From: Solibacillus silvestris
Lineage (GTDB): Bacteria; Bacillota; Bacilli; Bacillales_A; Planococcaceae
Reading direction: 5' to 3'
DNA: 64,000 nt
Assembly: GCA_001586195.1 (NCBI GenBank)
Contig: CP014609.1
Location: forward strand, 2,756,501 to 2,820,500
The notes beneath the pieces were generated by a model. It saw only the letters and a list, made by a program, of their open reading frames with translations. It ran no database searches and was not told the DNA's origin. Every line of letters begins with the position of its first letter. The first letter of the stretch is position 1. The position numbers and the translations under genes were made by a program. Below are positions 1 through 64,000 of this stretch, one piece after another.

Positions 1-411
1 GAAATGCTCATCTATGTGTTTGGTCTGTCTCTTGTTTTCAGCGGCGATCAAGGTTTTCTTGCAATGGTCGTGTATGCAGTCGGGTTTGGTCTAGGGATCA
101 TTATCGGGACGCGCATCGAGCAAAAGCTTGCGATTGGCTATATATATGTAACGATTAATACACAAATCCGCAACGAAGAGCTGATACAAGTTATGCGAAA
201 TGAAGGGTTTGCGGTAACGACATACGTTGGTGAAGGCCGGGATAGTCAACGATACAAATACGAAATTTTAACGAAACGGAATCGTGAAAAGGAACTATTT
301 ATGCTTGTTCAGCATCATGAGCCGTCAGCCTTTATAATTTCTTATGAACCGAAGTCGTTTAAAGGTGGTTTCTTAGTCAAACGAATGAAGCAACATAAGA
401 AGCATAAATAA
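1..411 (+). CDS. UPF0316/DUF2179 family membrane protein, 5' end cut by window
   Basis: The reading frame is open from the first base, and the first in-frame ATG is at base 4, so the true start probably lies upstream of the window. The visible 135 residues have hydrophobic N-terminal stretches (about 1-20 and 22-38, rich in G, V, I) followed by a soluble domain with the sequence IGYIYVTI and a very basic tail (KRMKQHKKHK). This matches the DUF2179/DUF5698 proteins (UPF0316), small membrane proteins of Bacillales whose function is not established; family members are usually about 170-190 residues, which supports truncation. It ends directly before a strong bidirectional terminator. Confidence 0.7.
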   Translation, partial: EMLIYVFGLSLVFSGDQGFLAMVVYAVGFGLGIIIGTRIEQKLAIGYIYVTINTQIRNEELIQVMRNEGFAVTTYVGEGRDSQRYKYEILTKRNREKELFMLVQHHEPSAFIISYEPKSFKGGFLVKRMKQHKKHK

Positions 412-463
412 AAAAGTCCAATGAAGAAAGTGCAGTGTAGCGCTCCCCCTTCATTGGACTTTT
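412..463. terminator. Bidirectional intrinsic terminator
   Basis: A perfect 15-bp stem pairs bases 412-426 with 449-463 (AAAAGTCCAATGAAG against its complement), with A-run and T-run on either side. It separates the convergent UPF0316 gene (+) and the ATP-grasp gene (-), and can serve both. Confidence 0.9.
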
Positions 464-467
464 CATT

Positions 468-1424
468 TTATTTCACTTTTTGAGCTGTCACTTTTTCCAG
501 TTCCTGCCCTAAAAACTTAGCAAGCTGCAGCATTGCGTACTTTTCTTCTTTTGCCTCTGCATCCGAATTATAGTTCGTATTTGTATTGACATCATACGTA
601 AATACTTCGCCTTTTGCATTGCGGATGAATTCAATGCCTGCTACATCAATTCCGCTGTCTTTCAGGAAATTCGCATAGTTTTCAAGCAGCTTTGTTTCGT
701 TATTTTCGACAATTTCGAATTTTGCACGCTGCTCTTTCGGCTCTTCCCCTACAGGACAGAACAGATCGCCAATTTGGCATACATCTGCCGGACAAAGCTC
801 GAACCCTTCGGATGTGTCCACTTGTACAGAGTAAAAATACTCGCCGCCAATAAATTCAACACGTGTAATATAAGATTCAGGTGACTCGATGTATTCCTGA
901 ATCAGCACAATGCCATCTACAGGCTCTTCATAATCCGGCTTCGCTAAATGCTCTTCCAATGCAGCGATTGAATAAAATAGCTGAACACCTAATCCTTTGC
1001 CTGCACGATTATGCTTCGTAATAAACGGTACGATATTCAATGCTTTTGCAGCTTCAACAACTTGCTGTTTCCCAACGGCAGCAATTGTTTTCGGTGTTTT
1101 GATTCCGTGCTTTTCCAGTGCTGTATACTGCTTCACTTTACTTAACTCTAAACGCAATGCATTACTGCCATTCAACACTTTTCTTCCGTGGAATTCCAGC
1201 CAGTCCAGCACTGCTCCTGTCAGTTCAGGTGCGTAACGGTGATCACGGGTATGTGAAGAGGCACTCATTCGATTATAAAATACACCTTCTGGAGGAGCCT
1301 CTGTTAAGTTAACAATCCCCTCGTCCAAATGCCATGATTCATATGGTAAGTTTAATTCTTCTAAACGATTTACTAAGTGACGCGTCCAATCATCATTTTC
1401 ATGGATTACATAGATTTTTGCCAT
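468..1424 (-). CDS. RimK-like ATP-grasp ligase
   Basis: A 318-residue ATP-grasp protein related to the RimK/alpha-L-glutamate ligase group, which joins an amino acid to a carboxylate through an acyl-phosphate. Visible motifs: a glycine-rich ATP loop KHNRAGKGLG near residue 140, IQEYIESPESYITRVEF, and a C-terminal metal/ATP signature IEFIRNAKGEVFTYDVNTN containing the expected Glu and Asn. I chose the ATG at 1424 because a GGAGG lies 8 nt upstream; the longer TTG start at 1439 would sit inside that Shine-Dalgarno. The substrate cannot be read from sequence. It is monocistronic, facing the UPF0316 gene, with a MITE-like element upstream. Confidence 0.75.
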   Translation of the reverse strand: MAKIYVIHENDDWTRHLVNRLEELNLPYESWHLDEGIVNLTEAPPEGVFYNRMSASSHTRDHRYAPELTGAVLDWLEFHGRKVLNGSNALRLELSKVKQYTALEKHGIKTPKTIAAVGKQQVVEAAKALNIVPFITKHNRAGKGLGVQLFYSIAALEEHLAKPDYEEPVDGIVLIQEYIESPESYITRVEFIGGEYFYSVQVDTSEGFELCPADVCQIGDLFCPVGEEPKEQRAKFEIVENNETKLLENYANFLKDSGIDVAGIEFIRNAKGEVFTYDVNTNTNYNSDAEAKEEKYAMLQLAKFLGQELEKVTAQKVK

Positions 1425-1570
1425 CTGCCATTCCTCCAATATTCATGCTTATGCTTTTACACAGAATTTTTCAACTTTAAAAATTATACTTTCATCATAC
1501 ATTAATTCATATAAAATTAGTATGATTTATTATCGTGTAATTAATAAATTTTAGGTTTAAAATAGTAAAG

Positions 1571-1813
1571 AGGGTGGGACATAACCCAAAAATGCCATTT
1601 TTCTCTTAGAGAAAAATGGCATTTTTTTTGCAGAGCGTAAAAATTGATTTCCATTCCGGGACGCTTTCCGCGGGCGTGGCCTGAGCCTGTAGTCTCAGGC
1701 GTCACGCTTTTCCCGCAGGAGTCGCCCTCCATTCCAATCAATTTTATAAAACATCCGCTTCTTAATAAGGTTTTTCTCCTTAGTTTATGAAATTTCTACT
1801 TCTGTCCCAACCT
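1571..1813. mobile_element. MITE-like palindromic intergenic element
   Basis: About 243 bp between two minus-strand genes, bounded by imperfect terminal inverted repeats (AGGGTGGGACA at 1571 and TGTCCCAACCT at 1803). Inside are a long hairpin at 1589-1622 (AAATGCCATTTTTCTC and its complement, followed by a T-run), a second inverted pair AAAATTGATTT/AATCAATTTT, and a GC-rich core with GCCTGAG...CTCAGGC. The ACGCTTTCCGCGGGCG core resembles a GC-rich repeat common in Bacillales intergenic DNA. It has no transposase. A 66-residue reading frame across it contains no recognisable protein and is treated as spurious. The right end lies 4 bp from the stop codon of the GGDEF gene. Confidence 0.6.
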
Positions 1814-1816
1814 AAC

Positions 1817-3520
1817 TTAACGTGAATACTCTGCTACTTTATTGCGACCTGCCTGTTTTGCTCCGATATACAGTGCACGGTCGGCATTGCGTAAAAGCCC
1901 TTTCGTTTCATCCGTGTCATCCGGGACATTTGAAACACCGATACTCACTGTAATAAACACCAGCTCTTTCTGACCGGCTTCGGCTAAATCGGATTCAATT
2001 AAAAATGGTGTTACTTCTACACATTGACGAATTTCTTCACCTAATTGGACTGCCTCATCCTTCGTCCTATGCGGTAAAAGCATGACAAATTCCTCTCCAC
2101 CATACCTAGCTAAAACCGCTTCTTCCGGAACAAAGTTTTCTAGTAGCTTAGCAAAATTTTGAAGGATGATATTTCCCGCATGATGGCCATACGTATCATT
2201 AATCCGTTTAAAATAATCAATATCCATCATTAATAATGAAAACTGAAGATGAGGATTCGCCTTAATCCGCTCTTGCTCTACTAATAGCATCTTATCTAAA
2301 TAATGATAATTATATAGACCTGTTAATGCACATGTCTCACTTTTCTCAACTGCCGCGCTTAAGTATTTCGCTTTTTCCAGAGACACGGCAAAATACGTCG
2401 ACAGTAAGTGAACGATATCCATCTGATACTTTTCAAATGCATTCTTTTTGCGTGCCGTTAAAATTAATGTTCCTTCCGTTTTTTGGTTACGGTGTATTGG
2501 AACAATCATGACACTATTCATATCAAGTGGGAGGAAATCCGGCGCATCTTCTTCCCACTCTTTTGCACTAGAGAATACCTTTTTGTCTTCTGTTTGGAAG
2601 CAAATATGAATAAATGAATCGCGGATTGAATCTGAATCAGCCTGAATTTCGATATCTTTTCCATCTACTCTTGCACGCAAAATCACATATTTTCCTTGAA
2701 TATTATCGACAAGATACATTGCATCATGTGCAAAGAGCTGACTCACCCGATGCATAAACAGTTCAATAATTTGCTGTGCACTTAACCTGTCTGCCAACTC
2801 ATGACCAAACTCGCTTGCTTTACTGAGTGAATAGTTGACCCGTTCCGAAATATTGTACATTTTTGCAACAAATGTTATCGCAAAAAAAGGAATACCGAGC
2901 AGGAAAATTGCTGGTGCACCTATATCATTAATCAGGATGACTAATGTAATGGCAAACGGGATCGTAATGGTTGCGCTGCCGTAATCCCATAATATATGTT
3001 CACTGAAAAACTTTTCGTTTTCACCTGTAAAGCGATCGCGTACATATAAAATCGTATGGTTGATAAACAAATGGAACCCGACAAATACCGTTCCGTAAAG
3101 CAGTAAATGCGTTAAATTCGAATTCCCTACTTCAAACCCCGCTAAATGAACAATGCCTGCAGCGAAAAACGACGTATAGGCAAACATCCAAGAAGTAAAG
3201 ATGATTCGGTAAAACGCATCTTTATGGTTTCTCATCTGGTAAATAATCGGTAAAATACTTAATTGGACAATCAGCATTTCCGCCCCGACGCCATACAGCA
3301 AAAAGGCTGCCAATGTGACCCATTGTGAAAGAATAATCGTCGTGTTTCCAATTTGGAATGGAATGGCTGTTGTGATGAGCGCGAATATCGATAAATACAC
3401 AAAAATTTCCCAGTCGATCGGCTGATTTGGAAACAGAAAATATAGGCCGTACATGAGGGGTAGCCCAGTAGCTAACCAAAGCAATAATACGTTCTTTTTC
3501 GTTCTTTGATTAAATTCCAT
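1817..3520 (-). CDS. Membrane-bound diguanylate cyclase (5-6 TM, GAF, GGDEF)
   Basis: A 567-residue signalling protein predicted to make cyclic di-GMP. The N-terminal ~210 residues form five or six membrane segments, residues ~235-385 look like a GAF sensory domain, and the C-terminal ~170 residues are a GGDEF domain with an intact active-site motif (ARYGGEEF) and the DIDYFKRINDTYGHHAGN segment. The allosteric I-site RxxD, expected five residues before GGEEF, is absent (PEEA instead), so product inhibition is probably lost. The start was set at the ATG at 3520, preceded by GAGGGGG; a GTG at 3535 would fall inside that site. The ligand of the GAF/membrane part is unknown. Confidence 0.85.
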   Translation of the reverse strand: MEFNQRTKKNVLLLWLATGLPLMYGLYFLFPNQPIDWEIFVYLSIFALITTAIPFQIGNTTIILSQWVTLAAFLLYGVGAEMLIVQLSILPIIYQMRNHKDAFYRIIFTSWMFAYTSFFAAGIVHLAGFEVGNSNLTHLLLYGTVFVGFHLFINHTILYVRDRFTGENEKFFSEHILWDYGSATITIPFAITLVILINDIGAPAIFLLGIPFFAITFVAKMYNISERVNYSLSKASEFGHELADRLSAQQIIELFMHRVSQLFAHDAMYLVDNIQGKYVILRARVDGKDIEIQADSDSIRDSFIHICFQTEDKKVFSSAKEWEEDAPDFLPLDMNSVMIVPIHRNQKTEGTLILTARKKNAFEKYQMDIVHLLSTYFAVSLEKAKYLSAAVEKSETCALTGLYNYHYLDKMLLVEQERIKANPHLQFSLLMMDIDYFKRINDTYGHHAGNIILQNFAKLLENFVPEEAVLARYGGEEFVMLLPHRTKDEAVQLGEEIRQCVEVTPFLIESDLAEAGQKELVFITVSIGVSNVPDDTDETKGLLRNADRALYIGAKQAGRNKVAEYSR

Positions 3521-3737
3521 ACTGGACCCCCTCACCTTTAACTGAAATGTCTGACAACAATTATTATATCATGTCTATTAAGGAATGTAGCATGTTTTAC
3601 TTCCTAATTTTTTATTTCTATTATCCTAATATTTAGAGAATTGTTAGGTTTTTAGCTATAGCATACTGTAAAATAATAACATAATATTACGATTATTCAA
3701 TAAAATTATTTGAATTTAGTAAATAAATGTAAATTAC

Positions 3738-4259
3738 TTATTTTGATTGTTGGATTACTTTTTCTACACTATTCCATACATAAATCTCTTCATCTAATGT
3801 CTTACCTCCAATACTTAATTGAACCGTTTTGATATACTCAGCACCATAATATTGGTAAAACTGTTTTGTTTTATTGTCTGCTAATACATCCACATATATT
3901 TTTTGGTAGCCTTGTTCTAAAAAGGAAGTCATGATTTGATTTAATAGCTTTTTCCCAACGCGTTGGCCCTGCCATTCTTCAAGTAAATAAATCGAAGTTA
4001 AGTCACTTGCTCCAACCTCTTTATTTGTACTACGTGTACCCCCTGTGACAAAACCTATAATTTTATTTTCATTTTCTGCTACATAAATCGTATTCGTTTG
4101 ATCTGAAATATTTTTTTCCCACAGTTTTGTACGTTGTTCATAGCTTAATCCATCTAAAAAGCTTTGGGGTATAATGCCTTTATATGTAGTTCTCCAACTA
4201 TCAACATGCACTTTTGCAATCCCCGGTGCATCGTCTCTATTTGCTTTTCGAATATTCAT
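3738..4259 (-). CDS. GNAT family N-acetyltransferase
   Basis: A 173-residue Gcn5-related acetyltransferase. It has the N-terminal MNIRKANRDDAPGIAKVHVDSWR helix region, the acetyl-CoA binding segment EEWQGQRVGKKLL (the Q/RxxGxG/A type motif A) near residue 98, and YGAEY near the C-terminus. The acceptor substrate is unknown. It starts 20 bp after the stop of the histidyl-tRNA synthetase paralogue, so the two are almost certainly co-transcribed from the attenuated promoter at 5763-5792. A GNAT gene with a spare tRNA synthetase could be a detoxification pair, but this is inference. Confidence 0.8.
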   Translation of the reverse strand: MNIRKANRDDAPGIAKVHVDSWRTTYKGIIPQSFLDGLSYEQRTKLWEKNISDQTNTIYVAENENKIIGFVTGGTRSTNKEVGASDLTSIYLLEEWQGQRVGKKLLNQIMTSFLEQGYQKIYVDVLADNKTKQFYQYYGAEYIKTVQLSIGGKTLDEEIYVWNSVEKVIQQSK

Positions 4260-4279
4260 CCCATCTCTTCCCTTCTAAA

Positions 4280-5548
4280 TTACAGTATTTCAAATTGCTC
4301 CACTTCTCCTGTTTGCATATCTTTCATTTCATATCGTTTTGTGTGAATTTCATTTTCTCCTAAAATGATAACTTTCCGGATATTTTCACGGTTTGCCTTT
4401 TCCATTGCTTTCCGCAATTTCTTACCACTCAGTTCAACTTCTACACGATTTCCCTGCTGACGTAATTGCCATGCTAAACGCAGTGCTTCCTTTTCCGTAT
4501 TTAATGGAATAATAAAAATATCCACCAACGCCTGATCTGCACTATTTTCTCTTTGCTCCATCGCTGTATAAATAACATCCAAACCAAATGAGATGCCTAC
4601 AGTCGAAAACTTTTCCTCTGAACCGATCAATCCTCCAATTGCATTATCGTAACGGCCTCCGCCTCCAATACTTGATTTAATTACACCATCTTTTAGAAAT
4701 AGCTCATAAATGGTACCTGTGTATATTTCCAGACCTCGAGCTAGAAATGGATTAAACACACAACTTTCACCAACATTTAAAACTTGTAAATAATCCTGAA
4801 GCTCGATTAATTCTTCATAGCCTTGTTTAATTAATTCATTTTCCTCTCGGTACTTCTCAAAATAGGCAATTGTCGGATTGGCATTTAAAAAGTGCTTAAT
4901 TAACTCAATCGTTGTAGGTGAAAGGTTCTGTTCTTCCAGTTCTTTCAGTAAAGTAACTTGGTCTATTTTCTCCATTTTGTCCAGTATGAGAATGACGCTA
5001 TTTATTTTTAGTTGAGGGACTTTAAAGTATTGCAATAACCCTGCCAATAGCTTGCGATTATTGAATTGAATCAACATCTCAATATTTAGCTTGTTAAAAG
5101 CATCGATTGTCATCATCATCAGTTCAGCTTCTGCAGACTGTGATTCGATACCGACTACATCCACATCGCATTGAGTAAATTCTCTAAATCTCCCTGCTTT
5201 AATCGGTCCATCCCGAAAGACTTTTCCGATTTCATAGCGCTTAAATGGCATTGAAAGCTGTGGATTCATCGCAATTACTTTCGCAAAAGGTATCGTCAAA
5301 TCATAACGAAGCGCTAAATCACGTTCTCCTCGATCTGTTAATGTGTACATTTCCTTTAATATTTCAGCCCCGCCTGCATATTTGGAAGCCATTAACTTTG
5401 TATAGTTTAATATCGGCGTCTCCAATGGCTTACATCCGTACAATATAAACGTATCTTCTAAAGTGTGCCGAATGTTGCGTCTTACAACTTCCTGAGCCGG
5501 CAAGTAATCCTGTGTTCCTTTTACATTTTGATAGTCCATTTTTTTCAT
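4280..5548 (-). CDS. hisS2: Histidine--tRNA ligase paralogue (HisS2 type)
   Basis: A 422-residue class II synthetase charging tRNA-His. Motif 2 region (RYEIGKVFRDGPIKAGRFRE), the histidine-binding signature RGLEIYTGTIYE, motif 3 (GGGGRYDN, TVGISFGLD) and the C-terminal anticodon-binding domain (VDIFIIPL to the end) are all present, so this is a synthetase and not the HisZ regulatory subunit, which lacks the last domain. It resembles the second histidyl-tRNA synthetase of some Bacillus species more than canonical HisS (KGTQDYLP N-terminus, RDGPIKAGRFREFTQCD). The ATG at 5548 follows AGGAGG by 6 nt; longer frames run back through the upstream terminator and are wrong. Expression appears controlled by a leader peptide and attenuator (5573-5736). 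Confidence 0.88.
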   Translation of the reverse strand: MKKMDYQNVKGTQDYLPAQEVVRRNIRHTLEDTFILYGCKPLETPILNYTKLMASKYAGGAEILKEMYTLTDRGERDLALRYDLTIPFAKVIAMNPQLSMPFKRYEIGKVFRDGPIKAGRFREFTQCDVDVVGIESQSAEAELMMMTIDAFNKLNIEMLIQFNNRKLLAGLLQYFKVPQLKINSVILILDKMEKIDQVTLLKELEEQNLSPTTIELIKHFLNANPTIAYFEKYREENELIKQGYEELIELQDYLQVLNVGESCVFNPFLARGLEIYTGTIYELFLKDGVIKSSIGGGGRYDNAIGGLIGSEEKFSTVGISFGLDVIYTAMEQRENSADQALVDIFIIPLNTEKEALRLAWQLRQQGNRVEVELSGKKLRKAMEKANRENIRKVIILGENEIHTKRYEMKDMQTGEVEQFEIL

Positions 5549-5572
5549 ACGAATCCTCCTGTTTTTGAGAAA

Positions 5573-5682
5573 TAAAAAAATCGTATAATGATAAAGCTCC
5601 AAAACGGCTTTATTATACGATTCAATGCGAAAAAGTCTTCCTATTCATTATTAAAAATTTAATAAAGATAGCAAGACTACTT
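5573..5682 (-). promoter_or_regulatory. Transcription attenuator of the hisS2 operon
   Basis: Read on the minus strand, two mutually exclusive structures precede hisS2. The terminator pairs AATCGTATAATAAAGC (5623-5608) with its partner at 5597-5579 and is followed by a seven-T run, only about 15 nt before the hisS2 Shine-Dalgarno. Upstream, a long hairpin pairs 5634-5639 with 5673-5678, 5641-5644 with 5668-5671 and 5648-5655 with 5658-5665, starting at the stop codon of the leader ORF. Its segment CTTTATTA (5667-5660) is also an exact complement of TAATAAAG (5615-5608) in the terminator's first arm, giving an antiterminator. No T-box core sequence was found. A ribosome stalled at the leader's His codons would open the upstream hairpin and favour read-through. 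Confidence 0.7.
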
Positions 5683-5736
5683 AGTATGAAGATGTAATTG
5701 TGCAAACTGCTGTTGAGTATATATGAACCCTTTCAT
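5677..5736 (-). CDS. Leader peptide of the hisS2 attenuator (19 aa)
   Basis: A short ORF encoding MKGFIYTQQQFAQLHLHTK, with AAGGGGG 7 nt before its ATG and a sigma-A type promoter just upstream. Two His codons (CAT) lie four and six codons before the stop, with three consecutive Gln codons earlier. The stop codon falls inside the 5' arm of the first attenuator hairpin, the usual arrangement for ribosome-mediated attenuation. The peptide itself need have no function. A drug-sensing leader, as found before some resistance genes, is an alternative. Confidence 0.65.
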   Translation of the reverse strand: MKGFIYTQQQFAQLHLHTK

Positions 5737-5762
5737 AAAGTTTCCCCCTTTTTAATTACTAC

Positions 5763-5792
5763 ACTATACTGCATGCTTCCAGATTGTGTCAA
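5763..5792 (-). promoter_or_regulatory. Sigma-A promoter of the hisS2-GNAT operon
   Basis: On the minus strand a consensus -35 TTGACA (5792-5787) and -10 TATAGT (5768-5763) are separated by 18 bp. Transcription would begin near 5755, just before the leader-peptide ribosome binding site. Confidence 0.75.
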
Positions 5793-5833
5793 CTTAAGTT
5801 TCAGAATTTTCTTTTATAGTTGGAGAAGTACTC

Positions 5834-5919
5834 ATCTAATTTGAGGTGTTCTAATATGACTTTACGATTTTCTAATAACGCTTGGACCTTCTCTAATATC
5901 CCCAAGTTATCTTCTAATA
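5834..5919 (-). repeat. TATTAGAA array A (four units at 21 bp)
   Basis: On the minus strand TATTAGAA (TTCTAATA as written) occurs at 5849, 5870, 5891 (one mismatch) and 5912, exactly 21 bp apart, with a looser copy at 5834. It lies in the divergent space between the hisS2 promoter and the BMP lipoprotein gene. Bases 5920-6067 contain AT-rich DNA and the start region of the next operon, with nothing else recognised except the short inverted repeat GAGGT/ACCTC near 6022-6036. Confidence 0.7.
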
Positions 5920-6067
5920 AAATTTCGATTACCCATAATCTCCCAAAAATTATTAATTTTCTGCATAATTTTTTTATTTCATTTATTAAATGACAAGTAT
6001 ACGTTAAAATTGAAAATGTTGGAGGTCGAACCTCTACATAATGTATTTAAAGTAAAGGACTGATGAA

Positions 6068-7042
6068 ATGAAAAGAAGATGGTTGTTTTTGATGAGTCTT
6101 CTCGTTGTAGTCGTGCTCTCTGCCTGCTCACAGAAGTCAGAGGAAGAGAAAAAGGAACGGGTGAAAATTGGGGTCATGCTGTCAGATGCAGGACTTGGTG
6201 ATCAGTCATTTTCAGATATTGCTTTTGAAGGTCTCGAAAAAGCACGCGATGAATTAAATATAACATTTGATTACCGTGAACTTGAATTTACCGGTACATA
6301 TAAGCAAGGGCTGGAAGAGCTCGTTGAGGAAGGTCAGGATCTGATCATTGGAATCGGGTTTACGGTCCAGGAGGATATGGAGGCCGTTGCCGCTGCCAAT
6401 CCGGACGAGCAGTTTTTATTGATCGATGCTGTGTCGGACTTGCCGAATGTTCATAACATAACATTTAAAGAAGATGAAGGTTCCTACTTACTCGGTGCAC
6501 TCGCTGCGATGAAATCAGACAGCAATTCAATCGGATTTATCGGTGGTGTTGAAAATGAGGTAATCGAACGTTTTGAAACCGGGTTTAAAGCAGGTGCCAA
6601 ACAAGTAAATCCCGATACAGAAGTGCTATCCGTTTATGCGGGGAATTTCGGTGATGATCAGCTTGGTGCTTCCATTGCACAGGATATGATTGAACAAGGC
6701 GCGGACTTTATTTATCCCGCTGCAGGCTTTACAGGTGTTGGCTCCATTTTAGCGGCACAGGAAGCCGGTGTATATGCATTCGGCGTGGACAGCGATCAGT
6801 TTTTCCTTGCTGAAGATACGATTGTTTCTTCCATGCTGAAACGGGTAGATACAGCTGTTTATCAGGCAATTAAAGAAGTTTCGGAAACGGGGACCCTTTC
6901 GGAAAAAGATAAAGTGCTTGGCATTAAAGAAAATGGTGTAAGTCTAGCACCAATCCGTGTCGTGAATTTAACTGCACAGGAACAAAAGCAAATTGAAAAC
7001 CTACAGCAGGAGCTTGCGGACGGGCAACTGACGATTAAGTAG
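6068..7042 (+). CDS. BMP family substrate-binding lipoprotein
   Basis: A 324-residue lipoprotein with a typical signal peptide and lipobox LSAC (lipidated Cys20), anchored outside the membrane. The mature part begins with [19 protein letters not shown] and follows the two-lobed basic membrane protein (BMP/Med/PnrA) fold, known to bind nucleosides in ABC importers. No ABC ATPase or permease is near; instead the next gene, 19 bp downstream on the same strand, is a chemoreceptor. The pair suggests that the lipoprotein presents its ligand to the receptor or reports uptake. Ligand class (nucleoside-like) is inferred from family only. Confidence 0.85.
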
Positions 7043-7061
7043 AAGAAAGGGTCGTACAACA

Positions 7062-8711
7062 GTGAAATTAAAACAAAAAATATTAATATTGGCATTGTTA
7101 CCGCTAATATTAGCTGTCTGTATTATCGCTTATAATATTAGTCAGCTTATGAGCCTGAATGCATCAACCGAAGAAGTGGTGGATTCCTTGGTTGCTGTTG
7201 AGGAATTAAACAGCTCGGTACAAAGCCTGCAGAAATCATTGAGCGTCTATTCGATCAATGTGTCAGAAAACAACAAGTATAATATTGAAACAGATTTAGC
7301 ACGAACAGAAGAAATATACAATAGTCTGCAAAGCAGTTTTTCAACAGATCGCCAACGTCAGATTAGTGCACAATTTGAAGAAAAATTCACTAAAATTGCT
7401 GAAGCGACTACAGCTTCCCTACAGGAAACAAATGTGGCGGAAATTAAGCGCCAATCCCAGCGTACACGAGGAATTGTTAATGATGTAATCGAGTTGAAAC
7501 GTGATGTCAGTGCAAACTATACCGCAATGCAGCAAGAGCTTGGCAATAAAATTAATGCCATTACATGGATTTCCATTATTTCAGCGGTCGCACTGATTAT
7601 TGTAAGCGTTGTATCGGCCCTGTATTTTACAAACAGAATTGTTGGCCGCATTAGTCGATTAACTGCAGGTGCAAAAGAAATTGCTGCAGGGAATTTAAAT
7701 GTGCAGTTTGAGGATAAAGTGTCTGACGATGAAGTTGGCGAACTGCAGGTTTCATTCCGCCAAATGACCGGCAACTTAAAGGAAATCATTACACATGTAT
7801 CGGACAGTTCAGATCAGGTTGCAGCATCTGCCGAGGAACTGATGGCCAGTGCCGATGAAACAATGCTTGGCACAGAACTGATTTCCACTTCCATTCAAAA
7901 TGTATCGGATGCAGCGGACAAGCAAAAAGAAATGTCGAACGCCTCTGCCTCCTTTGCACATAAAGTATTAGAAGAAGCTGAGGAAATTGCGAATCAGGCG
8001 AATCAGGCAACAACATTGTCTAATTCTACAAATGAAAAAATTGAAAAAGGTTCGGTATATGTTGAAAACACTGTATCTCAAATGAATCTCATTCAATCAA
8101 CAGTCGATGAAACAGCTGATTCTTTAACACTTCTTGCTAGCCGTACGACTGAGATCGTCAATATACTAAAGCTTGTACAGGATATTTCCGATCAGACGAA
8201 CCTGCTTGCCTTGAATGCTGCAATCGAAGCAGCGCGTGCGGGTGAAGCTGGTAAAGGCTTTGCCGTTGTCGCGGATGAAGTGAAAAAACTGTCCGAGCAG
8301 ACGAAGCAGTCGGTATCCGATATTTCGCGAATTGCCGTTGAGATTGAAAATGATACGACGACAACCGTTGCATCTATTCAGCAAGTGAAGGATCGCGTCA
8401 ATGCGGGGATCACAATTTCGTATGATACGAAGGCAACGTTTGATGAAATTCTGGCTATTATCGGTCAGGTACAAAACCAGGTAACCGAGATTACAGCTGT
8501 GTCTGATAGTATTCATTCGAAAATGGCAACTGTATCAGAGCAATCACTGCAAATGGCGGCAGTCTCCGAAACTACGGCCGATAATGCCGTGTCGGTCGCA
8601 TCCGCTTCAGAAGAGCAGCTTGCCTCGATGTCAGAAGTAAATACCGCAGCAGGTTCCCTTGCCCATCTTGCCGAAGAGCTGCAAGGTATTGTGGCGAAGT
8701 TTAGAACTTAA
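7062..8711 (+). CDS. Methyl-accepting chemotaxis protein
   Basis: A 549-residue transmembrane chemoreceptor with a GTG start preceded by AGAAAGG. TM1 covers about residues 7-28, an extracellular four-helix-bundle-type domain follows, TM2 is about 168-192, HAMP about 193-247, and the cytoplasmic signalling coiled coil fills the rest. The conserved hairpin tip for CheA/CheW contact is complete near residues 377-407 ([19 protein letters not shown]). It is co-transcribed with the BMP lipoprotein, suggesting chemotaxis to that protein's ligand. A terminator follows at 8719. Confidence 0.9.
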
Positions 8712-8718
8712 TTGTATG

Positions 8719-8752
8719 CCGAAATCCTTTTATAGGGTTTCGGTTTTTCTTA
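8719..8752 (+). terminator. Intrinsic terminator after the BMP-chemoreceptor operon
   Basis: The stem CCGAAATCC pairs with GGGTTTCGG (G-T wobble tolerated) around 8720-8743 and is followed by TTTTTCTT. Confidence 0.8.
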
Positions 8753-8768
8753 TGGGGTTGGGTGGTTT

Positions 8769-9165
8769 TATTAGAAGTTTTCTTTTAATGGACTTCTGGT
8801 GCGAGATGTTTGCTTATGTAGCGGTTTGCGGGATATGGTTTGCTGTTTTATTAGAAGAGTTGCGCATGATATTAGAAGATTGCGGTGGGTTATTAGAACA
8901 TCGACAAAGTTTATTAGAAGTTTTCAATAAATGGGCTTTTGGCTGAGGTAGTTTTCCTTGTTTTGCGGTATGTGGTTTACGGTTTGGTGTTTTATTAGAA
9001 GAGTTGCATCCCATATTAGTAGATTGCACCGTGATATTAGAACATTTACTGACTTTATTTGAACATCTCGGATACTTATTAGAACAACGGGCACTTATAT
9101 TAGAAAACCCAACTTTTATTAGATCATTTTTCGCTATATTAGAACAACCCGGCAATATATTAGAA
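8769..9165 (+). repeat. TATTAGAA array B (two related sub-arrays, about 14 units)
   Basis: The 660-bp gap between the two chemoreceptor genes is mostly a repeat array. TATTAGAA or one-mismatch forms start at 8769; 8849, 8870, 8891, 8912; then 8993, 9014, 9035, 9056, 9077, 9098, 9117, 9137 and 9158. Most steps are exactly 21 bp; two are 19-20 bp. The second sub-array and its lead-in (TTTGCGG...TTTTATTAGAAGAGTTGC) repeat the first at an offset of 144 bp, so the array grew partly by duplication. Reading frames in it show period-7 peptides (ILEHxxx or CSNIxxx) that only mirror the DNA period. Bases 9185-9371 hold AT-rich DNA and the next promoter. Confidence 0.8.
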
Positions 9166-9304
9166 AATGCACCCCAGAAACTTAATTCCATACATTAAAC
9201 TGGAATATGACGAAATATCCTACTTAAAACAATAGAAATATTACTTAATGTCAAAACTTTAATTTAAGACTAAATAAGTATTCCCTCTTTTTAAAAGTAA
9301 GTCT

Positions 9305-9331
9305 TAAGTACTTTGAATTTAAACCGAAGTT
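9305..9331 (+). promoter_or_regulatory. Possible sigma-D (motility) promoter
   Basis: TAAG at 9305, a 15-bp spacer, then CCGAAGTT at 9324 resembles the sigma-D consensus TAAA-N15-CCGATAT that usually drives chemoreceptor genes in Bacillales. It lies 40 bp before the chemoreceptor start. The match is imperfect. Confidence 0.35.
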
Positions 9332-9371
9332 ATAGATATATTTTAACTATGACATTCGGAGGAAAATAAAT

Positions 9372-11057
9372 ATGAATATTGGAAAGAAACTGTTCGGTAG
9401 TTTTGGTATCGTTATTGTAATTCTTATTTTTCTTTCAATTTTTTCTGTCATTAAAATGACTGAAATCGATGAGGATTATTCGTTCCTAATTGAAGATCGA
9501 GTATACAAAGTAACGGAACTATCGGAAATCCAAAATGCGACATCATTACAAGGGCTGTATATCCGCTCTTATGTTTTACGTCAGGATTCAGCTGATTTAG
9601 AAAACCTTACTACTCAAAGAGAAACGATTGCAGAAAAAATCAGTGAAATTGAAGGATTATTTAGAACTGCTGATATGCAGGAACAAATTAATACTTTGAA
9701 AGAAAATCAAGCTTTATATAATGACTATGTTTCTCAAGTTATTGACTATATAGATAACGATGAATTTGAAAAAGCTAATAATATGCTATTTGAATTCGCG
9801 GTACCTGCTAACCGCTCGATTCAGCAAACAATCAACAACATTGTTGATGTTCAAAAGGAACAAATGCATACAACAAGCGACGAAACAACAGCAAGTGCAA
9901 AAATCAGTAAAACACTCATGATTACCATTTCCGTTATTGGTATTTTACTAGCATCATGCTTAGCCATCTTTATTACACTCAACATTACTCGCCCTTTACA
10001 CAGATTAACAAATGCGGCACATGTGATTGCGAACGGTGATTTACGAGAAGAAGATGTTCACGTGAAAACAAAAGATGAGATTGGCGAACTTGCGGCTGCC
10101 TTTAATGCAATGAAAGCCAGTCTTTCCAGCTTAATCAGTAATGTATCGTTGAATGTTTCAAGTACAACAGCTGCTTCAGAACAGCTGGCGAGCAGTACCG
10201 ATGAAGTGTCGGCTGCTTCTGCTGACATTGCAAAACGTGTGGAAACCGTTGCTGAAAGCGGTAGTAACTCTGCAGCAATCGGTAATGATTGTGCTGTCGC
10301 TATGGATGAGACAGCTCAAGGTGTAAGCCGAATCGCTGAAGCCGCGCAAGTATTGAACTCTCATGCGATGGACATGCAGACAATTGCAGGAGAAGGCGGT
10401 CATACATTACAGACAGCCGAACAGCAAATGTCGGTTATTCAGCAATCTTCTTATGAAACAAAAGAAAAAATTAAACAGCTGAGCAGACAATCTGCCGAGA
10501 TCGAGAACATTACAAAAGTGATTACGGATATTACAGATCAGACAAACCTGCTTGCTCTAAATGCAGCAATTGAAGCGGCCCGTGCAGGAGAACATGGGAA
10601 AGGGTTTGCCGTTGTCGCTGACGAAGTACGCAAACTGGCAGAGCAATCGAAAAGCTCGGCATCACAAATTGCCGGCCTTACATCGACAATTCAAAAAGAT
10701 ACGAGAGAAGTTGAAGAAAGCGTCAATACAACAGCTCAAAATGTCGATCAAGGTGTTGTCTACTTACAAAATGCGCAAGTTTCGTTTAATCATATTGTCG
10801 GGTCGATCACAGAGATGACTGCTCAAATTCAGGAAGTTTCTGCATCGTCCGAACAAATTTCTGCAAGTACCGAGGAAGTTGCAGCGTCTATTGCTGAAAT
10901 GGCTCATGCAGCTAACAGCGCTGCCGGTGAGATTGGCATTGTCCTATCAGCAGTTGAAGAACAAACTGCTACAATGCAGGAGATCAACGAGGTCGCCCAA
11001 TCATTGAGTGAAGGTGCTGTCGGAGTTCAAGAACAAATTAATCTATTTAAAGTGTAG
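9372..11057 (+). CDS. Methyl-accepting chemotaxis protein
   Basis: A 561-residue chemoreceptor. TM1 is about residues 9-30, followed by an extracellular four-helix bundle (4HB_MCP type) with long charged helices, TM2 near 184-207 ([17 protein letters not shown]), a HAMP domain with [20 protein letters not shown], and a signalling domain whose tip [20 protein letters not shown] is near residues 389-408. GGAGG lies 7-8 nt before the ATG. It shares topology and tip with the receptor at 7062 but differs in the sensory domain. The ligand is unknown. It ends at a bidirectional terminator shared with the facing DUF3243 gene. Confidence 0.9.
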
Positions 11058-11066
11058 AAAACATAA

Positions 11067-11104
11067 AAAACGCAAAAGCTGCAAATCAGCTTTTGCGTTT
11101 CTTT
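11067..11104. terminator. Bidirectional intrinsic terminator
   Basis: AAACGCAAAAGCT (11068-11080) pairs with AGCTTTTGCGTTT (11088-11100), flanked by A- and T-runs, between the convergent chemoreceptor (+) and DUF3243 gene (-). Confidence 0.88.
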
Positions 11105-11139
11105 GTATGATTGGATTCTACTAAACTTAATCCAACGTG

Positions 11140-11445
11140 TTAATCTGCTTGTACCATTTTAACTAGCACACTTGCCAATGCTTTCTTTTCATTTTCATCT
11201 GCTACTTTCCATAATTCTTGCAGCACCTTTTCTTCACTGTTTCGAGGTTCTTCGTTTTTAGCTAAATGATCCGCTACAAACTTGGCACCTTTTGCCAACA
11301 TATCATCGCTCAAACCTAATCGTTCACCTTTAGCAAGCTGGTCGTTCAAATAACTTTTGAACGTTGAAAAACTTTCTAAAATCTGATCTTTTTTTTCAGG
11401 AGATAATTCTTCAAGTTTTTTGTTAATGTTATTCATTTCACTCAT
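11140..11445 (-). CDS. DUF3243 family protein (YmfJ-like)
   Basis: A 101-residue soluble, helical protein matching the DUF3243 family: a segment FKSYLNDQLAKGERLGLSDD, then AKFVADHLAKN, and a conserved C-terminus LQELWKVADENEKKALASVL followed by VKMVQ. Relatives such as B. subtilis YmfJ are about 85 residues and of unknown function. A good AGGAGGAATT site precedes the ATG. It appears monocistronic. Confidence 0.8.
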   Translation of the reverse strand: MSEMNNINKKLEELSPEKKDQILESFSTFKSYLNDQLAKGERLGLSDDMLAKGAKFVADHLAKNEEPRNSEEKVLQELWKVADENEKKALASVLVKMVQAD

Positions 11446-11571
11446 TTTGTAATTCCTCCTAGATTGTGTTTTGGCGTTCCCCTAACAATTACCCGCCTTA
11501 TTTGTAATTAAACTTTATTTTAATAAAAGCTATTATTTTGAACTACATAACGGTGATTGTCCGGTCTTTAT

Positions 11572-13134
11572 CTATTTGTTTAAATTATTTTCGGTTTTTT
11601 CGATATGTTCCATAATTCGTTTATGATGACGGACATCCCGCTTCGTAATGGGAATGACTTCATGTCGGATCATTTTAAAGAAGGATAAAATGAGTAAGAG
11701 CATGACGACAGTAAAAGGAAGGGCTGATATGAGGGAAGCTGTTTGCAATGCTTCGAGCCCGCCTGAAAACAATAGTACACTTGCAATCGCAGCGATTAAT
11801 ACACCCCATATTACTTTTAATCGATTATGAGGGTTCATTGTCCCTTTATCCGTCATACTTGCCATAATAAATGTAGCTGTATCTCCTGATGTAATAAGGA
11901 AAATAACAATTAAAACAATCCCTAAAATCGAGGCGATCGTTGTTAACGGAAGCTGTTCCAGCATAAGGAACAAGGCGACAGTCAGATCAGTATCAACTGC
12001 TTCGGCGATTGTTGTGCCTTTGTTCAAATCAAAGTAAAGTGCTGAACCGCCAAATACCGCAATCCAGAAACAAGAGATAACCGGCGGAATGATTAAAACG
12101 CCGACGATAAATTCACGGATTGTACGCCCTTTCGATACACGTGCTACGAACGATCCGACAAAAGGTGACCAGGCAATCGCCCACGCCCAATAGAAAATTG
12201 TCCAATCCTTCACCCACGTTCCCCCTGCATACGGCTGCAAACGTAGGCTATACTGTACGAAATTCGTAATATAATCACTGATTGCTAAAACGAAACTTTC
12301 CAATATGAAAACTGTAGGGCCTGTAACAAAAACAAATACTAGTAAAATCAAGGCCAAGTACATGTTTACATTACTCAATATACGAATCCCCTTTTGTAGA
12401 CCGCTTATAGAAGATGCCATATATCCAATGAAAACTACCCCTATAATTGCTAACTGGACCCAAATGGAAATCGGTGTATTAAAGACGGCATTTAAACCAC
12501 CGTTCGTTTGCAGAACACCTAATCCGATTGACGTAGCAACACCCATTACTGTAGCAATAACAGCCAATATATCAACTGTATTTTTAATGCCCTGATTTGT
12601 TCCTGTGACAGGCTCTAACGCCGTAGATATTAACAAATCTCTTTTTTTGTTGAATTGCATATAGGCCATAACTAACCCAATGATCGCAAATACGGACCAT
12701 TGGCTAATCCCCCAGTGGAAAAAGGCATAGCCCATTGCAAGACGGGCCGCATCCGTTGTTTGCGCCTGGACATCGTTAAATGGTGTTTTAAAGTAATGAC
12801 TCATCGGCTCGGCCACACCCCAGAAAACTAACCCAATTCCAAGGCCACCTGCAAATAACAGCGCAATCCATGTATGGAATTTAAATTCCGGTTGTGCATC
12901 TTTTCCTCCTAAACGGATTTTCCCGTACTTGGAAATAGCCAGCACTAAAAGAAATACAATAATAATAAAAACGGAGAGCAAGTAAAACCAGCCAAAATAG
13001 TCGGTTGTCAAACCAAATAAATATGTAGCAACATTACTGAACGCTTCTGGTGCGATGCTTCCAAAAATAACACAGATTAATATAAATACTGCTGAAACTG
13101 TAAATACAGTATTCGAAAAATATTTCCCTTTCAT
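11572..13134 (-). CDS. BCCT family betaine/carnitine/choline transporter
   Basis: A 520-residue secondary transporter with about 12 membrane helices. Family landmarks include GGLGIGLVFWGVAEPMSHY near residue 95 and the tryptophan-rich IFYWAWAIAWSPFVGSFVAR segment near residue 315, which lines the trimethylammonium binding box, and SKGRTIREF. It probably imports a quaternary amine (glycine betaine, choline or carnitine) with Na+ or H+. The C-terminus is short and charged, possibly osmosensing. It lies 132 bp downstream of an amidohydrolase on the same strand; a functional link is not evident. Confidence 0.88.
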   Translation of the reverse strand: MKGKYFSNTVFTVSAVFILICVIFGSIAPEAFSNVATYLFGLTTDYFGWFYLLSVFIIIVFLLVLAISKYGKIRLGGKDAQPEFKFHTWIALLFAGGLGIGLVFWGVAEPMSHYFKTPFNDVQAQTTDAARLAMGYAFFHWGISQWSVFAIIGLVMAYMQFNKKRDLLISTALEPVTGTNQGIKNTVDILAVIATVMGVATSIGLGVLQTNGGLNAVFNTPISIWVQLAIIGVVFIGYMASSISGLQKGIRILSNVNMYLALILLVFVFVTGPTVFILESFVLAISDYITNFVQYSLRLQPYAGGTWVKDWTIFYWAWAIAWSPFVGSFVARVSKGRTIREFIVGVLIIPPVISCFWIAVFGGSALYFDLNKGTTIAEAVDTDLTVALFLMLEQLPLTTIASILGIVLIVIFLITSGDTATFIMASMTDKGTMNPHNRLKVIWGVLIAAIASVLLFSGGLEALQTASLISALPFTVVMLLLILSFFKMIRHEVIPITKRDVRHHKRIMEHIEKTENNLNK

Positions 13135-13265
13135 ATGTTCACCTCTTTAAATACATTGAAGAGAAATTACCCATATTATGCTATTTTTAAACATCATCAC
13201 AAAGGCTGTTACTATTTTTATATAATTATTTCGGCTTTGCTCATTGGATTCTTCGCTAAATTTTA

Positions 13266-14012
13266 TTATTTGCCAAAATACCAAGCCGACGCATTCGTAT
13301 AGAAGATTTTATCGCTAGCTTGTTCATCAAAAAGTTGCTGGATCAGCGTAATGTCCGCAATTTCAAATGGTCGTTTTGCCCGGGTCGATGGCAAGTCCGT
13401 CCCGAACATAAGTGCATCCGGGTTAATGCTGTAAATTTCCGGCAGTGTTTTTTTTACATCTAATTCAACTCGGCCAAAACCGGTCGCTTTCACACGTACC
13501 CCTTTATCGACCAGCTTCAGTAAATGCGGCAGACCTTCTTCGGATAACCCAAGATGATCGATCGAAATAGCCGGTAATTTCTCAATCGTTGCAGCAATTT
13601 CAGGCAATTCTTTCGCATCGATATACAGCTCGCTATGCCAGCCTACCAATTCATGCACACGTCTCGCAAAATAATCGAGCTTCGATAAATCTTCCGAGCC
13701 ACCGCGTTTAATGTTAAAACGCAATGCTCTCACACCATTTTTATGCAATGCTTCGATTTCTTCGTCTGACACTGTATACGGCAATTGTGTCACACCGCAA
13801 AATGCCGGACCAAGCTGCTTTAGCGAATCAAGTAAATACGTTTGATCAAATCCTTGAAATGACCCTGAAACAATTGCCCCGCCTTGAACCGATAAATCTT
13901 TTGTTTCTTCGCTATATGCTGCAACGTCATAACTTGGCGGCATATATCCCTGACTTTCGATAATCGGAAACTGATAATCGATTATATGAAAATGTGCGTC
14001 AAAAATTCTCAT
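13266..14012 (-). CDS. Amidohydrolase family (TIM-barrel) hydrolase
   Basis: A 248-residue protein of the Amidohydrolase_2 group. The metal-binding N-terminal motif DAHFHI (residues 5-10), a central His in ISIDHLGL (about residue 156) and a late Asp in MFGTDLPS (about residue 209) fit the metal-dependent TIM-barrel site. Relatives hydrolyse lactones such as 2-pyrone-4,6-dicarboxylate or decarboxylate related acids. The substrate is unassigned. GGGAG precedes the ATG. A TATTAGAA array lies directly upstream. Confidence 0.75.
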   Translation of the reverse strand: MRIFDAHFHIIDYQFPIIESQGYMPPSYDVAAYSEETKDLSVQGGAIVSGSFQGFDQTYLLDSLKQLGPAFCGVTQLPYTVSDEEIEALHKNGVRALRFNIKRGGSEDLSKLDYFARRVHELVGWHSELYIDAKELPEIAATIEKLPAISIDHLGLSEEGLPHLLKLVDKGVRVKATGFGRVELDVKKTLPEIYSINPDALMFGTDLPSTRAKRPFEIADITLIQQLFDEQASDKIFYTNASAWYFGK

Positions 14013-14079
14013 TTCTCTTCTCCCTTTGTTTTACTATATATTTTTTGTTAAAATATGTCTTTTAAAAAGGCGGGGGTTT

Positions 14080-14230
14080 TATTAGAACAGTTGGTACGGA
14101 TATTAGAAAGTAGCAGCTGCTTATTAGAAGATTCGAGATGTTTATTTGCAGTTCTGCCTGGGTTATTAGAACAGTTACCAATTATTTAGAACTTACGAAT
14201 ATTATTAGAAGATTTTCCGTGATATTAGAA
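14080..14230 (+). repeat. TATTAGAA array C (about eight units)
   Basis: In the 290-bp gap between the amidohydrolase start and the fadF terminator, TATTAGAA begins at 14080, 14101, 14122, 14143 (degenerate), 14164, 14183 (degenerate, one base longer), 14203 and 14223. The first five are exactly 21 bp apart, later ones 19-20 bp. Sequence next to its right end (CATTTTCAGTTTTATAGAA, then AAAAAAAGACTGTAAGGAA) closely resembles that beside array D at 45060-45115. Confidence 0.75.
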
Positions 14231-14261
14231 CATTTTCAGTTTTATAGAAAACCTCCTCTAT

Positions 14262-14298
14262 AAAAAAAGACTGTAAGGAATTAACCCTTCAGCCTCTT
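14262..14298 (-). terminator. Probable terminator of fadF
   Basis: On the minus strand GGCTGAAGGG pairs imperfectly with CCTTACAGTC and is followed by seven T. It is a degenerate version of the perfect terminator at 45094-45126. Confidence 0.5.
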
Positions 14299-14303
14299 TA
14301 CGC

Positions 14304-16424
14304 TTAATTGTACACAAGCTCTTTTGGATTCATTTGTTCTGCCGGGGTACGTTCCCCTAATACCGATCGTTCAACTAGCTCGGCGATATCGTAAGTGCCG
14401 ACAGTATCTTCCACTTCTCTTGCCTTCGTACCGTCTGTCAGCATTGTTAAACAATATGGACAGCCGGATGAAATGGCTGAAGCATTCGTTTCCAATGCCT
14501 GTTCTGTACGCGTAACATTGATGCGGGACCCTTCTTTTTCTTCCATCCACATTAACCCGCCGCCTGCACCGCAGCACATGCTGTTTTCGCGGTTTCGTTC
14601 CATCTCCACCAGCTTCACTCCCGGAATGGACTTCAGAATTTCCCTAGGTGCATCATATACATCGTTGTATCGCCCTAAATAACAGGAATCGTGGAAAACA
14701 ATCGTTTCCTTTACTTCATGTTCCAACGATAAACGGGATGTACTAATTAGGTCGTACAGCATTTCCGTATGATGCAGTACTTCCCCATGCCAACCAAAAT
14801 CCTGATATTCATTTTTGAAAATGTTATAAGCATGCGGATCAATCGTAACAATCTTTTTCACATTATATTTTTCAAACGTTTCAATATTTGCAGTCGCAAG
14901 CTCCTGGAATAAAAATTCATTCCCTAGCCGACGCGGGGTATCTCCTGAATTTTTTTCCAGATTCCCTAATATCGCAAACTTTACGCCCGCCTCATTTAAC
15001 AAACGAGCAAATGAAAGTGCTATTTTCTGTGAACGATTATCAAATGACCCCATCGATCCTACCCAAAATAAATACTCAAACTCTTCCTCAAGTTTTTTCA
15101 GTTCTTTTACTGTAGGAATGATAACCGATGGATCAAGATCACGCCAATTTTCTTTTTCTTTGCGGTTTAGACCCCAAGGATTTCCTTGTCGTTCAATATT
15201 GTTCATTGCCCGCTGCGCATCCGAATGCACACGTCCTTCCGTCATTGTTAAGTATCGGCGCAAATCAATAATTTTATCGACATGTTCGTTCATTACCGGG
15301 CATTGATCTTCACAGTTGCGGCAAGTAGTACATGCCCAAATCTCTTCTTCTGTAATGACATTGCCGATTAAACTTGGCATTTCTACCGGGATATTCGAAG
15401 CCCCTTGCATTGCAAGCTGATTGCCATGCGAATTACTAAATGCAAAGGCCGGTACCCATGGTTTTATTGAAGTAGCAACTGCCCCTTTTTCTGTTAAGTG
15501 ATCTCGCATTTTTATGATGAGATTCATCGGAGAAAGAGTTTTGCCCGTATTTGATGCTGGACACATATTCGTACAGCGCCCGCATTCTGCACAAGCATAC
15601 AAATCGATTAGCTGTGCCTGAGTAAATTCTTCAATTTTTCCGACTCCGAATGATTCCGCCTCTTCATCTTCAAAATCAATCTTCTTCGGTTTTCCTTTAG
15701 GGCCAACTTTTTTGAAAAAGACATTGATGGCTGCAAAAATTTCATGTGCCTGTTTAGACTGTGGAACAAACACCATAAAGGCAAATACCGATAAAATGTG
15801 AACCCACCAAAAACTGTAAAACAGTATCGTGCTGCTCATCTCACTTAACGAGCTAAAAGCAATGGCCAATATGCTGGAAAATGGCGCATAGGTAAAATCA
15901 GGTTCTTTGCCAATCATGACCGCTTCAAAAGCAAGCATGAGGAAAATGGAAAGCGTCAATGCGCTTAAACCAATATAAACAAACAATGCTTTTCCGTCAC
16001 GTTTCCATTGCAGTCTCGCCAGCTTCTCAAAATATCTTCTATAAAAACCATAAAGCACTGCAGCTAGCATGAAAAATACTGTCCACTCCTGCAAAAAGCT
16101 GAAGTACTTATGAAAATTTCCAAATGGAAGTTCATATCCTTCAATAAAGCCTTTAAGGATAATCTCGATCAGACCGACTTGAATAATAATAAATCCGTAA
16201 AATAAGATAAAGTGCATGATGCCGCTTTTCTTATCTTTAAATAGTTTCTTTTGGCCCACTACATTAACTAATACTGTATTCAAACGCTCTTTTAAGTGTA
16301 AATCGAATTCCGTTTTTTTCCCTAATTTAATATAAGAATAGCGACTGTATAATAGGTGTCCTAATAAATACAGTGCATAACCTGCAACGAGCAAGAACAA
16401 AATTAAATTTATTGTTGTAAGCAT
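14304..16424 (-). CDS. fadF: Membrane iron-sulfur electron-transfer protein, FadF-like
   Basis: A 706-residue protein, the same length as B. subtilis FadF (YwjF). The N-terminal ~240 residues contain about six membrane helices. Two ferredoxin-like motifs follow: CAECGRCTNMCP near residue 278 and CTTCRNCEDQCP near 361. The C-terminal half has heterodisulfide-reductase-type CCG elements, with HDSCYLGRYN near 578 and CCGAGGGLMW near 613. It probably accepts electrons from the electron-transfer flavoprotein and passes them to quinone, closing acyl-CoA dehydrogenation. The start was placed at 16424 behind GGGGTGG; the GTG at 16463 has no Shine-Dalgarno. It may be expressed apart from the aldehyde dehydrogenase upstream, given a 207-bp gap with a GC-rich hairpin (16585-16612). 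Confidence 0.85.
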   Translation of the reverse strand: MLTTINLILFLLVAGYALYLLGHLLYSRYSYIKLGKKTEFDLHLKERLNTVLVNVVGQKKLFKDKKSGIMHFILFYGFIIIQVGLIEIILKGFIEGYELPFGNFHKYFSFLQEWTVFFMLAAVLYGFYRRYFEKLARLQWKRDGKALFVYIGLSALTLSIFLMLAFEAVMIGKEPDFTYAPFSSILAIAFSSLSEMSSTILFYSFWWVHILSVFAFMVFVPQSKQAHEIFAAINVFFKKVGPKGKPKKIDFEDEEAESFGVGKIEEFTQAQLIDLYACAECGRCTNMCPASNTGKTLSPMNLIIKMRDHLTEKGAVATSIKPWVPAFAFSNSHGNQLAMQGASNIPVEMPSLIGNVITEEEIWACTTCRNCEDQCPVMNEHVDKIIDLRRYLTMTEGRVHSDAQRAMNNIERQGNPWGLNRKEKENWRDLDPSVIIPTVKELKKLEEEFEYLFWVGSMGSFDNRSQKIALSFARLLNEAGVKFAILGNLEKNSGDTPRRLGNEFLFQELATANIETFEKYNVKKIVTIDPHAYNIFKNEYQDFGWHGEVLHHTEMLYDLISTSRLSLEHEVKETIVFHDSCYLGRYNDVYDAPREILKSIPGVKLVEMERNRENSMCCGAGGGLMWMEEKEGSRINVTRTEQALETNASAISSGCPYCLTMLTDGTKAREVEDTVGTYDIAELVERSVLGERTPAEQMNPKELVYN

Positions 16425-16631
16425 GTATCCACCCCGCATTAATTTAGTTAAAGGTATGTTCACTCGTGTTTAGAAAAATTGTGAGAAGCGAAATGAATAA
16501 TTGTGTAGGTTAAACTAAATTGTTCTTTTTACCGTTGTCTTTCATAGTAAACGTTCCATTCATATCAACTTCTGTATAATCGAAGCGGGGCGCCCTATTA
16601 TGCAGCCCCGCCTTGATTGAGTAAAGAATAT

Positions 16632-18056
16632 TTATAATTGGATCTGGTGGGAAATCGTTTTAATATCGATATAGTCTTCGATTCCCTGTCTGCCGCCTTC
16701 TCTGCCGGATCCACTTTCTTTAATACCTCCGAACGGTGCCTGGGCTGTAAATGGCGCTGCATCATTTATGCCGACCATTCCGTATTCCAGTTTTTCTGCA
16801 ACTCGGTGCACACGGGACCCATCATTTGTATAGAAGTAGGCCACTAGTCCGTATTCAATATCATTCGCTTTTTGGATTACTTCATCTTCGTCGCTGAATT
16901 TAATAAGCGGTGCAACAGGTCCGAATGTTTCCTCATAAGTGATGACCATTTCTTCGGTTACATTGCCGAGTACGGTCGGTGCATAGAAGCTTCCTTTCGA
17001 AAGAGATCCTTCATTGTAATTATTGCCGCCGCACAGCACTAATGCGCCTTTAGCGACTGCGTCCTGTACTTGGCTATCTACTTTTTCAACTGCCGCTTCG
17101 TTTACTAAAGGACCGATATTCGTTGATTCATCAATGCCATCACCGACAACGAGTGCTTTCGAACGTTCCGTAAATTTACGGGCAAATTCATCATAGATCG
17201 TTTCATGGACATAAATGCGGTTTGAACAAACACATTGCTGTCCGGCAGAAGAGAATTTACTTTTAATAGCCCCTTCAACCGCGAGATCAAGATCTGCATC
17301 TTCGAACACGATAAAAGGTGCATGTCCGCCAAGCTCCATCGAAACTCTCTTTAACGTGTCGGCCGCCTGCTTTACGAGGATCTTACCGACATCCGTTGAG
17401 CCGGTAAACGTGACCTTTCTTACCGTTTTGCTTTCCATAATCGGACCGACGATTTCGTTAGTTCCGCCAATCAGTAAATTGACGACACCTTTCGGAAAAC
17501 CGATTTCATCCATTAATTTAATAAGTTCCAGTGAAGATAATGGTGCTTCCCTTGAAGGTCTAAGTACGACTGTGCAACCTACCGCCAATGCCGGTCCCAG
17601 TTTCCGTGCAACCATCGATAACGGGAAGTTCCACGGAGTAATTGCCGCAACTACGCCTAATGGTTGTTTAATGACAGAAATTCGTTTATTCGGTACAGGA
17701 CTCGGGATAATTTCTCCATATACGCGACGCGCTTCTTCGGCAAACCATTTGAAGTAAGATACCGCGCTATCCACTTCATAACGTGCATTGACAATCGGTT
17801 TTCCCATCTCCTTCGTAATGATTTGGGCAAAGTGTTCTTTTCGTTCGACGAGTTGATCCGCCAGTTGATGCAAGTAATTGGCGCGCGTGTCTGCCGTTAG
17901 CTTCGACCATTGTTTGAACGCTTCGCTTGCTGCATCAATCGCCTCTTTTGTTTCTTCGCTTCCAACTTGAAAAACTTCTCCTACCTTTTGACCATCTACA
18001 GGATTAAGCACTTCCAAAATAAAATCCGTTTGAATCCATTCACCGTTAACATACAT
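16632..18056 (-). CDS. NAD(P)-dependent aldehyde dehydrogenase (succinate-semialdehyde dehydrogenase-like)
   Basis: A 474-residue ALDH-superfamily enzyme oxidising an aldehyde to an acid. Visible are the NAD-binding segment ITPWNFPLSMVARKLGPALA, the catalytic Glu in MELGGHAP (about residue 240) and the catalytic Cys in SAGQQCVCSNRIYVH (about residue 274). The SNRIYV context and overall shape resemble GabD-type succinate-semialdehyde dehydrogenases. It lies 32 bp downstream of a CoA-transferase gene and in the same operon as an acyl-CoA dehydrogenase, suggesting a role at a semialdehyde intermediate of the acid pathway. Substrate assignment is tentative. Confidence 0.82.
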   Translation of the reverse strand: MYVNGEWIQTDFILEVLNPVDGQKVGEVFQVGSEETKEAIDAASEAFKQWSKLTADTRANYLHQLADQLVERKEHFAQIITKEMGKPIVNARYEVDSAVSYFKWFAEEARRVYGEIIPSPVPNKRISVIKQPLGVVAAITPWNFPLSMVARKLGPALAVGCTVVLRPSREAPLSSLELIKLMDEIGFPKGVVNLLIGGTNEIVGPIMESKTVRKVTFTGSTDVGKILVKQAADTLKRVSMELGGHAPFIVFEDADLDLAVEGAIKSKFSSAGQQCVCSNRIYVHETIYDEFARKFTERSKALVVGDGIDESTNIGPLVNEAAVEKVDSQVQDAVAKGALVLCGGNNYNEGSLSKGSFYAPTVLGNVTEEMVITYEETFGPVAPLIKFSDEDEVIQKANDIEYGLVAYFYTNDGSRVHRVAEKLEYGMVGINDAAPFTAQAPFGGIKESGSGREGGRQGIEDYIDIKTISHQIQL

Positions 18057-18088
18057 ACCTTTTCCACCTTTCCATTCGTAGGAGATTA

Positions 18089-19273
18089 TTAAATTACATT
18101 GTTTTCAATGAGTTCTCTAATTTTTTCATCACTGTATCCGAGACTGCGCAATACTTCTTCCGAATGCTCTCCCAATAAAGGAGGGGCATATCTGACTTGA
18201 GGCTTCGTTTCCGAGAATTTCACCGGAAATGCAGGTACTTTTAAATTCGGCACATTCGGATGCTCTATATCGATCATCATTTCTCGTGCAATGACTTGCG
18301 GGTGCTTTAATACTTGATCAATTGTTTGAATTGGACCACATGGCACGCCCGCACGATCGAGTTTTCCTGTAATTTCTTCACTGGACATTTGAAGGAAACG
18401 TTCTTGAATCATTGTTTCCAGTTCATCACGGTATTTCACACGATCGGCATTTAGCTTGAATTTCTCTTCGTTTTCCATATCAGTCCATCCTAATGCTGTG
18501 CACATTTTATTCCATAGACCATCATTTGCAACCGCGATGACGACATCATGATCGCCGGTCTTGAATGCCCGATACGGTACGAGTGAACCATGTGCAGTAC
18601 CCATGCGTTTCGGGTACGTACCCTCCGCCATGTAGCCGACTGCCATATGATTTAATAGCGCCACTTGGCTATCGAGTAAACTGATATCCAAGTACTGACC
18701 GATTCCTGTACTTTTTGATGCATGCAGCGCACTCACAATGCCAAATGCCGCAAACATGCCTGTCGTTAAATCCGCAATGGACATCCCTGCTTTAGCCGGT
18801 CTGTCCTCCTCACCTGTAATACTCATCAGACCTGCGAATGCCTGCAACAGAACATCGTAGCCGGCGCGGTTTTTTTCGGGCCCCGTACGTCCGAATCCCG
18901 AAATGGAACAAAATATTAGCTTCGGATTAATTTCTTTTAATGTTTCATAACCTAGGCCGAGTTTTTCCATCGTCCCAGTCCGGAAGTTTTCAACAAGAAC
19001 GTCAGCGTCCTTTACGAGCTCTTTAATAATCTCAATGCCTTCCGAAGATTTTAAATTGACCGTTATCCCTCTTTTATTGCGATTAGCCGCTAAGTAGTAG
19101 CAACTTTCGTCATTCCACTTTGGTGGCGTAAATCTTCTTGATTCGTCGCCAGAAGACGGTTCTTCCACCTTGATAACATCCGCTCCCATATCGGCAAGCA
19201 TCATTGTTGCATAAGGTCCTGCCAGTGTCCGGGACAAATCCAGTACTTTAAATCCTTCCAATGGTAGTCTCAC
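18089..19273 (-). CDS. CaiB/BaiF family (class III) CoA-transferase
   Basis: A 394-residue family III CoA-transferase moving CoA between acids through an aspartyl-CoA intermediate. The N-terminus LPLEGFKVLDLSRTLAGPYA, VIKVEEPSSGDESRRF, RNKRGITVNLKS and KAGMSIADLTTGMFAA (with the probable catalytic Asp near residue 169) are characteristic. The start is GTG at 19273, 8 nt after AGGAGAG. It sits between an acyl-CoA dehydrogenase and an aldehyde dehydrogenase on one operon and probably activates the acid substrate of that dehydrogenase. Confidence 0.87.
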   Translation of the reverse strand: MRLPLEGFKVLDLSRTLAGPYATMMLADMGADVIKVEEPSSGDESRRFTPPKWNDESCYYLAANRNKRGITVNLKSSEGIEIIKELVKDADVLVENFRTGTMEKLGLGYETLKEINPKLIFCSISGFGRTGPEKNRAGYDVLLQAFAGLMSITGEEDRPAKAGMSIADLTTGMFAAFGIVSALHASKSTGIGQYLDISLLDSQVALLNHMAVGYMAEGTYPKRMGTAHGSLVPYRAFKTGDHDVVIAVANDGLWNKMCTALGWTDMENEEKFKLNADRVKYRDELETMIQERFLQMSSEEITGKLDRAGVPCGPIQTIDQVLKHPQVIAREMMIDIEHPNVPNLKVPAFPVKFSETKPQVRYAPPLLGEHSEEVLRSLGYSDEKIRELIENNVI

Positions 19274-19305
19274 GTGATCTCTCCTGTTCTTTGCTGCGTA
19301 ATCAA

Positions 19306-20475
19306 TTACCTTACCGCTAACTTACTGCCTTTAAATGCTCTGCGCAGTTCGCCGCTAATAATATTTTTCTGAATTTCCGATGTACCTTCATAAATTTTCG
19401 TTATTCTTGCATCGCGGTAATAGCGTTCAATCGGATAATCTCTTACATAGCCCATACCACCGTGAATCTGTACGGCAAGATCGGCTACTTTGTTGTAAAC
19501 TTCCGAAGCGAACAGTTTGACCATTGCCGACTCTTTCACATTTCGAACGCCTTGGTCCGTCTGCCAAGCGACTTTATATGTTAATGCACGTAATGCTTCT
19601 GTTTGCATGCTCATTTCAGCTAGCATATGCTGTACTGCCTGGAACTCGATAATCGGCTGACCGAATTGTTCACGCTCATGGGCATAACTGATTGAATGTT
19701 CCAATAATTTCTCGCATGATCCTAAGTTACGGGCAGCTAATCCTGCGCGGCCGTTTGCTAATATTTTCAGTGCATTCACATAGCCCATGCCTTCTTCACC
19801 TAGCACGTTTTCTGCCGGCACTTCCAAGTTATCGAAGAACAGCTCGGCCGAATGGGAACCTCGCAAGCCCATTTTGTTTTCTACTGCTCCAAGGACAAAC
19901 CCTGGCATGTCCTTTTCCACGATGAATGATGTAATACCCTTTGCACCTTTTTCACGGTCCGTTACTGCCATTACGGTAAAAACATGTCCATCAACTGCAT
20001 TTGTAATATAATGTTTTGAACCATTTAAAATATATTTATCACCTTTTTTAACAGCTGTCGTTTTCATGCTTAATGCATTCGATCCTGCTGTCGGTTCTGT
20101 TAAAGCAAATGCTCCAATCCATTCGCCGGTCGCCATTTTAGGAAGATACTTTTGCTTTTGCTGCTCATTTCCGAGTTCGATAATTCCTACACTGCCAATG
20201 CCGTTATGTGCCCCGATTAATGTTGTATAACCGTTATGCGTTTTTCCGATTTCTTCAAAAATGGCACACTTTCCGACCATATCGAGTTCAAGTCCGCCAT
20301 ATTGCTCCGGAATGCTTAAACCGAACAGCCCCATATCCTTTGACATTTCAACAATATGTTCCGGAATCTGGTCGTTTTCCTCAATTTCCATTGCAACCGG
20401 CTCTACTTCTTCATATATAAATTTGCGAACCCCTTCACGTAATAGTTCGATATCTTCACTTAATCTAAAATCCAT
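19306..20475 (-). CDS. Acyl-CoA dehydrogenase
   Basis: A 389-residue FAD enzyme introducing a 2,3 double bond into acyl-CoA. Typical segments are [39 protein letters not shown] and the catalytic base Glu in [10 protein letters not shown] near residue 368. The true start is the ATG at 20475, 6 nt after GGAGAG; a much longer frame to 20622 runs through the promoter region. It is the first gene of an operon with the CoA transferase and aldehyde dehydrogenase, and should deliver electrons to the ETF encoded at 36374-38128 and then FadF. Confidence 0.9.
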
Positions 20476-20543
20476 CCTAATCTCTCCTCTACCATTTAAA
20501 TTTTTTGCATCTATTTTTATACTCGTAAACTTGCTTTCACCAT

Positions 20544-20617
20544 TTGTACTTATCTTTTTTAAGAATAAACGATACTTCAAGTACAATTTATGTATAATAA
20601 TAAAAAGAAATGTACTT
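20544..20617. promoter_or_regulatory. Three TGTACTT boxes in a divergent promoter region
   Basis: TTGTACTT (20544-20551) and AAGTACAA (20579-20586) form a perfect 8-bp inverted repeat with a 27-bp gap, and a third TGTACTT is at 20611. They lie between the divergent acyl-CoA dehydrogenase operon and the MBL hydrolase gene, overlapping likely promoters of both (TATAAT-like sequence at 20592). This could be an operator; the binding protein is not in the window. Confidence 0.4.
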
Positions 20618-20645
20618 TTCATTCATTCCAAAAGAGGTGTAGAAA

Positions 20646-21596
20646 ATGATCAAGCAACTTACGAATACCATTTTCAAAATAACATTACCGTGTATATACA
20701 ATTCAGAAGTGAACTGTTATTTAATTGAACAGGAACACTCCTACCTGCTTATTGATACAGGAGAAAATAACAAAGAAACTCTACTTTTCTGGAAACAATT
20801 AATCAATCGATTAGAAAAGCCCATATCCCATATTCTGCTCTCCCACACACATACTGACCATATCGGTTGCTGCCACTATTTACAGCAATTAACCGATGTA
20901 AAAATCATTGCTTCACAACATAGTAAAGAAAAACTAGTAACTTTAAAAAATAGCCCGAAAAATACTGGTTTAATCGATGCTGCTGCCCAATATGGTTATG
21001 TCTATCCATACTCACCTAAACATTTGATTGATGAGCAACAAGCTCATGATTTTGAAATCAATGAAACATTTGAAGACGGCGATACAATAAACATCGGTTC
21101 TTCCACCTTCCAAGCGATCGCAACCCCAGGACATTCGAACGATCTGTACTGTTTTTACGATGAAGCTTCATCTGTACTTTTCGCAAGCGACCATTTAATC
21201 CGGGATTTCAATCCTGTCCTAATTATTGAAAAAGATCATTTCAATCCTTTAAAAAGCTATTTTCATTCTTTGGATAAAATAATAGACCTCTCTTGTAATC
21301 TCGTCTTATCGGGACACGGCGATACTATTGAAAACTTTAACGCCTTAATCGAGACAAACCGTAATAAGCATTTAAAAAGGCTGCAGCAATTATCGGTCCT
21401 TTTATCGGAGAAACCGAAAACTTTCTCATCCATCATTCAGGAGATTTACAATAAGGACATTGCAAAAGCTAAAACCCAAGTGATGCAAACTTTAAGTTAT
21501 TTAAACTATTTACTGGAACAAAATGAGCTGAAGGTTATTAACAATCAAGATAGCATTGAAATAACAACAGCAGATCATGTAAATTCTTCCTCGTAA
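20646..21596 (+). CDS. MBL-fold metallo-hydrolase
   Basis: A 316-residue metallo-beta-lactamase-fold hydrolase. The metal motif HTHTDHIG is near residues 67-74, a further His lies in TPGHSNDLYCF (about 158), an Asp in ASDHLI and a last His in LSGHGDTI. A ~90-residue helical C-terminal extension follows the catalytic domain, as in LACTB2-like and acyl-CoA/thioester-hydrolysing members. It is transcribed away from the acyl-CoA dehydrogenase operon and shares its possible operator. A role in hydrolysing a CoA thioester or lactone intermediate is plausible but unproven. Confidence 0.8.
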   Translation: MIKQLTNTIFKITLPCIYNSEVNCYLIEQEHSYLLIDTGENNKETLLFWKQLINRLEKPISHILLSHTHTDHIGCCHYLQQLTDVKIIASQHSKEKLVTLKNSPKNTGLIDAAAQYGYVYPYSPKHLIDEQQAHDFEINETFEDGDTINIGSSTFQAIATPGHSNDLYCFYDEASSVLFASDHLIRDFNPVLIIEKDHFNPLKSYFHSLDKIIDLSCNLVLSGHGDTIENFNALIETNRNKHLKRLQQLSVLLSEKPKTFSSIIQEIYNKDIAKAKTQVMQTLSYLNYLLEQNELKVINNQDSIEITTADHVNSSS

Positions 21597-21613
21597 ACAG
21601 CATTTTTTTTAAA

Positions 21614-21656
21614 TAAACTCCCTATCTATTGTTAGTTGATAGATAGGGAGTTTTTA
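21614..21656 (+). terminator. Intrinsic terminator after the MBL hydrolase
   Basis: ACTCCCTATCTAT (21617-21629) pairs with ATAGATAGGGAGT (21639-21651), then TTTTTATT. The remaining bases 21657-21879 hold no gene I can support; they contain a 9-bp dyad TTCACTTAA/TTAAGTGAA at 21686-21715 with no T-run. Confidence 0.85.
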
Positions 21657-21879
21657 TTAAAAAGAAAGGTGTATGATCATCCGTGTTCACTTAACTAGGG
21701 GATTGATTAAGTGAATCTGCTTAACATTTCACATCACTTTTTAATAATTACGTCATACTTTGGTCCAACACGTTTAGCCGAGTCATTCGTTAAGCTTTTC
21801 ATTTTATATTTTCAAGGGGAATCCAATATAAATCTTTTGCCTGTCATTCGGGGAAAATGAATAGGCAAACATAAGCCAT

Positions 21880-22599
21880 TTATTTTTTGCTAAGTGCGGA
21901 TTCTTTTACTTCCTCTTCAAGAATCGGCAATGTCTCAAGCAATGTATGAAAACCAATAGCTGACGTTAATTGAAATACTTCAAGCAGCTCACCTTGTGTT
22001 GCACCATACTTGATGGCATTTTTCAAATGTACTTCAATACCTTTTTCAAACAGGTGGGTTGTCGATGAATCGATCGCAATATAAATAAATTCGATTAATT
22101 TCGGTTGCAAAATTCCTCTTCTCGTCGGGATTGTTAGAAATTCGTAATAAGCATCGAAATATTCAGTATCCATACGGATCAGATCATCCCTGAAATCATT
22201 CCAGTAACCCATTGTCGCGATAAATTTATCTTTAAGCGCCTGCTGTTCTTCTGTATAACCAGACTTTTCTTCTGATTTCGTATAATGTTTCATCATTAAC
22301 GGTATGCCTACAGCACATGTATGAACACCTAAAATGCTGACAACTTTCAATACTTCGGCAATTTCCTCTTTAGAGGCACCTAATAGCAGCGCTTTGCGGA
22401 TATGGTGTTGTGCTGCTGTCATATTCAAGTGGGTCGGTGATGCACTAAGCGCAATATTAATCAGTTCTCTTGTGACATCATCCAGGTGGCCATTTCTCCA
22501 GGGTGCTTCGGAAAAGCTTTTGTAAATTTTCAGAAATTCAGGATCGTCAGCTAAATAGTGCGCGATTTTTTCATTCCAGTACGAGTAATTTGGGTTCAT
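21880..22599 (-). CDS. Carboxymuconolactone decarboxylase (CMD) family protein, two domains
   Basis: A 239-residue all-helical protein with two tandem CMD-type units: HHIRKALLLGASKEEIAEVL with VHTCAVGIP (about residues 70-110), and VHLKNAIKYGATQGELLEVF with FHTLLETLP (about 185-225). The CxxC pair of AhpD-type disulfide reductases is missing, so a lyase, hydrolase or structural role is more likely than peroxidase support. The start was set at the ATG at 22599 behind AGGAGTGA. It is the last gene of the sigma-54 block starting at 28713 and follows a flavin reductase by 13 bp. Confidence 0.8.
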   Translation of the reverse strand: MNPNYSYWNEKIAHYLADDPEFLKIYKSFSEAPWRNGHLDDVTRELINIALSASPTHLNMTAAQHHIRKALLLGASKEEIAEVLKVVSILGVHTCAVGIPLMMKHYTKSEEKSGYTEEQQALKDKFIATMGYWNDFRDDLIRMDTEYFDAYYEFLTIPTRRGILQPKLIEFIYIAIDSSTTHLFEKGIEVHLKNAIKYGATQGELLEVFQLTSAIGFHTLLETLPILEEEVKESALSKK

Positions 22600-22612
22600 C
22601 AACTCACTCCTT

Positions 22613-23116
22613 TTATTTGCCAAATGATTCGGGAACCGCACCAAGATTTCGTTTGTAATAGAGCATTGCTTCTTTATCCGCCTTATGAATATTTACTACT
22701 TGACCGATTAAAATATAATGGTCGCCAGCATCGACGACATTGTACTTTTTACACTCTAAATTAGCGAAAGCATTTTTAATGACCGGTACTTTATTTTCGG
22801 ATAATTCCCAAGAACACTTACTGAAGCGGTCCGGCTCCTTTTTGCTGGCAAATGCCCAACAAGCATCTCCCTGGTCAGCAGATAAAATATTTACCGTGAA
22901 ATAGTCGGAGTGTTCGAATGCTGCGTAACTTGTTGATTTTTTGTCGATACACCATAAAATCAGTAATGGATCGATTGAAACCGATACAAAGGAATTGGCA
23001 GTTAACCCGACCGGTTGATTATTCGCATCTACCGTTGTTACAACAGTTACACCAGAAGGATAGCTTCCCATCACCTCTTTAAAAAGTTGTTCTGTATTTG
23101 TCTGTACATCATTCAT
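22613..23116 (-). CDS. Flavin reductase-like FMN-binding protein
   Basis: A 167-residue split-barrel flavin reductase of the HpaC/RutF type. The N-terminal PSGVTVVTTVDANNQPVGLT and TANSFVSVSIDPLLILWCID segments are diagnostic. Such proteins use NAD(P)H to make free reduced flavin for two-component monooxygenases. In this operon it is a natural partner for the luciferase-like monooxygenase at 35026-36093. AGGAGG lies 7 nt before the ATG. Confidence 0.87.
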   Translation of the reverse strand: MNDVQTNTEQLFKEVMGSYPSGVTVVTTVDANNQPVGLTANSFVSVSIDPLLILWCIDKKSTSYAAFEHSDYFTVNILSADQGDACWAFASKKEPDRFSKCSWELSENKVPVIKNAFANLECKKYNVVDAGDHYILIGQVVNIHKADKEAMLYYKRNLGAVPESFGK

Positions 23117-23134
23117 ATTTATTCCTCCTCTTCT

Positions 23135-23668
23135 TCATTTCATTAATTTGCTTATATACATCGCATATTTTTCAAGGATAGCGTTCATTTCCTGCTGAAC
23201 TTTATCCGTCAGTTCATTTTTCTCATTGAAGTCCGAAGATGTCGCAAAAATATATTCCGGTAATACAAACATCTTCAAGTAATTGGCAACTGGCTTCACC
23301 GAACTTTCAATAGCAAGATAATGCAGTGAATTTCCGCCTGTAGCTGCAAATAACACACATTTATCGGCAAAATGTTCAACCGGCACGAGCTCAAACAGAT
23401 TTTTTAAAACGCCCGGCATCGAGCCATGCAAGATTGTCGTTCCAATAATATACGCATCTGCCTCTGCGATTTTCCCAATTACTTTTTGCGTATCCCTATT
23501 GTATTGATCAATTGGTTTACCTGCACAAAATTCTAACTGAACGTCTTTTAAATCGAGAAATTCCATTTCGGTATTCGGCATTTTGTGCTGCAAATCTTCA
23601 GATAGCTTTTTTGTTAATAAGCTCGTTTTTGAACCGACTAAAGTACCGCTAATGCTTAAGATTTTCAC
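23135..23668 (-). CDS. NAD(P)H-dependent FMN reductase (SsuE-like)
   Basis: A 177-residue flavodoxin-fold reductase. It has an N-terminal phosphate loop SISGTLVGSKTS and the middle GTTILHGSMPGVLKNLFELV segment of the NADPH-dependent FMN reductase family. The start was set at the GTG at 23668 because AGAGGTG precedes it by 6 nt; a GTG three codons earlier lies inside that site. It is a second flavin reductase in the same operon as the split-barrel one, reinforcing the idea that reduced flavin is supplied to an oxygenase. Confidence 0.8.
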   Translation of the reverse strand: MKILSISGTLVGSKTSLLTKKLSEDLQHKMPNTEMEFLDLKDVQLEFCAGKPIDQYNRDTQKVIGKIAEADAYIIGTTILHGSMPGVLKNLFELVPVEHFADKCVLFAATGGNSLHYLAIESSVKPVANYLKMFVLPEYIFATSSDFNEKNELTDKVQQEMNAILEKYAMYISKLMK

Positions 23669-23683
23669 CTGATTCACCTCTTT

Positions 23684-24448
23684 TTATGGAGCTCCTGTTA
23701 CATAAATCGTTTGGCCCGTAATGTAGCTCGCTTCGTCGGAGCTTAAAAACAATATTGTGTAGGCGATATCTTCCGGTTTCCCGGTACGTCGAATCGGGTT
23801 TTGACTGATCATCGTCTGCTTCATTTTTTGGAAATCTTCAATCCCCCGATTTTTCGCAAGGCTTTCGGATACGGCACTCATCTCGGTGTCGATAAATCCG
23901 GGCGCTACACCGTTTACATTAATATTGTCCGGTCCTAATTCAATTGCTAATGTGCGGACCATTCCTTGTATGCCTGCTTTTGCTGCGGCGTAGTTCACTC
24001 GTCCTTTAGCTCCCAATGCAGCCTGAGATGAAATAAGGACCACTTTACCGCTGTTTTGTTCTACCATATAAGGAGCTACAGCCTGTGTAATGAGGAAAGC
24101 CCCTTTTAAATTAATGTTAATGACTGTATCCCATTCTTCTTCTTTCAAATTCGGCAGTAGATTGTCTTGTAAAATGCCGACACAGTTAATTAAAATATCG
24201 ATTTCCTTAAAATGGGCGATCGCTTTAGATACGGCTTCGTTTACGAGCGTTTTGTCCGTAATGTCAACTTTGAATGTCAGCACTTCAACATCCGCAGTGC
24301 GTAACCGCCCAGCTGTTTCTTCAAGCTTCGTTTCATTCCAGTCGAGCAATACAAGATGTGCCCCTTCCTGTGCCAACAAAGAGGCCGTCTTGGCACCGAT
24401 CCCATTCGCCCCGCCCGTGATCAGGGCTACCTTTTGCTGAAAGCGCAT
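23684..24448 (-). CDS. Short-chain dehydrogenase/reductase
   Basis: A 254-residue classical SDR. The cofactor loop ITGGANGIGAK is at residues 10-20, NCVG replaces NNAG, and the catalytic Ser and YAAAK (about residues 142 and 155-159) are intact. A C-terminal ITGQTIYVTGAP agrees with family length. It oxidises or reduces an alcohol/ketone, probably a hydroxyacyl intermediate of this operon. AAAGGAG precedes the ATG. Confidence 0.87.
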   Translation of the reverse strand: MRFQQKVALITGGANGIGAKTASLLAQEGAHLVLLDWNETKLEETAGRLRTADVEVLTFKVDITDKTLVNEAVSKAIAHFKEIDILINCVGILQDNLLPNLKEEEWDTVININLKGAFLITQAVAPYMVEQNSGKVVLISSQAALGAKGRVNYAAAKAGIQGMVRTLAIELGPDNINVNGVAPGFIDTEMSAVSESLAKNRGIEDFQKMKQTMISQNPIRRTGKPEDIAYTILFLSSDEASYITGQTIYVTGAP

Positions 24449-24490
24449 AAAATTCTCCTTTGCAAAGAAAGTGAGGAAATTTGAAAATGC

Positions 24491-25300
24491 CTAAACTTCC
24501 TGCTCATTAAACCACTGGATGGCTCCTTTTAATCCAAGCTCCGAAATCTTTTGCTGAACTAGCTTGATGCCGTCTGCTGTATGGATAATCGCATCTTGCT
24601 CAGGACCGAACATGACACCTGTACGGAAACCTTGTAAATCCATAATGCGGTTGTGCGCCTGCTTTTTCAGTTTCAAAATATCGAGCGGTGTTTTCGCGAT
24701 GCCTTTAGCAATTTTTAATGTTTCCTCTTCCAGTTCACCTGAGTTCACACATTTCGCCGCAATTCCGTACTGCTCCGCTTCACGCCCTGAAATTCGGCTG
24801 CCTGCTGTTAAGTCGAGCATTTTAGCGCGCTGATGACCGATATGCCAGCCCCAGTAAATTCCTACGAAACCTCCGCCAAGCGGAAGTGAAGGGAATCCGA
24901 ATTGTGTATCTTCATCGGTAATAACAATATCGCAGCTTGCAAGAAGCTGTGTACCTCCAGCAAGGGCATAACCATGTACTTGGGCAATGATCGGTTTCGG
25001 ATATTCCCAAATACGCAGCCATCTGCGTGTATATTGCTCCAGATTATTTTTGTCTTCAATGACAGATGGCGATTTGTATTTTTCCACGTCATAACCAACA
25101 CTAAATGCACGGCCGCTTCCTTTAATAATGAGTACGCTTACACTGTCGTCATGTTCCAGATCATCAAGCGCATAATCCAAATCTCTGAATAAATCGGCGT
25201 TCAATGCATTTAATTTCTCTGGACGATTTAAAATGACGTAGGCAATTCTCCCTTTCTTTTCTACTAATACAGCCTTTTCTTTTACGATTTCGTTTGACAT
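24491..25300 (-). CDS. Enoyl-CoA hydratase/isomerase-fold protein lacking the hydratase Glu pair
   Basis: A 269-residue crotonase-superfamily protein. The fold signature GYALAGGTQLLASCDIVI (about residue 110) is clear and the oxyanion-hole glycines are present. However, where hydratases have two catalytic Glu (as in GGGCEL and PE before the LG segment of the other crotonase at 40266), this protein has GGTQL and PSL. It is therefore unlikely to hydrate enoyl-CoA in the standard way and may be an isomerase, hydrolase, C-C lyase or ring-cleaving member. It lies between an acyl-CoA dehydrogenase and an SDR in the sigma-54 operon. Confidence 0.85.
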   Translation of the reverse strand: MSNEIVKEKAVLVEKKGRIAYVILNRPEKLNALNADLFRDLDYALDDLEHDDSVSVLIIKGSGRAFSVGYDVEKYKSPSVIEDKNNLEQYTRRWLRIWEYPKPIIAQVHGYALAGGTQLLASCDIVITDEDTQFGFPSLPLGGGFVGIYWGWHIGHQRAKMLDLTAGSRISGREAEQYGIAAKCVNSGELEEETLKIAKGIAKTPLDILKLKKQAHNRIMDLQGFRTGVMFGPEQDAIIHTADGIKLVQQKISELGLKGAIQWFNEQEV

Positions 25301-25327
25301 GTATAAGCCTCCCTTTTCCTATGTTTT

Positions 25328-26563
25328 TTAGCTGAAATTCAAGTCACCTTTTAACAGACTTTTCGCTACTGTACGACGGTGGATTTCCGAAGTCCCGTCA
25401 GGAATTCTAAGTGTTCTTGCTAAACGGAAGCCTTCTTCAAGCTCCAGTTCATTGGAAATACCAACGCCACCATGAATTTGGATCGCTTTGTCATAAACAC
25501 GGCCCATCATTTCCGTACAATATGCTTTCACCATTGAAATTTCTTTCGCCGGAGTTTTTTCCGAATTTTCAATCTTCCACGCACAGTGTAATGCCATATT
25601 GCGAGCTGCGTAAATATCCATTGCACAATCTGCCAACATTACTTGAATCATTTGGTGTTCGCCAATTTTTTTACCGAATGTTTGACGAATGTTTGCGTAT
25701 TCTACTGCTTTCTTTAATGCCCATTGTGCGGAACCGATACATTTACCGCTCATACCTAATCGGCCGTTATTAATACCGTGAATTGCTTTTGTGAATCCAT
25801 TGTCTACTTCGCCGATTACATGTTCATGAGGAACGCGTAGATTATCGAAACTTAAAATCGTTGCATCGCCGCCAAGTGAACCCATTGTCGGAATAACTGA
25901 ATCGACATTGAATCCTTCCCAGCCTGTTTCCACGAAGAAACAAGAGATACCGCCTTTTCGCTGTGCGACAAGTTCAGGATTTGTCACTGCAAATAACATA
26001 CAGTAATCGGAGTGCGCAGCATGTGAAATCCATTGTTTCGCACCATTGATCACCCATGTGTCACCGTCTTTTACAGCACGTGTTTTAATTCCCCAAACGT
26101 CCGACCCGGCATCTGGTTCTGTTAAACCGAAGCAAAGTGTTTTTTCACCGCTCGCAATACCCGGCAAATACTTTTCTTTCAGCGCAGGCTGCAATCCTGT
26201 CAATACAGGTGTCAATCCGTTTGTAAAAGGTGAAGGGATAATGACATGCTCGATTAATTTTCGGTTTGGATACAATTTGTTCAGTGCTTCCGCTACAAGT
26301 AAAGATGTAACCGGTCCTAATTGTTCACCGCCAAGCTCTTTATCGCCGAACATTGTATAAAACCCAGCTCTTGCCGATTCCATTCGTACAGTTTTTCGCA
26401 GTTCCTCCACCTTCGGGGAACGGCGGCCATCTTCTAAGTAATAGTTTCGCGAGTTATATAAAACATCACGATTTGCTTCCTCCAACGGGATAACTACTTT
26501 CTCCACAAATTGCTTTAATGCACCGATAATTTCTTGTGTGTCTTCCGGTATACGAAAATCCAT
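25328..26563 (-). CDS. Acyl-CoA dehydrogenase family protein (ACAD10/11-like C-terminus)
   Basis: A 411-residue FAD flavoprotein. FGLTEPDAGSDVWGIKT, WVINGAKQWISHA and VRMESARAGFYT are visible. At the position of the usual catalytic Glu (YEGTSEIQ) it has RIPDGTSEIHR, an Asp-containing form also seen in ACAD10/11-type dehydrogenases. This suggests a substrate other than plain fatty acyl-CoA, perhaps a branched or hydroxylated acid. GGAGAG precedes the ATG. It follows the CoA ligase gene by 38 bp and should donate electrons to ETF. Confidence 0.87.
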   Translation of the reverse strand: MDFRIPEDTQEIIGALKQFVEKVVIPLEEANRDVLYNSRNYYLEDGRRSPKVEELRKTVRMESARAGFYTMFGDKELGGEQLGPVTSLLVAEALNKLYPNRKLIEHVIIPSPFTNGLTPVLTGLQPALKEKYLPGIASGEKTLCFGLTEPDAGSDVWGIKTRAVKDGDTWVINGAKQWISHAAHSDYCMLFAVTNPELVAQRKGGISCFFVETGWEGFNVDSVIPTMGSLGGDATILSFDNLRVPHEHVIGEVDNGFTKAIHGINNGRLGMSGKCIGSAQWALKKAVEYANIRQTFGKKIGEHQMIQVMLADCAMDIYAARNMALHCAWKIENSEKTPAKEISMVKAYCTEMMGRVYDKAIQIHGGVGISNELELEEGFRLARTLRIPDGTSEIHRRTVAKSLLKGDLNFS

Positions 26564-26601
26564 AACTGTTCTCTCCTCTATTAACGTAATTTATTAGTTT
26601 A

Positions 26602-28713
26602 CTAGTTTTTAAGCGTAATTAAGCCGTCCGCAATTTTAACTCCGTGACCTTCATCAAAAACCATAACGGGATTCAAATCCGCTTCCAGAATATCCTCTTC
26701 AACTGTTGCAATTACTTTACTGAAGTCGGAAATCAACTTGCTTAATGCATCGATATCACGCGCTTTTTTTCCGCGGTATGCTTGCAGTACCTGACTTGCA
26801 CTGAGCTCTTCAATCATCTCTTTCGCCTGTTCACGGGAAACAGGTGCTTTTCGCATTGAAATATCTTTTAATACTTCGATATAAATACCGCCAAGGCCGA
26901 CAATGACCATCTGACCGAAAATCGGATCACGCTTGGAGCCGACAAACATTTCGGTAAAATCGCCTTTAATCATTTCCTGGATCAATATCCCTTCAAATGT
27001 TGCATTTGGCGTTGCTTCAATAATGGCTTTTAATTTATTGAATTCCTCAATCGCCTGTTCTTCTGATGTAATGTTTAGACTGACGAGCCCTTTGTCCGTT
27101 TTGTGCAAAATTTGCGGGGACATCCCTTTTAGCACAAGCGGGTATTGGAAATCCTTTATTACTTCGATCGCTTCCTGCTCGGTTGTGACAAGCTGTTCGT
27201 TCGTAATCGGCAAATCAAACTGCTGCAGGAACTTTTTGCTCGTATATTCCGTTAAATCACCGTTAAGTCCTGTTAAGTCGGCATTAAAATTCGGGATTAC
27301 TTGTTCAAAATTTCTGCTGTTAAATTCACCAAAATCCTTCATTGCCCTTAACGCAATGACAGCTCTCGTCGGATCCTGAATTACCGGTACCCCTGCCTCC
27401 CTAAAGGCCAGGCTCGATTGCGGACTATTGATTGTGACCGTTATTTGAGGGATATGCGGGAATTTATCCTTCATCCTTCTCAATGTTTCAATTCGTTCTT
27501 TAATCGAATCATGCTTTAATCCAGCAAATCCTAGGAAAACAATGGCCGTATCATAGGAGCCGCTCGATAGTACAGCATCAATAAAATCCTCAAGCAACGT
27601 CGGGATATACGAAATTTGGGCTGTCGTATCAATCGGATTTTGCGTGCCTGCAATCGGCAGTATCGCTTTTAATTTTTCTTTTACATCATCTGGTGTTTCA
27701 GGCAATGTAAAGCCGCGTTCTGCCAGCTGATCTGCCAGCATAATCCCTACACCTCCGGAAATCGTAAACACTGCTGCCCGGTTTCCTTTTGGTGATGGCA
27801 GTTGGGAAGCGACATATGTAACATCCAAAAATTCGTCGATTGTCGTTGCACGGTAAACACCGCTTTGACTGAATACTGTATCGAAAACAGCATCCGAACC
27901 AACGATTGAACCGGTATGCGACATGGCCGCTTTCATTCCAACTTCCGTCGTACCAACCTTCAGTGCGATAACAGGCTTATTGTTTTCTTTTGCAAGCTTG
28001 AACGCATTGATCAGTTTATTTCCGTCTTTTACGCCTTCGATATAGCAGGCAATGACATCCGTGTTTGGATCTGTCGCCAAATATTCAATACAATCGGCTA
28101 CATCCACATCTGCCTCGTTTCCTGTTGCGATAAAATAGCTGAATCCGATATTTTGCTGTCTTGCCAGTGTAAAAACGTGAGAACCGAATGCGCCACTTTG
28201 ACTGACAAACCCGATTTTGCTGTCCAGCGGTTTTTCATCTTCAATAATTGTTGAAAATGTACCGTAAAATCCTAATTGGACATTGAACAAACCGAGGCAG
28301 TTTGGACCGAGTACTCGGATGCCGTATTGCTTGGCAATTTGTACAATTTTTTGTTGTTCCAGTTCACCTTCTTGACCGATTTCTCCAAAGCCCGCACTGA
28401 AAATGACAACAGATTTTACACCTTGCTTTGCACACTTCTCCAGGTTTTCAATTACGGCAGAACTCGGTAATGCGATGATGGCAACATCCACTGAGTTTTC
28501 TACACTTAAAATGTCGTGAAAGCATGTTAAACCATTAATCTCGTCATACTTCGGGTTGATTGGATAAACGTCGCCTTTATATCCGTAGTTTTGTAGATAG
28601 CTTAAAGGTCTGCCTCCAATTTTTTTCGAATCAGGAGATGCCCCGATAATCGCAATACTTTTTGGATTAAATAATGCGTCTAAATTATTTAACGTCAACA
28701 CTTCATTTGTCAC
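26602..28713 (-). CDS. ADP-forming acyl-CoA synthetase (acetate--CoA ligase family)
   Basis: A roughly 703-residue NDP-forming CoA ligase fusing both subunits. Order: CoA-binding Rossmann domain (SIAIIGASPDSKKIGG), ligase-CoA domain with the phosphohistidine in MKAAMSHTGSIVGSD (about residue 262), then a C-terminal ATP-grasp part (YPLVLKGMSPQILHKTDKG). It activates an acid to its CoA thioester. The start is uncertain: the GTG at 28713 has AAAGGTG upstream, while ATG at 28743 lacks a Shine-Dalgarno and is only about 15 nt from the predicted transcript start. It is the first gene of a seven-gene block behind a sigma-54 promoter at 28770. Confidence 0.87.
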   Translation of the reverse strand: MTNEVLTLNNLDALFNPKSIAIIGASPDSKKIGGRPLSYLQNYGYKGDVYPINPKYDEINGLTCFHDILSVENSVDVAIIALPSSAVIENLEKCAKQGVKSVVIFSAGFGEIGQEGELEQQKIVQIAKQYGIRVLGPNCLGLFNVQLGFYGTFSTIIEDEKPLDSKIGFVSQSGAFGSHVFTLARQQNIGFSYFIATGNEADVDVADCIEYLATDPNTDVIACYIEGVKDGNKLINAFKLAKENNKPVIALKVGTTEVGMKAAMSHTGSIVGSDAVFDTVFSQSGVYRATTIDEFLDVTYVASQLPSPKGNRAAVFTISGGVGIMLADQLAERGFTLPETPDDVKEKLKAILPIAGTQNPIDTTAQISYIPTLLEDFIDAVLSSGSYDTAIVFLGFAGLKHDSIKERIETLRRMKDKFPHIPQITVTINSPQSSLAFREAGVPVIQDPTRAVIALRAMKDFGEFNSRNFEQVIPNFNADLTGLNGDLTEYTSKKFLQQFDLPITNEQLVTTEQEAIEVIKDFQYPLVLKGMSPQILHKTDKGLVSLNITSEEQAIEEFNKLKAIIEATPNATFEGILIQEMIKGDFTEMFVGSKRDPIFGQMVIVGLGGIYIEVLKDISMRKAPVSREQAKEMIEELSASQVLQAYRGKKARDIDALSKLISDFSKVIATVEEDILEADLNPVMVFDEGHGVKIADGLITLKN

Positions 28714-28769
28714 GATGGCTAACACACCTTTCATCTGCATCATATATTTATTGGTTACACTTTCTATAA

Positions 28770-28785
28770 AGCAAAACGCGTGCCA
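28770..28785 (-). promoter_or_regulatory. Sigma-54 promoter of the CoA-ligase operon
   Basis: On the minus strand TGGCACGCGTTTTGCT matches TGGCAC-N5-TTGC exactly, with GG and GC 12 bp apart. It lies 27-57 nt before the candidate start codons of the ADP-forming CoA ligase. A PrpR-like sigma-54 activator gene is directly upstream. Confidence 0.88.
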
Positions 28786-28890
28786 AACATCATTTTTTCA
28801 GCAAAAAGCTGTTTTTTCTTTTGTTTTTTTCGTTCTCCCCCTTTATAGACCGCTTATAAATAAAGAACTTTTGCATAGTTATTTCATGGT

Positions 28891-28919
28891 GTTTCATAAT
28901 TGAAACGAATTAGTTTCAA
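28891..28919. promoter_or_regulatory. Candidate enhancer (GTTTCA/TGAAAC) for the sigma-54 activator
   Basis: GTTTCA (28891), TGAAAC (28901) and GTTTCA (28913) form two overlapping dyads, GTTTCA-N4-TGAAAC and TTGAAAC-N6-GTTTCAA. They lie about 110 bp upstream of the -24 element at 28785, the usual distance for a sigma-54 enhancer, and related pairs occur at 36311 and 40227. Confidence 0.5.
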
Positions 28920-28960
28920 CAAAAAAACTCTCCAGTGTCATTCCACTAGAGAGTCTTCTA
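28920..28960 (-). terminator. Terminator of the sigma-54 activator gene
   Basis: On the minus strand ACTCTCTAGTG pairs with CACTGGAGAGT and is followed by seven T. It isolates the activator gene from the CoA-ligase operon, which uses its own promoter. Confidence 0.88.
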
Positions 28961-28962
28961 TA

Positions 28963-30891
28963 TTATTTCAAATTAAATTCATTCATTTTTCTCCACAGCG
29001 TACTTCTACTAATTCCGAGTATATCGGCTGCTTCTTTTTTATTCCCGTTTGTCTGTTCGAGAATTTCTTTGATTTTCAGCACTTCAATTTCTTTCATTGT
29101 CTGCTGAAACGTTTCATTAATTGATTGTGTTTCATATAGTAAGTATTCATTTTCTTTTATTGATTCTTCTAAGTATTCGATGATGAGATTTTCTTCAATT
29201 TCGTTGTCCGGGCCAATATATGCGAACAGCCTTTCGATTGTATTTTCGAATTCCCTTACGTTTCCTTCCCAATTATGGCTTTCCAATATAGAAACTAATG
29301 AATCGAAATATTTATCAATTATAGGGCTTAGTCGCTTATAGTTTTTATTCGTGTAATTACGTAACAGTAATCCAATATCTTCTTTCCGCTTGTTTAAATC
29401 CGGTAAAAATAAATTAAGAACCGCAATCCGGTAATATAAATCCATTCTAAATTCTTTGGATCTTACACCTTCGATTAAGTTAACATTCGTTGCCGAAATA
29501 ATACGTACATCAACCGGTACAGATGTTGAAGCTCCGACACGGCGAACATTTTTTTCCTGCAATACGCGCAACAGTTTCGCTTGCATGCTTAATGGCAGTT
29601 CACCGATTTCATCTAAAAACAATGTTCCATTATGGGCAATTTCGAACAGACCAGGTTTACCGCCTTTAATCGCCCCTGTGAATGCTCCCTCGCTATAGCC
29701 AAAAAACTCACTTTCCAGTAAATTTTCCGGAATTGCTGCGCAGTTTACTGCAATAAACGGCTGGTTAAATCGGTTGCTGGCATTATGAATACTTTGAGCA
29801 AATAATTCTTTTCCGGTTCCTGATTCCCCTAAAATCAATACATTCGCATCTGCTCTGGCAAATTTCTGAGCCTTCATTTTCGCTTTGATCGTTTGGTTAC
29901 TCTGACCAATAATATCGTCGAATGTATAAATTGCCCCTTCGTATTTTTTATTCAGCTTTCTTCTTACTTTATTTTCTTTTTGCTGCAGTGCTTCAATATC
30001 GGATAAGATAATAATATTTCCATCAACTGTTTTATCGACGTGAATTATATGCTTATCCATCATAAGCGATTTGTTCTTATATTTTAAAATACTGTCCTTT
30101 GCTTCTTTCGGTGATAAAATCTCTTCCAGCAGTTCACCTTTATCTAAAATTTCTGAAATATAATTCGACTCGTAGTTCTTGTCCTGTTCCAATTCCAGAA
30201 TTTTAATTGCGGCCTGATTGATATTAATGATGCGGTTCATTTGATTCAAGCTGATGATTCCGTCATGGAAATTTTCCATTACAATGCTTTGGCGCTTCTG
30301 ATTACTTCTCTCCAGCACTTTTGCTCTTAAAATATCAAATGCAATTCCGACCGCCAATTGGATTGTTTCCTGGTCATACCATAATATACCTTTCATGCCA
30401 TGCTTCTTTGCCAAATTTACAATTAGCCCTGAACCAATAATAACGTTTTGTGTATCTTTACTTAATTCTTTTACGACTTCTTCTGCATTTTCAGCCGAAG
30501 TGTAAACATGTTGTTCGATATTTAATCCAAGTATTTCTTTTAGTTTCACTTCATTATAATTTTTATCTTCGTTTATAAATTCTTTATAATAATTGACGAC
30601 ACATACTTTTTTCGAATATTTCGAAGCTTCCATTAATGCTTTTATAAAGTCTTGTGTCTGAACACGTAACGGAACAATATAGCCGCGTACATTCAATTTC
30701 TTTAAACGTTCCGCCAGCACTACTCCGCAAATTAAAATATCGTCATTATTTATATAATTCGGGTGATTTAAAATATGTAATGAGCTCACTTCTTGTACAA
30801 CTAAATTTTGTACGCTGTCCCTGCGTTTTTGAATTTCATCTTTTACATAATCAACTAACGGATAAGAACCTGAAACCAATAATTTTAACAA
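28963..30891 (-). CDS. Sigma-54-dependent transcriptional activator (PrpR_N, PAS, AAA+, Fis HTH)
   Basis: A 642-residue enhancer-binding protein. The N-terminal ~190 residues resemble the PrpR_N sensory domain; a PAS-like segment (MENFHDGIISLNQMNRIINI) follows near 205-310. The AAA+ core has Walker A GESGTGKE, the sigma-54 contact loop GAFTGA, and Walker B GTLFLDEIGELP. A C-terminal Fis-type helix-turn-helix ends with NKKEAADILGISRSTLWRKM. The TTG at 30891 follows GGGGGAG by 8 nt; a GTG at 30912 lies upstream of that site. It probably senses a pathway intermediate directly and opens the four sigma-54 promoters of this island. It is flanked by terminators. Confidence 0.92.
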   Translation of the reverse strand: MLKLLVSGSYPLVDYVKDEIQKRRDSVQNLVVQEVSSLHILNHPNYINNDDILICGVVLAERLKKLNVRGYIVPLRVQTQDFIKALMEASKYSKKVCVVNYYKEFINEDKNYNEVKLKEILGLNIEQHVYTSAENAEEVVKELSKDTQNVIIGSGLIVNLAKKHGMKGILWYDQETIQLAVGIAFDILRAKVLERSNQKRQSIVMENFHDGIISLNQMNRIININQAAIKILELEQDKNYESNYISEILDKGELLEEILSPKEAKDSILKYKNKSLMMDKHIIHVDKTVDGNIIILSDIEALQQKENKVRRKLNKKYEGAIYTFDDIIGQSNQTIKAKMKAQKFARADANVLILGESGTGKELFAQSIHNASNRFNQPFIAVNCAAIPENLLESEFFGYSEGAFTGAIKGGKPGLFEIAHNGTLFLDEIGELPLSMQAKLLRVLQEKNVRRVGASTSVPVDVRIISATNVNLIEGVRSKEFRMDLYYRIAVLNLFLPDLNKRKEDIGLLLRNYTNKNYKRLSPIIDKYFDSLVSILESHNWEGNVREFENTIERLFAYIGPDNEIEENLIIEYLEESIKENEYLLYETQSINETFQQTMKEIEVLKIKEILEQTNGNKKEAADILGISRSTLWRKMNEFNLK

Positions 30892-31026
30892 TAGTTTTCT
30901 CCCCCGTTTCACTAGGTGTTATAACATTTCTTTCGAATCCCCTCTCTATAGTATAACAAGAAATTTCTATCTTTCATTTATAATTATCGGGACATATTGC
31001 AATCAATCTATTATTATACTAGAAAT

Positions 31027-31064
31027 AAAAAAAGCCTAAACGCTGTAAAATCAACGTTTAGGCA
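31027..31064 (-). terminator. Terminator of the monooxygenase-TRAP operon
   Basis: On the minus strand GCCTAAACG pairs with CGTTTAGGC (31063-31055 with 31042-31034) and is followed by seven T. Confidence 0.88.
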
Positions 31065-31108
31065 TTTCTAATTAAATCTACTAAAGTTGTTACATAAAAG
31101 TGAATAAA

Positions 31109-32053
31109 TTAAATAGCTTTGAACCATCTTTTTACATTGTTCACCATAATTGTCTCGAGCTGTTTATCTGTTACCCCATGCTCTTTTAGCATCGGGATCA
31201 CTGTTTCGAGTAAATAGGTCATGGACCAGTCTGGATGAACATGCTTTTTCAAATCATTCGGTTTGTACATATCCGTTGTACAGCAATAATCCTGTGACAG
31301 GAAAATGCGATTTTCATACCCTTTATCCAACAGCTGGAGTACTGTTTCATTCCTCTTTTGTGTTGAAAGCACTCTTGAAATACCATAGCGGTCCATCCCG
31401 ATAAACACGCCATAATCTAGTACTCTTTGAATATAGTCAATATTATCCGTATCGCCACAATGTCCGATGAGTACTTTTGATAAATCGACGCCTTCTTGTT
31501 CAAAGATTTCAATTTGTCTCAATCCCGTTTCCGTTGCCGGATGCGAATGCGTCATAATGGGCTTTCCTGTTTGCAGATGTGCTCTTGCTACTGCTCGAAT
31601 AACCTTTTCTACACCAGGCGTAATCCCTTGTACATCCGTTGCACATTTCAGGAAACCCGCTTTGATCGGAGTATTTTGAATGCCTACTTCAATATCTCTC
31701 ACAAATTGCTCAGCCAGAAAATCAATATCATTCACAGCAAACCGTGTAGGCAGAGTATCAAATGTATAAACTCCAGTTGCAGCAATAATTTGAACACCTG
31801 TTTCTTTTGAGATTTTCTCCATTAGCTTTACATCCCGGTCAAGCCCCATAACGGTCGGATCGAAAATTGTTTTTACGCCGTAAGCTTTCGCTCCAAGCAC
31901 TTGTTTTTTCGCTAATTCAAATTCCTCCTGCTCATCATACAGGTGTGGAAATTGTACAGCCACCGCTTCTGACCTTGTCCGCATATGCTCATGTACTAAT
32001 GTGTAGCCAAGGTCATCAATATGAAGCTCTCCCAAAACCGAATTGACCTTCAA
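31109..32053 (-). CDS. Phosphotriesterase-family metal hydrolase (lactonase-like)
   Basis: A 314-residue TIM-barrel hydrolase. The binuclear metal ligands are visible: HEH in TLVHEHM (about residue 21), the probable carboxylated Lys in AGFLKCATD (about 140), His in MTHSHPA (about 174), His in IGHCGDTDN (about 203) and Asp in LSQDYCC (about 261). Many relatives are lactonases and phosphotriesterase activity is often secondary. The start is TTG at 32053 behind GGAGGGG. It is the last gene of the operon with the luciferase-like monooxygenase and TRAP transporter, so hydrolysis of an ester or lactone made by that enzyme is an attractive guess. Confidence 0.85.
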   Translation of the reverse strand: MKVNSVLGELHIDDLGYTLVHEHMRTRSEAVAVQFPHLYDEQEEFELAKKQVLGAKAYGVKTIFDPTVMGLDRDVKLMEKISKETGVQIIAATGVYTFDTLPTRFAVNDIDFLAEQFVRDIEVGIQNTPIKAGFLKCATDVQGITPGVEKVIRAVARAHLQTGKPIMTHSHPATETGLRQIEIFEQEGVDLSKVLIGHCGDTDNIDYIQRVLDYGVFIGMDRYGISRVLSTQKRNETVLQLLDKGYENRIFLSQDYCCTTDMYKPNDLKKHVHPDWSMTYLLETVIPMLKEHGVTDKQLETIMVNNVKRWFKAI

Positions 32054-32064
32054 AACATCCCCTC

Positions 32065-33375
32065 CTATCCTTTCACTAAATCAGGTAAAAATGTAGCAAT
32101 TTCCGGGAATGCATAAAGAACGAAAATTAACGTAACAATCGGAATCATGAAAATAATAGCTCCTTTAAATATGCTTCCTAAATCCAGTTCCTTCACAACA
32201 CCTCTCAGTACAAAACAGTTCATGCCAACAGGTGGTGAAATCAATGCTACTTCTACAAGTAATACAATAATAACCCCAAACCAGATTAGATTAAAATCAT
32301 AGGCGATTAATGTCGGTAAAAGTATTGGAATTGTTACGACAATCATCGCTAATGTATCCATAATTGCACCAAGAATCAGATACATTAAAATCATGAGTAA
32401 GAAGAATGCAAATGGTGATAAATCAGCTGAGAATAAGAAATCAGCCAATAAGTTTGGAACTCGTGTAATCGTCAATACATAGTTTAACAGGAAGGCACCG
32501 ATAACGATTGCAAATATGAAGCCAGTCGTTTTCAACGTACCGAAAATTGCCTCCGAAAATTTTGCAAGCGTCAGTTTTCTACGTAGCAGAGCAATAACAA
32601 AGGAACCGAAAGCCCCAATACCTGCCGCTTCCGTTGCAGTGAAGTACCCCGCATAAATCCCACCCATAACTACGATGAATAATAAAATAATCCATATATT
32701 TACTTTTAACGCGAGTAATTTTTCTCTAAGTGGAACAGGTTCGTCTAACTTATCTCCACCCATTTCCGGTCTGATTTTTGTCATAATAAGAATTGTTAAC
32801 CCAAATAATAATGTCAGTAAAATTCCCGGAATAATCCCGGCAATTAAAAGTTTTCCGATGGACTGCTCTGTAATAACACCATAAATAATGAACATCGTAC
32901 TTGGTGGTATTAGAATCCCGAGCGTCCCCCCGGCAACGATGGAACCACCCGACAATACTTTTGAATAATTAGCCTTCTCCATCTCTTTTGCGGCAGCTAG
33001 TCCAATCGTACTCGTTGTCGCTAAACTAGATCCAGAAGAAGAAGCGAAAACAGCTGAAGCAGCAATTGTTGCTAAACCTAATCCGCCTCTAATACGTCCG
33101 AAAAATTTGCGGAACGTCGCAAATAATTCATCCGTAAATCCTGCTTGGAATAAAAATTGTCCCATTAATACAAATAGCGGAATAGTACTTAATGTATAGT
33201 TGTAACTGCGATCCCATGCAATACTTTCAATAGCTGTGAACAATACCTTTTCATTTTTCAAATACATAATGGCAAAAAAGGCGGGCATAGCCATCGACAA
33301 TACAATTGGAACACGCATAAACATTAATATAAATACTGAAATGATAACCAATACACCAACAGTTTCCGGACTCAT
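32065..33375 (-). CDS. TRAP transporter large permease (DctM-like)
   Basis: A 436-residue integral membrane protein with about 12 helices, the substrate-translocating subunit of a tripartite ATP-independent transporter. Family segments include MGQFLFQAGFTDELFATFRK, SGSSLATTSTIGLAAAKEME, GGTLGILIPPSTMFIIYG and ISPPVGMNCFVLRG. It lies 13 bp after the small subunit gene and 11 bp before the phosphotriesterase-like gene. The transporter probably imports an organic acid that feeds the surrounding pathway. Confidence 0.9.
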   Translation of the reverse strand: MSPETVGVLVIISVFILMFMRVPIVLSMAMPAFFAIMYLKNEKVLFTAIESIAWDRSYNYTLSTIPLFVLMGQFLFQAGFTDELFATFRKFFGRIRGGLGLATIAASAVFASSSGSSLATTSTIGLAAAKEMEKANYSKVLSGGSIVAGGTLGILIPPSTMFIIYGVITEQSIGKLLIAGIIPGILLTLLFGLTILIMTKIRPEMGGDKLDEPVPLREKLLALKVNIWIILLFIVVMGGIYAGYFTATEAAGIGAFGSFVIALLRRKLTLAKFSEAIFGTLKTTGFIFAIVIGAFLLNYVLTITRVPNLLADFLFSADLSPFAFFLLMILMYLILGAIMDTLAMIVVTIPILLPTLIAYDFNLIWFGVIIVLLVEVALISPPVGMNCFVLRGVVKELDLGSIFKGAIIFMIPIVTLIFVLYAFPEIATFLPDLVKG

Positions 33376-33388
33376 CGAATACCCCCTT

Positions 33389-33874
33389 CTATTCCTCCCA
33401 TTTTTCGTAACCTTTCATCCTCAACAGTACTGTAATCTTTTGAATAGCCATTAAAGCCCAGGCAATAAAACCGATAATCAGCAATATTTTTAAAGGATAA
33501 AATTTATATCCAAGCAATACTGATGAGTGCTGCGCATCAAATTTTGTGTAGAATGCATACGCAACCGTAAGACTAAAGATTACTGTAAGAATAAGAGAGA
33601 AGATATTTAATATTTTCTGTATCGTAGAAGGAAAATGATCTACTATAATTCCAACTTCCACATGTCCATTTTTATACTCTGTGTAGGCCAGAGCACCTGC
33701 AATTAAAATAACCATCCCTAACTGTACAATTTCGATATCCCCGATAATAGGTTTATGAAGTGCACGCGCTACTGCAGCTACTCCTACGAAAAGCATCATC
33801 AACGTCAGCGATATGTAAGCAATGTAAGCAACGGCCATGGAAAAGCCTTTCGCAAATTTATCAAAAAATGCCAT
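33389..33874 (-). CDS. TRAP transporter small permease (DctQ-like)
   Basis: A 161-residue protein with four membrane helices (about residues 13-35, 45-63, 85-107 and 125-147), as expected for DctQ. It contains the conserved Arg-containing second helix region and NGHVEVGIIVDHFP. AGGAGGGG precedes the ATG. It pairs with the large permease and the lipoprotein binding subunit on either side. Confidence 0.87.
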   Translation of the reverse strand: MAFFDKFAKGFSMAVAYIAYISLTLMMLFVGVAAVARALHKPIIGDIEIVQLGMVILIAGALAYTEYKNGHVEVGIIVDHFPSTIQKILNIFSLILTVIFSLTVAYAFYTKFDAQHSSVLLGYKFYPLKILLIIGFIAWALMAIQKITVLLRMKGYEKWEE

Positions 33875-33937
33875 GATTACCCCTCCTTTTTAGTAACAGG
33901 GGGAAAAGCAAATTCAACGCTTATCCCCCAATTAGGA

Positions 33938-34999
33938 TTACTTAGGAACGTCTACCCCTGCAGTCTCCAGCAATTCCGTATAGTAATCGACCATTGCTTG
34001 ACCATCATATCCGCGTTTTGTAGCTTCAGCTGCCCAATCTTCCATCTGTTTTTTAATCGGAGCTTTCCATTCAGCAAACTCCTGTTCAGTAGGCTCGTAA
34101 ACACCGCCACCATTTTTGGCAACTAATTCTTCGTACTTCGCGATATTTTTCACAGCGGTATTGATATACATTTCTGTACAAAGCTCATTGAATTTTGGAC
34201 CAAGGTCATTAATCATTAATTCCTGTAAATCTTCAGGAAGAGAATTTAAAAAGTCTGTATTAATATAAAACGGCATTACACTTACAGCTACGTCCGCTTT
34301 CGTCATCCATTTCGTAACTTCATCGAATTTGTAGCCGATTGCACCAACACCTGTGTAAACAGCATAATCCGTAATTCCGCGCTCCAATGCTTCGTAAAGA
34401 TCCGCATTCGACATGGAAACCGGCACCGCGCCTAATGTTTTCAGTAATTCAATACGTCCTGCAACACTATCCGAAACTTTCTTGTTTTTTAAATCACCTA
34501 CAGATTTAATCGGCTCTTCACCGAAAATCTGATAGGCATCCGTTGATGTGACACCCAAATATGTTACATCATCTGAAATATCCATACCGTACTTTTCAAT
34601 AAATGGTCCCATTACTTCAGGAACTAAATCCGGAGATTGAAGTAAAAACGGAATATCTCCAATTGTTGACGGGAATACATCCGTATCCGCATGTAAACCA
34701 GGAATGATAAATCCGGCATCATACACCCCTGCTTCAATATCCGCGTAACCAGAACTTAATGAGCCCAAAGCTGCTCCAGAATAAATATTTACCTTTAGAC
34801 GGCCGTCAGATTTTTCTTCCATATACTCCGCCCAAGGTTCTGCAACATGTTTTATAAAATCGCTTGATGCCGAAGCCGAGAAGTTTGTATCGAATTCATA
34901 TACATCTGAATCAGATCCAGCATCTGCACTACTACAGCCTACTAATAAAATTGATAACATTGCCCCCGAAAGATACATTCCTAACTTACGTGTATTCAT
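33938..34999 (-). CDS. TRAP transporter substrate-binding lipoprotein (DctP-like)
   Basis: A 353-residue lipoprotein with lipobox LVGC (Cys22). The mature domain shows DctP features: VAEPWAEYMEEKSDGRLKVN, YSGAALGS, VYDAGFIIPG, the conserved Arg-containing VAGRIELLKTLGAVPVSMS and DLYEALERGITDYAV. The Arg usually binds a substrate carboxylate, so an organic acid ligand is likely. It captures substrate outside the cell for the DctQM permease encoded downstream. Confidence 0.9.
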   Translation of the reverse strand: MNTRKLGMYLSGAMLSILLVGCSSADAGSDSDVYEFDTNFSASASSDFIKHVAEPWAEYMEEKSDGRLKVNIYSGAALGSLSSGYADIEAGVYDAGFIIPGLHADTDVFPSTIGDIPFLLQSPDLVPEVMGPFIEKYGMDISDDVTYLGVTSTDAYQIFGEEPIKSVGDLKNKKVSDSVAGRIELLKTLGAVPVSMSNADLYEALERGITDYAVYTGVGAIGYKFDEVTKWMTKADVAVSVMPFYINTDFLNSLPEDLQELMINDLGPKFNELCTEMYINTAVKNIAKYEELVAKNGGGVYEPTEQEFAEWKAPIKKQMEDWAAEATKRGYDGQAMVDYYTELLETAGVDVPK

Positions 35000-35025
35000 C
35001 CCTTTTCCCCCTTGTTATTAAATAT

Positions 35026-36093
35026 TTACGAGTTTAATTGTTCTACCTTTGCTCCGTTAAAATGAGGCATCACTTTTTCCGCGAATAGATTCATCGATTT
35101 CAGCACTTGTTCTTGAGGTTGGCCGCCAATATTCATCCATAAAATAATATTGTTCAGTCCTGTTTCTTTTTTGAAACGCTCAATATCTTCAATCACTTTT
35201 TCAGGAGAACCGACTAACGTATTTTCTGATTGCAGGAAGCGGTCATAATCAACATTACGTTCACGGTCAATAACACCAAACGTTGGGCGATTATCGCGTT
35301 CGCTCATATACCACTCAAGTCCAGCACGGTACTCTTTTTGTGCCTGTTCCGTCGTTTCAGCAACATAACAGAATAATAGCTTACCAGAACGCGAGATAGC
35401 GCTTTCAACATATTCTTCAGAAAGCCCCGAATTCAGCGCCGATTCACGGTACAACTTAATTTTGTGGTTTGTATCTTCGTTTGTGATACCACCAAGCATG
35501 AAAGAATGCCCTTGTTCAGCCGCATTGATCATTGACGCATCATTTCCTGATACCATTACAAAAATAGGCGGACCATCTTTTTGAATCGGACGCGGATATA
35601 CCGGGATATTATTAATATTGTAGAACTGACCTGAGTACGTTACACGCTCAGACTGGATTGCCGCTTTTAAAATATCCAAAGATTCCAAATATTTTGCATG
35701 TCTTTCATCAAAGTCGATATTATATGCATCAAACTCCAACTTATCGTAGCCCTTACCTACACCTAAATAAAGTCGGCCATTACTGATTACATCTACTAAA
35801 TTCATATCTTCGGCTACTTGTAATGGATGGTGCAACGGTAAACGTGTTACCCCTGTAGCAAGCTTAATATTTTTAGTGATCGCAGCTGCCGCGGATAAGT
35901 AAACAGCCGTATTACTTACAACACCATAAGCACGTGCATTATGTTCAGCAATCCAAACCGCTTCATACCCTAAGTCATCTGCCAGTTTAATTTGTTCCAA
36001 CCCGTCCTTCAGCTCTTCAGCGTCAGTTTTCGTCGGTGGAATTGAGTTCAGGAAAAATAAACCAAACTTCATTTCTTTACTTGTGTTAGTCAT
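35026..36093 (-). CDS. LLM-class flavin-dependent monooxygenase
   Basis: A 355-residue bacterial-luciferase-like TIM-barrel flavoprotein. Characteristic segments are KLADDLGYEAVWIAEHNARAY, TKNIKLATGVTRLPLHHPLQ, VAEDMNLVDVISNGRLYLGV and TLVGSPEKVIEDIERFKKE. It should use reduced flavin, made by the two reductases at 22613-23668, and O2 to insert oxygen, by hydroxylation, epoxidation or Baeyer-Villiger-like chemistry. It is the first gene of the block under the sigma-54 promoter at 36168, ahead of a TRAP transporter and a lactonase-like hydrolase. The substrate is unknown. Confidence 0.88.
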   Translation of the reverse strand: MTNTSKEMKFGLFFLNSIPPTKTDAEELKDGLEQIKLADDLGYEAVWIAEHNARAYGVVSNTAVYLSAAAAITKNIKLATGVTRLPLHHPLQVAEDMNLVDVISNGRLYLGVGKGYDKLEFDAYNIDFDERHAKYLESLDILKAAIQSERVTYSGQFYNINNIPVYPRPIQKDGPPIFVMVSGNDASMINAAEQGHSFMLGGITNEDTNHKIKLYRESALNSGLSEEYVESAISRSGKLLFCYVAETTEQAQKEYRAGLEWYMSERDNRPTFGVIDRERNVDYDRFLQSENTLVGSPEKVIEDIERFKKETGLNNIILWMNIGGQPQEQVLKSMNLFAEKVMPHFNGAKVEQLNS

Positions 36094-36167
36094 TTAAGTT
36101 CACTCCTAAGTTTTTTATTTGGTAGTTTTATAAAACGCCCTTGTCACATCGAGCTTATTTTTAATAA

Positions 36168-36183
36168 AGCAATTTTTGTACCA
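36168..36183 (-). promoter_or_regulatory. Sigma-54 promoter of the monooxygenase-TRAP operon
   Basis: On the minus strand TGGTACAAAAATTGCT fits TGGYRC-N5-TTGC, 75 nt before the monooxygenase start codon. Confidence 0.85.
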
Positions 36184-36295
36184 AACTAGCAAATATTATT
36201 CTTTTTATAATATTTTTTGTATTTTCTTCACTAAATAAAGAAAAAGTCATACAAATCGATCGGTACATCCTCTTAAATAATTTTTTCAGGCAAAT

Positions 36296-36340
36296 TAAAA
36301 CGAAATGGACGTTTCAAACTTAAAACATCCATTTCGCTTT
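36296..36340 (-). terminator. Probable terminator of etfA
   Basis: On the minus strand CGAAATGGA and TCCATTTCG pair (36336-36328 with 36309-36301), extended by GTTT/AAAC across a mismatch, then TTTTAATTT. It shares bases with a possible enhancer half-site (GTTTCA at 36311). Confidence 0.65.
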
Positions 36341-36346
36341 TGAAAC
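36311..36346. promoter_or_regulatory. Candidate sigma-54 enhancer (GTTTCA-N24-TGAAAC)
   Basis: GTTTCA at 36311-36316 and TGAAAC at 36341-36346 lie 30 bp apart start to start, 128 bp upstream of the -24 element at 36183. The same pair with identical spacing is at 40227-40262. The left half overlaps the etfA terminator, so chance cannot be excluded. Confidence 0.4.
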
Positions 36347-36373
36347 GCGATTATTATTTTAATTTCTTCCTTA

Positions 36374-37348
36374 TTATACTGCTTTCAACGACTGCTTTAA
36401 TTCCTCAATCAATAGAGGAATCACTTCGAATAAATCTCCGACAATACCGTAGTCTGCAATCGAGAATATATTTGCTTCCGGATCTTTGTTGATCGCAACA
36501 ATAATTTTTGAATTGGACATGCCCGCCACATGTTGAATGGCCCCGGATATTCCGCATGCAATATATAGATCCGGTGTAACCACTTTACCTGTTTGGCCGA
36601 TTTGCAGTGCATAATCGCAGTACCCTGCATCACATGCACCGCGTGAAGCTCCAACTGTTCCGCCTAATAATTCCGCTAACTCACGCAGCATTTCAAATGT
36701 ATCTGCACTTTTTATTCCGCGACCGCCTGATACAATGACTTTCGCTTCCGATAAATCGATACCTGAAGAAACTTTGCGGACGACTTCTTTTACTACCGTC
36801 TTCAAGTCTACCAATTCCACTTCCTTCACTGTAATGTCACCTTGGCGAGAAGAATCAGTTTGTAATACTTCAATATTGTTCGGACGTACTGTCACAAGTA
36901 CTGTTTCTGTTTTCCCCTGTGTTTTTTCAAATGCTTTCCCGGCATATATCGGTCTAGTAAATACTGCATCCTGCTTTTGCCCTTCAATACTTACAACGTC
37001 AGATAACAAAGCCGCATTTAATCTTCCGGCAATACGTGGAGCGACGTCTTTTCCGATCGATGTATGACCAAATACAATGCCTGTTGGCTGTTCTTCATTA
37101 ATCACTTGCATCAATGCTTGTGTGAAGTTTTCGGCAGTCGGTGTATGTAGCTGCTCATTGCTTACTAAAATAGCGCGATCTGCTCCGGCATGAATCATCG
37201 CTTGTCCATGTTTGCTGTCAGCAGTGCCAAGTACAACCGCCACAACTTCACTTTCATCATCCCACTGCTTTGCAAGACTAATTGTTTCAAAAGACACGTT
37301 ACGCAATCCATTATCTCTTAATTCTGCAACCGCTATAATTTTACTCAT
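36374..37348 (-). CDS. etfA: Electron transfer flavoprotein alpha subunit
   Basis: A 324-residue ETF alpha subunit. The C-terminal FAD-binding signature (INKDPEANIFSIADYGIVGD) is complete, and VSGGRGIKSADTFEML with GASRGACDAGY precedes it. It forms a heterodimer with EtfB, encoded 15 bp upstream, and carries electrons from the acyl-CoA dehydrogenases to a membrane acceptor, probably FadF (14304-16424). It is the last gene of the sigma-54 block beginning at 41042. Confidence 0.95.
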   Translation of the reverse strand: MSKIIAVAELRDNGLRNVSFETISLAKQWDDESEVVAVVLGTADSKHGQAMIHAGADRAILVSNEQLHTPTAENFTQALMQVINEEQPTGIVFGHTSIGKDVAPRIAGRLNAALLSDVVSIEGQKQDAVFTRPIYAGKAFEKTQGKTETVLVTVRPNNIEVLQTDSSRQGDITVKEVELVDLKTVVKEVVRKVSSGIDLSEAKVIVSGGRGIKSADTFEMLRELAELLGGTVGASRGACDAGYCDYALQIGQTGKVVTPDLYIACGISGAIQHVAGMSNSKIIVAINKDPEANIFSIADYGIVGDLFEVIPLLIEELKQSLKAV

Positions 37349-37363
37349 ATTATTTCATCCTCC

Positions 37364-38128
37364 TTAAATAACTTTTACGTCCGTACGTAAAATCTGAATT
37401 AATTCCTGTACTTGCTTCGCAGGCTCGCCCTGTAAAATAACGCCCGATGATTTCGGTTTCGGTAAATAAATCTCTTTTGTTTCCGTTAACCCTTCGAGAT
37501 CTTCTAAATCCAGGTCATCCAGTTCCAATGTTTCAAGTGATTTTTTCTTCGCCTTCATAATTCCCGGTAGCGAAGGATAGCGCGGTTCGTTTAATCCTTG
37601 CTGACAAGTTACTAAAACCGGTAAAGGGATTTCGATGATTTCACTATTTCCTTCCACATCACGAGTAATGTTTGCTTTACCGCCTTCAATAGCCAGCTCG
37701 GTAATAGTCGTTACAGCATTAATAGCTAATAACTCGGCAACTAATGGACCAACTTGTCCTGAACCACCGTCAATTGCCATATTTCCTGCTAAAATCAGAT
37801 CCGGTTCTTTGTCTTTTAAGTATTCCGCTAAAATACGTGAAGTCGTAGATGCATCACCATTTTCAACATCTTCATCTTCAATGAGGACTGCTTCATCTGC
37901 ACCCATTGCCAATGCTGTACGTAACTGTTTTTCCGCGTCTTCTCCGCCTACCGAAACAACGACAACTTTCCCGCCATGTGCATCGCGTTGTAGAATCGCT
38001 TCTTCAACCGCATATTCGTCATATGGATTTATAATAAATTCGGCCTCATTGTCTTTGATTTTCCCATTCTCGATCACGATTTTTTCTTCCGTATGAAACG
38101 TTGATTTTAATAGAACATAAATATTCAT
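37364..38128 (-). CDS. etfB: Electron transfer flavoprotein beta subunit
   Basis: A 254-residue ETF beta subunit with INPYDEYAVEEAILQRDAHG near residue 35, LAMGADEAVLIED, LAGNMAIDGGSGQVGPLVAE and a late acidic segment typical of the family. The ATG at 38128 follows AGGAGG by 9 nt; a longer frame to 38164 overlaps the thiolase gene and has no ribosome site. The gene order thiolase-etfB-etfA ties ETF supply to this pathway. Confidence 0.95.
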   Translation of the reverse strand: MNIYVLLKSTFHTEEKIVIENGKIKDNEAEFIINPYDEYAVEEAILQRDAHGGKVVVVSVGGEDAEKQLRTALAMGADEAVLIEDEDVENGDASTTSRILAEYLKDKEPDLILAGNMAIDGGSGQVGPLVAELLAINAVTTITELAIEGGKANITRDVEGNSEIIEIPLPVLVTCQQGLNEPRYPSLPGIMKAKKKSLETLELDDLDLEDLEGLTETKEIYLPKPKSSGVILQGEPAKQVQELIQILRTDVKVI

Positions 38129-38141
38129 CTTTGTTATCCTC

Positions 38142-39335
38142 CTATACTTGTAAATTCTCAACAATTGTAGAGATTCCTAAACCGCCTGCAATACATAATG
38201 TAACAAGACCGTACCGTTCTCCTCGGCGCTCCATCTCATGAAGCAATTTTGTCATTAAAATTGCCCCTGTTGCTCCAATCGGGTGACCAAATGCAATGGC
38301 CCCACCATTTACGTTAATCCGGTCAACCGGAATGCCCCACTCTTTAATAACCGCGAGCGACTGTGCAGCGAAAGCTTCATTTAACTCGATTATTCCGACG
38401 TCCTGTAAAGTAAGTCCGGCTTGTTTCAATGCTTTTTGTGTCGCCGGCACCGGGCCAATACCCATGATTTCCGGTGATACACCGGCTGCAGCCTGGGCAA
38501 TAATACGAGCTTTCGGTTTAAAACCGTGTTTTTGGGCTGCTTCTTCTGATGCGATTAATAATGCAGAAGCACCGTCATTTCTTCCGCTACTATTGCCGGC
38601 AGTTACAGTCCCGTCTTTTTTAAATACCGCTTTAAGTTTTGCCAAATCTTCTACACTCGATAAACGTGGGTGCTCGTCCGTATCAAAGGTGATGGTCGAT
38701 TTTCTTTGTTTAATTTCATATGGCACGATTTCAGATTTGAAAATGCCTTTATTAATTGCATCATGTGCCAGTTGTTGGCTGCGGTACGCGAATTCATCTT
38801 GCTCCTCACGTGAAATACTGTACTTAACGGCTAAATTTTCAGCAGTTTCTCCCATTGTAAAAGAACCGTATTGATCTATCGGCTGTGAACGGGGCTGACT
38901 TTCTGTGTTCGGATCCAAAATCTGTCCGTTGCCTGCTCCATAACCGTAGCGACCGTTGCGAATATAATATGGTGCCGTGCTCATGCTTTCTACACCACCC
39001 GCGATAATAAAGTCCGCCAAACCTCCTCCGATTTGCAGTGCCGCATTATTGATTGCCTGTAAACCAGATCCGCATTGGCGATGCACCGTGTATCCTGAAA
39101 TTTCTATTGGCAGTTGTGCTCTTAGTGATGCTACACGTGCTAAATTTGGTGTATCGGTACTTTGTTTTCCCTGTCCTAAAATGATTTCATCGATTAGCTG
39201 TGCATCAATATTTGTGCGGCGCGTAATTTCATTGAGTACAGTTCCGCCCAAATAATCGGCCTCTACATCTTTCAGGCTCCCGCCCAGCTTTCCGATCGCT
39301 GTTCGGACCGAATCGATAATGACAATGTTTGACAT
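38142..39335 (-). CDS. Acetyl-CoA acyltransferase (thiolase)
   Basis: A 397-residue thiolase splitting 3-ketoacyl-CoA with CoA. The acylated Cys is in HRQCGSGLQAI (about residue 88), NEAFAAQ and the catalytic His in AFGHPIGATGA (about 350) follow, and the second Cys is in TLCIAGGLG (about 380). The ATG at 39335 follows AGGGG by 9-10 nt. It stands between the hydroxyacyl-CoA dehydrogenase and EtfB genes, giving the last step of a beta-oxidation sequence. Confidence 0.92.
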   Translation of the reverse strand: MSNIVIIDSVRTAIGKLGGSLKDVEADYLGGTVLNEITRRTNIDAQLIDEIILGQGKQSTDTPNLARVASLRAQLPIEISGYTVHRQCGSGLQAINNAALQIGGGLADFIIAGGVESMSTAPYYIRNGRYGYGAGNGQILDPNTESQPRSQPIDQYGSFTMGETAENLAVKYSISREEQDEFAYRSQQLAHDAINKGIFKSEIVPYEIKQRKSTITFDTDEHPRLSSVEDLAKLKAVFKKDGTVTAGNSSGRNDGASALLIASEEAAQKHGFKPKARIIAQAAAGVSPEIMGIGPVPATQKALKQAGLTLQDVGIIELNEAFAAQSLAVIKEWGIPVDRINVNGGAIAFGHPIGATGAILMTKLLHEMERRGERYGLVTLCIAGGLGISTIVENLQV

Positions 39336-39348
39336 AGCAAGTTCCCCT

Positions 39349-40191
39349 TTAATCGTATTTATAAAAACCTTCGCCAGATTTACGTCCAAGCTTCCCTGCC
39401 TTCACATACTTTGTGAGCAATGGACATGGTCTGTATTTTTCACCGAGCGTTTCATACAAATATTGCATGTTGCGCAATCTTGAATCCAACCCGACCAGAT
39501 CGGCTAATTCCAATGGACCCATCGGATGGTTTAATCCTAGTTTCAAAGCTTTGTCGATATCTTCAGCTGATGCAACCCCTTCCATCAGCATGTTCATCGC
39601 TTCATTGCCGATCAGACAGTTCATGCGGCTTGTTACAAACCCCGGGAATTCATTCACTTCAACAACTTCCTTATTCATTTGAAGTGCTGCCTGTTTCACT
39701 TTTTCATATGTTTCATCGGATGTATCCAAACCACGAACGACTTCAACAAGTTTCATGCGCGGTACTGGATTGAAAAAATGCATCGCAATCGTTTGGCTCG
39801 CCCTTTTCGTTTGAGCCCCGATTTCAGTCGGACTCATCGTGGAAGTATTCGTCGCCAAAATTGTATGCGGCGGACAAAGCTGATCGAGTTTCTGGAATAC
39901 TTCGATTTTCAATGCCATATCTTCAAGGACTGCTTCGATAACTAAATCCGCTTTCTGCCCTGCCTCTTCTAAACTCGTTGTATATTGAATATTGGCGATA
40001 GGTTGGCGATCTTCTTCATTTGCATAGCCTCTATCAATCGATTTGTTTAAATCTTTCTCAATTTGCTCTTTTGCATTTTGAAGACTTTGTTCTGAAATAT
40101 CATGCAGTGTTACGTTAAAATTTGCTAATGCAGCAGAATAGGCGATTCCTCTTCCCATTACACCTGCTCCAATTACAGAAATCGTTTTCAT
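39349..40191 (-). CDS. 3-hydroxyacyl-CoA (3-hydroxybutyryl-CoA) dehydrogenase
   Basis: A 280-residue NAD-dependent dehydrogenase. The dinucleotide loop VIGAGVMGRGIAYSA is at the N-terminus, the signature HFFNPVPRMKLVEVVRG (with the catalytic His) near residue 138, and the C-terminal domain has NHPMGPLELADLVGLD. The ATG at 40191 was chosen since GAGG lies 7 nt upstream; a TTG two codons earlier is too close. Length fits the Hbd/PaaH/FadB2 group of single-domain enzymes. Confidence 0.92.
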   Translation of the reverse strand: MKTISVIGAGVMGRGIAYSAALANFNVTLHDISEQSLQNAKEQIEKDLNKSIDRGYANEEDRQPIANIQYTTSLEEAGQKADLVIEAVLEDMALKIEVFQKLDQLCPPHTILATNTSTMSPTEIGAQTKRASQTIAMHFFNPVPRMKLVEVVRGLDTSDETYEKVKQAALQMNKEVVEVNEFPGFVTSRMNCLIGNEAMNMLMEGVASAEDIDKALKLGLNHPMGPLELADLVGLDSRLRNMQYLYETLGEKYRPCPLLTKYVKAGKLGRKSGEGFYKYD

Positions 40192-40226
40192 TTTCAAACC
40201 TCGTTTCTTATTTCACTTCTTTATTT

Positions 40227-40262
40227 GTTTCATAAATGGAATATTCAGTTTAATTTTGAAAC
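40227..40262. promoter_or_regulatory. Possible activator site (GTTTCA-N24-TGAAAC)
   Basis: The intergenic stretch between the crotonase and hydroxyacyl-CoA dehydrogenase genes carries GTTTCA (40227) and TGAAAC (40257) with the same 30-bp step as at 36311. No sigma-54 promoter was found in the 35 bp that follow, so it would have to act at a distance on 41077 or be fortuitous. Confidence 0.3.
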
Positions 40263-40265
40263 ACT

Positions 40266-41042
40266 TTACTTTCCTACGAAATGGGATTCTCTTTTTTCCA
40301 GGAAAGCTGTTGTACCTTCCAATTTATCTTCGCTTTCAAATACGATTGCCTGTGTAAGCTTTTCCAGTTTTAATGCAGCTTCCAAATTCAGATCAAAGCC
40401 TTGATGAACGACAGCTTTGACCAGTTTCAATGCAAGCGGCCCTTTTGAAACAATCGACTTTGTATAGTCAATCGTTTCTTCCAGTAATGAACCTGACTGA
40501 ACAACCTTTGACACTAAGCCAATCTGTTCCGCTCTGTCAGCATTGATGATGGCTCCTGTCAAAATCATATCCAATGCTCTGCCTTTTCCTATGATTCTTG
40601 ATAAGCGTTGTGTGCCGCCCCCGCCTGGTATAATCCCCAAGTTCAATTCCGGAAGACCAAACTTTGCTGTATTTGAAGCAATTCGAATATCACATGCAAG
40701 CGCCAATTCACATCCACCGCCTAATGCATAGCCATTCACAGCAGCGATGATAATTTTACCGCTCTCTTCAATTGTTTTGCATAATCCTTGCAGACCAGGT
40801 TCTAATGCATCCGCGAAGCGTCTTTGCTGGAGTTGGCCGATATCTGCACCGGAAGCAAAAGCTTTTTCTCCGCTTCCTGTCAAAATAACAACGATGACTT
40901 GTTCATCTTTTTCAAACTTTTTCATTGCCTGTTCAATTTCTTCATAAGTAAATGAGTCCAATGCATTTCGTACTTCAGGTCGATTGATTGTAATAATCCC
41001 TATATGCTGCTCTTTAGCGACAATAATATTTTGAAAATTCAT
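40266..41042 (-). CDS. Enoyl-CoA hydratase
   Basis: A 258-residue crotonase. Both catalytic Glu are present: in ALGGGCELALACDIRIAS (about residue 112) and in PELNLGIIPGGGGTQRL (about 132). The oxyanion-hole segment GEKAFASGADIGQL is intact. It hydrates 2-enoyl-CoA to 3-hydroxyacyl-CoA for the dehydrogenase encoded next. The ATG at 41042 follows AAGGAGG by 5-6 nt. It is the first gene of the block under the sigma-54 promoter at 41077. Confidence 0.92.
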   Translation of the reverse strand: MNFQNIIVAKEQHIGIITINRPEVRNALDSFTYEEIEQAMKKFEKDEQVIVVILTGSGEKAFASGADIGQLQQRRFADALEPGLQGLCKTIEESGKIIIAAVNGYALGGGCELALACDIRIASNTAKFGLPELNLGIIPGGGGTQRLSRIIGKGRALDMILTGAIINADRAEQIGLVSKVVQSGSLLEETIDYTKSIVSKGPLALKLVKAVVHQGFDLNLEAALKLEKLTQAIVFESEDKLEGTTAFLEKRESHFVGK

Positions 41043-41076
41043 ATGAACCTCCTTTTTCATCATTTATAATCTACTA

Positions 41077-41092
41077 AGCAATTATTATGCCA
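41077..41092 (-). promoter_or_regulatory. Sigma-54 promoter of the beta-oxidation/ETF operon
   Basis: On the minus strand TGGCATAATAATTGCT fits TGGYRY-N5-TTGC, 35 nt before the enoyl-CoA hydratase start. It lies just after the flavokinase stop codon. Confidence 0.85.
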
Positions 41093-41111
41093 ACCTATAA
41101 AATTCCGGCTG

Positions 41112-41843
41112 CTACTTTTCCCCTTTTACATGATTCATATAGTAAAAGCTTAGCTGCTCCGTTAATCCTTTAGGTCCGAACTCCAATTTACACTCCCGCG
41201 GAATATAAACAGTGACCCAGTACAGGAAACGTAAAATGGTCATTCTTCTTCGGATGATGTTCACAACTTGATGTTCGGCAAACCATTTGTCCACCGTATT
41301 GTACACCCCTCTGTTCACACTGAATTTTTCCTCGCAGAACCGAACAAAATCCAAGTCCGGCAAATGAATGACCGTTGTTTCAATATCGCGGTTGAACTCC
41401 TGCAGATAATGGGCTTGATAATGTGTTTCCTGATTTTTATTCAGCAGTTGTTCCTTCGCAGTATCGCAGTCTTCGGAGAGCTGTTTTTTAAGGTCTTCCA
41501 CATTTCTGAACTTCTTTTCTCTTCTGATGAAGCTGCAAATTTCCACTTTCAGCAATTCGCCGTAAATTTCTTTATCAAATTCGAATATATGGACTTCAAA
41601 TACTTTTTCTTTCAGATTTTCTTCAAATGTCGGCTTTACCCCAATATTCATCACTCCGCCGAACCGCTCGTCGCCATGCTGAATTTCCACACTATACACC
41701 CCATTAAGCGTGGGGAAATTGATACCGGACTGAATATTTAAATTTGCAGTAGGGAAACCGATCTTCCTGCCGATTTTATTTCCTGCTACAACAATTCCTT
41801 CAAAACAAGACTCTATATTCTCGTAAACTTTTTGAATGACCAT
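41112..41843 (-). CDS. Stand-alone riboflavin kinase (RibR-like) with extra C-terminal region
   Basis: A 243-residue protein. Residues ~10-130 are a flavokinase domain (FEGIVVAGNKIGRKIGFPTANL, LNGVYSVEI, GGVMNIGVKPTFEEN, VEVHIFEF-like strand), matching the C-terminal half of bifunctional RibF without the FAD synthetase half. The remaining ~110 residues are unrecognised and basic/aromatic. B. subtilis RibR has a similar layout, a flavokinase plus a C-terminal part affecting FMN riboswitches; homology of the C-terminal part here is unproven. It has its own sigma-54 promoter at 41880, so FMN formation appears coupled to induction of the flavoprotein-rich pathway. Confidence 0.75.
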   Translation of the reverse strand: MVIQKVYENIESCFEGIVVAGNKIGRKIGFPTANLNIQSGINFPTLNGVYSVEIQHGDERFGGVMNIGVKPTFEENLKEKVFEVHIFEFDKEIYGELLKVEICSFIRREKKFRNVEDLKKQLSEDCDTAKEQLLNKNQETHYQAHYLQEFNRDIETTVIHLPDLDFVRFCEEKFSVNRGVYNTVDKWFAEHQVVNIIRRRMTILRFLYWVTVYIPRECKLEFGPKGLTEQLSFYYMNHVKGEK

Positions 41844-41879
41844 AGTGCCCCTCCGTTCCTTTTTACTTATAATTTTTAA

Positions 41880-41895
41880 AGCAATTTTCGTGCCA
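41880..41895 (-). promoter_or_regulatory. Sigma-54 promoter of the flavokinase gene
   Basis: On the minus strand TGGCACGAAAATTGCT matches TGGCAC-N5-TTGC exactly, 37 nt before the flavokinase ATG. The sigma-54 gene is divergent and starts 88 bp away. Confidence 0.88.
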
Positions 41896-41982
41896 TATGG
41901 ACGATTTATAAAAGAAATTTTACGAAATTTATAGAAAATTCCGTCTACTTCGACTAAACTTTTACTTTGAGGGGGGAAAACA

Positions 41983-43323
41983 ATGAACTTTGATATGAAT
42001 TTTAATGTGAACCTAACACAGACGCTTACTCAAAAACTTTCTATGGAGCAAGTCCAGCATTTAGCGATTTTACAGCTCTCGTCAGTAGAATTAGAATCTT
42101 ACATACGTGAGAAAGCCAATGAAAATCCGTTGCTTACACTAATCGAAGCCAATTTGCAGTCGATGGATAACTTAATTGAATTATCATCCATTCATACTAG
42201 TTATCGGTCCGGCAACTATGCCAACAGTGAATTTTTGCAAAGCCTGATCGTCGAAAAACATTCGGATGTAGATTTTCTTATTGAACAGATTCCGTTAAAC
42301 ATGAACCTTTCACCAACAGATCTGAAAATATTAAAATATTTAATTGACCATCTTGATCACAATTATTTTTTAGATGTGGATTTGAATGAAGTTGCCGACA
42401 AATTCGATGTTGACCTGTTTCATACTGAAAACATATTGCAACTTCTCCAAACTTTTGAACCGATTGGGGTAGGGGCAAGAGATTTAAAGGAGTTTTTGCT
42501 GCTGCAAGTCCAGAACGATCCAGATGCTCCGTGTTTGGCAGCGGACTTTATTTGCAACCATTTAGAAAAGGTCGCCAATCTATCGATTAAATTTTTAAGC
42601 AGCTATTACAAAATTTCAGTTAAAGAAACACAGAATATTATTTTTTATATTAAAAGCCTGAGACCCGTTCCTTCTGTCCAAAATCCTGCAAGCGAAGAAT
42701 ATATCATTCCTGATATATCCGTGGAAAAAATAAAGAATGAGTGGATTATTAATACACAAAGCCAACTAAAATCATCTTTGACCATCAACGAGGAATATGT
42801 GGAACTACTAAAACAGAATGATGAAAACGAAAGCTATTTTCAAGATTGTTTAAAGGATGTCATGCTTTTAATGTACGGAATAGAACAGCGAGACCGCACT
42901 TTATATAAACTAACAAGAACATTGCTCACTATTCAGTCCGACTTTTTTGAGAAAGGTATGGAAAGTTTGGAACCTATTAATTTAAAAGACATTGCAGTAT
43001 TGCTCGATCTGCATGAATCCACAATAAGCCGGGCCATCAAAAATAAATATTTAAAGACACCACATGGCATTTATTCGTTCAAATCTCTGTTTCCGAAAGG
43101 GATTGCGAACAAATCCGGCAAAAAGGATTCGGTTATGCTGATCAAACAAAAAATAGCCAACTATGTCGACAATGAGGATAAGGATTCACCTCTGACTGAT
43201 CAGCAAATTACCGAGAAACTGTTACAGGAAGATATAAAGATTTCACGCAGAACGGTCGCTAAATACAGAGAGGCATTAAATATTCTCAATTCGGATAAAC
43301 GAATTTATTTGTACCGGCAATAA
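41983..43323 (+). CDS. rpoN: RNA polymerase sigma-54 factor
   Basis: A 446-residue sigma-54 (RpoN/SigL). The glutamine-rich activator-interacting region I is at residues 1-50 (LTQKLSMEQVQHLAILQLSS), a core-binding region follows, and the DNA-binding part carries the helix-turn-helix LHESTISRAIKNKYLKTPHG and the RpoN box SRRTVAKYREAL near residue 425. GAGGGGGGAAAA precedes the ATG. It is embedded in the island whose promoters it should recognise and is divergent from one of them. Whether it is the only sigma-54 of the genome cannot be told here. Confidence 0.95.
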   Translation: MNFDMNFNVNLTQTLTQKLSMEQVQHLAILQLSSVELESYIREKANENPLLTLIEANLQSMDNLIELSSIHTSYRSGNYANSEFLQSLIVEKHSDVDFLIEQIPLNMNLSPTDLKILKYLIDHLDHNYFLDVDLNEVADKFDVDLFHTENILQLLQTFEPIGVGARDLKEFLLLQVQNDPDAPCLAADFICNHLEKVANLSIKFLSSYYKISVKETQNIIFYIKSLRPVPSVQNPASEEYIIPDISVEKIKNEWIINTQSQLKSSLTINEEYVELLKQNDENESYFQDCLKDVMLLMYGIEQRDRTLYKLTRTLLTIQSDFFEKGMESLEPINLKDIAVLLDLHESTISRAIKNKYLKTPHGIYSFKSLFPKGIANKSGKKDSVMLIKQKIANYVDNEDKDSPLTDQQITEKLLQEDIKISRRTVAKYREALNILNSDKRIYLYRQ

Positions 43324-43370
43324 TGCTCTAATTAAAAAGAATCAGCAGTATATTTACGGTCCACCTTATA

Positions 43371-43399
43371 TTGCTCGAAAAATTCTAGTATGCTACTAT
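43371..43399 (+). promoter_or_regulatory. Possible sigma-A promoter of the SDR gene
   Basis: TTGCTC (43371-43376), a 17-bp spacer and TACTAT (43394-43399) lie 70 bp before the SDR start. No sigma-54 element with correct GG-GC spacing was found here. Confidence 0.4.
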
Positions 43400-43468
43400 C
43401 CTAAAAAGGATAAATTTGGGGAAATTTATTCTTTTTATGGGGGAAATGATACTAAGGGAGTGACGACA

Positions 43469-44236
43469 TTGGGTAAATTGGAAGGAAAAGTAGCGATTAT
43501 AACAGGTGCTGCTCGTGGACAAGGCGCTGCTCATGCAAAAGCATTTATCGAAGAAGGTGCAAAAGTAGCGATCACTGATATTTTATCGGAAGAAGGCGCA
43601 CAACTGGCCGAACAACTTGGAGCGGAAAATTGCAAGTTTTATAAACATGATGTGACGAACTTAAAAGAATGGGAATCGATTGTTTCCGATGTTGAAAACA
43701 CATTCGGACCCGTAAATATATTAATCAATAATGCTGGAATTGGTTTGAAGAAATCGATTGTCGATATGACCGAAGAAGAATACCGGAAAATTATCGATGT
43801 CAATCAAGTAAGTGTCTTTCTTGGAATGAAGTCAGTAATTCCATCAATGCTTAAAATGAACAGCGGATCGATTGTAAATATTTCATCTATCGCAGGGCTT
43901 TTAGGGAGTAAAGATGGTTCTGTTGCATATGATGCATCTAAATTTGCTGTTACCGGAATGACCAAATCTATCGGCCTTGAGATGGCGCATACGGGAATCC
44001 GAGTTAACTCAGTTCATCCCGGTATTATTATGACGCCAATGGTTATGACAAAAGACGAAAATCCTACTGTTACGGATTCAATTGGCAAACTGTTGAACCA
44101 TGTCCCTATGAAACGGGGGGCTACACCTGAGGAAGTAACGAAGCTTGTGCTGTTTTTAGCAAGTGATGACTCCAGCTATTCAACAGCATCAGAGTTTGTA
44201 ATTGATGGCGGTTTGACAGCCAACCGATACGGGTGA
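43469..44236 (+). CDS. Short-chain dehydrogenase/reductase
   Basis: A 255-residue classical SDR: cofactor loop ITGAARGQGAAHA at residues 10-22, NNAGIG near 88, catalytic Ser in NISSIAG and YDASKFA near residues 140-160, and a C-terminal FVIDGGLTANRYG. It resembles 3-alpha/20-beta-hydroxysteroid or cyclic alcohol dehydrogenases of the FabG group. The TTG at 43469 follows AAGGGAG by 8 nt; the GTG at 43460 overlaps that site. It is followed by a strong terminator. Substrate unknown; an alcohol or ketone of the neighbouring catabolic pathway is likely. Confidence 0.85.
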   Translation: MGKLEGKVAIITGAARGQGAAHAKAFIEEGAKVAITDILSEEGAQLAEQLGAENCKFYKHDVTNLKEWESIVSDVENTFGPVNILINNAGIGLKKSIVDMTEEEYRKIIDVNQVSVFLGMKSVIPSMLKMNSGSIVNISSIAGLLGSKDGSVAYDASKFAVTGMTKSIGLEMAHTGIRVNSVHPGIIMTPMVMTKDENPTVTDSIGKLLNHVPMKRGATPEEVTKLVLFLASDDSSYSTASEFVIDGGLTANRYG

Positions 44237-44247
44237 ACGAATAATTA

Positions 44248-44303
44248 AAAAACCGGACCATTTTGTGGCGCTTTATCGAGCGTCAAAATGGTTCGGTTTT
44301 ATT
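44248..44303. terminator. Intrinsic terminator between convergent genes
   Basis: AAACCGGACCATTTTG pairs with CAAAATGGTTCGGTTTT (one wobble), with a second small stem GGCGCT/AGCGTC in the loop region, and T-runs outside. It serves the SDR gene and perhaps the thioesterase. Confidence 0.8.
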
Positions 44304-44349
44304 TTTTGGCAAGCTAGGACTTGCCGCTTATTTAATTGAATGGGAGGGA

Positions 44350-44868
44350 TTACGCCATCCAAGAATGATTTTTTCGAAGGTAACTCACTGTTTCTTTATT
44401 GAAAACCCGTTTATCATTCCGGTAGTTCGTGCGCTGTTTGGATTTTTCATATAAATAGCGTTCTTCGATTGTTTCCGGATAAACTTGTGGAATTTTAGTA
44501 GGTTGCCCGGCTGAATCAAGCGCTATAAATGTAAAATAGGAAATCGCCGCAATCTTGCTTTCTCCTGTCCGCATATTTTCGGCATGCACTTTTATAAACA
44601 CTTCCATCGAGCTCGTCCCCGTCCAAACTACAAATGACTCGAAGGTAACGGCTTCTTCCGGACGGATCGGTGTTAAAAACTCTACTGTATCAACCGATGC
44701 CGTGACACATTCTCGTCTGCTATGCTTTGCCGCAGATATTGAGGCTACTTGGTCCATATCGCTCAACAGCCTGCCACCAAATAAAGTATTATGATTATTA
44801 AAATCATTCGGGAACACCCGACTTGAACGAATGACTCTTGAAGCATTACAAGGTTTTGACTCTTCCAT
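44350..44868 (-). CDS. Acyl-CoA thioesterase (hotdog fold, YkhA-like)
   Basis: A 172-residue hotdog thioesterase. The signature NDFNNHNTLFGGRLLSDMDQ (with conserved Asn, His and Asp) is near residue 22, followed by the TASVDTVEFLTPIRPEEAV strand and FTFIALDSAGQP. It hydrolyses acyl-CoA to free acid and CoA. The ATG at 44868 follows GGAGATG; the longer start at 44928 lacks a ribosome site. It flanks the beta-oxidation island and could relieve CoA trapping, but no sigma-54 promoter was seen. Confidence 0.85.
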   Translation of the reverse strand: MEESKPCNASRVIRSSRVFPNDFNNHNTLFGGRLLSDMDQVASISAAKHSRRECVTASVDTVEFLTPIRPEEAVTFESFVVWTGTSSMEVFIKVHAENMRTGESKIAAISYFTFIALDSAGQPTKIPQVYPETIEERYLYEKSKQRTNYRNDKRVFNKETVSYLRKNHSWMA

Positions 44869-45030
44869 TTTTATATCATCTCCAACAGATATTTTTCTAA
44901 ATTTTCTAAAAATTACTTTGTTGACCATAATAAATCATTCTATTTGAAGAATCAATGTAAATTTAAATTATTTTATACTGCCTATTACGTTCGATGGCCG
45001 ATTAATTGATTCGATTGTGGGTGGGATTTT

Positions 45031-45079
45031 AGTTAGAAGTTTTGTGGTGGATATTAGAACATTTTACGTTTTATTAGAA
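45031..45079 (+). repeat. TATTAGAA array D (three units)
   Basis: AGTTAGAA (45031, degenerate), TATTAGAA (45052) and TATTAGAA (45072) lie 21 and 20 bp apart, between the thioesterase start and the terminator of the LprI-like lipoprotein gene. The flanking sequence resembles the right end of array C. Confidence 0.6.
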
Positions 45080-45093
45080 CAACCGGGGAGCCT

Positions 45094-45126
45094 AAAAAAA
45101 GACTGTAAGGAATTGACCTTACAGTC
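45094..45126 (-). terminator. Terminator of the lipoprotein/two-component operon
   Basis: GACTGTAAGG (45101-45110) and CCTTACAGTC (45117-45126) form a perfect 10-bp stem, followed on the minus strand by seven T. Confidence 0.9.
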
Positions 45127-45924
45127 CTATTTCATATACAAATCGACTAATTCATAGCATCGCTCTTTTGTTAACTGAGCTTGAGTGCTTACATATTGTA
45201 GTGTTTCCATTGATCCGCCTTTATATTGTAATGCGTCCTCTGTTGCCTTTTCGTCGCGATATTCCAGCCAGTCACGCTGCTCTTCTCTTAGTTTGCTCAT
45301 GTCATTAGGTGGCAAGGTTTTCTTTAGATTTGCGTAGATTTCATTTAATAGCATATCCCATTTCGAGAATATTTCTCCCTCTGCTGCTGTCATTTCTACT
45401 TGTATCCCTTGATCAAAAATTTCATCAAACTCTTTCACACTTTTTTCTACATCCGCTAATTTAGTGAGGTACTTTTCCTTCAAGCTGACAGATGGATCTT
45501 CGGGTTCTCCAGGCGGGGGATTTCCTTCTTCGTCCCCGTTCGCGGAATTTTGTTCAAAGCTTTCTCTGATGCTCTTATTAATTTCCGTTTCGGCTTCTAC
45601 AATCATGCCTTCAAGCTCTTTTTTCAAATTGTTGTCCAATGCCGGATTTTCCAGTAGAGTATGAGCTTTTTCTAAAACGCCATCCCAATCAGCATGGCTT
45701 CTTGCTTCCTCTACTTCTTTAAATTCCAGAAGCTGTGCGTATAAATTTTTTGTTTCTTCGTCGATTTGGCTATCCCCTGAATTTTGCTCTATTAATATTA
45801 ACGCTTTATCATATTCTTCATTTTCCAACGCTACAATGACTTTGTCTTTTAGTTGTTCCTCGCTTTCGGTACCGCAGCCAACTAACAATAAGCAAACGGT
45901 AAACATTCCTACTAATTTCTTCAT
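45127..45924 (-). CDS. Lipoprotein with LprI-like (DUF1311) C-terminal domain
   Basis: A 265-residue lipoprotein with lipobox LVGC (Cys17). The middle is helical and acidic with a Pro-rich linker (GNPPPGEPEDP near residue 137). The C-terminal ~90 residues match the LprI/DUF1311 domain: WDMLLNEIYANLKKTLP, then LREEQRDWLEYRDEKA and a final helix with a Cys. LprI of mycobacteria is a lysozyme inhibitor; whether that holds here is unknown. It is the last gene of an operon with a sensor kinase and response regulator, suggesting an envelope-related role. Confidence 0.75.
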   Translation of the reverse strand: MKKLVGMFTVCLLLVGCGTESEEQLKDKVIVALENEEYDKALILIEQNSGDSQIDEETKNLYAQLLEFKEVEEARSHADWDGVLEKAHTLLENPALDNNLKKELEGMIVEAETEINKSIRESFEQNSANGDEEGNPPPGEPEDPSVSLKEKYLTKLADVEKSVKEFDEIFDQGIQVEMTAAEGEIFSKWDMLLNEIYANLKKTLPPNDMSKLREEQRDWLEYRDEKATEDALQYKGGSMETLQYVSTQAQLTKERCYELVDLYMK

Positions 45925-45943
45925 GTTGTTTCCCCTCTCTCTA

Positions 45944-47323
45944 TTACAGGCTACTATTTAAGGGCAATTCAATAAAAACTTCTGTACCTTTTCCGTATAC
46001 ACTATTCACCTCGATTGTCCCGCCGTGCTTTAAAATAATCGTACGGGAAATCGCTAATCCAAGTCCGGCACCAACGGATTTCACATCAGCTTTATAAAAA
46101 GAATTCATAATATGCTGTAGCTGTTCTTCCTTTATTCCAATTCCTTCATCCCGAATTATACAAATTGCCTTCCCGTTCGATTCGTATTGCTTAATAACTA
46201 TTACGCTGTTATGAGGCGAAAATTTAATCGCATTTTCGAGTGTATTCAATAAAACTTGCCGGATTTTATCTTCATCGGCGTAAATAGAAACTGGGGTACT
46301 GTTCAGTTTCATGCGGATATTCTTTTCATTTGCTTTACTTTGCAACTGTAATGTCACTTCTTCAATCAGTGTCGCATAGGCAAACTTTGTCGGGTGTAGC
46401 TCAATGCGGTTTGACTCATATCTTGAGAAATTCAGAAGATCCTCCACCAATTTTATAAGGCGATCGGATTCACTGTTAATCATCCGTAAACCAAAGTTGA
46501 TTTCTTTTTCCGTTAACCCTTCCGGTGACTCCAGCATTTCAGCCCACCCTTTTATTCCTGTCAACGGTGTCCGAAGCTCATGAGAAATCGAGGAGATAAA
46601 ATCATTTTTTAACTGGTCCGTTTTGACAATCTCATCCGCCATATAATTCAGTGTTTTTGACATTTCGCCTAATTCAGCCGGATAATCTTCCTTGATTCTT
46701 TTTTCGAATTGTCCTTTCGCCATTGTCTCTGTAAATTGAATGATTTTATTAAAGGGCTTTACAATAGACTGGGCAAGCTGAAGGGCTACGAGAAAGACAA
46801 TTGCCGCAACTCCAAAACATAGCAAGATTCCGTATCCTAACAGGCTTTGTATGAGAAGATTGGTCTCTGTTAATGACGTAGTATAACGAAGTACGCCTAT
46901 CACTTTGTCGTCCAACAGCAACGGGATATACATAGCCAAAACTTTCTCTTCTGTCCGTTCAAGCTCCTCCTTTTCATAATAAGGGCTATAGGAAGAAAAG
47001 AGATTCGGATCCACTGTATAGCTGATGTCTTCATAAAACCCTGTAGATGACTGGATCATTTCACCGTCACGATTCAACAGCTGCAATTCCGCACCGTCAT
47101 ACTCATAGCTTTTTATAACGAAGTCACCGAAATCTTTTATCCTGTCGGAAGTAAGCTCGATTTCATTTGCCCACCTAGGATGGATCGCTTCAACATGTTG
47201 TTGAAACGTATTGGCGATTCCTTGGTAATAATACTTTGTCAATGCACCCCAAAACACTGTCATCACAAGGGTTAACGTCAAAATAATGATAATCATGAAA
47301 TAAAGAATGACTTTACGTTTCAT
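45944..47323 (-). CDS. Sensor histidine kinase (HAMP, HisKA, HATPase)
   Basis: A 459-residue membrane kinase. TM1 is about residues 6-28, an extracellular sensor of ~130 residues follows, TM2 is about 157-180, HAMP about 182-235. The phospho-accepting His is in SSISHELRTPLTG (about residue 245) and the ATPase has N (ENAIKF), G1 (RDEGIGI) and G2 (VGAGLGLAI) boxes. It overlaps the response regulator gene by 4 bp (ATGA), so the two are translationally coupled. The signal is unknown; two lipoproteins in the operon may be sensors or targets. Confidence 0.93.
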   Translation of the reverse strand: MKRKVILYFMIIIILTLTLVMTVFWGALTKYYYQGIANTFQQHVEAIHPRWANEIELTSDRIKDFGDFVIKSYEYDGAELQLLNRDGEMIQSSTGFYEDISYTVDPNLFSSYSPYYEKEELERTEEKVLAMYIPLLLDDKVIGVLRYTTSLTETNLLIQSLLGYGILLCFGVAAIVFLVALQLAQSIVKPFNKIIQFTETMAKGQFEKRIKEDYPAELGEMSKTLNYMADEIVKTDQLKNDFISSISHELRTPLTGIKGWAEMLESPEGLTEKEINFGLRMINSESDRLIKLVEDLLNFSRYESNRIELHPTKFAYATLIEEVTLQLQSKANEKNIRMKLNSTPVSIYADEDKIRQVLLNTLENAIKFSPHNSVIVIKQYESNGKAICIIRDEGIGIKEEQLQHIMNSFYKADVKSVGAGLGLAISRTIILKHGGTIEVNSVYGKGTEVFIELPLNSSL

Positions 47324-48018
47324 TCGTTAACCTTCCATAGGTATCCGCGTCCCCATTCAGTACATAAATACATTGGGGAGGAAGGATCTTTTTCGATTTT
47401 CTGACGAATTCGTCTAATATTGACATCCACTACTTTTAATTCGCCTACATAATTTTCGCCCCATACAGCATCCAATAACTCATCTCTTGTAAACAATTTG
47501 TTTGGATGTCCCATTAGAAAATGCAGCAGAGAAAATTCAGTCGGTGTCAACTTCACTACTTCATCAAAACTGTAAAACTTGTTATTTTTTAAATCCATCT
47601 TGAAGTCCCCGGAAATCAGCATATCAGTCATTTGGGATGCTGCTTCGTCAGCGACATTCATCCTCCGCAAAAGCGAAAAAATTCTCACTTCCAATTCCTG
47701 CAGACTAAATGGTTTACATAAATAATCATCTGCCCCTATCACAAGGCCCTCTATTTTATCCTTCACTTGTGTTTTGGCCGTAATCATGATGATGCCTACC
47801 TTTTGATTCACTTTCCTAATCTCCTGGCAGACCGTAAATCCATCGATTCCCGGCAACATTAAATCGAGCAAAACCACATCAAAATTCTTATTTCGAAATA
47901 ATTCTAATGCCTGTTCGCCTGATTCGGCTTCCATCACTTCATAGCCTTTCTTTCTCAAACTTAATGAGACAAAACTGCGAATGGATAGTTCATCTTCAAC
48001 AACTAGGATGTTTGTCAT
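47320..48018 (-). CDS. OmpR-family response regulator
   Basis: A 232-residue regulator: receiver domain with phospho-accepting Asp52 (VVLLDLMLPG), the acidic pair E8-D9, Thr in MITAKT and Lys in CKPFS, followed by a winged-helix DNA-binding domain (LTPTEFSLLHFLMGHPNKLF, VDVNIRRIRQKIE). It works with the kinase encoded immediately downstream. The start lies 12 nt after the stop of the lipoprotein gene at 48031, so all four genes form one operon. Confidence 0.93.
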   Translation of the reverse strand: MTNILVVEDELSIRSFVSLSLRKKGYEVMEAESGEQALELFRNKNFDVVLLDLMLPGIDGFTVCQEIRKVNQKVGIIMITAKTQVKDKIEGLVIGADDYLCKPFSLQELEVRIFSLLRRMNVADEAASQMTDMLISGDFKMDLKNNKFYSFDEVVKLTPTEFSLLHFLMGHPNKLFTRDELLDAVWGENYVGELKVVDVNIRRIRQKIEKDPSSPMYLCTEWGRGYLWKVNE

Positions 48019-48030
48019 ATTTGCCCTCGC

Positions 48031-49284
48031 TTAAAACTCGTATTGTTCCAAATGAAATATTTCAACAGGAAAATCCGGGTGTTCTTCTATCGTAGAATAA
48101 TAAATCGTGTCTTTCGTTTCTTCTAATATTGTATGAGCAGAATCATGTGCTTCGTTATTCGTCCATTTCACTTCATACAGCAGATCATTGTTTGCAAGTG
48201 ATACAAGTTGGATTCCGTTTTCTATCGACTTAATGGTCACTTTCCCGTGCCATTTTTCCGGAATATCTATATAAAAAGTATGTTCAAGGTTGGTAGCCCG
48301 TTCTGTTACTTTTTTAGAAGTACCGTTGATTGAATAGGTGACATAGCGCACGAGATATGGGGTTTCAGTTGAATCTGCTTCTACCCATCCTTCCGGCAAA
48401 TACGTTTCACCGACTTCAATTATGCCGTCTTCATTAAGATCTGTACTATATAGAGACAGCGATTTAAATGGGAGATCCCCTTGTTCACCGCCTACCTTTA
48501 TCAGGGCTGAACCGTCAAAAGCAATAATTTCAGTGATCATGGAGTTCACACCAATTGCACTATCAATAAATAATGCGTGATTCCCATCATTTAATTTTCC
48601 GCTCTTCATTCGCTGATGAAATGCATAGCTGTTTAAAGTAACTGCAGATAGGGATACTAAATCCCCTAATTCATAGTGAAATAATTCGGCGGTATACGAC
48701 GCTCTTCTTTCACCATCCACAAGAAGAAGTTCCAATCTTTCATCAGTATTATAATCTGAAATATCAAGCCCTTCATAACTGCGTTCGACCGTCTTTTTCA
48801 AGCTTCTGTCCTGCCATACATAAATCATCATCTGTTTTTTCGTTTCAAACTCACTTTCTCCTAAACCGAGTACTACTTCCATTACACCGTCTTTATCTAA
48901 GTCATGAAGTCCAAAATAATCGATTGCCTGCCCATTTGATTCAACCTTCGTCGCTTCCCGCCATTCATTATCTTCTTCTTGTAAAACAACAACGTGAACT
49001 TGCGATTTCTGTTGTGGATTTCTGTATAAAACAATGGCTTCTTGCTGTCCGTCACCATCCAGATCCTCGATAAAAATGGACTGATTTTTGTCGCTTTGCA
49101 CCGGTGTGACGAGTTCACTGGAGGGTGGCAACAATATCTTTAGCTGTTGTTCCAGTTTCCTTTTCTGTTCGTCTTGCTGCTCTGGTGAAATAATTAAATC
49201 ATTTGGGGATTTTACAAGATCGCATCCAGCAAGCAATGTGATCATTAAAATTGTTAACCACCCAATGCTTTTTCTCATGTGCAT
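48031..49284 (-). CDS. Lipoprotein with VCBS/FG-GAP-like calcium-loop repeats
   Basis: About 417 residues with a signal peptide and lipobox LLAGC. Repeated Asp-rich loops of the DxDxDGxxE kind (IEDLDGDGQQEAI, LHDLDKDGVMEVV, STDLNEDGIIEVG) suggest a beta-propeller-like VCBS/FG-GAP surface domain that may bind calcium. The ATG at 49284 is 5 nt after AAGGGG; a GTG two codons upstream is too close, and an ATG two codons further in is possible. It is the first gene of the two-component operon and may act in its signal sensing, which is inference. Confidence 0.75.
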   Translation of the reverse strand: MHMRKSIGWLTILMITLLAGCDLVKSPNDLIISPEQQDEQKRKLEQQLKILLPPSSELVTPVQSDKNQSIFIEDLDGDGQQEAIVLYRNPQQKSQVHVVVLQEEDNEWREATKVESNGQAIDYFGLHDLDKDGVMEVVLGLGESEFETKKQMMIYVWQDRSLKKTVERSYEGLDISDYNTDERLELLLVDGERRASYTAELFHYELGDLVSLSAVTLNSYAFHQRMKSGKLNDGNHALFIDSAIGVNSMITEIIAFDGSALIKVGGEQGDLPFKSLSLYSTDLNEDGIIEVGETYLPEGWVEADSTETPYLVRYVTYSINGTSKKVTERATNLEHTFYIDIPEKWHGKVTIKSIENGIQLVSLANNDLLYEVKWTNNEAHDSAHTILEETKDTIYYSTIEEHPDFPVEIFHLEQYEF

Positions 49285-49523
49285 ACGCACCCCTTACTTT
49301 CTCAACACACTATCAATTAGAATAAGTTTATTATATAGCCAACTTCTATGGAAAGAGTTACAAAAAGGTTACAGTTCATTTTGCTAATGACACACTTTCC
49401 TAATTATTAGGTAACTATCCTCCTGTATTTTACAGATCCCTCTTTAAGTCCATGTTAATTAATATAAAAAAGTCGAAAGAACCAGAGCAATTGGTCTAAT
49501 TGAATCAAATTGTCCATCAATTG

Positions 49524-49552
49524 TTGACGAGTAATGGTTTAAGGCGTAGCAT
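49524..49552 (+). promoter_or_regulatory. Sigma-A promoter of the siderophore operon
   Basis: TTGACG (49524-49529), a 17-bp spacer and TAGCAT (49547-49552) precede the Fur box by 17 bp. The 348-bp space 49291-49638 otherwise holds AT-rich DNA and the promoter of the divergent lipoprotein operon. Confidence 0.55.
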
Positions 49553-49568
49553 AACCGTTACAACATAC

Positions 49569-49583
49569 TGATAATGATTATCA
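49569..49583. promoter_or_regulatory. Fur box
   Basis: TGATAATGATTATCA is a perfect 7-1-7 inverted repeat identical to the Bacillus Fur core, extended by ATATCATTA. It lies just downstream of the predicted -10 and 56 bp before the DHB-AMP ligase start, so iron-loaded Fur should block the siderophore operon. Confidence 0.9.
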
Positions 49584-49638
49584 ATATCATTAGTTGATTT
49601 GTTGATAATTGAATGTTTATTAAAGGAGGTTTCAACCC

Positions 49639-51249
49639 ATGTTGAAAGGTTTTACACCGTGGCCTGCTGATCGAGCTGAATTTTATCGAGAGACTGGTTG
49701 TTGGGTAGGTTTAACTTTCGGCCAGATGCTCGAAGACCGTGCTCGTCAATTTGCTGACAATGTGGCAGTTATAGATGATAAACGATCACTTACATATGCA
49801 CAGCTTAATGAGCGTGTGGACCAGTTGGCAACCGGTCTTTTACTGCTTGGGATTCAGAAAGAAGATCGTGTCGTTGTACAGCTTCCGAATGTGGTGGGTT
49901 ATGTGGAAATTGTATTTGCCCTATTTAAGATAGGTGCACTGCCTGTCTTTTCACTTCCCTCTCACCGTTCCAATGAGATTCGCTACTTCTGCGAATTTGC
50001 GGAAGCGAAGGCTTATATCGTAATGGATCATTTTGGGGGCTTTGACTACCGTGGTCTTGCGCGAGAAGTTCAGCACGCAGTTCATTCGCTGGAGCATGTC
50101 ATCGTTCTTGGCGAGGCGCAGGAGTTTGTGTCATTTGATTCACTATTCAGTACACAATCTACTGAGTTTCCTGAGGTTAGAGGGAGCGAAGTAGCATTCT
50201 TGCAGCTATCTGGCGGGAGTACAGGAATTTCCAAGCTGATTCCGAGAACGCATGATGAATATATGTATACGATTAAGTTGAGTGATGAACAATGCCAGGT
50301 GACCGAACAGACGGTATTTTTGGTTGTGCTACCGGTTTCTCATAATTATCCGATGAGTTCCCCAGGGATATTAGGGGTCCTTTATGCTGGAGGTAAAATC
50401 GTTCTAAGTCCTTCGCCTAGTCCGGATGTTGCATTCCCGCTTATTGAAAAGCACCGTGTGACAATGGTACCGCTTGTTCCGTCCCTTGCCCTGCATTGGC
50501 TGGATGTGAAGCCGAATCACACGGATGATTTATCGAGCTTGGAAGTCATGCTTGTTGGCGGCTCGAAATTCAGTGCTGAAGCAGCGAAACGTGTGCGTCC
50601 TGTATTTGATTGTCAACTGCAGCAAGTATTTGGAATGGCGGAAGGTTTGGTCAATTACACACGATTGGATGATCCTGATGAAATTGTCATCTATACGCAA
50701 GGTCGCCCGATGTCCCCTTATGACGAGGTGAAAATCGTGGATAATGAAGACCAGGAATTGCCAATTGGCGAGACAGGACATCTGTTGACGCGTGGGCCAT
50801 ATACGATCCAAGGGTACTATAAAGCGCCTGAACATAATGAAAAAGCGTTCACAAAAGATGGTTTTTACCGGACTGGTGATATTGTCCGATGCACGAAAGA
50901 TGGTTATTTAATCGTAGAAGGCCGAGCAAAAGATCAAATAAACCGCGGCGGGGAAAAAATCGCGGCGGAAGAAGTGGAAAATATGCTACTTGCCCACCCT
51001 GCTGTCCATGATGCGGCAATTGTCGGGATGCCTGATTATTATATGGGTGAAAAAAGCTGTGCCTTCATTATTCTAAGAAATGCGGATGTAACGAAACGCC
51101 AGCTAAAGTCATTTTTGCGTGAACGTGGGCTGGCTACTTATAAAATTCCGGATGAAATCTTATTTGCAGAGCAATTTCCGCTGACCCATCTAGGCAAAGT
51201 TTCGAAAAAAGATTTGCGCCTTTTACTTGAACAGCAATTACAACGTTAA
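49639..51249 (+). CDS. dhbE: 2,3-dihydroxybenzoate-AMP ligase (DhbE/EntE type)
   Basis: A 536-residue adenylate-forming enzyme that activates 2,3-dihydroxybenzoate with ATP and loads it on an aryl carrier protein. Motifs: P-loop LQLSGGSTGISKLIPRTHDE, the DHB-pocket signature LPVSHNYPMSSPG with His-Asn as in DhbE, FGMAEGLVNYTR, YRTGDIVR and GRAKDQINRGGEKI with the C-terminal Lys in GKVSKKDL. AAAGGAGGT gives strong translation. It is the first gene of the Fur-controlled operon and its partner carrier protein is encoded next. Confidence 0.95.
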   Translation: MLKGFTPWPADRAEFYRETGCWVGLTFGQMLEDRARQFADNVAVIDDKRSLTYAQLNERVDQLATGLLLLGIQKEDRVVVQLPNVVGYVEIVFALFKIGALPVFSLPSHRSNEIRYFCEFAEAKAYIVMDHFGGFDYRGLAREVQHAVHSLEHVIVLGEAQEFVSFDSLFSTQSTEFPEVRGSEVAFLQLSGGSTGISKLIPRTHDEYMYTIKLSDEQCQVTEQTVFLVVLPVSHNYPMSSPGILGVLYAGGKIVLSPSPSPDVAFPLIEKHRVTMVPLVPSLALHWLDVKPNHTDDLSSLEVMLVGGSKFSAEAAKRVRPVFDCQLQQVFGMAEGLVNYTRLDDPDEIVIYTQGRPMSPYDEVKIVDNEDQELPIGETGHLLTRGPYTIQGYYKAPEHNEKAFTKDGFYRTGDIVRCTKDGYLIVEGRAKDQINRGGEKIAAEEVENMLLAHPAVHDAAIVGMPDYYMGEKSCAFIILRNADVTKRQLKSFLRERGLATYKIPDEILFAEQFPLTHLGKVSKKDLRLLLEQQLQR

Positions 51250-51282
51250 AATACTGAATATTAAGAAAAGAAGGTTGATAAT

Positions 51283-51537
51283 ATGACAACTCAAACTGAT
51301 TTTACAATGGAACAGCTGCGCGAACTTGTTGCTCAATATGTGACAGAACCGATTGATACGATTGCGGATGAAGATTATTTACTGGATGTCGGGATCGATT
51401 CCATCACGATGATGACAATCGTTGAAGAACTCCGTCAAAAAGGCTTTGCACTTACATTCATACAGCTTGCCGATGAGCCAACAATCTACGGATGGCATCG
51501 TCTGATCAAACAATCGATGGCAGATTACGGAGGTTGA
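51283..51537 (+). CDS. Free-standing aryl carrier protein
   Basis: An 84-residue phosphopantetheine carrier. The modified Ser is in [20 protein letters not shown] (about residue 43); the DS(I/L)xxM context is typical of carriers for salicylate/DHB. In B. subtilis this domain is the C-terminal half of DhbB; here it stands alone while the isochorismatase at 62156 lacks it. The phosphopantetheine would come from the Sfp-type enzyme at 60041. The NRPS ribosome site GGAGG lies within its last codons. Confidence 0.87.
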
Positions 51538-51542
51538 GTCGA

Positions 51543-54500
51543 ATGGCTGAATTACGTTTCCCTTTAACTGAAGCTGCCGCAGGGATTTGGTATGCCCACC
51601 ATTTAACGGAAAGCCCATTATACAATACAGCGGAGTACTTACATATTCATGCTCCGATCGACTCCACCCTGCTGTTACAGGCAGTTGATGCCACAATCGA
51701 GAGCGCGGTTGGACTACATATCCAATGTTCGGAGGAAGAAGGCTCACTTTTCCAGACGATCCCTTCTTCGGTTCAATTTCATTCTCGACAGATTAGTTGT
51801 TCAATGGCTGAAGCGTTTCAACATATGCAGGAAGATGTCGGAACATTGCTTCATTTAACAAAGGATAACTTTGTACGCGCCATTTTATTTTCTGTGTCTG
51901 CCGAAGAACATTTCCTTTATTTGCGCATTCACCATCTTGTCAGTGATGCGTATAGTTTCCGGTTACTGTTCCAGCAAATTTCCGAGCGCTATTCGGCTAT
52001 GCTTCATCATAAATCATTTACAAAGCAGTTTGGTGACTATATTCAGATGGTCGAGCAGGAAGTACAGTACAGAACTTCCGATAAGGCAACGGCGGACGCT
52101 GCCTACTGGTTATCCAAAATGCAAGGAACCGAAGTCATTTCGCTCAGCAAAAAAAAGAGTGGTCGTATGGGACAGATTATTTTGTACCCCTCTTCCCTTT
52201 CTGCCGCTACATGGGCGAAATTAGAAACATACAGTAAGCAGCTGCATGTCAACATACAGGAAGTCGTTACTGCAGCAGTTATTGCCTACACAAAACGGAT
52301 GTCACAGGCAGAGGATGTGATTGTCGGCATTCCGTTGATGAACCGTTTTGGTCATAAGTCATTGTCCGTACCAAGTACACGAGTAAATGTTTTGCCTTTG
52401 CGTGCAACGTTCACGACTGAGGAAACTTTTGAACAGCTTTGTATAAACGTAAAAAGCTTCATGACGGAGATGAAGCAGCATCAGTTGTACCGTCAAGAAC
52501 AGCTGCGCCGTGATTTGCGGCTGACATCCGATGACCAGCTGTATGGTCCGGAAATTAATTTCATGCCGTTCTATGAAAACTATCTGTTCGGAAATGTCGA
52601 GGTAGAGAACAAGAAAGTTGTGACAGGGCCTGTTGAAGATATTTCATTTAATTTCTACAGCACGCCAAATGGAATGCAGTTTGATCTTGTAGCCAATTCG
52701 GATCTTTATGAACAGACAGAAGTGGAACGTCATGCCGCACGTTTCCTACAATTGCTTGAGTTATTGGTAGATCAAGCTGACACACCGCTGTTCAACTTGC
52801 CAATGCTATTGCAAGAAGAAGCGGCAATATTTGAGGCAAAACAAGGTCCTGCCATTGAGCTGAAAAATGCTACGGTGTATGAATTATTCAAAAAACAGAT
52901 GGAGCATATGCCTGGTGCGACCGCTGTTCAGATGAATGATACATCTATTTCCTATGCAGAACTGGATCTGCTTGTCGGTCGAATTGCGCATCAGCTGAAA
53001 GCGCATGACATTGGGCTCGAAGACTTTGTCGGAATTTGCATGGACCGTTCGATTGAAATGGTCGCAGCGATGCTTGCCTGCTTCAAGGTTGGTGCTGCCT
53101 ATATTCCGATGGATCCTACTTATCCGGCAGAACGGCTACTTTATATGATTGAAGATGCTCGTCCTAAAATTGTGCTCGTAAATGGTGAGGTTTCATTTAT
53201 TGCAAAAGGAACACCGATTGTGACATTACACCCTTCGAAGCAAATTTATGAACCGATTGCCACTTGTATTGGACAAACAGCTTATATGATTTATACGTCT
53301 GGATCTACCGGAAATCCAAAAGGTGTTGTTGTTGAAATGCCAAGCTTGGTTAACTTTTTACAAGCAATGCAGCATCAATTTACATTATCTGAAAAGGACA
53401 ATTTACTGGCGATTACAACGATTTCTTTCGATATTTCGGCATTGGAGCTTTATTTACCGTTGCTGTACGGGGCATCTATTCATCTGGCGACAAAAGAACA
53501 AGTACAAGATCCGGTTGTGATGCAGTCGCTGATCCAGCAGCAAAACGTTTCCATCATGCAGGCTACACCGACTGTTTGGCAGATGATTGTACAGTACGCA
53601 AAAGACGCGCTGAAAGGACTTACTGTACTTGTCGGTGGTGAAGCCCTTTCAAAAAGCCTTGCGCAGGCACTACTGGAAGCAGGAGCAACCGTTCACAATA
53701 TGTATGGACCTACCGAAACAACAATCTGGTCAACTTGCACGGAAATTCGTCCACAAGATACTCCTTCTTTAGGTAATGCAATCGACCGGACAGACATTTA
53801 TGTGCTCGATACCATGCTGCAGCCCGTTCCGATAGGTGTCGTTGGAGAATTGTATATTGCTGGTGACGGACTGGCGCGCTGTTATCATAATCGTCCAACC
53901 TTAACGGCAGAGCGTTTTGTTGCACATCCATTTGCATCCGGAAAACGCATGTACCGGACAGGAGATTTAGTTGTGTGGCAGGAGGATGGCAGCCTTCATT
54001 ATGTTAGCCGGGCCGACCACCAAGTCAAAATTCGTGGCTTCCGTATTGAATTAGGCGAAATCGAAAATGCCCTTGAAGAAATCACTTCAATTGAACAAGC
54101 CGTTGTGATGATCCGTGAAGATCAGCCGGGTCATAAACGAATCGTTGCCTATGTTGTTGGAAATGAAACAGAGGAACAATGCAGACTGCAGCTAGGAGAA
54201 CGTTTGCCGGATTATATGGTACCTGCTCATTTTGTTTTCATGGAGGCCTTCCCATTAACGAATAATGGAAAAGTCGACCGGAAAGAGCTGCCGCAGCCTC
54301 ATGTTTCGATTATTGCAAAAGCGAAACCGACAACGCGTACCGAAGAAACGATTTGTACGTTCTTTGAAAATATTTTGAATCTCAATTCAGTGGGAATTGA
54401 TGAAAACTTCTTCCAGCTAGGAGGGCATTCCCTGCTCGCAACCGAGCTGCTATTGGCATTACGGAAAACATTTGCTATCGATTTATCGATCTCCGTCATT

Positions 54501-57500
54501 TTCAATCAGCCTACTGTAAAAGAGCTGGCACAAGCAGTGGACAAAGCAAAGAAAAAAACGCTCGTTGTAATCGACAGACAGCAAGTTAAAAAAATTCCTT
54601 TATCGCATGCACAGCGCAGTTTATGGTTTATCCAGCAGCTGGAGGAATCAAGTGCTTCTTATAATATTCCGCTTGTTTATACATTTGATCAGCCGATAGA
54701 TGTATTAAAACTGATTAAAGCCATTGGTAAAGTGGTAGAAAAACATGCCATTTTACGTACGGTTTATCCTGCAGTGGATGGAGTGCCCTATCAGAAAATC
54801 GTTGAGGATACACCGAAAGTGCTGATTGAGGAAGTGAGCCCTGAAGAGGTGCCGGCTCAAATTAATGCGTGCACTCGCTATGCGTTTGATTTGAAACATG
54901 AACCCGGCTTTCGTGTAACGCTCATTAATACGAACACATTGGTCGTTGTATTCCACCATATTAGTGCTGATGGCTGGTCACTTGCAACATTCACTGAAGA
55001 TCTGCAGCTTGCCTATGAAGGTCATGAGTTAGAGCCGTTAACGATTCAATACCATGACTTTGCGGTTTGGCAGCAAACGCACGGTGTTTATACAGACGAC
55101 AACATTACTTATTGGAAGGAAAAACTGAAGCATGTTCCGGATGAAATTGAGCTTGTCCGGGATGGAAAGCGTCAATTGCAGGTGAAACCAACTAGCGAAA
55201 CATTGACGTTTACAATCGATTCCGCGCTTCACGGACAATTGCAGCAGCTTGCCAAAGATAAACAGGCAACTCTTTACATGGTGCTACAAAGCGGATTCTT
55301 AGCCCTCATGACAAAGCTCGGTGCAGGGGAAGATCTGATTCTCGGTAGTCCAATGGCGGGCCGTGATCAGGAAGAACTGCTGGCAAATGTCGGTATGTTC
55401 ATCAATACGGTGGCGATACGGACGGATACTTCCGGGGACCCTCGTTTCACAAAATTAATGGAACGCGTAAAACGAACATCGATTGAGGCAATGGAGCACC
55501 AATATGTTCCTTTTGACCATATTGTCGAAGCATTAAAACCGACTCGTGTCCCTTCACAGCACCCGATTTTCCAGATTATGTTTACCTTACAGAATACGCC
55601 TCAGCCATCACTTGTAATGGAAGGCCAAAATGCCGACATTCAGCTGCATACGGTTGGGCAGCCAAAATTCGATTTGAATATTGAGATGCGTGAGGAATAT
55701 TTAGCCGAGCAGCCTAATGGCATCGAAGTGCAGGTGGAATACCGAACGGATTTATATGAAGCAAAAACAGTTGTCGCTCTTATGGAACGCTATGTAATTG
55801 TCCTGCAGCAGGCGCTAAACAATCCTGCCATTTCAGAATTGGATGTGCTGTTGGAACAGGAACAGGAAAAAATCCTGCTTGACTGGAATCCGAAAGGCCA
55901 TGTAAGCGATCAAAAAACGATTGCCGAACAATTTGAAGCGATTGTGGAAATGCATCCCGAACGAATTGCTGTCAGTGACGAAAACGAAGAGGTTACTTAT
56001 ACCGATTTGAACCGTAAAGCGAACCAGTTAGCACATCTTTTACTGGAAAAAGGCGTTACATCCGAAACATTTGTCGCACTGTTAATGCGGCGTTCAACCG
56101 ATATGATTGTCAGTATTTTAGCCGTTTTAAAAACCGGCGCTGCCTATGTGCCGATTGATCCGGTTTATCCGCAAGACCGAATTGACTACATTTTAAACGA
56201 TTCAAACCCGAGCTGTTTAATCACTACAGAAGACTTGAAGCCGTCTGTAGAAGCGATGGAAGCTATGGAAGTGCTTGTAATGGAGGAGGTTTCACTTACT
56301 TCATTCCCTGTTAAAAATACGAATCATAACAATCATCCATTTAATCCGGCTTATGTTATCTATACTTCCGGTTCAACAGGCCGACCAAAGGGTGTAGTTA
56401 TTCCGAACCAGAACGTTATCCGCTTACTTGATGCAACAGATGAATGGTTTCATTTTAACGAAAAAGATCGCTGGTCGCTGTTCCATTCCTATGCCTTTGA
56501 TTTTTCCGTATGGGAAATTTGGGGAGCCCTGTTATACGGTGGGGAGCTCGTAATTATCCCGTACAATGTCAGCCGCTCGCCAATCGACTTTTTAGCATTG
56601 CTTGCAGACAAGAAAATTACGGTGCTGAACCAGACACCATCTGCCTTCTATCAGCTCATGACCGTTGATAAAGAGCATGCCGAACTGTCCGAACAACTGG
56701 CACTTCGCTACATTGTGTTTGGTGGGGAGGCACTTAACCTGACGCGTTTACAGGAATGGTATGACCGACATCCGTCAGATGCACCTACCCTTGTGAATAT
56801 GTACGGCATTACCGAAACAACTGTCCATGTCAGCTACTTAAGTTTAAATGAAGAACTGAGCCAGTCACAGGCGAATAGTCTGATCGGCACGGCGATTCCT
56901 GATTTAAATATTTATGTCCTTGATGGGCAGTTAAAACCTGTTCCTCCCGGTGTTGTCGGCGAAATATATGTTTCTGGAGAAGGCTTGGCACAAGGCTATT
57001 TAAACCGCGCTACCTTAACGGCAGAACGTTTTATCGCCAACCCGTATGGAGCTCCGGGAAACCGGATGTACCGTACAGGCGATCTGGCTCGCTGGACGAA
57101 AAACGGCGAACTGGACTATATCGGACGCATTGACCACCAAGTGAAAATACGCGGTTTCCGCATTGAGCTTGGCGAGATTGAACAAGTGATTCTGAAACAT
57201 CCGCAAATCGCACAGGCAGCTGTCATTGCGAGAGAGGATCGAAAAGAAGATGTCCGCTTGGCTGCCTACTATGTTCCGGAGCAAAGCACGGACGTAACAG
57301 AGCAAATGTTGAAAGAATTTGTTTCCCGTTCGCTGCCGGCCTATATGGTCCCTTCAAGCTGCACTTGCCTGGAGCAGATGCCGCTTACCGCCAACGGAAA
57401 ACTGGATACGAAGCAGCTCCCTGCTCCTGTCATTACATTGCAGGAACTTGTATTGCCGAAAACACCGCAGGAAACATTGCTTTGTGAACTGTTCTGCGAA

Positions 57501-58481
57501 GTACTGAATCTGCCACAGGTCGGCACAGAGGACAGCTTTTTCGAACTTGGCGGCCACTCGTTATTAGCCGTACAGCTGATCGGACGCATTCGCGAGGCAT
57601 TCGGTAAAGAGCTGGCAATCGGGCATTTATTTGAAGCACCTACTGTATCCGGACTCGCACATATTCTGCAAAAAGGGAAAGAATCTCAAGCATTGAACAC
57701 CGTACTGCCGTTACGCAGCGGGGAGCAACCAATTTTTGCTGTCCATCCTGCAGGGGGATTAAGTTGGTGCTATGCAGGACTGCTAAAAAATCTGCCGCCG
57801 GAATTTGCCCTATACGGCATTCAAGCAAAAGGGATTGCCGAAGACTGTGAACTTCCGGGTTCTTTAACTGAAATGGTGCTCGGCTATATTGAAGCCATCA
57901 AAGAAATTCAGCCAAAAGGACCTTATCGTCTACTCGGATGGTCACTTGGCGGAAATGTCGTACAGGAAATGGCTGTCCAGCTGGAACGCCAAGGAGAAGA
58001 ACTGTCGCTTCTATGCATTATGGATGCCTACCCGTTCACATTCACCCCGCCAGTGGAGCTGACGGAAGAACAGGAGGCACTTGTCGCACTTCTTGCCCTA
58101 GCCGGGTATGAACCTGACATAGAAGATGAAGTGACACAGGAATATGTAATGAATGCTCTAAAAGCAGAGGGCAGCGCGATTGCAACATTAGATGAGTCGA
58201 CCTTTCTGCGCTTAAAAGAAGTGTATAAAAACTCGATTCAGTTACTGAAAAATCATCAGCCCCAAACGTATGATGGCGATGCTTTATTTTATAAATCTAC
58301 ACTTGTGCCAGATTGGATCCCGGACGTTGATGTTACTTCGTGGAAACCATATATCAAAGGAGAGCTTACACAGATTGATATTGCCTGTCGCCATAAAGAT
58401 ATGTGTCAGTCCATACCATTGAATGAAATCGGCCAAACATTAATCAAGTACTTAGTAAAGGAGAAAAAAATGTATGTCTAA
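51543..58481 (+). CDS. dhbF: Two-module NRPS, DhbF-like (C-A-T-C-A-T-TE), predicted Gly-Thr
   Basis: A 2312-residue synthetase. Order by residue: C1 1-430 (HHLVSD), A1 ~440-935 ([20 protein letters not shown]), T1 Ser ~962 (LGGHSLLAT), C2 ~1020-1450 (HHISADG ~1137), A2 ~1470-1970 ([11 protein letters not shown] ~1606), T2 Ser ~2005 (LGGHSLLAV), TE ~2050-2312 (GWSLGGN ~2132). Residues aligned by eye to the GrsA pocket give D-I-L-Q-L-G-M-I-W for A1 (glycine type) and D-F-W-N-V-G-M-V-H for A2 (threonine type), as in bacillibactin synthetase; the TE would trimerise and cyclise DHB-Gly-Thr. No epimerase domain. Start ATG 51543 follows GGAGG. Confidence 0.93.
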
Positions 58482-58680
58482 CCCTTTTGAACAAGATGAT
58501 CGTGAATACTATGTTTTGCGAAATGCGGAAGAACAGCACTCAGTATGGCCAGCAGTCATCCCTGTCCCTGCCGGATGGGAGGTCGTATATGGCTCTGCGT
58601 TAAAACCATTATGCCAACTCTATATAGAAGAAAATTGGCTGGATATGAGACCTAAAAGTCTGCGTAGTGTTTTAGGATGA
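58474..58680 (+). CDS. MbtH-like protein
   Basis: A 68-residue MbtH protein: MSNPFEQDD start, [13 protein letters not shown] and the end [10 protein letters not shown] with the conserved Trp residues. MbtH proteins bind and activate NRPS adenylation domains. The ATG overlaps the end of the NRPS gene by 8 bp, and its stop overlaps the exporter start (ATGA). Confidence 0.95.
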
Positions 58681-60044
58681 ATGCACAGCGAGCAGTCATC
58701 CTCGCCCTCTATGTAGTGGCGATGTTCATGGTTTCAATCGACGGAACGATTGTCAATGTGCTACTTCCTACGATTGCCGTTGAATTCGGTGTAACGCCGG
58801 GGGCAACGAACGGAATTAATATCGGCTACCTTGTCAGCATCGCTGTTGCATTGCCTGCTGCCGGCTATTTAAGCAATCGGTTCGGCGTAAAAAGAATGTA
58901 TGTACTCTCTGTCAGTCTATTTACACTCGCCTCTCTTCTTTGCGGATTGGCGGGAAGCTTGCAGGCCCTTATTTTAGCGCGCGTGCTGCAGGGACTGGCA
59001 GGAGGAATCATTACACCGGTCAGCATGACACTGCTGTTTCGGACATTTTCTCCACCGGAAAGACAAAATCTGTCGCGTTCATTAGTATTGCCAATCGCCT
59101 TTGCACCGGCGATTGGCCCCTTAGTGGGCGGACTGTTTTCGGAGTATTTATCATGGAACTGGGCGTTCTTCATTAATATTCCGTTTGGTATCATCATCGT
59201 CCTGATCGGACTTTTTGCATTAACGGAATTTGAGATTTTTAAAGCACCGTTTGATACGAGAGGCTATATGCTCATTGCACTCGGGTTGCCGCTGTTAATG
59301 CTCACACTGAGCCTTATTGCATCAGAAGGTGTTTCCATTACGGTCGTCTTTTGTGCGATTGTCGGGGTATTTTTATTAAGCCGTTTTTATGTATATGAAC
59401 GAAAAATAAAAGAGCCGCTGCTGGATGTGCGTCTGTATGACCAACCGCTTTTCCTTTCATCGAGTCTTGTCGCGATGTGTTCCATGGGCGCCTTGATGGG
59501 GATGCTGTATCTGTTCCCGCTCATGTATCAGTACGCGTACTCGGCTTCTGCTCTGGAAAGCTCACTCATTACGTTTACCGAGGCACTTGGACTGATGGTC
59601 GCATCCAAATTACTGCCTCGAACATCCAAGCGTTTCGGCATGCTGTATACAGTACGTCTCGGTTTGATCGGTACGGTAATGATTTTCTGCTGTATCGCCA
59701 TCCTTGGTCCTTCAGCAAATCCTTGGCTGTTACGCGGCTTGATGTTTGCTATTGGGATATGTTTAGGCCATAGTGTAATCGGTTCGCAACTTTCCGCCTT
59801 TCATCATGTAGCGAAAAGTCAGATGAGCAAGGCGACAACGCTATATAATATGCTTAACCGCATTGGAGCTGCAGTAGGAATTGCACTTGTAGCGATGACA
59901 TTAACCGTGTCTGGTCGTTACTTTTCAGAGATCCTCTCTTATCAGTACGCCCTCGTTGCTACGGTTGTTCTGCTTCTGGCAGGACTCGGCTGTTCTTTAT
60001 TTGCGAAAGAACAGGAAACTATTCTAAAGGGAGAAAAAGCATGA
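58677..60044 (+). CDS. MFS (DHA2-type) transporter, probable siderophore exporter
   Basis: A 455-residue drug/H+ antiporter-like protein with about 14 predicted helices. Antiporter motifs include SIDGTIVNVLLPTIA (helix 1, with the membrane Asp), RFGVKRMYVLS (motif A) and RVLQGLAGGIITPVSMTLLF, with AIGPLVGGLFSEYLSW (motif C-like). Translational coupling at both ends to the MbtH and PPTase genes marks it as part of the siderophore operon and so as the likely efflux pump for the product. Confidence 0.87.
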   Translation: MNAQRAVILALYVVAMFMVSIDGTIVNVLLPTIAVEFGVTPGATNGINIGYLVSIAVALPAAGYLSNRFGVKRMYVLSVSLFTLASLLCGLAGSLQALILARVLQGLAGGIITPVSMTLLFRTFSPPERQNLSRSLVLPIAFAPAIGPLVGGLFSEYLSWNWAFFINIPFGIIIVLIGLFALTEFEIFKAPFDTRGYMLIALGLPLLMLTLSLIASEGVSITVVFCAIVGVFLLSRFYVYERKIKEPLLDVRLYDQPLFLSSSLVAMCSMGALMGMLYLFPLMYQYAYSASALESSLITFTEALGLMVASKLLPRTSKRFGMLYTVRLGLIGTVMIFCCIAILGPSANPWLLRGLMFAIGICLGHSVIGSQLSAFHHVAKSQMSKATTLYNMLNRIGAAVGIALVAMTLTVSGRYFSEILSYQYALVATVVLLLAGLGCSLFAKEQETILKGEKA

Positions 60045-60715
60045 CAACCATTGCCTATTGCAAAATCAACGAGATGCCTACTGATTGGCAACGTTATCTT
60101 CCCTTTTTGGAAAACGACGTGGTGGAGCGGGTTGGACGCATGCGGAAAACGGAAGATCAGTTGCGAACGGTTTGTGCTCATTTACTAACGAAGATGATGT
60201 TGGTGACGACTTACGAAAAGGAATTATCGGAAGTTCGCTTTACCAAAGATTCAAACGGTAAATACCAATTAGGACAAGACCTTCACTTCAATCTCTCCCA
60301 TTCCGGAAATTATGTGGCATGTGCCATTAGTGATTTTCCGGTTGGAATTGATGTGGAACAGCAGGTAACAAGGGACTTCTCCCTCTTTCAAACATTGTGG
60401 AGCGAAGAGGAGAATCATCTCTATAAGCTTCTTGAACAGGAAGCTTTCTATGCCCTCTGGACTGCTAAGGAAAGTTACGGGAAATATAAAGGGTTTGGTT
60501 TACACGATTCTTTAATGGAGGCAACGATTCGGCAAGATGGAACGATTCATCATCCCGCCTCACGTGTAACAGCCCGTACCATTCCTTTTTTCCTTGCACC
60601 TGGTTACAGTGCAGCTGTCTGTTTGGAGGATTCCTTGGAGACCGTAACGCACGCTCAGTGGGCACAAATTGAAACATTTTTCACGAAAAAGATTGCGACA
60701 TATGCGAAAAAATGA
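60041..60715 (+). CDS. 4'-phosphopantetheinyl transferase (Sfp type)
   Basis: A 224-residue Sfp-type transferase that converts apo carrier domains of the NRPS and the free aryl carrier to holo form using CoA. The Mg-binding motif is VGIDVEQ (Asp ~104) and the second motif is LWTAKESYGKYKG (Glu and Lys ~146-150), with HFNLSHSGNYVACA between. The ATG overlaps the exporter stop. It ends the plus-strand operon before a bidirectional terminator. Confidence 0.93.
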   Translation: MTTIAYCKINEMPTDWQRYLPFLENDVVERVGRMRKTEDQLRTVCAHLLTKMMLVTTYEKELSEVRFTKDSNGKYQLGQDLHFNLSHSGNYVACAISDFPVGIDVEQQVTRDFSLFQTLWSEEENHLYKLLEQEAFYALWTAKESYGKYKGFGLHDSLMEATIRQDGTIHHPASRVTARTIPFFLAPGYSAAVCLEDSLETVTHAQWAQIETFFTKKIATYAKK

Positions 60716-60733
60716 GTTAACGAATTAGCATTT

Positions 60734-60769
60734 AAAAGCCTGTAACCAAGTAAAAGGTTACAGGCTTAA
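60734..60769. terminator. Bidirectional intrinsic terminator
   Basis: AAGCCTGTAACC (60736-60747) pairs perfectly with GGTTACAGGCTT (60756-60767), between the convergent PPTase (+) and P450 (-) genes. Confidence 0.85.
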
Positions 60770-60774
60770 TCAAT

Positions 60775-62031
60775 TCATCTTAATACTCGCTGAACATTAT
60801 TAATCATCACTTTGCTTTTAGGCAAGCTTGGGATGCTAACTTTGCTGTAGCTTAAATCCTGTTCCGGGACATCGTACGTCATTTGATTAACTAGGAAATC
60901 TAGACTCACTTTCATCATCTCAATCGTCACCCATTCCCCTGCACAGCGATGGCCTAAATAGTAATCGCCCCCACCTTGCGGAATAAAGCTGAACGGACTG
61001 CCATCCCAGTTTTCAAAACGGCTTGGCTGAAATACTTCGGGATTCCCCCAAATATTCGTATCATGATTCGTTCCGTATAAATCCAATAAAGTTAATGTAC
61101 CCTTTTCAAACGTATAATCCTTCCATGTAAAATCTGCTTTTACTTCCGCAGCGGCAAAAGGGAAGAATGGATAAAAACGGCGCACTTCCTGCACAAACAT
61201 CTGTGCATTTTTCTCGTTGCCGGATTGAAGTTTCTTCCGCTCTTCCGGATAATGATAGGCAGCCAATGCTGAAAAAGTAATATAGACCGCAATCGCTACA
61301 ATCGGCCTTAATATATTGATTACTTCTACAGAAGCGACCTCCTGATCAAGAAGTTTCCCTTCCAAATCACGATGCCATGAAAATGTATACAGTGCTGTGC
61401 CTTCTTCGGGATTCAGTTTCCCGTCGCGCACTTGGTCGATGAGGTTCCCTATCCACTTTTCCACCCGGTTTCGTGCATGTCTGCCAGCCCAGTGCGATGG
61501 ACCAATTGCAGTTGCCGATTCAAACATCGCTCTTAAATCGTCTGCGAGCTTTTTCATGTCCTTTTCTTCCACCGGTACCCCCGCCCACTCACAGGCAGTA
61601 CGGCACATAATTTCCAGCGCTTCCTCGTAAAGAACAACGTCGTCCATCTGCTGCCATTTAGTTAAAGCTGTATCCCACTGCTTCGCGGCAATTTCATTCA
61701 TTTTTTTAAGTCGATCCTGGGACATAATGGACATAAACATCTTTTTCCGGTGCTTATGGGCATCTCCATCCAGTGTCTGTACACCCTTTTTGCCGAATAA
61801 TGTTTCGGCAACACGGTTTGGTGCAACACCTGCCCTTTTAAACTTACTGTTATCGTAAAAAAGGTCGGCCGCTTCCTTTCCGCCCATACAGACCGCCTTT
61901 TTTCCAAGCAATCGTGTTTCGAACAGATCGGAATGAAAGCTTTGTCTTCTATTTAAAATATACAAATAGCCTTCTCTCAGAAGATTCAGGCTGTGGTCAA
62001 TTCCTTCTTCCTTTGGCACCGAATTTGTCAT
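60775..62031 (-). CDS. Cytochrome P450 CYP152 family fatty-acid peroxygenase
   Basis: A 418-residue P450 closely resembling B. subtilis YbdT (CypC, P450-BSbeta), which uses H2O2 to hydroxylate fatty acids at alpha/beta carbons. The heme Cys is in [15 protein letters not shown] (about residue 362), and the Arg that binds the substrate carboxylate lies in [12 protein letters not shown] (about 243), replacing the usual acid-alcohol pair. No redox partner is needed. It has its own ribosome site AAGGAGATG and is separated from the isochorismatase gene by a terminator. Its placement within a siderophore locus is unusual. Confidence 0.93.
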
Positions 62032-62115
62032 CTACTTCATCTCCTTTTGTCTAAAAACATTGTCGGTAACCAATTCCCTGTTTATTCTTCAAAAAAACTT
62101 GCTTCCATTTAAACG

Positions 62116-62151
62116 CAAAAAACAGGCGGTGAAAATTTTCACCACCTGTTC
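62116..62151 (-). terminator. Terminator after the isochorismatase gene
   Basis: On the minus strand AACAGGTGGTGAAAA pairs with TTTTCACCGCCTGTT (one wobble), followed by TTTTTTG. It closes the isochorismate synthase-isochorismatase unit ahead of the P450. Confidence 0.85.
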
Positions 62152-62155
62152 ATTC

Positions 62156-62821
62156 TTATACGAGCTCTGCTTCTGCAGATGCCTCACGCTTTAGCTGGTC
62201 CATAATTTGTGCTGTAGAATAAACTGCCCCACAGCGACCTGCTACATAGTTGATCGCCATTTCATGCTCAGGTTGTGTAAAATCAGCTACTGCATCGGCA
62301 ATGAAAAACGGCTTAATGTCCGACATGAAAGCTTCTCCAGCAGTCATGAGGCAACCGATATGGGCGTAAACCCCACAAATGATTAACTGATCTCGGCCTT
62401 GTTCGTTCATCATTTCCAGTAAATTCGATTTCTTAAATGCACTGTAGCGCCATTTTTTCAATACGATATCGGCCTTGCCTGGCGCCAATTCATCGATTAC
62501 TTTTGTAATGTTCGGATCGTCTTTTAGTCCCGTCCCCCAAAAATCAGTCAGTAATGCGCGTTCTTCTGGGTTTTGATTGCCTGATTGTGCCGTATAGACA
62601 ACCGGAATGCCAAGTTCATCGCATTGTTTTCTAATTACTTTTATATTGGCGATCATTTCACGAACTAATGACGAATCCTTCTCATAATAATCGATAAAAT
62701 ATTGCTGCATATCATGAATGAGTAGGACAGACTTGTTCGGATCGACTTTCCAACCTACTTTATTTTTTGGAAGATTGCTTTCTTTCGGCATTTTATATGA
62801 TGAGATCGCTGGAATAGCCAT
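62156..62821 (-). CDS. Isochorismatase without carrier domain (DhbB/EntB N-domain)
   Basis: A 221-residue hydrolase converting isochorismate to 2,3-dihydro-2,3-dihydroxybenzoate and pyruvate. SYKMPKESNLPKNKVGWKVD, the catalytic Asp in LLIHDMQQYF, Lys in VLKKWRYSAF and CGVYAHIGCLMTAGEAFMSD are all as in DhbB. DhbB and EntB are about 290-310 residues because of a C-terminal aryl carrier; this protein stops after the hydrolase domain (ending AEAELV). The missing carrier is encoded separately at 51283. AAGGAGTG precedes the ATG. Confidence 0.92.
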   Translation of the reverse strand: MAIPAISSYKMPKESNLPKNKVGWKVDPNKSVLLIHDMQQYFIDYYEKDSSLVREMIANIKVIRKQCDELGIPVVYTAQSGNQNPEERALLTDFWGTGLKDDPNITKVIDELAPGKADIVLKKWRYSAFKKSNLLEMMNEQGRDQLIICGVYAHIGCLMTAGEAFMSDIKPFFIADAVADFTQPEHEMAINYVAGRCGAVYSTAQIMDQLKREASAEAELV

Positions 62822-62878
62822 CTAAATCACTCCTTTTTCTTTGTTGGTGAACCCTGTTGTATTTCATATAAATAGTCG

Positions 62879-64000
62879 TTAAATATCCTTCAGCTGCTCT
62901 GTATCGATGCCCATTGCGCGAAGCATTGTCTGGAATTTCGCACCCGTCTCAGCCAATTCTTCTTCAGGCTTCGATTCACTCACAACGCCTGCTCCCGCAA
63001 ATAATCGTAATGAATCGCCTTTTGCCTCTGCGCAGCGAATCGTCACAACCCATTCCCCGTCGCCTTCAGCATCACACCAACCGATTGTGCCTGTAAAGAA
63101 GCCTCGGTCAAACGGTTCAATTTCTGTGATTGCCTGTCTTGCCTTTTCCGTTGGTGCGCCACAAACAGCTGGTGTAGGCTGCAGGGCAATGGCTAAATCC
63201 AACGATGAGATATCCGCTTTCAGGAGCTCTCCTTTAATGACAGTCGAAAGATGCATCATCGTTTCCGTATACACGACTGACGGTTTTTCCGGGACTTCGA
63301 TCGTTTTTAGTAATGGACGCAATCCCTTGACGACTGCTTCCACTACGACCGCATGCTCATGTAAATCCTTTGGAGAAGAAAGCAGTTCCTCTTCACGTCT
63401 TTGGTTCTCTACCGGATCTTCACTTCTAGGTCTTGAACCTGCCAATGGATTCGCGATGGCGTACATCCCTTGTCTTGAAACAAGCAGCTCCGGACTAGCC
63501 CCGATGAGCGAAGCCTTTTGATTTCCGTATTCAATCGGTGCTGCAAACGTATATCCATGTTTGTTTTGATACGCAAGATTACGTAACAGTTGCGGGAGGT
63601 CGATCGGCTCATTGAGACTTACTTCCAGTGAACGTGACAGCACAATTTTATCGAGTTCGCCGCTTCTTATTCTTTCAATGCCTTGCATGACACCTAGCTT
63701 ATAGTGCTCTGGTGATGGATTGGATACGAGCCGATTGACAGTAACTGATGCTGAACCGGACACTGCCCTTTCCTCCTGCTGCAATGATGGTGCGATTTGG
63801 ATAGATTCCGGAACAAGTAAACATGCTTTTTTATAGTAATCAAATGGTACCGCGCCCGTTACGACTGATCGTAGATGTCCTTGTTCTTTAGCCTTCTTCA
63901 GCACGCTCGCCACCCTATCGGACAATCCTTCCATCTGGTTTTGATGTGGTTCACCCGTTGGCACATGCATGTATACACCTTTGCCTAATATCGTTCTTTT
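62879..64000 (-). CDS. dhbC: Isochorismate synthase (DhbC), 5' end beyond the window
   Basis: At least 373 residues of a chorismate-utilising enzyme that makes isochorismate from chorismate. The frame is open to the last base of the window, and an internal ATG at 63970 is unlikely to be the start because upstream codons (ending KGVY) continue the family N-terminus. Visible motifs are the core ERIRSGELDKIVLSRSLEV, GASPELLVSRQG, NPLAGSRPRSEDP, LQPTPAVCGAPTEKA, and FTGTIGWCDAEGDGEWVVTI. It lies 58 bp before the isochorismatase gene. The dehydrogenase DhbA and a Fur box for this unit would be expected just past the window. Confidence 0.92.
   Translation of the reverse strand, partial: KRTILGKGVYMHVPTGEPHQNQMEGLSDRVASVLKKAKEQGHLRSVVTGAVPFDYYKKACLLVPESIQIAPSLQQEERAVSGSASVTVNRLVSNPSPEHYKLGVMQGIERIRSGELDKIVLSRSLEVSLNEPIDLPQLLRNLAYQNKHGYTFAAPIEYGNQKASLIGASPELLVSRQGMYAIANPLAGSRPRSEDPVENQRREEELLSSPKDLHEHAVVVEAVVKGLRPLLKTIEVPEKPSVVYTETMMHLSTVIKGELLKADISSLDLAIALQPTPAVCGAPTEKARQAITEIEPFDRGFFTGTIGWCDAEGDGEWVVTIRCAEAKGDSLRLFAGAGVVSESKPEEELAETGAKFQTMLRAMGIDTEQLKDI

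Follow-up and report, generated by a model that had tools for sequence, protein, structure and literature searches.

Sigma-54 is usually seen as one global factor that serves many activators. The locus studied here, part of a 64,000-nucleotide stretch of the Solibacillus silvestris contig CP014609.1 (positions 2,756,501 to 2,820,500; hereafter, the window), holds a sigma-54 gene, an activator gene and four candidate sigma-54 promoters among catabolic operons. It thus raises the question of whether these elements form a regulon of their own and, if so, how such a regulon would stay apart from ordinary sigma-54.

Results

We began from an annotation made on the sequence alone, and Pfam searches bore it out: RpoN carries its activator-interacting, core-binding and DNA-binding domains, all above the cut-off (PF00309, PF04963, PF04552), and the activator has a PrpR_N/AAA+/Fis-type architecture and a GAFTGA motif, i.e., the AAA+ domain with GAFTGA and the DNA-binding domain that mark a bEBP. 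The remaining genes form three operons and a single-gene unit (Table 1). The latter had been called a flavokinase gene; it does encode a riboflavin kinase, but fused to a domain of ~90 aa that stands alone in relatives. Among the matches listed, no NCBIfam model scored above its cut-off for the LLM, lactonase-like, CMD, enoyl-CoA hydratase, acyl-CoA dehydrogenase or ligase proteins, and we therefore claim no substrate. Scans for terminators and for sigma-70 promoters performed no better than on shuffled sequence.

Table 1. Features of the window, numbered from its first nucleotide
Feature	Positions	Strand	Basis or remark
Accessory island	14141..44037 (approximate)		limits as given by blastn against G012, a congener with an empty site
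Carboxymuconolactone decarboxylase-family (CMD) protein	21880..22644	-	Pfam
Flavin reductase	22613..23116	-	Pfam
NADPH-dependent FMN reductase	23135..23677	-	Pfam
Short-chain dehydrogenase	23684..24448	-	Pfam
Enoyl-CoA hydratase/isomerase	24491..25300	-	Pfam
Acyl-CoA dehydrogenase	25328..26563	-	Pfam
ADP-forming type acyl-CoA ligase	26602..28743	-	profile match; CoA ligase..CMD operon
-24/-12 promoter TGGCACGCGTTTTGCT	28770..28785	-	CoA ligase..CMD operon
Candidate activator site, perfect GTTTCA-N4-TGAAAC	28891..28906		121 nt upstream of CoA-ligase promoter
Second candidate activator site, CoA-ligase operon, 2 mismatches	28913..28928		
PrpR_N/AAA+/Fis-type sigma-54 activator, GAFTGA	28963..30912	-	PF00158, HTH_8, motif
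Terminator-like hairpin, 12 pairs	31034..31063	-	between LLM operon and activator gene
Phosphotriesterase-like lactonase family hydrolase	31109..32053	-	Pfam
TRAP transporter DctM	32065..33375	-	Pfam
TRAP transporter DctQ	33389..33874	-	Pfam
TRAP transporter DctP	33938..34999	-	Pfam
Luciferase-like (LLM) flavin monooxygenase	35026..36093	-	Pfam; LLM..lactonase-like operon
-24/-12 promoter TGGTACAAAAATTGCT	36168..36183	-	LLM..lactonase-like operon
Candidate activator site, 1 mismatch	36311..36326		143 nt upstream of LLM promoter; overlaps a hairpin seen in the sequence
Second candidate activator site, LLM operon, 2 mismatches	36331..36346		
EtfA	36374..37348	-	Pfam
EtfB	37364..38164	-	Pfam
Thiolase	38142..39389	-	Pfam
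3-hydroxyacyl-CoA dehydrogenase	39349..40197	-	Pfam
Enoyl-CoA hydratase	40266..41063	-	Pfam; hydratase..EtfA operon
-24/-12 promoter TGGCATAATAATTGCT	41077..41092	-	enoyl-CoA hydratase..EtfA operon
Riboflavin kinase fused to ~90-aa domain	41112..41843	-	domain free-standing in relatives
-24/-12 promoter TGGCACGAAAATTGCT	41880..41895	-	riboflavin kinase fusion gene
rpoN (sigma-54)	41983..43323	+	PF00309, PF04963, PF04552
Short-chain dehydrogenase	43460..44236	+	island edge, next to rpoN; broken tail remains in G012

When the window was compared by blastn with stretches from three congeners (G001, G004 and G012), the block (~14.1-44.0 kb) was absent from all three and its flanks were joined, the pattern by which a genomic island is recognized. 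Comparison with G001 or G004 would place the limits at 13330-45051 or 13467-44242, respectively. A fourth genome, G008, also has the island (loci L089 and L177). A tRNA scan of the window found no tRNA gene and an Rfam scan was empty; integrase or transfer genes were absent from the Pfam-annotated window genes, a set to which 14304-16463 and the small ORFs do not belong. None of the open-access titles listed in our literature searches describes the island, and no open-access paper was found that contains both 'rpoN' and 'Planococcaceae'. The block is a removable gene set, probably for the breakdown of an organic compound.

Genome-wide, we found a single rpoN, located inside the island, and a GAFTGA-like motif in one of the six PF00158 places, that of the island activator. 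The regulon is therefore self-contained on the scale of the genome, which carries the original prediction of a self-contained regulon beyond what the window alone could show. Across the genus, PF00158 (E<=1e-30) occurs in 9/9 genomes with a full rpoN and in 0/7 without it (p 8.7e-5, relatedness ignored).

The four predicted minus-strand sites proved to be exact, and the only, matches to TGGYRY-N5-TTGCT in the window, where 0.26 are expected; not one shuffle out of 100 gave as many. The distance from promoter to first codon is 27 nt for the CoA ligase, 75 nt for LLM and 37 nt for the flavokinase, as first described, while the hydratase promoter lies 14 nt from its longest ORF and about 35 nt from an ATG preceded by AAGGAGG. 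The whole genome holds 28 strict matches, against 11 for the reversed pattern. Those outside the island number 24, of which 20 fall within ORFs (>=80 aa), three of these no more than 300 nt from the start of an ORF on the same strand, and four are intergenic, a single one being near a same-strand ORF start, which it overlaps. TGGCAY-N5-TTGCA has seven further matches in the genome. In 11 island loci, PWM matches (31, at about 26 distinct places) were intergenic in every case and preceded a same-strand ORF in 30/31; the reversed PWM gave one match, not so placed. Moreover, in Bacillaceae and Planococcus these operons are likewise preceded by similar sites. The sites thus combine -24/-12 elements, fixed spacing, a position upstream of genes and recurrence in relatives, as sigma-54 promoters do, and their number in the window together with their placement in island loci leads us to reject an origin by chance.

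The proposal that one inducer switches on all blocks was borne out only in part. Pairs of candidate activator sites precede the CoA-ligase and LLM operons, but the hydratase promoter has no dyad with <=2 mismatches within 600 bp, and under the same limits the sole dyad of the flavokinase promoter is a weak candidate at -537. The dyad is unspecific genome-wide (28 sites with <=1 mismatch, against 16 for the reversed pattern). With close candidate enhancers at two of the four window promoters, co-induction of the four blocks is unproven.

These dyads could be taken to mean that the reach of the activator ends with the CoA-ligase and LLM operons, and that the promoters of hydratase..EtfA and the flavokinase are regulated otherwise or weakly. 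We hold this to be rather unlikely: sigma-54 needs an AAA+ activator, a second GAFTGA activator was not found in the genome, and a shared or distant candidate enhancer may lie at 42417, inside rpoN. It is far less probable still that rpoN came to lie in the island by chance, as a relocated general sigma-54 with its targets elsewhere. Such a role would fit the only rpoN of a genome that has further strict and TTGCA-type matches, yet most strict matches are coding, none of the four intergenic ones lies cleanly upstream of a gene, and no PF00158 place beyond the island's has a GAFTGA-like motif, which together argue against relocation; in addition, factor and activator are gained and lost jointly within the genus and travel together in the wider lineage.

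This lineage became apparent when rpoN copies were compared across Planococcaceae, where their distribution is patchy. The island type comprises 43 of the 95 placed family copies (ultrafast bootstrap 100, SH-aLRT 97). A GAFTGA-like activator lies near 40/43 of its members and within three genes of 35/43, compared to 7/52 of the other family copies and 1/15 copies from other families. The reverse was seen at cggR/gapA, where rpoN was located in 0/43, 5/52 and 10/15, respectively. An association of rpoN with lower glycolysis genes is already described in passages of PMC3162934; here it holds for 10/15 control contexts and 5/95 Planococcaceae copies. The lineage has left the ancestral glycolysis locus and travels with activators and catabolic operons.

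Promoters beside the lineage differ from those beside other copies at -11, i.e., the last base of TTGCn: the former are mostly TTGCT and the latter TTGCA, a difference that is new here. Judged from these predicted promoters, relatives of the island factor appear to use promoters one base away from those of ordinary sigma-54. The base follows two residues of the sigma-54 extra-long helix, W328 and N337 in a 477-residue RpoN chain taken as that of E. coli, which align with L295 and D304 of the island RpoN. With D, H, Y or N at 337, T was found in 49/52 sites, and with K, R or Q, A in 65/69, although E. coli RpoN itself carries N337. When RpoN columns were ranked against the -11 base over 70 rows (L137 and G-type rows removed beforehand), 328 gave 0 errors and 337 gave one, the latter tied with position 96 of the window's RpoN, which lies outside the helix and the DNA-binding domain. 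Both helix residues adjoin those that hold the first-melted base pair: according to excerpts from PMC9770992, the residue that holds the flipped base is S335, and R336 contacts N337. Against a causal role, however, most rows carry Q in place of S335, whichever the sigma type. We rejected HTH residues as the source of the -11 difference, since the HTH supplied none of the 14 columns listed; a change in Region I, I to L at position 23, goes with the lineage but does not follow the reversion of the base.

Of note, base and sigma type agree in seven genomes that hold both types, and in an eighth, Planococcus salinus. Among orthologous island promoters of >=15 bits, those with a resident sigma-54 have A in 17/17, whereas those of G000 and P. 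salinus have T in 5/5, joined by one more T at 13.9 bits. The base changes once more within a nested subclade that is well supported and has K, R or T at 337. The exceptions are L137, where a D337 factor has promoters with A and A and the same genome holds a second D337 factor; single sites at L226 (T beside R337) and L201 (G beside D337); and two loci with K337, L090 (T, G) and L097 (G). On the tree, the covariation amounts to two residue-class changes and two independent pairs (p 0.5), and with so few events the residues may be lineage markers.

It could thus be argued that the regulon is real but its -11 base mere inheritance, the modules having brought their own promoters with no selection by the sigma factor. 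TTGCW is the usual sigma-54 consensus, the independent changes are only two, L137 pairs a T-type factor with A promoters, and a column outside the helix is nearly as predictive. We nevertheless find this doubtful, as promoters of the same operons vary with their sigma partner, both types keep to their base in the eight shared genomes, and the base switches again in the nested subclade. The same position also separates the RpoN1 and RpoN2 promoters of Rhodobacter sphaeroides in the portions of PMC3162934 and PMC11999139 that deal with them.

Discussion

The gene content, the single sigma factor and GAFTGA activator, the promoter positions, the absence of the block from congeners, the tree and the covariation of base and residues are read from the sequences themselves. 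Taken together, they make it likely that the block, a catabolic island that can be gained or lost, runs on a private sigma-54 system comprising its own activator, dyads, T(-11) promoters and a base preference set by 328/337. As for binding, inducer and expression, we infer that an intracellular ligand, perhaps one of the pathway's acids, lactones or acyl-CoAs, would relieve the PrpR-type activator, which would bind the GTTTCA-N4-TGAAAC dyads about 120-165 bp upstream and, through GAFTGA, drive the island's own sigma-54 polymerase at the -24/-12 promoters. TRAP uptake, flavin-dependent oxygenation with its FMN supply, lactone opening, CoA activation, beta-oxidation and electron transfer would then be turned on. 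The island factor would use T, not A, at -11, a switch most likely set by the equivalents of E. coli W328 and N337, and this would insulate the island promoters from ordinary sigma-54.

Whether this extends to the whole lineage is, in our judgment, evenly balanced. Changes at 328/337 in a horizontally moving Planococcaceae sigma-54 may have switched the -11 base from A to T, and partly back in the nested subclade, placing the islands on an insulated private polymerase, able to work where the host has no sigma-54 and free of cross-talk where it has a resident one. Sigma-54 here behaves as cargo, with factor, activator and promoters gained and lost jointly. The covariation also recasts an old question, how the first-melted base pair is read and how paralogues are insulated, reducing it to two residues and one base, and Gram-positive expression systems would gain orthogonal sigma-54/promoter pairs.

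Individual parts of the island resemble known proteins. Its activator shares PrpR_N, the AAA+ domain with GAFTGA and the Fis-type HTH with PrpR-type propionate activators, but falls below the cut-off of the PrpR equivalog (TIGR02329; 408.8 against 499.2 bits) and has different target genes. The LLM protein is of the same family as luciferase-like two-component monooxygenases such as 3,6-diketocamphane monooxygenase and has a flavin reductase nearby, though the two are distant in sequence (49.7 bits over about 108 residues). Firmicutes SigL/RpoN at cggR-gapA is of the same protein family as the island factor and uses -24/-12 promoters, but has another location and belongs to another lineage, and its -11 base and extra-long-helix residues are different.

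Mobile and multiple rpoN genes are known elsewhere. According to sections of PMC3538637, Mesorhizobium loti carries rpoN2 on the mobile element ICEMlSymR7A with the nifA1/nifA2 activators and target genes, an arrangement like the present one. That strain also has a resident rpoN1, whereas here no rpoN besides the island copy was found, and, unlike ICEMlSymR7A, the window shows no transfer genes among its Pfam-annotated genes. In Rhodobacter (Cereibacter) sphaeroides, as parts of PMC11999139 and PMC3162934 describe, several paralogues (RpoN1-RpoN4), of which each one studied has a dedicated activator, serve nif, flagellar and other genes within one alphaproteobacterium, and the -11 base distinguishes RpoN1 from RpoN2 promoters, as it does the predicted promoters of the two Planococcaceae sigma types. 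Here, in contrast, catabolic islands of many Planococcaceae genera are involved; the sigma gene adjoins its regulon and is missing from many relatives. The Planococcaceae -11 switch thus looks like an independent, portable version of the Rhodobacter paralogue effect.

The island's promoters and encoded pathway

The original prediction had claimed four exact -24/-12 sites, and exactly four were found in the window, against 0.26 expected; none of 100 shuffles reached this number. Its gene assignments likewise matched the gene calls and Pfam. A motif search of the window returned no strict site in the left part of the island (Table). A hairpin scan placed a hairpin 3' of the lactonase-like gene, and the activator gene is therefore probably transcribed on its own, separately from the operon of the luciferase-like flavin monooxygenase (LLM). 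All promoters described here are predictions.

The encoded enzyme families, i.e., TRAP uptake, an LLM monooxygenase with two flavin reductases and a flavokinase fusion, a lactonase-family hydrolase, a CoA ligase of the ADP-forming type, two beta-oxidation enzyme sets and ETF, suggest that a cyclic or branched compound undergoes ring oxygenation and lactone opening before it is degraded in CoA-dependent steps. At its C-terminus the flavokinase has a domain of ~90 aa (NRGVYN..DKWF) that found no convincing match in Pfam or NCBIfam and that, in Bacillaceae islands, is a free small ORF near flavin reductase genes. Its fusion to flavokinase hints that this small protein acts in flavin supply.

Coordinates of island features and related loci
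Feature	Location	Strand	Description
CoA ligase operon promoter	window 28770	-
LLM operon promoter	window 36168	-
Enoyl-CoA hydratase operon promoter	window 41077	-
Flavokinase promoter	window 41880	-
Left island part	window 14304-21596		719-aa ORF, aldehyde dehydrogenase, class III CoA-transferase, acyl-CoA dehydrogenase, metallo-beta-lactamase-fold gene
Flavokinase gene	window 41112-41843	-
Free-standing ~90-aa ORFs	L016 20252-20530; L018 19638-19907; L021 18561-18824; L023 19459-19743		Bacillaceae islands
ATTAGAA-rich repeats	window 14205-14299 and 45033-45132		intergenic, 77% alike
Congener repeat copies	L175 ~6600-6700; L178 ~7240-7330
Flanks joined, G012	window 14140 and 44038		congener
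Flanks joined, G001	window 13329 to 45052
Flanks joined, G004	window 13466 to 44243
rpoN remnant	L087, G005 C11:222092		30 aa
Regulators without GAFTGA	host C1:1341501 (L011 1084-2427); host C1:3275040 (L012 1081-2376)		PF00158 matches
Perfect GTTTCA-N4-TGAAAC dyad	host C1:2346804		far outside island

The regulon is self-contained in the host genome

One sigma-54 gene is present in the host genome, a single contig of 3.99 Mb. PF00158 matches there at six places, among which only the island activator has a GAFTGA-like motif. The second-best match (C1:1341501) continues through the motif region but lacks GAFTGA, and the remaining four are weak partial matches in which the motif is absent. The regulon, proposed to be self-contained, is thus so genome-wide. 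The strict promoter pattern matched 28 times in the genome, four of them in the window, and its reversed form 11 times. Outside the island, 20 of the 24 matches lie within ORFs of at least 80 aa (three with a same-strand ORF start at most 300 nt away) and four are intergenic, one of these near, and overlapping, a same-strand ORF start. Seven TTGCA-type matches occur elsewhere in the genome.

Two PF00158-matching regulators lack GAFTGA. Judged by eye, a CoA-transferase-like gene lies downstream of one of them and an aldehyde dehydrogenase-like ORF adjoins the other; they are possibly former sigma-54 activators that have become sigma-54-independent.

A candidate enhancer was sought by counting dyads, without a preset motif, over 24 upstream regions, with 20 shuffles as control. 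The top dyad, GTTTCA-N4-TGAAAC, occurred in five regions, while any arm reached at most three in the shuffles. Within 350 bp of the promoter, 22 of the 24 regions have the dyad at up to two mismatches and 17 at up to one, divergent promoters sharing sites. At up to one mismatch, 13 of 20 dyads fall in promoter-upstream stretches (7.3 kb) versus seven in the remaining 225 kb. In the window, the CoA ligase and LLM promoters have candidate dyad pairs upstream (spacing 20-22 bp) and the flavokinase promoter a single one at -537; none was found (up to two mismatches) within 600 bp of the hydratase operon promoter. Genome-wide, 28 dyads were counted at up to one mismatch versus 16 for the reversed pattern, three of the 28 lying in the island, one of them within the LLM gene. 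A further perfect dyad lies far outside it (Table).

The island recurs and is probably lost as a block

Searching with the LLM protein yielded eight loci in six named genomes: Alkalihalobacillus sp. BA299 (two), Bacillus sp. EB106-08-02-XG196 (two), Mesobacillus maritimus, M. campisalis, Cytobacillus stercorigallinarum and Planococcus salinus. The original prediction had called for a search for the same gene order in related genomes; the gene set recurs in most of these loci (activator, CoA ligase, acyl-CoA dehydrogenase, FMN reductase, TRAP transporter, lactonase-like gene) but its order varies (21 kb per locus viewed). Across 11 island loci (window 16-48 kb, L089 of G008, L093 of G113 and the eight LLM loci), the PWM gave 31 matches of at least 15 bits, which represent ~26 distinct places owing to overlap among loci. 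All 31 are intergenic, and for 30 of them a same-strand ORF starts no more than 300 bp downstream. With the PWM reversed there was one match, not in promoter position. The LLM gene (E<=1e-80) is present in 3 of the 151 Planococcaceae genomes searched, with rpoN inside the island in all three. Each of the five Bacillaceae carriers has a single rpoN, located outside the island, and P. salinus has two.

In congener G012 the island flanks are joined, with a truncated end of the short-chain dehydrogenase gene (next after rpoN in the window) still in place; the simplest reading is that this genome lost the block. Flanks are also joined in G001 and G004. Within the genus, full rpoN is present in 9 of 16 genomes, PF00158 (E<=1e-30) in exactly the same nine, and neither in seven, one of which (G005) retains an rpoN remnant within DNA that can be aligned to the rpoN-activator module of G010 and G011. 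ATTAGAA-rich repeats lie at both island ends, with congener copies at or near island deletion junctions; they may promote island loss.

A module-borne sigma-54 lineage

Of the 151 family genomes, 83 carry rpoN (82 above cut-off), with 96 full-length copies, 95 of which were classified by context; the G127 copy dropped out because a longer ORF overlapping it passed the ORF filter in its place. A lineage of 43 copies stands out (support 100/97; 55-row tree, helix columns masked): 35 have a GAFTGA-like activator within three genes and none lies at cggR/gapA, versus seven and five of the other 52 family copies and one and ten of 15 copies taken from further families in the class. An activator lies anywhere in the stretch (~19 kb) in 40, 26 and two copies, respectively, counts that are biased upward as some stretches were centred to include a known activator; the three-gene counts are unaffected. 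Its occurrence across genera can be explained only with several transfers or losses; in a 92-row tree the window's genus requires six changes, at least five forced by well-supported branches. An alike catabolic gene set (ORF clusters c12, c31-c33) accompanies sigma-54 genes of different lineages in loci L090, L091, L136 and L137.

The predicted -11 base covaries with RpoN helix residues

When promoters were scored with the last base of TTGCn (position -11) omitted, 73 of 110 contexts had at least one before genes. Residue numbers follow those of a 477-residue PDB chain of RpoN, which we take to be that of E. coli. Counting near-identical genomes, the base at -11 is T in 49 of 52 sites beside D/H/Y/N337 factors (two A, one G) and A in 65 of 69 beside K/R/Q337 factors (two T, two G); the promoters of the single T337 factor read G,G. 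Seven genomes with both sigma types agree with this pairing, and P. salinus is an eighth, with T,T in its island (one at 13.9 bits) and A,A in its other module. Orthologous island promoters of at least 15 bits carry A with a resident sigma-54 (17/17) and T in the window (4/4) and P. salinus (1/1). In a nested subclade (100/99), residue 337 is K, R or T, and the promoters end in A or G apart from one T. Two further genomes with several copies hold a single residue class. G116 shows A; A,A; and one G. In G019 the two D337 factors differ, with A,A at one and T,T,G at the other, a case that speaks against the base following the residue. At L137, TTGCA promoters lie beside a T-type sigma factor.

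Ranking all RpoN columns, with L137 and mostly-G rows left out, residue 328 classified the base without error and 337 with one error in 70 rows, as did position 96 of the window's RpoN, outside the helix. L090, a T/G tie, counted as T in this ranking and as G in the residue-class count. The tree has only two changes of residue class, hence two independent pairs, and the statistics on the residue are weak for this reason. In a cryo-EM structure of the closed complex, the extra-long helix holds the flipped template base of the -11 pair (numbered -12 in that work) through S335, and R336 contacts N337 (PMC9770992); W328 is not mentioned in that paper. The residue aligned to S335 is Q in most rows, T-type and A-type both. 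We hypothesize that residues 328 and 337 cause the -11 preference.

Specialised sigma-54 paralogues and a -11 effect are already known in R. sphaeroides (PMC11999139, PMC3162934), and island-borne rpoN in M. loti (PMC3538637). Within the literature searched, it is the combination that appears to be new: a Gram-positive lineage that spans many genera and regulons, lies beside activators, is lost as a unit and has a matching base/residue switch.
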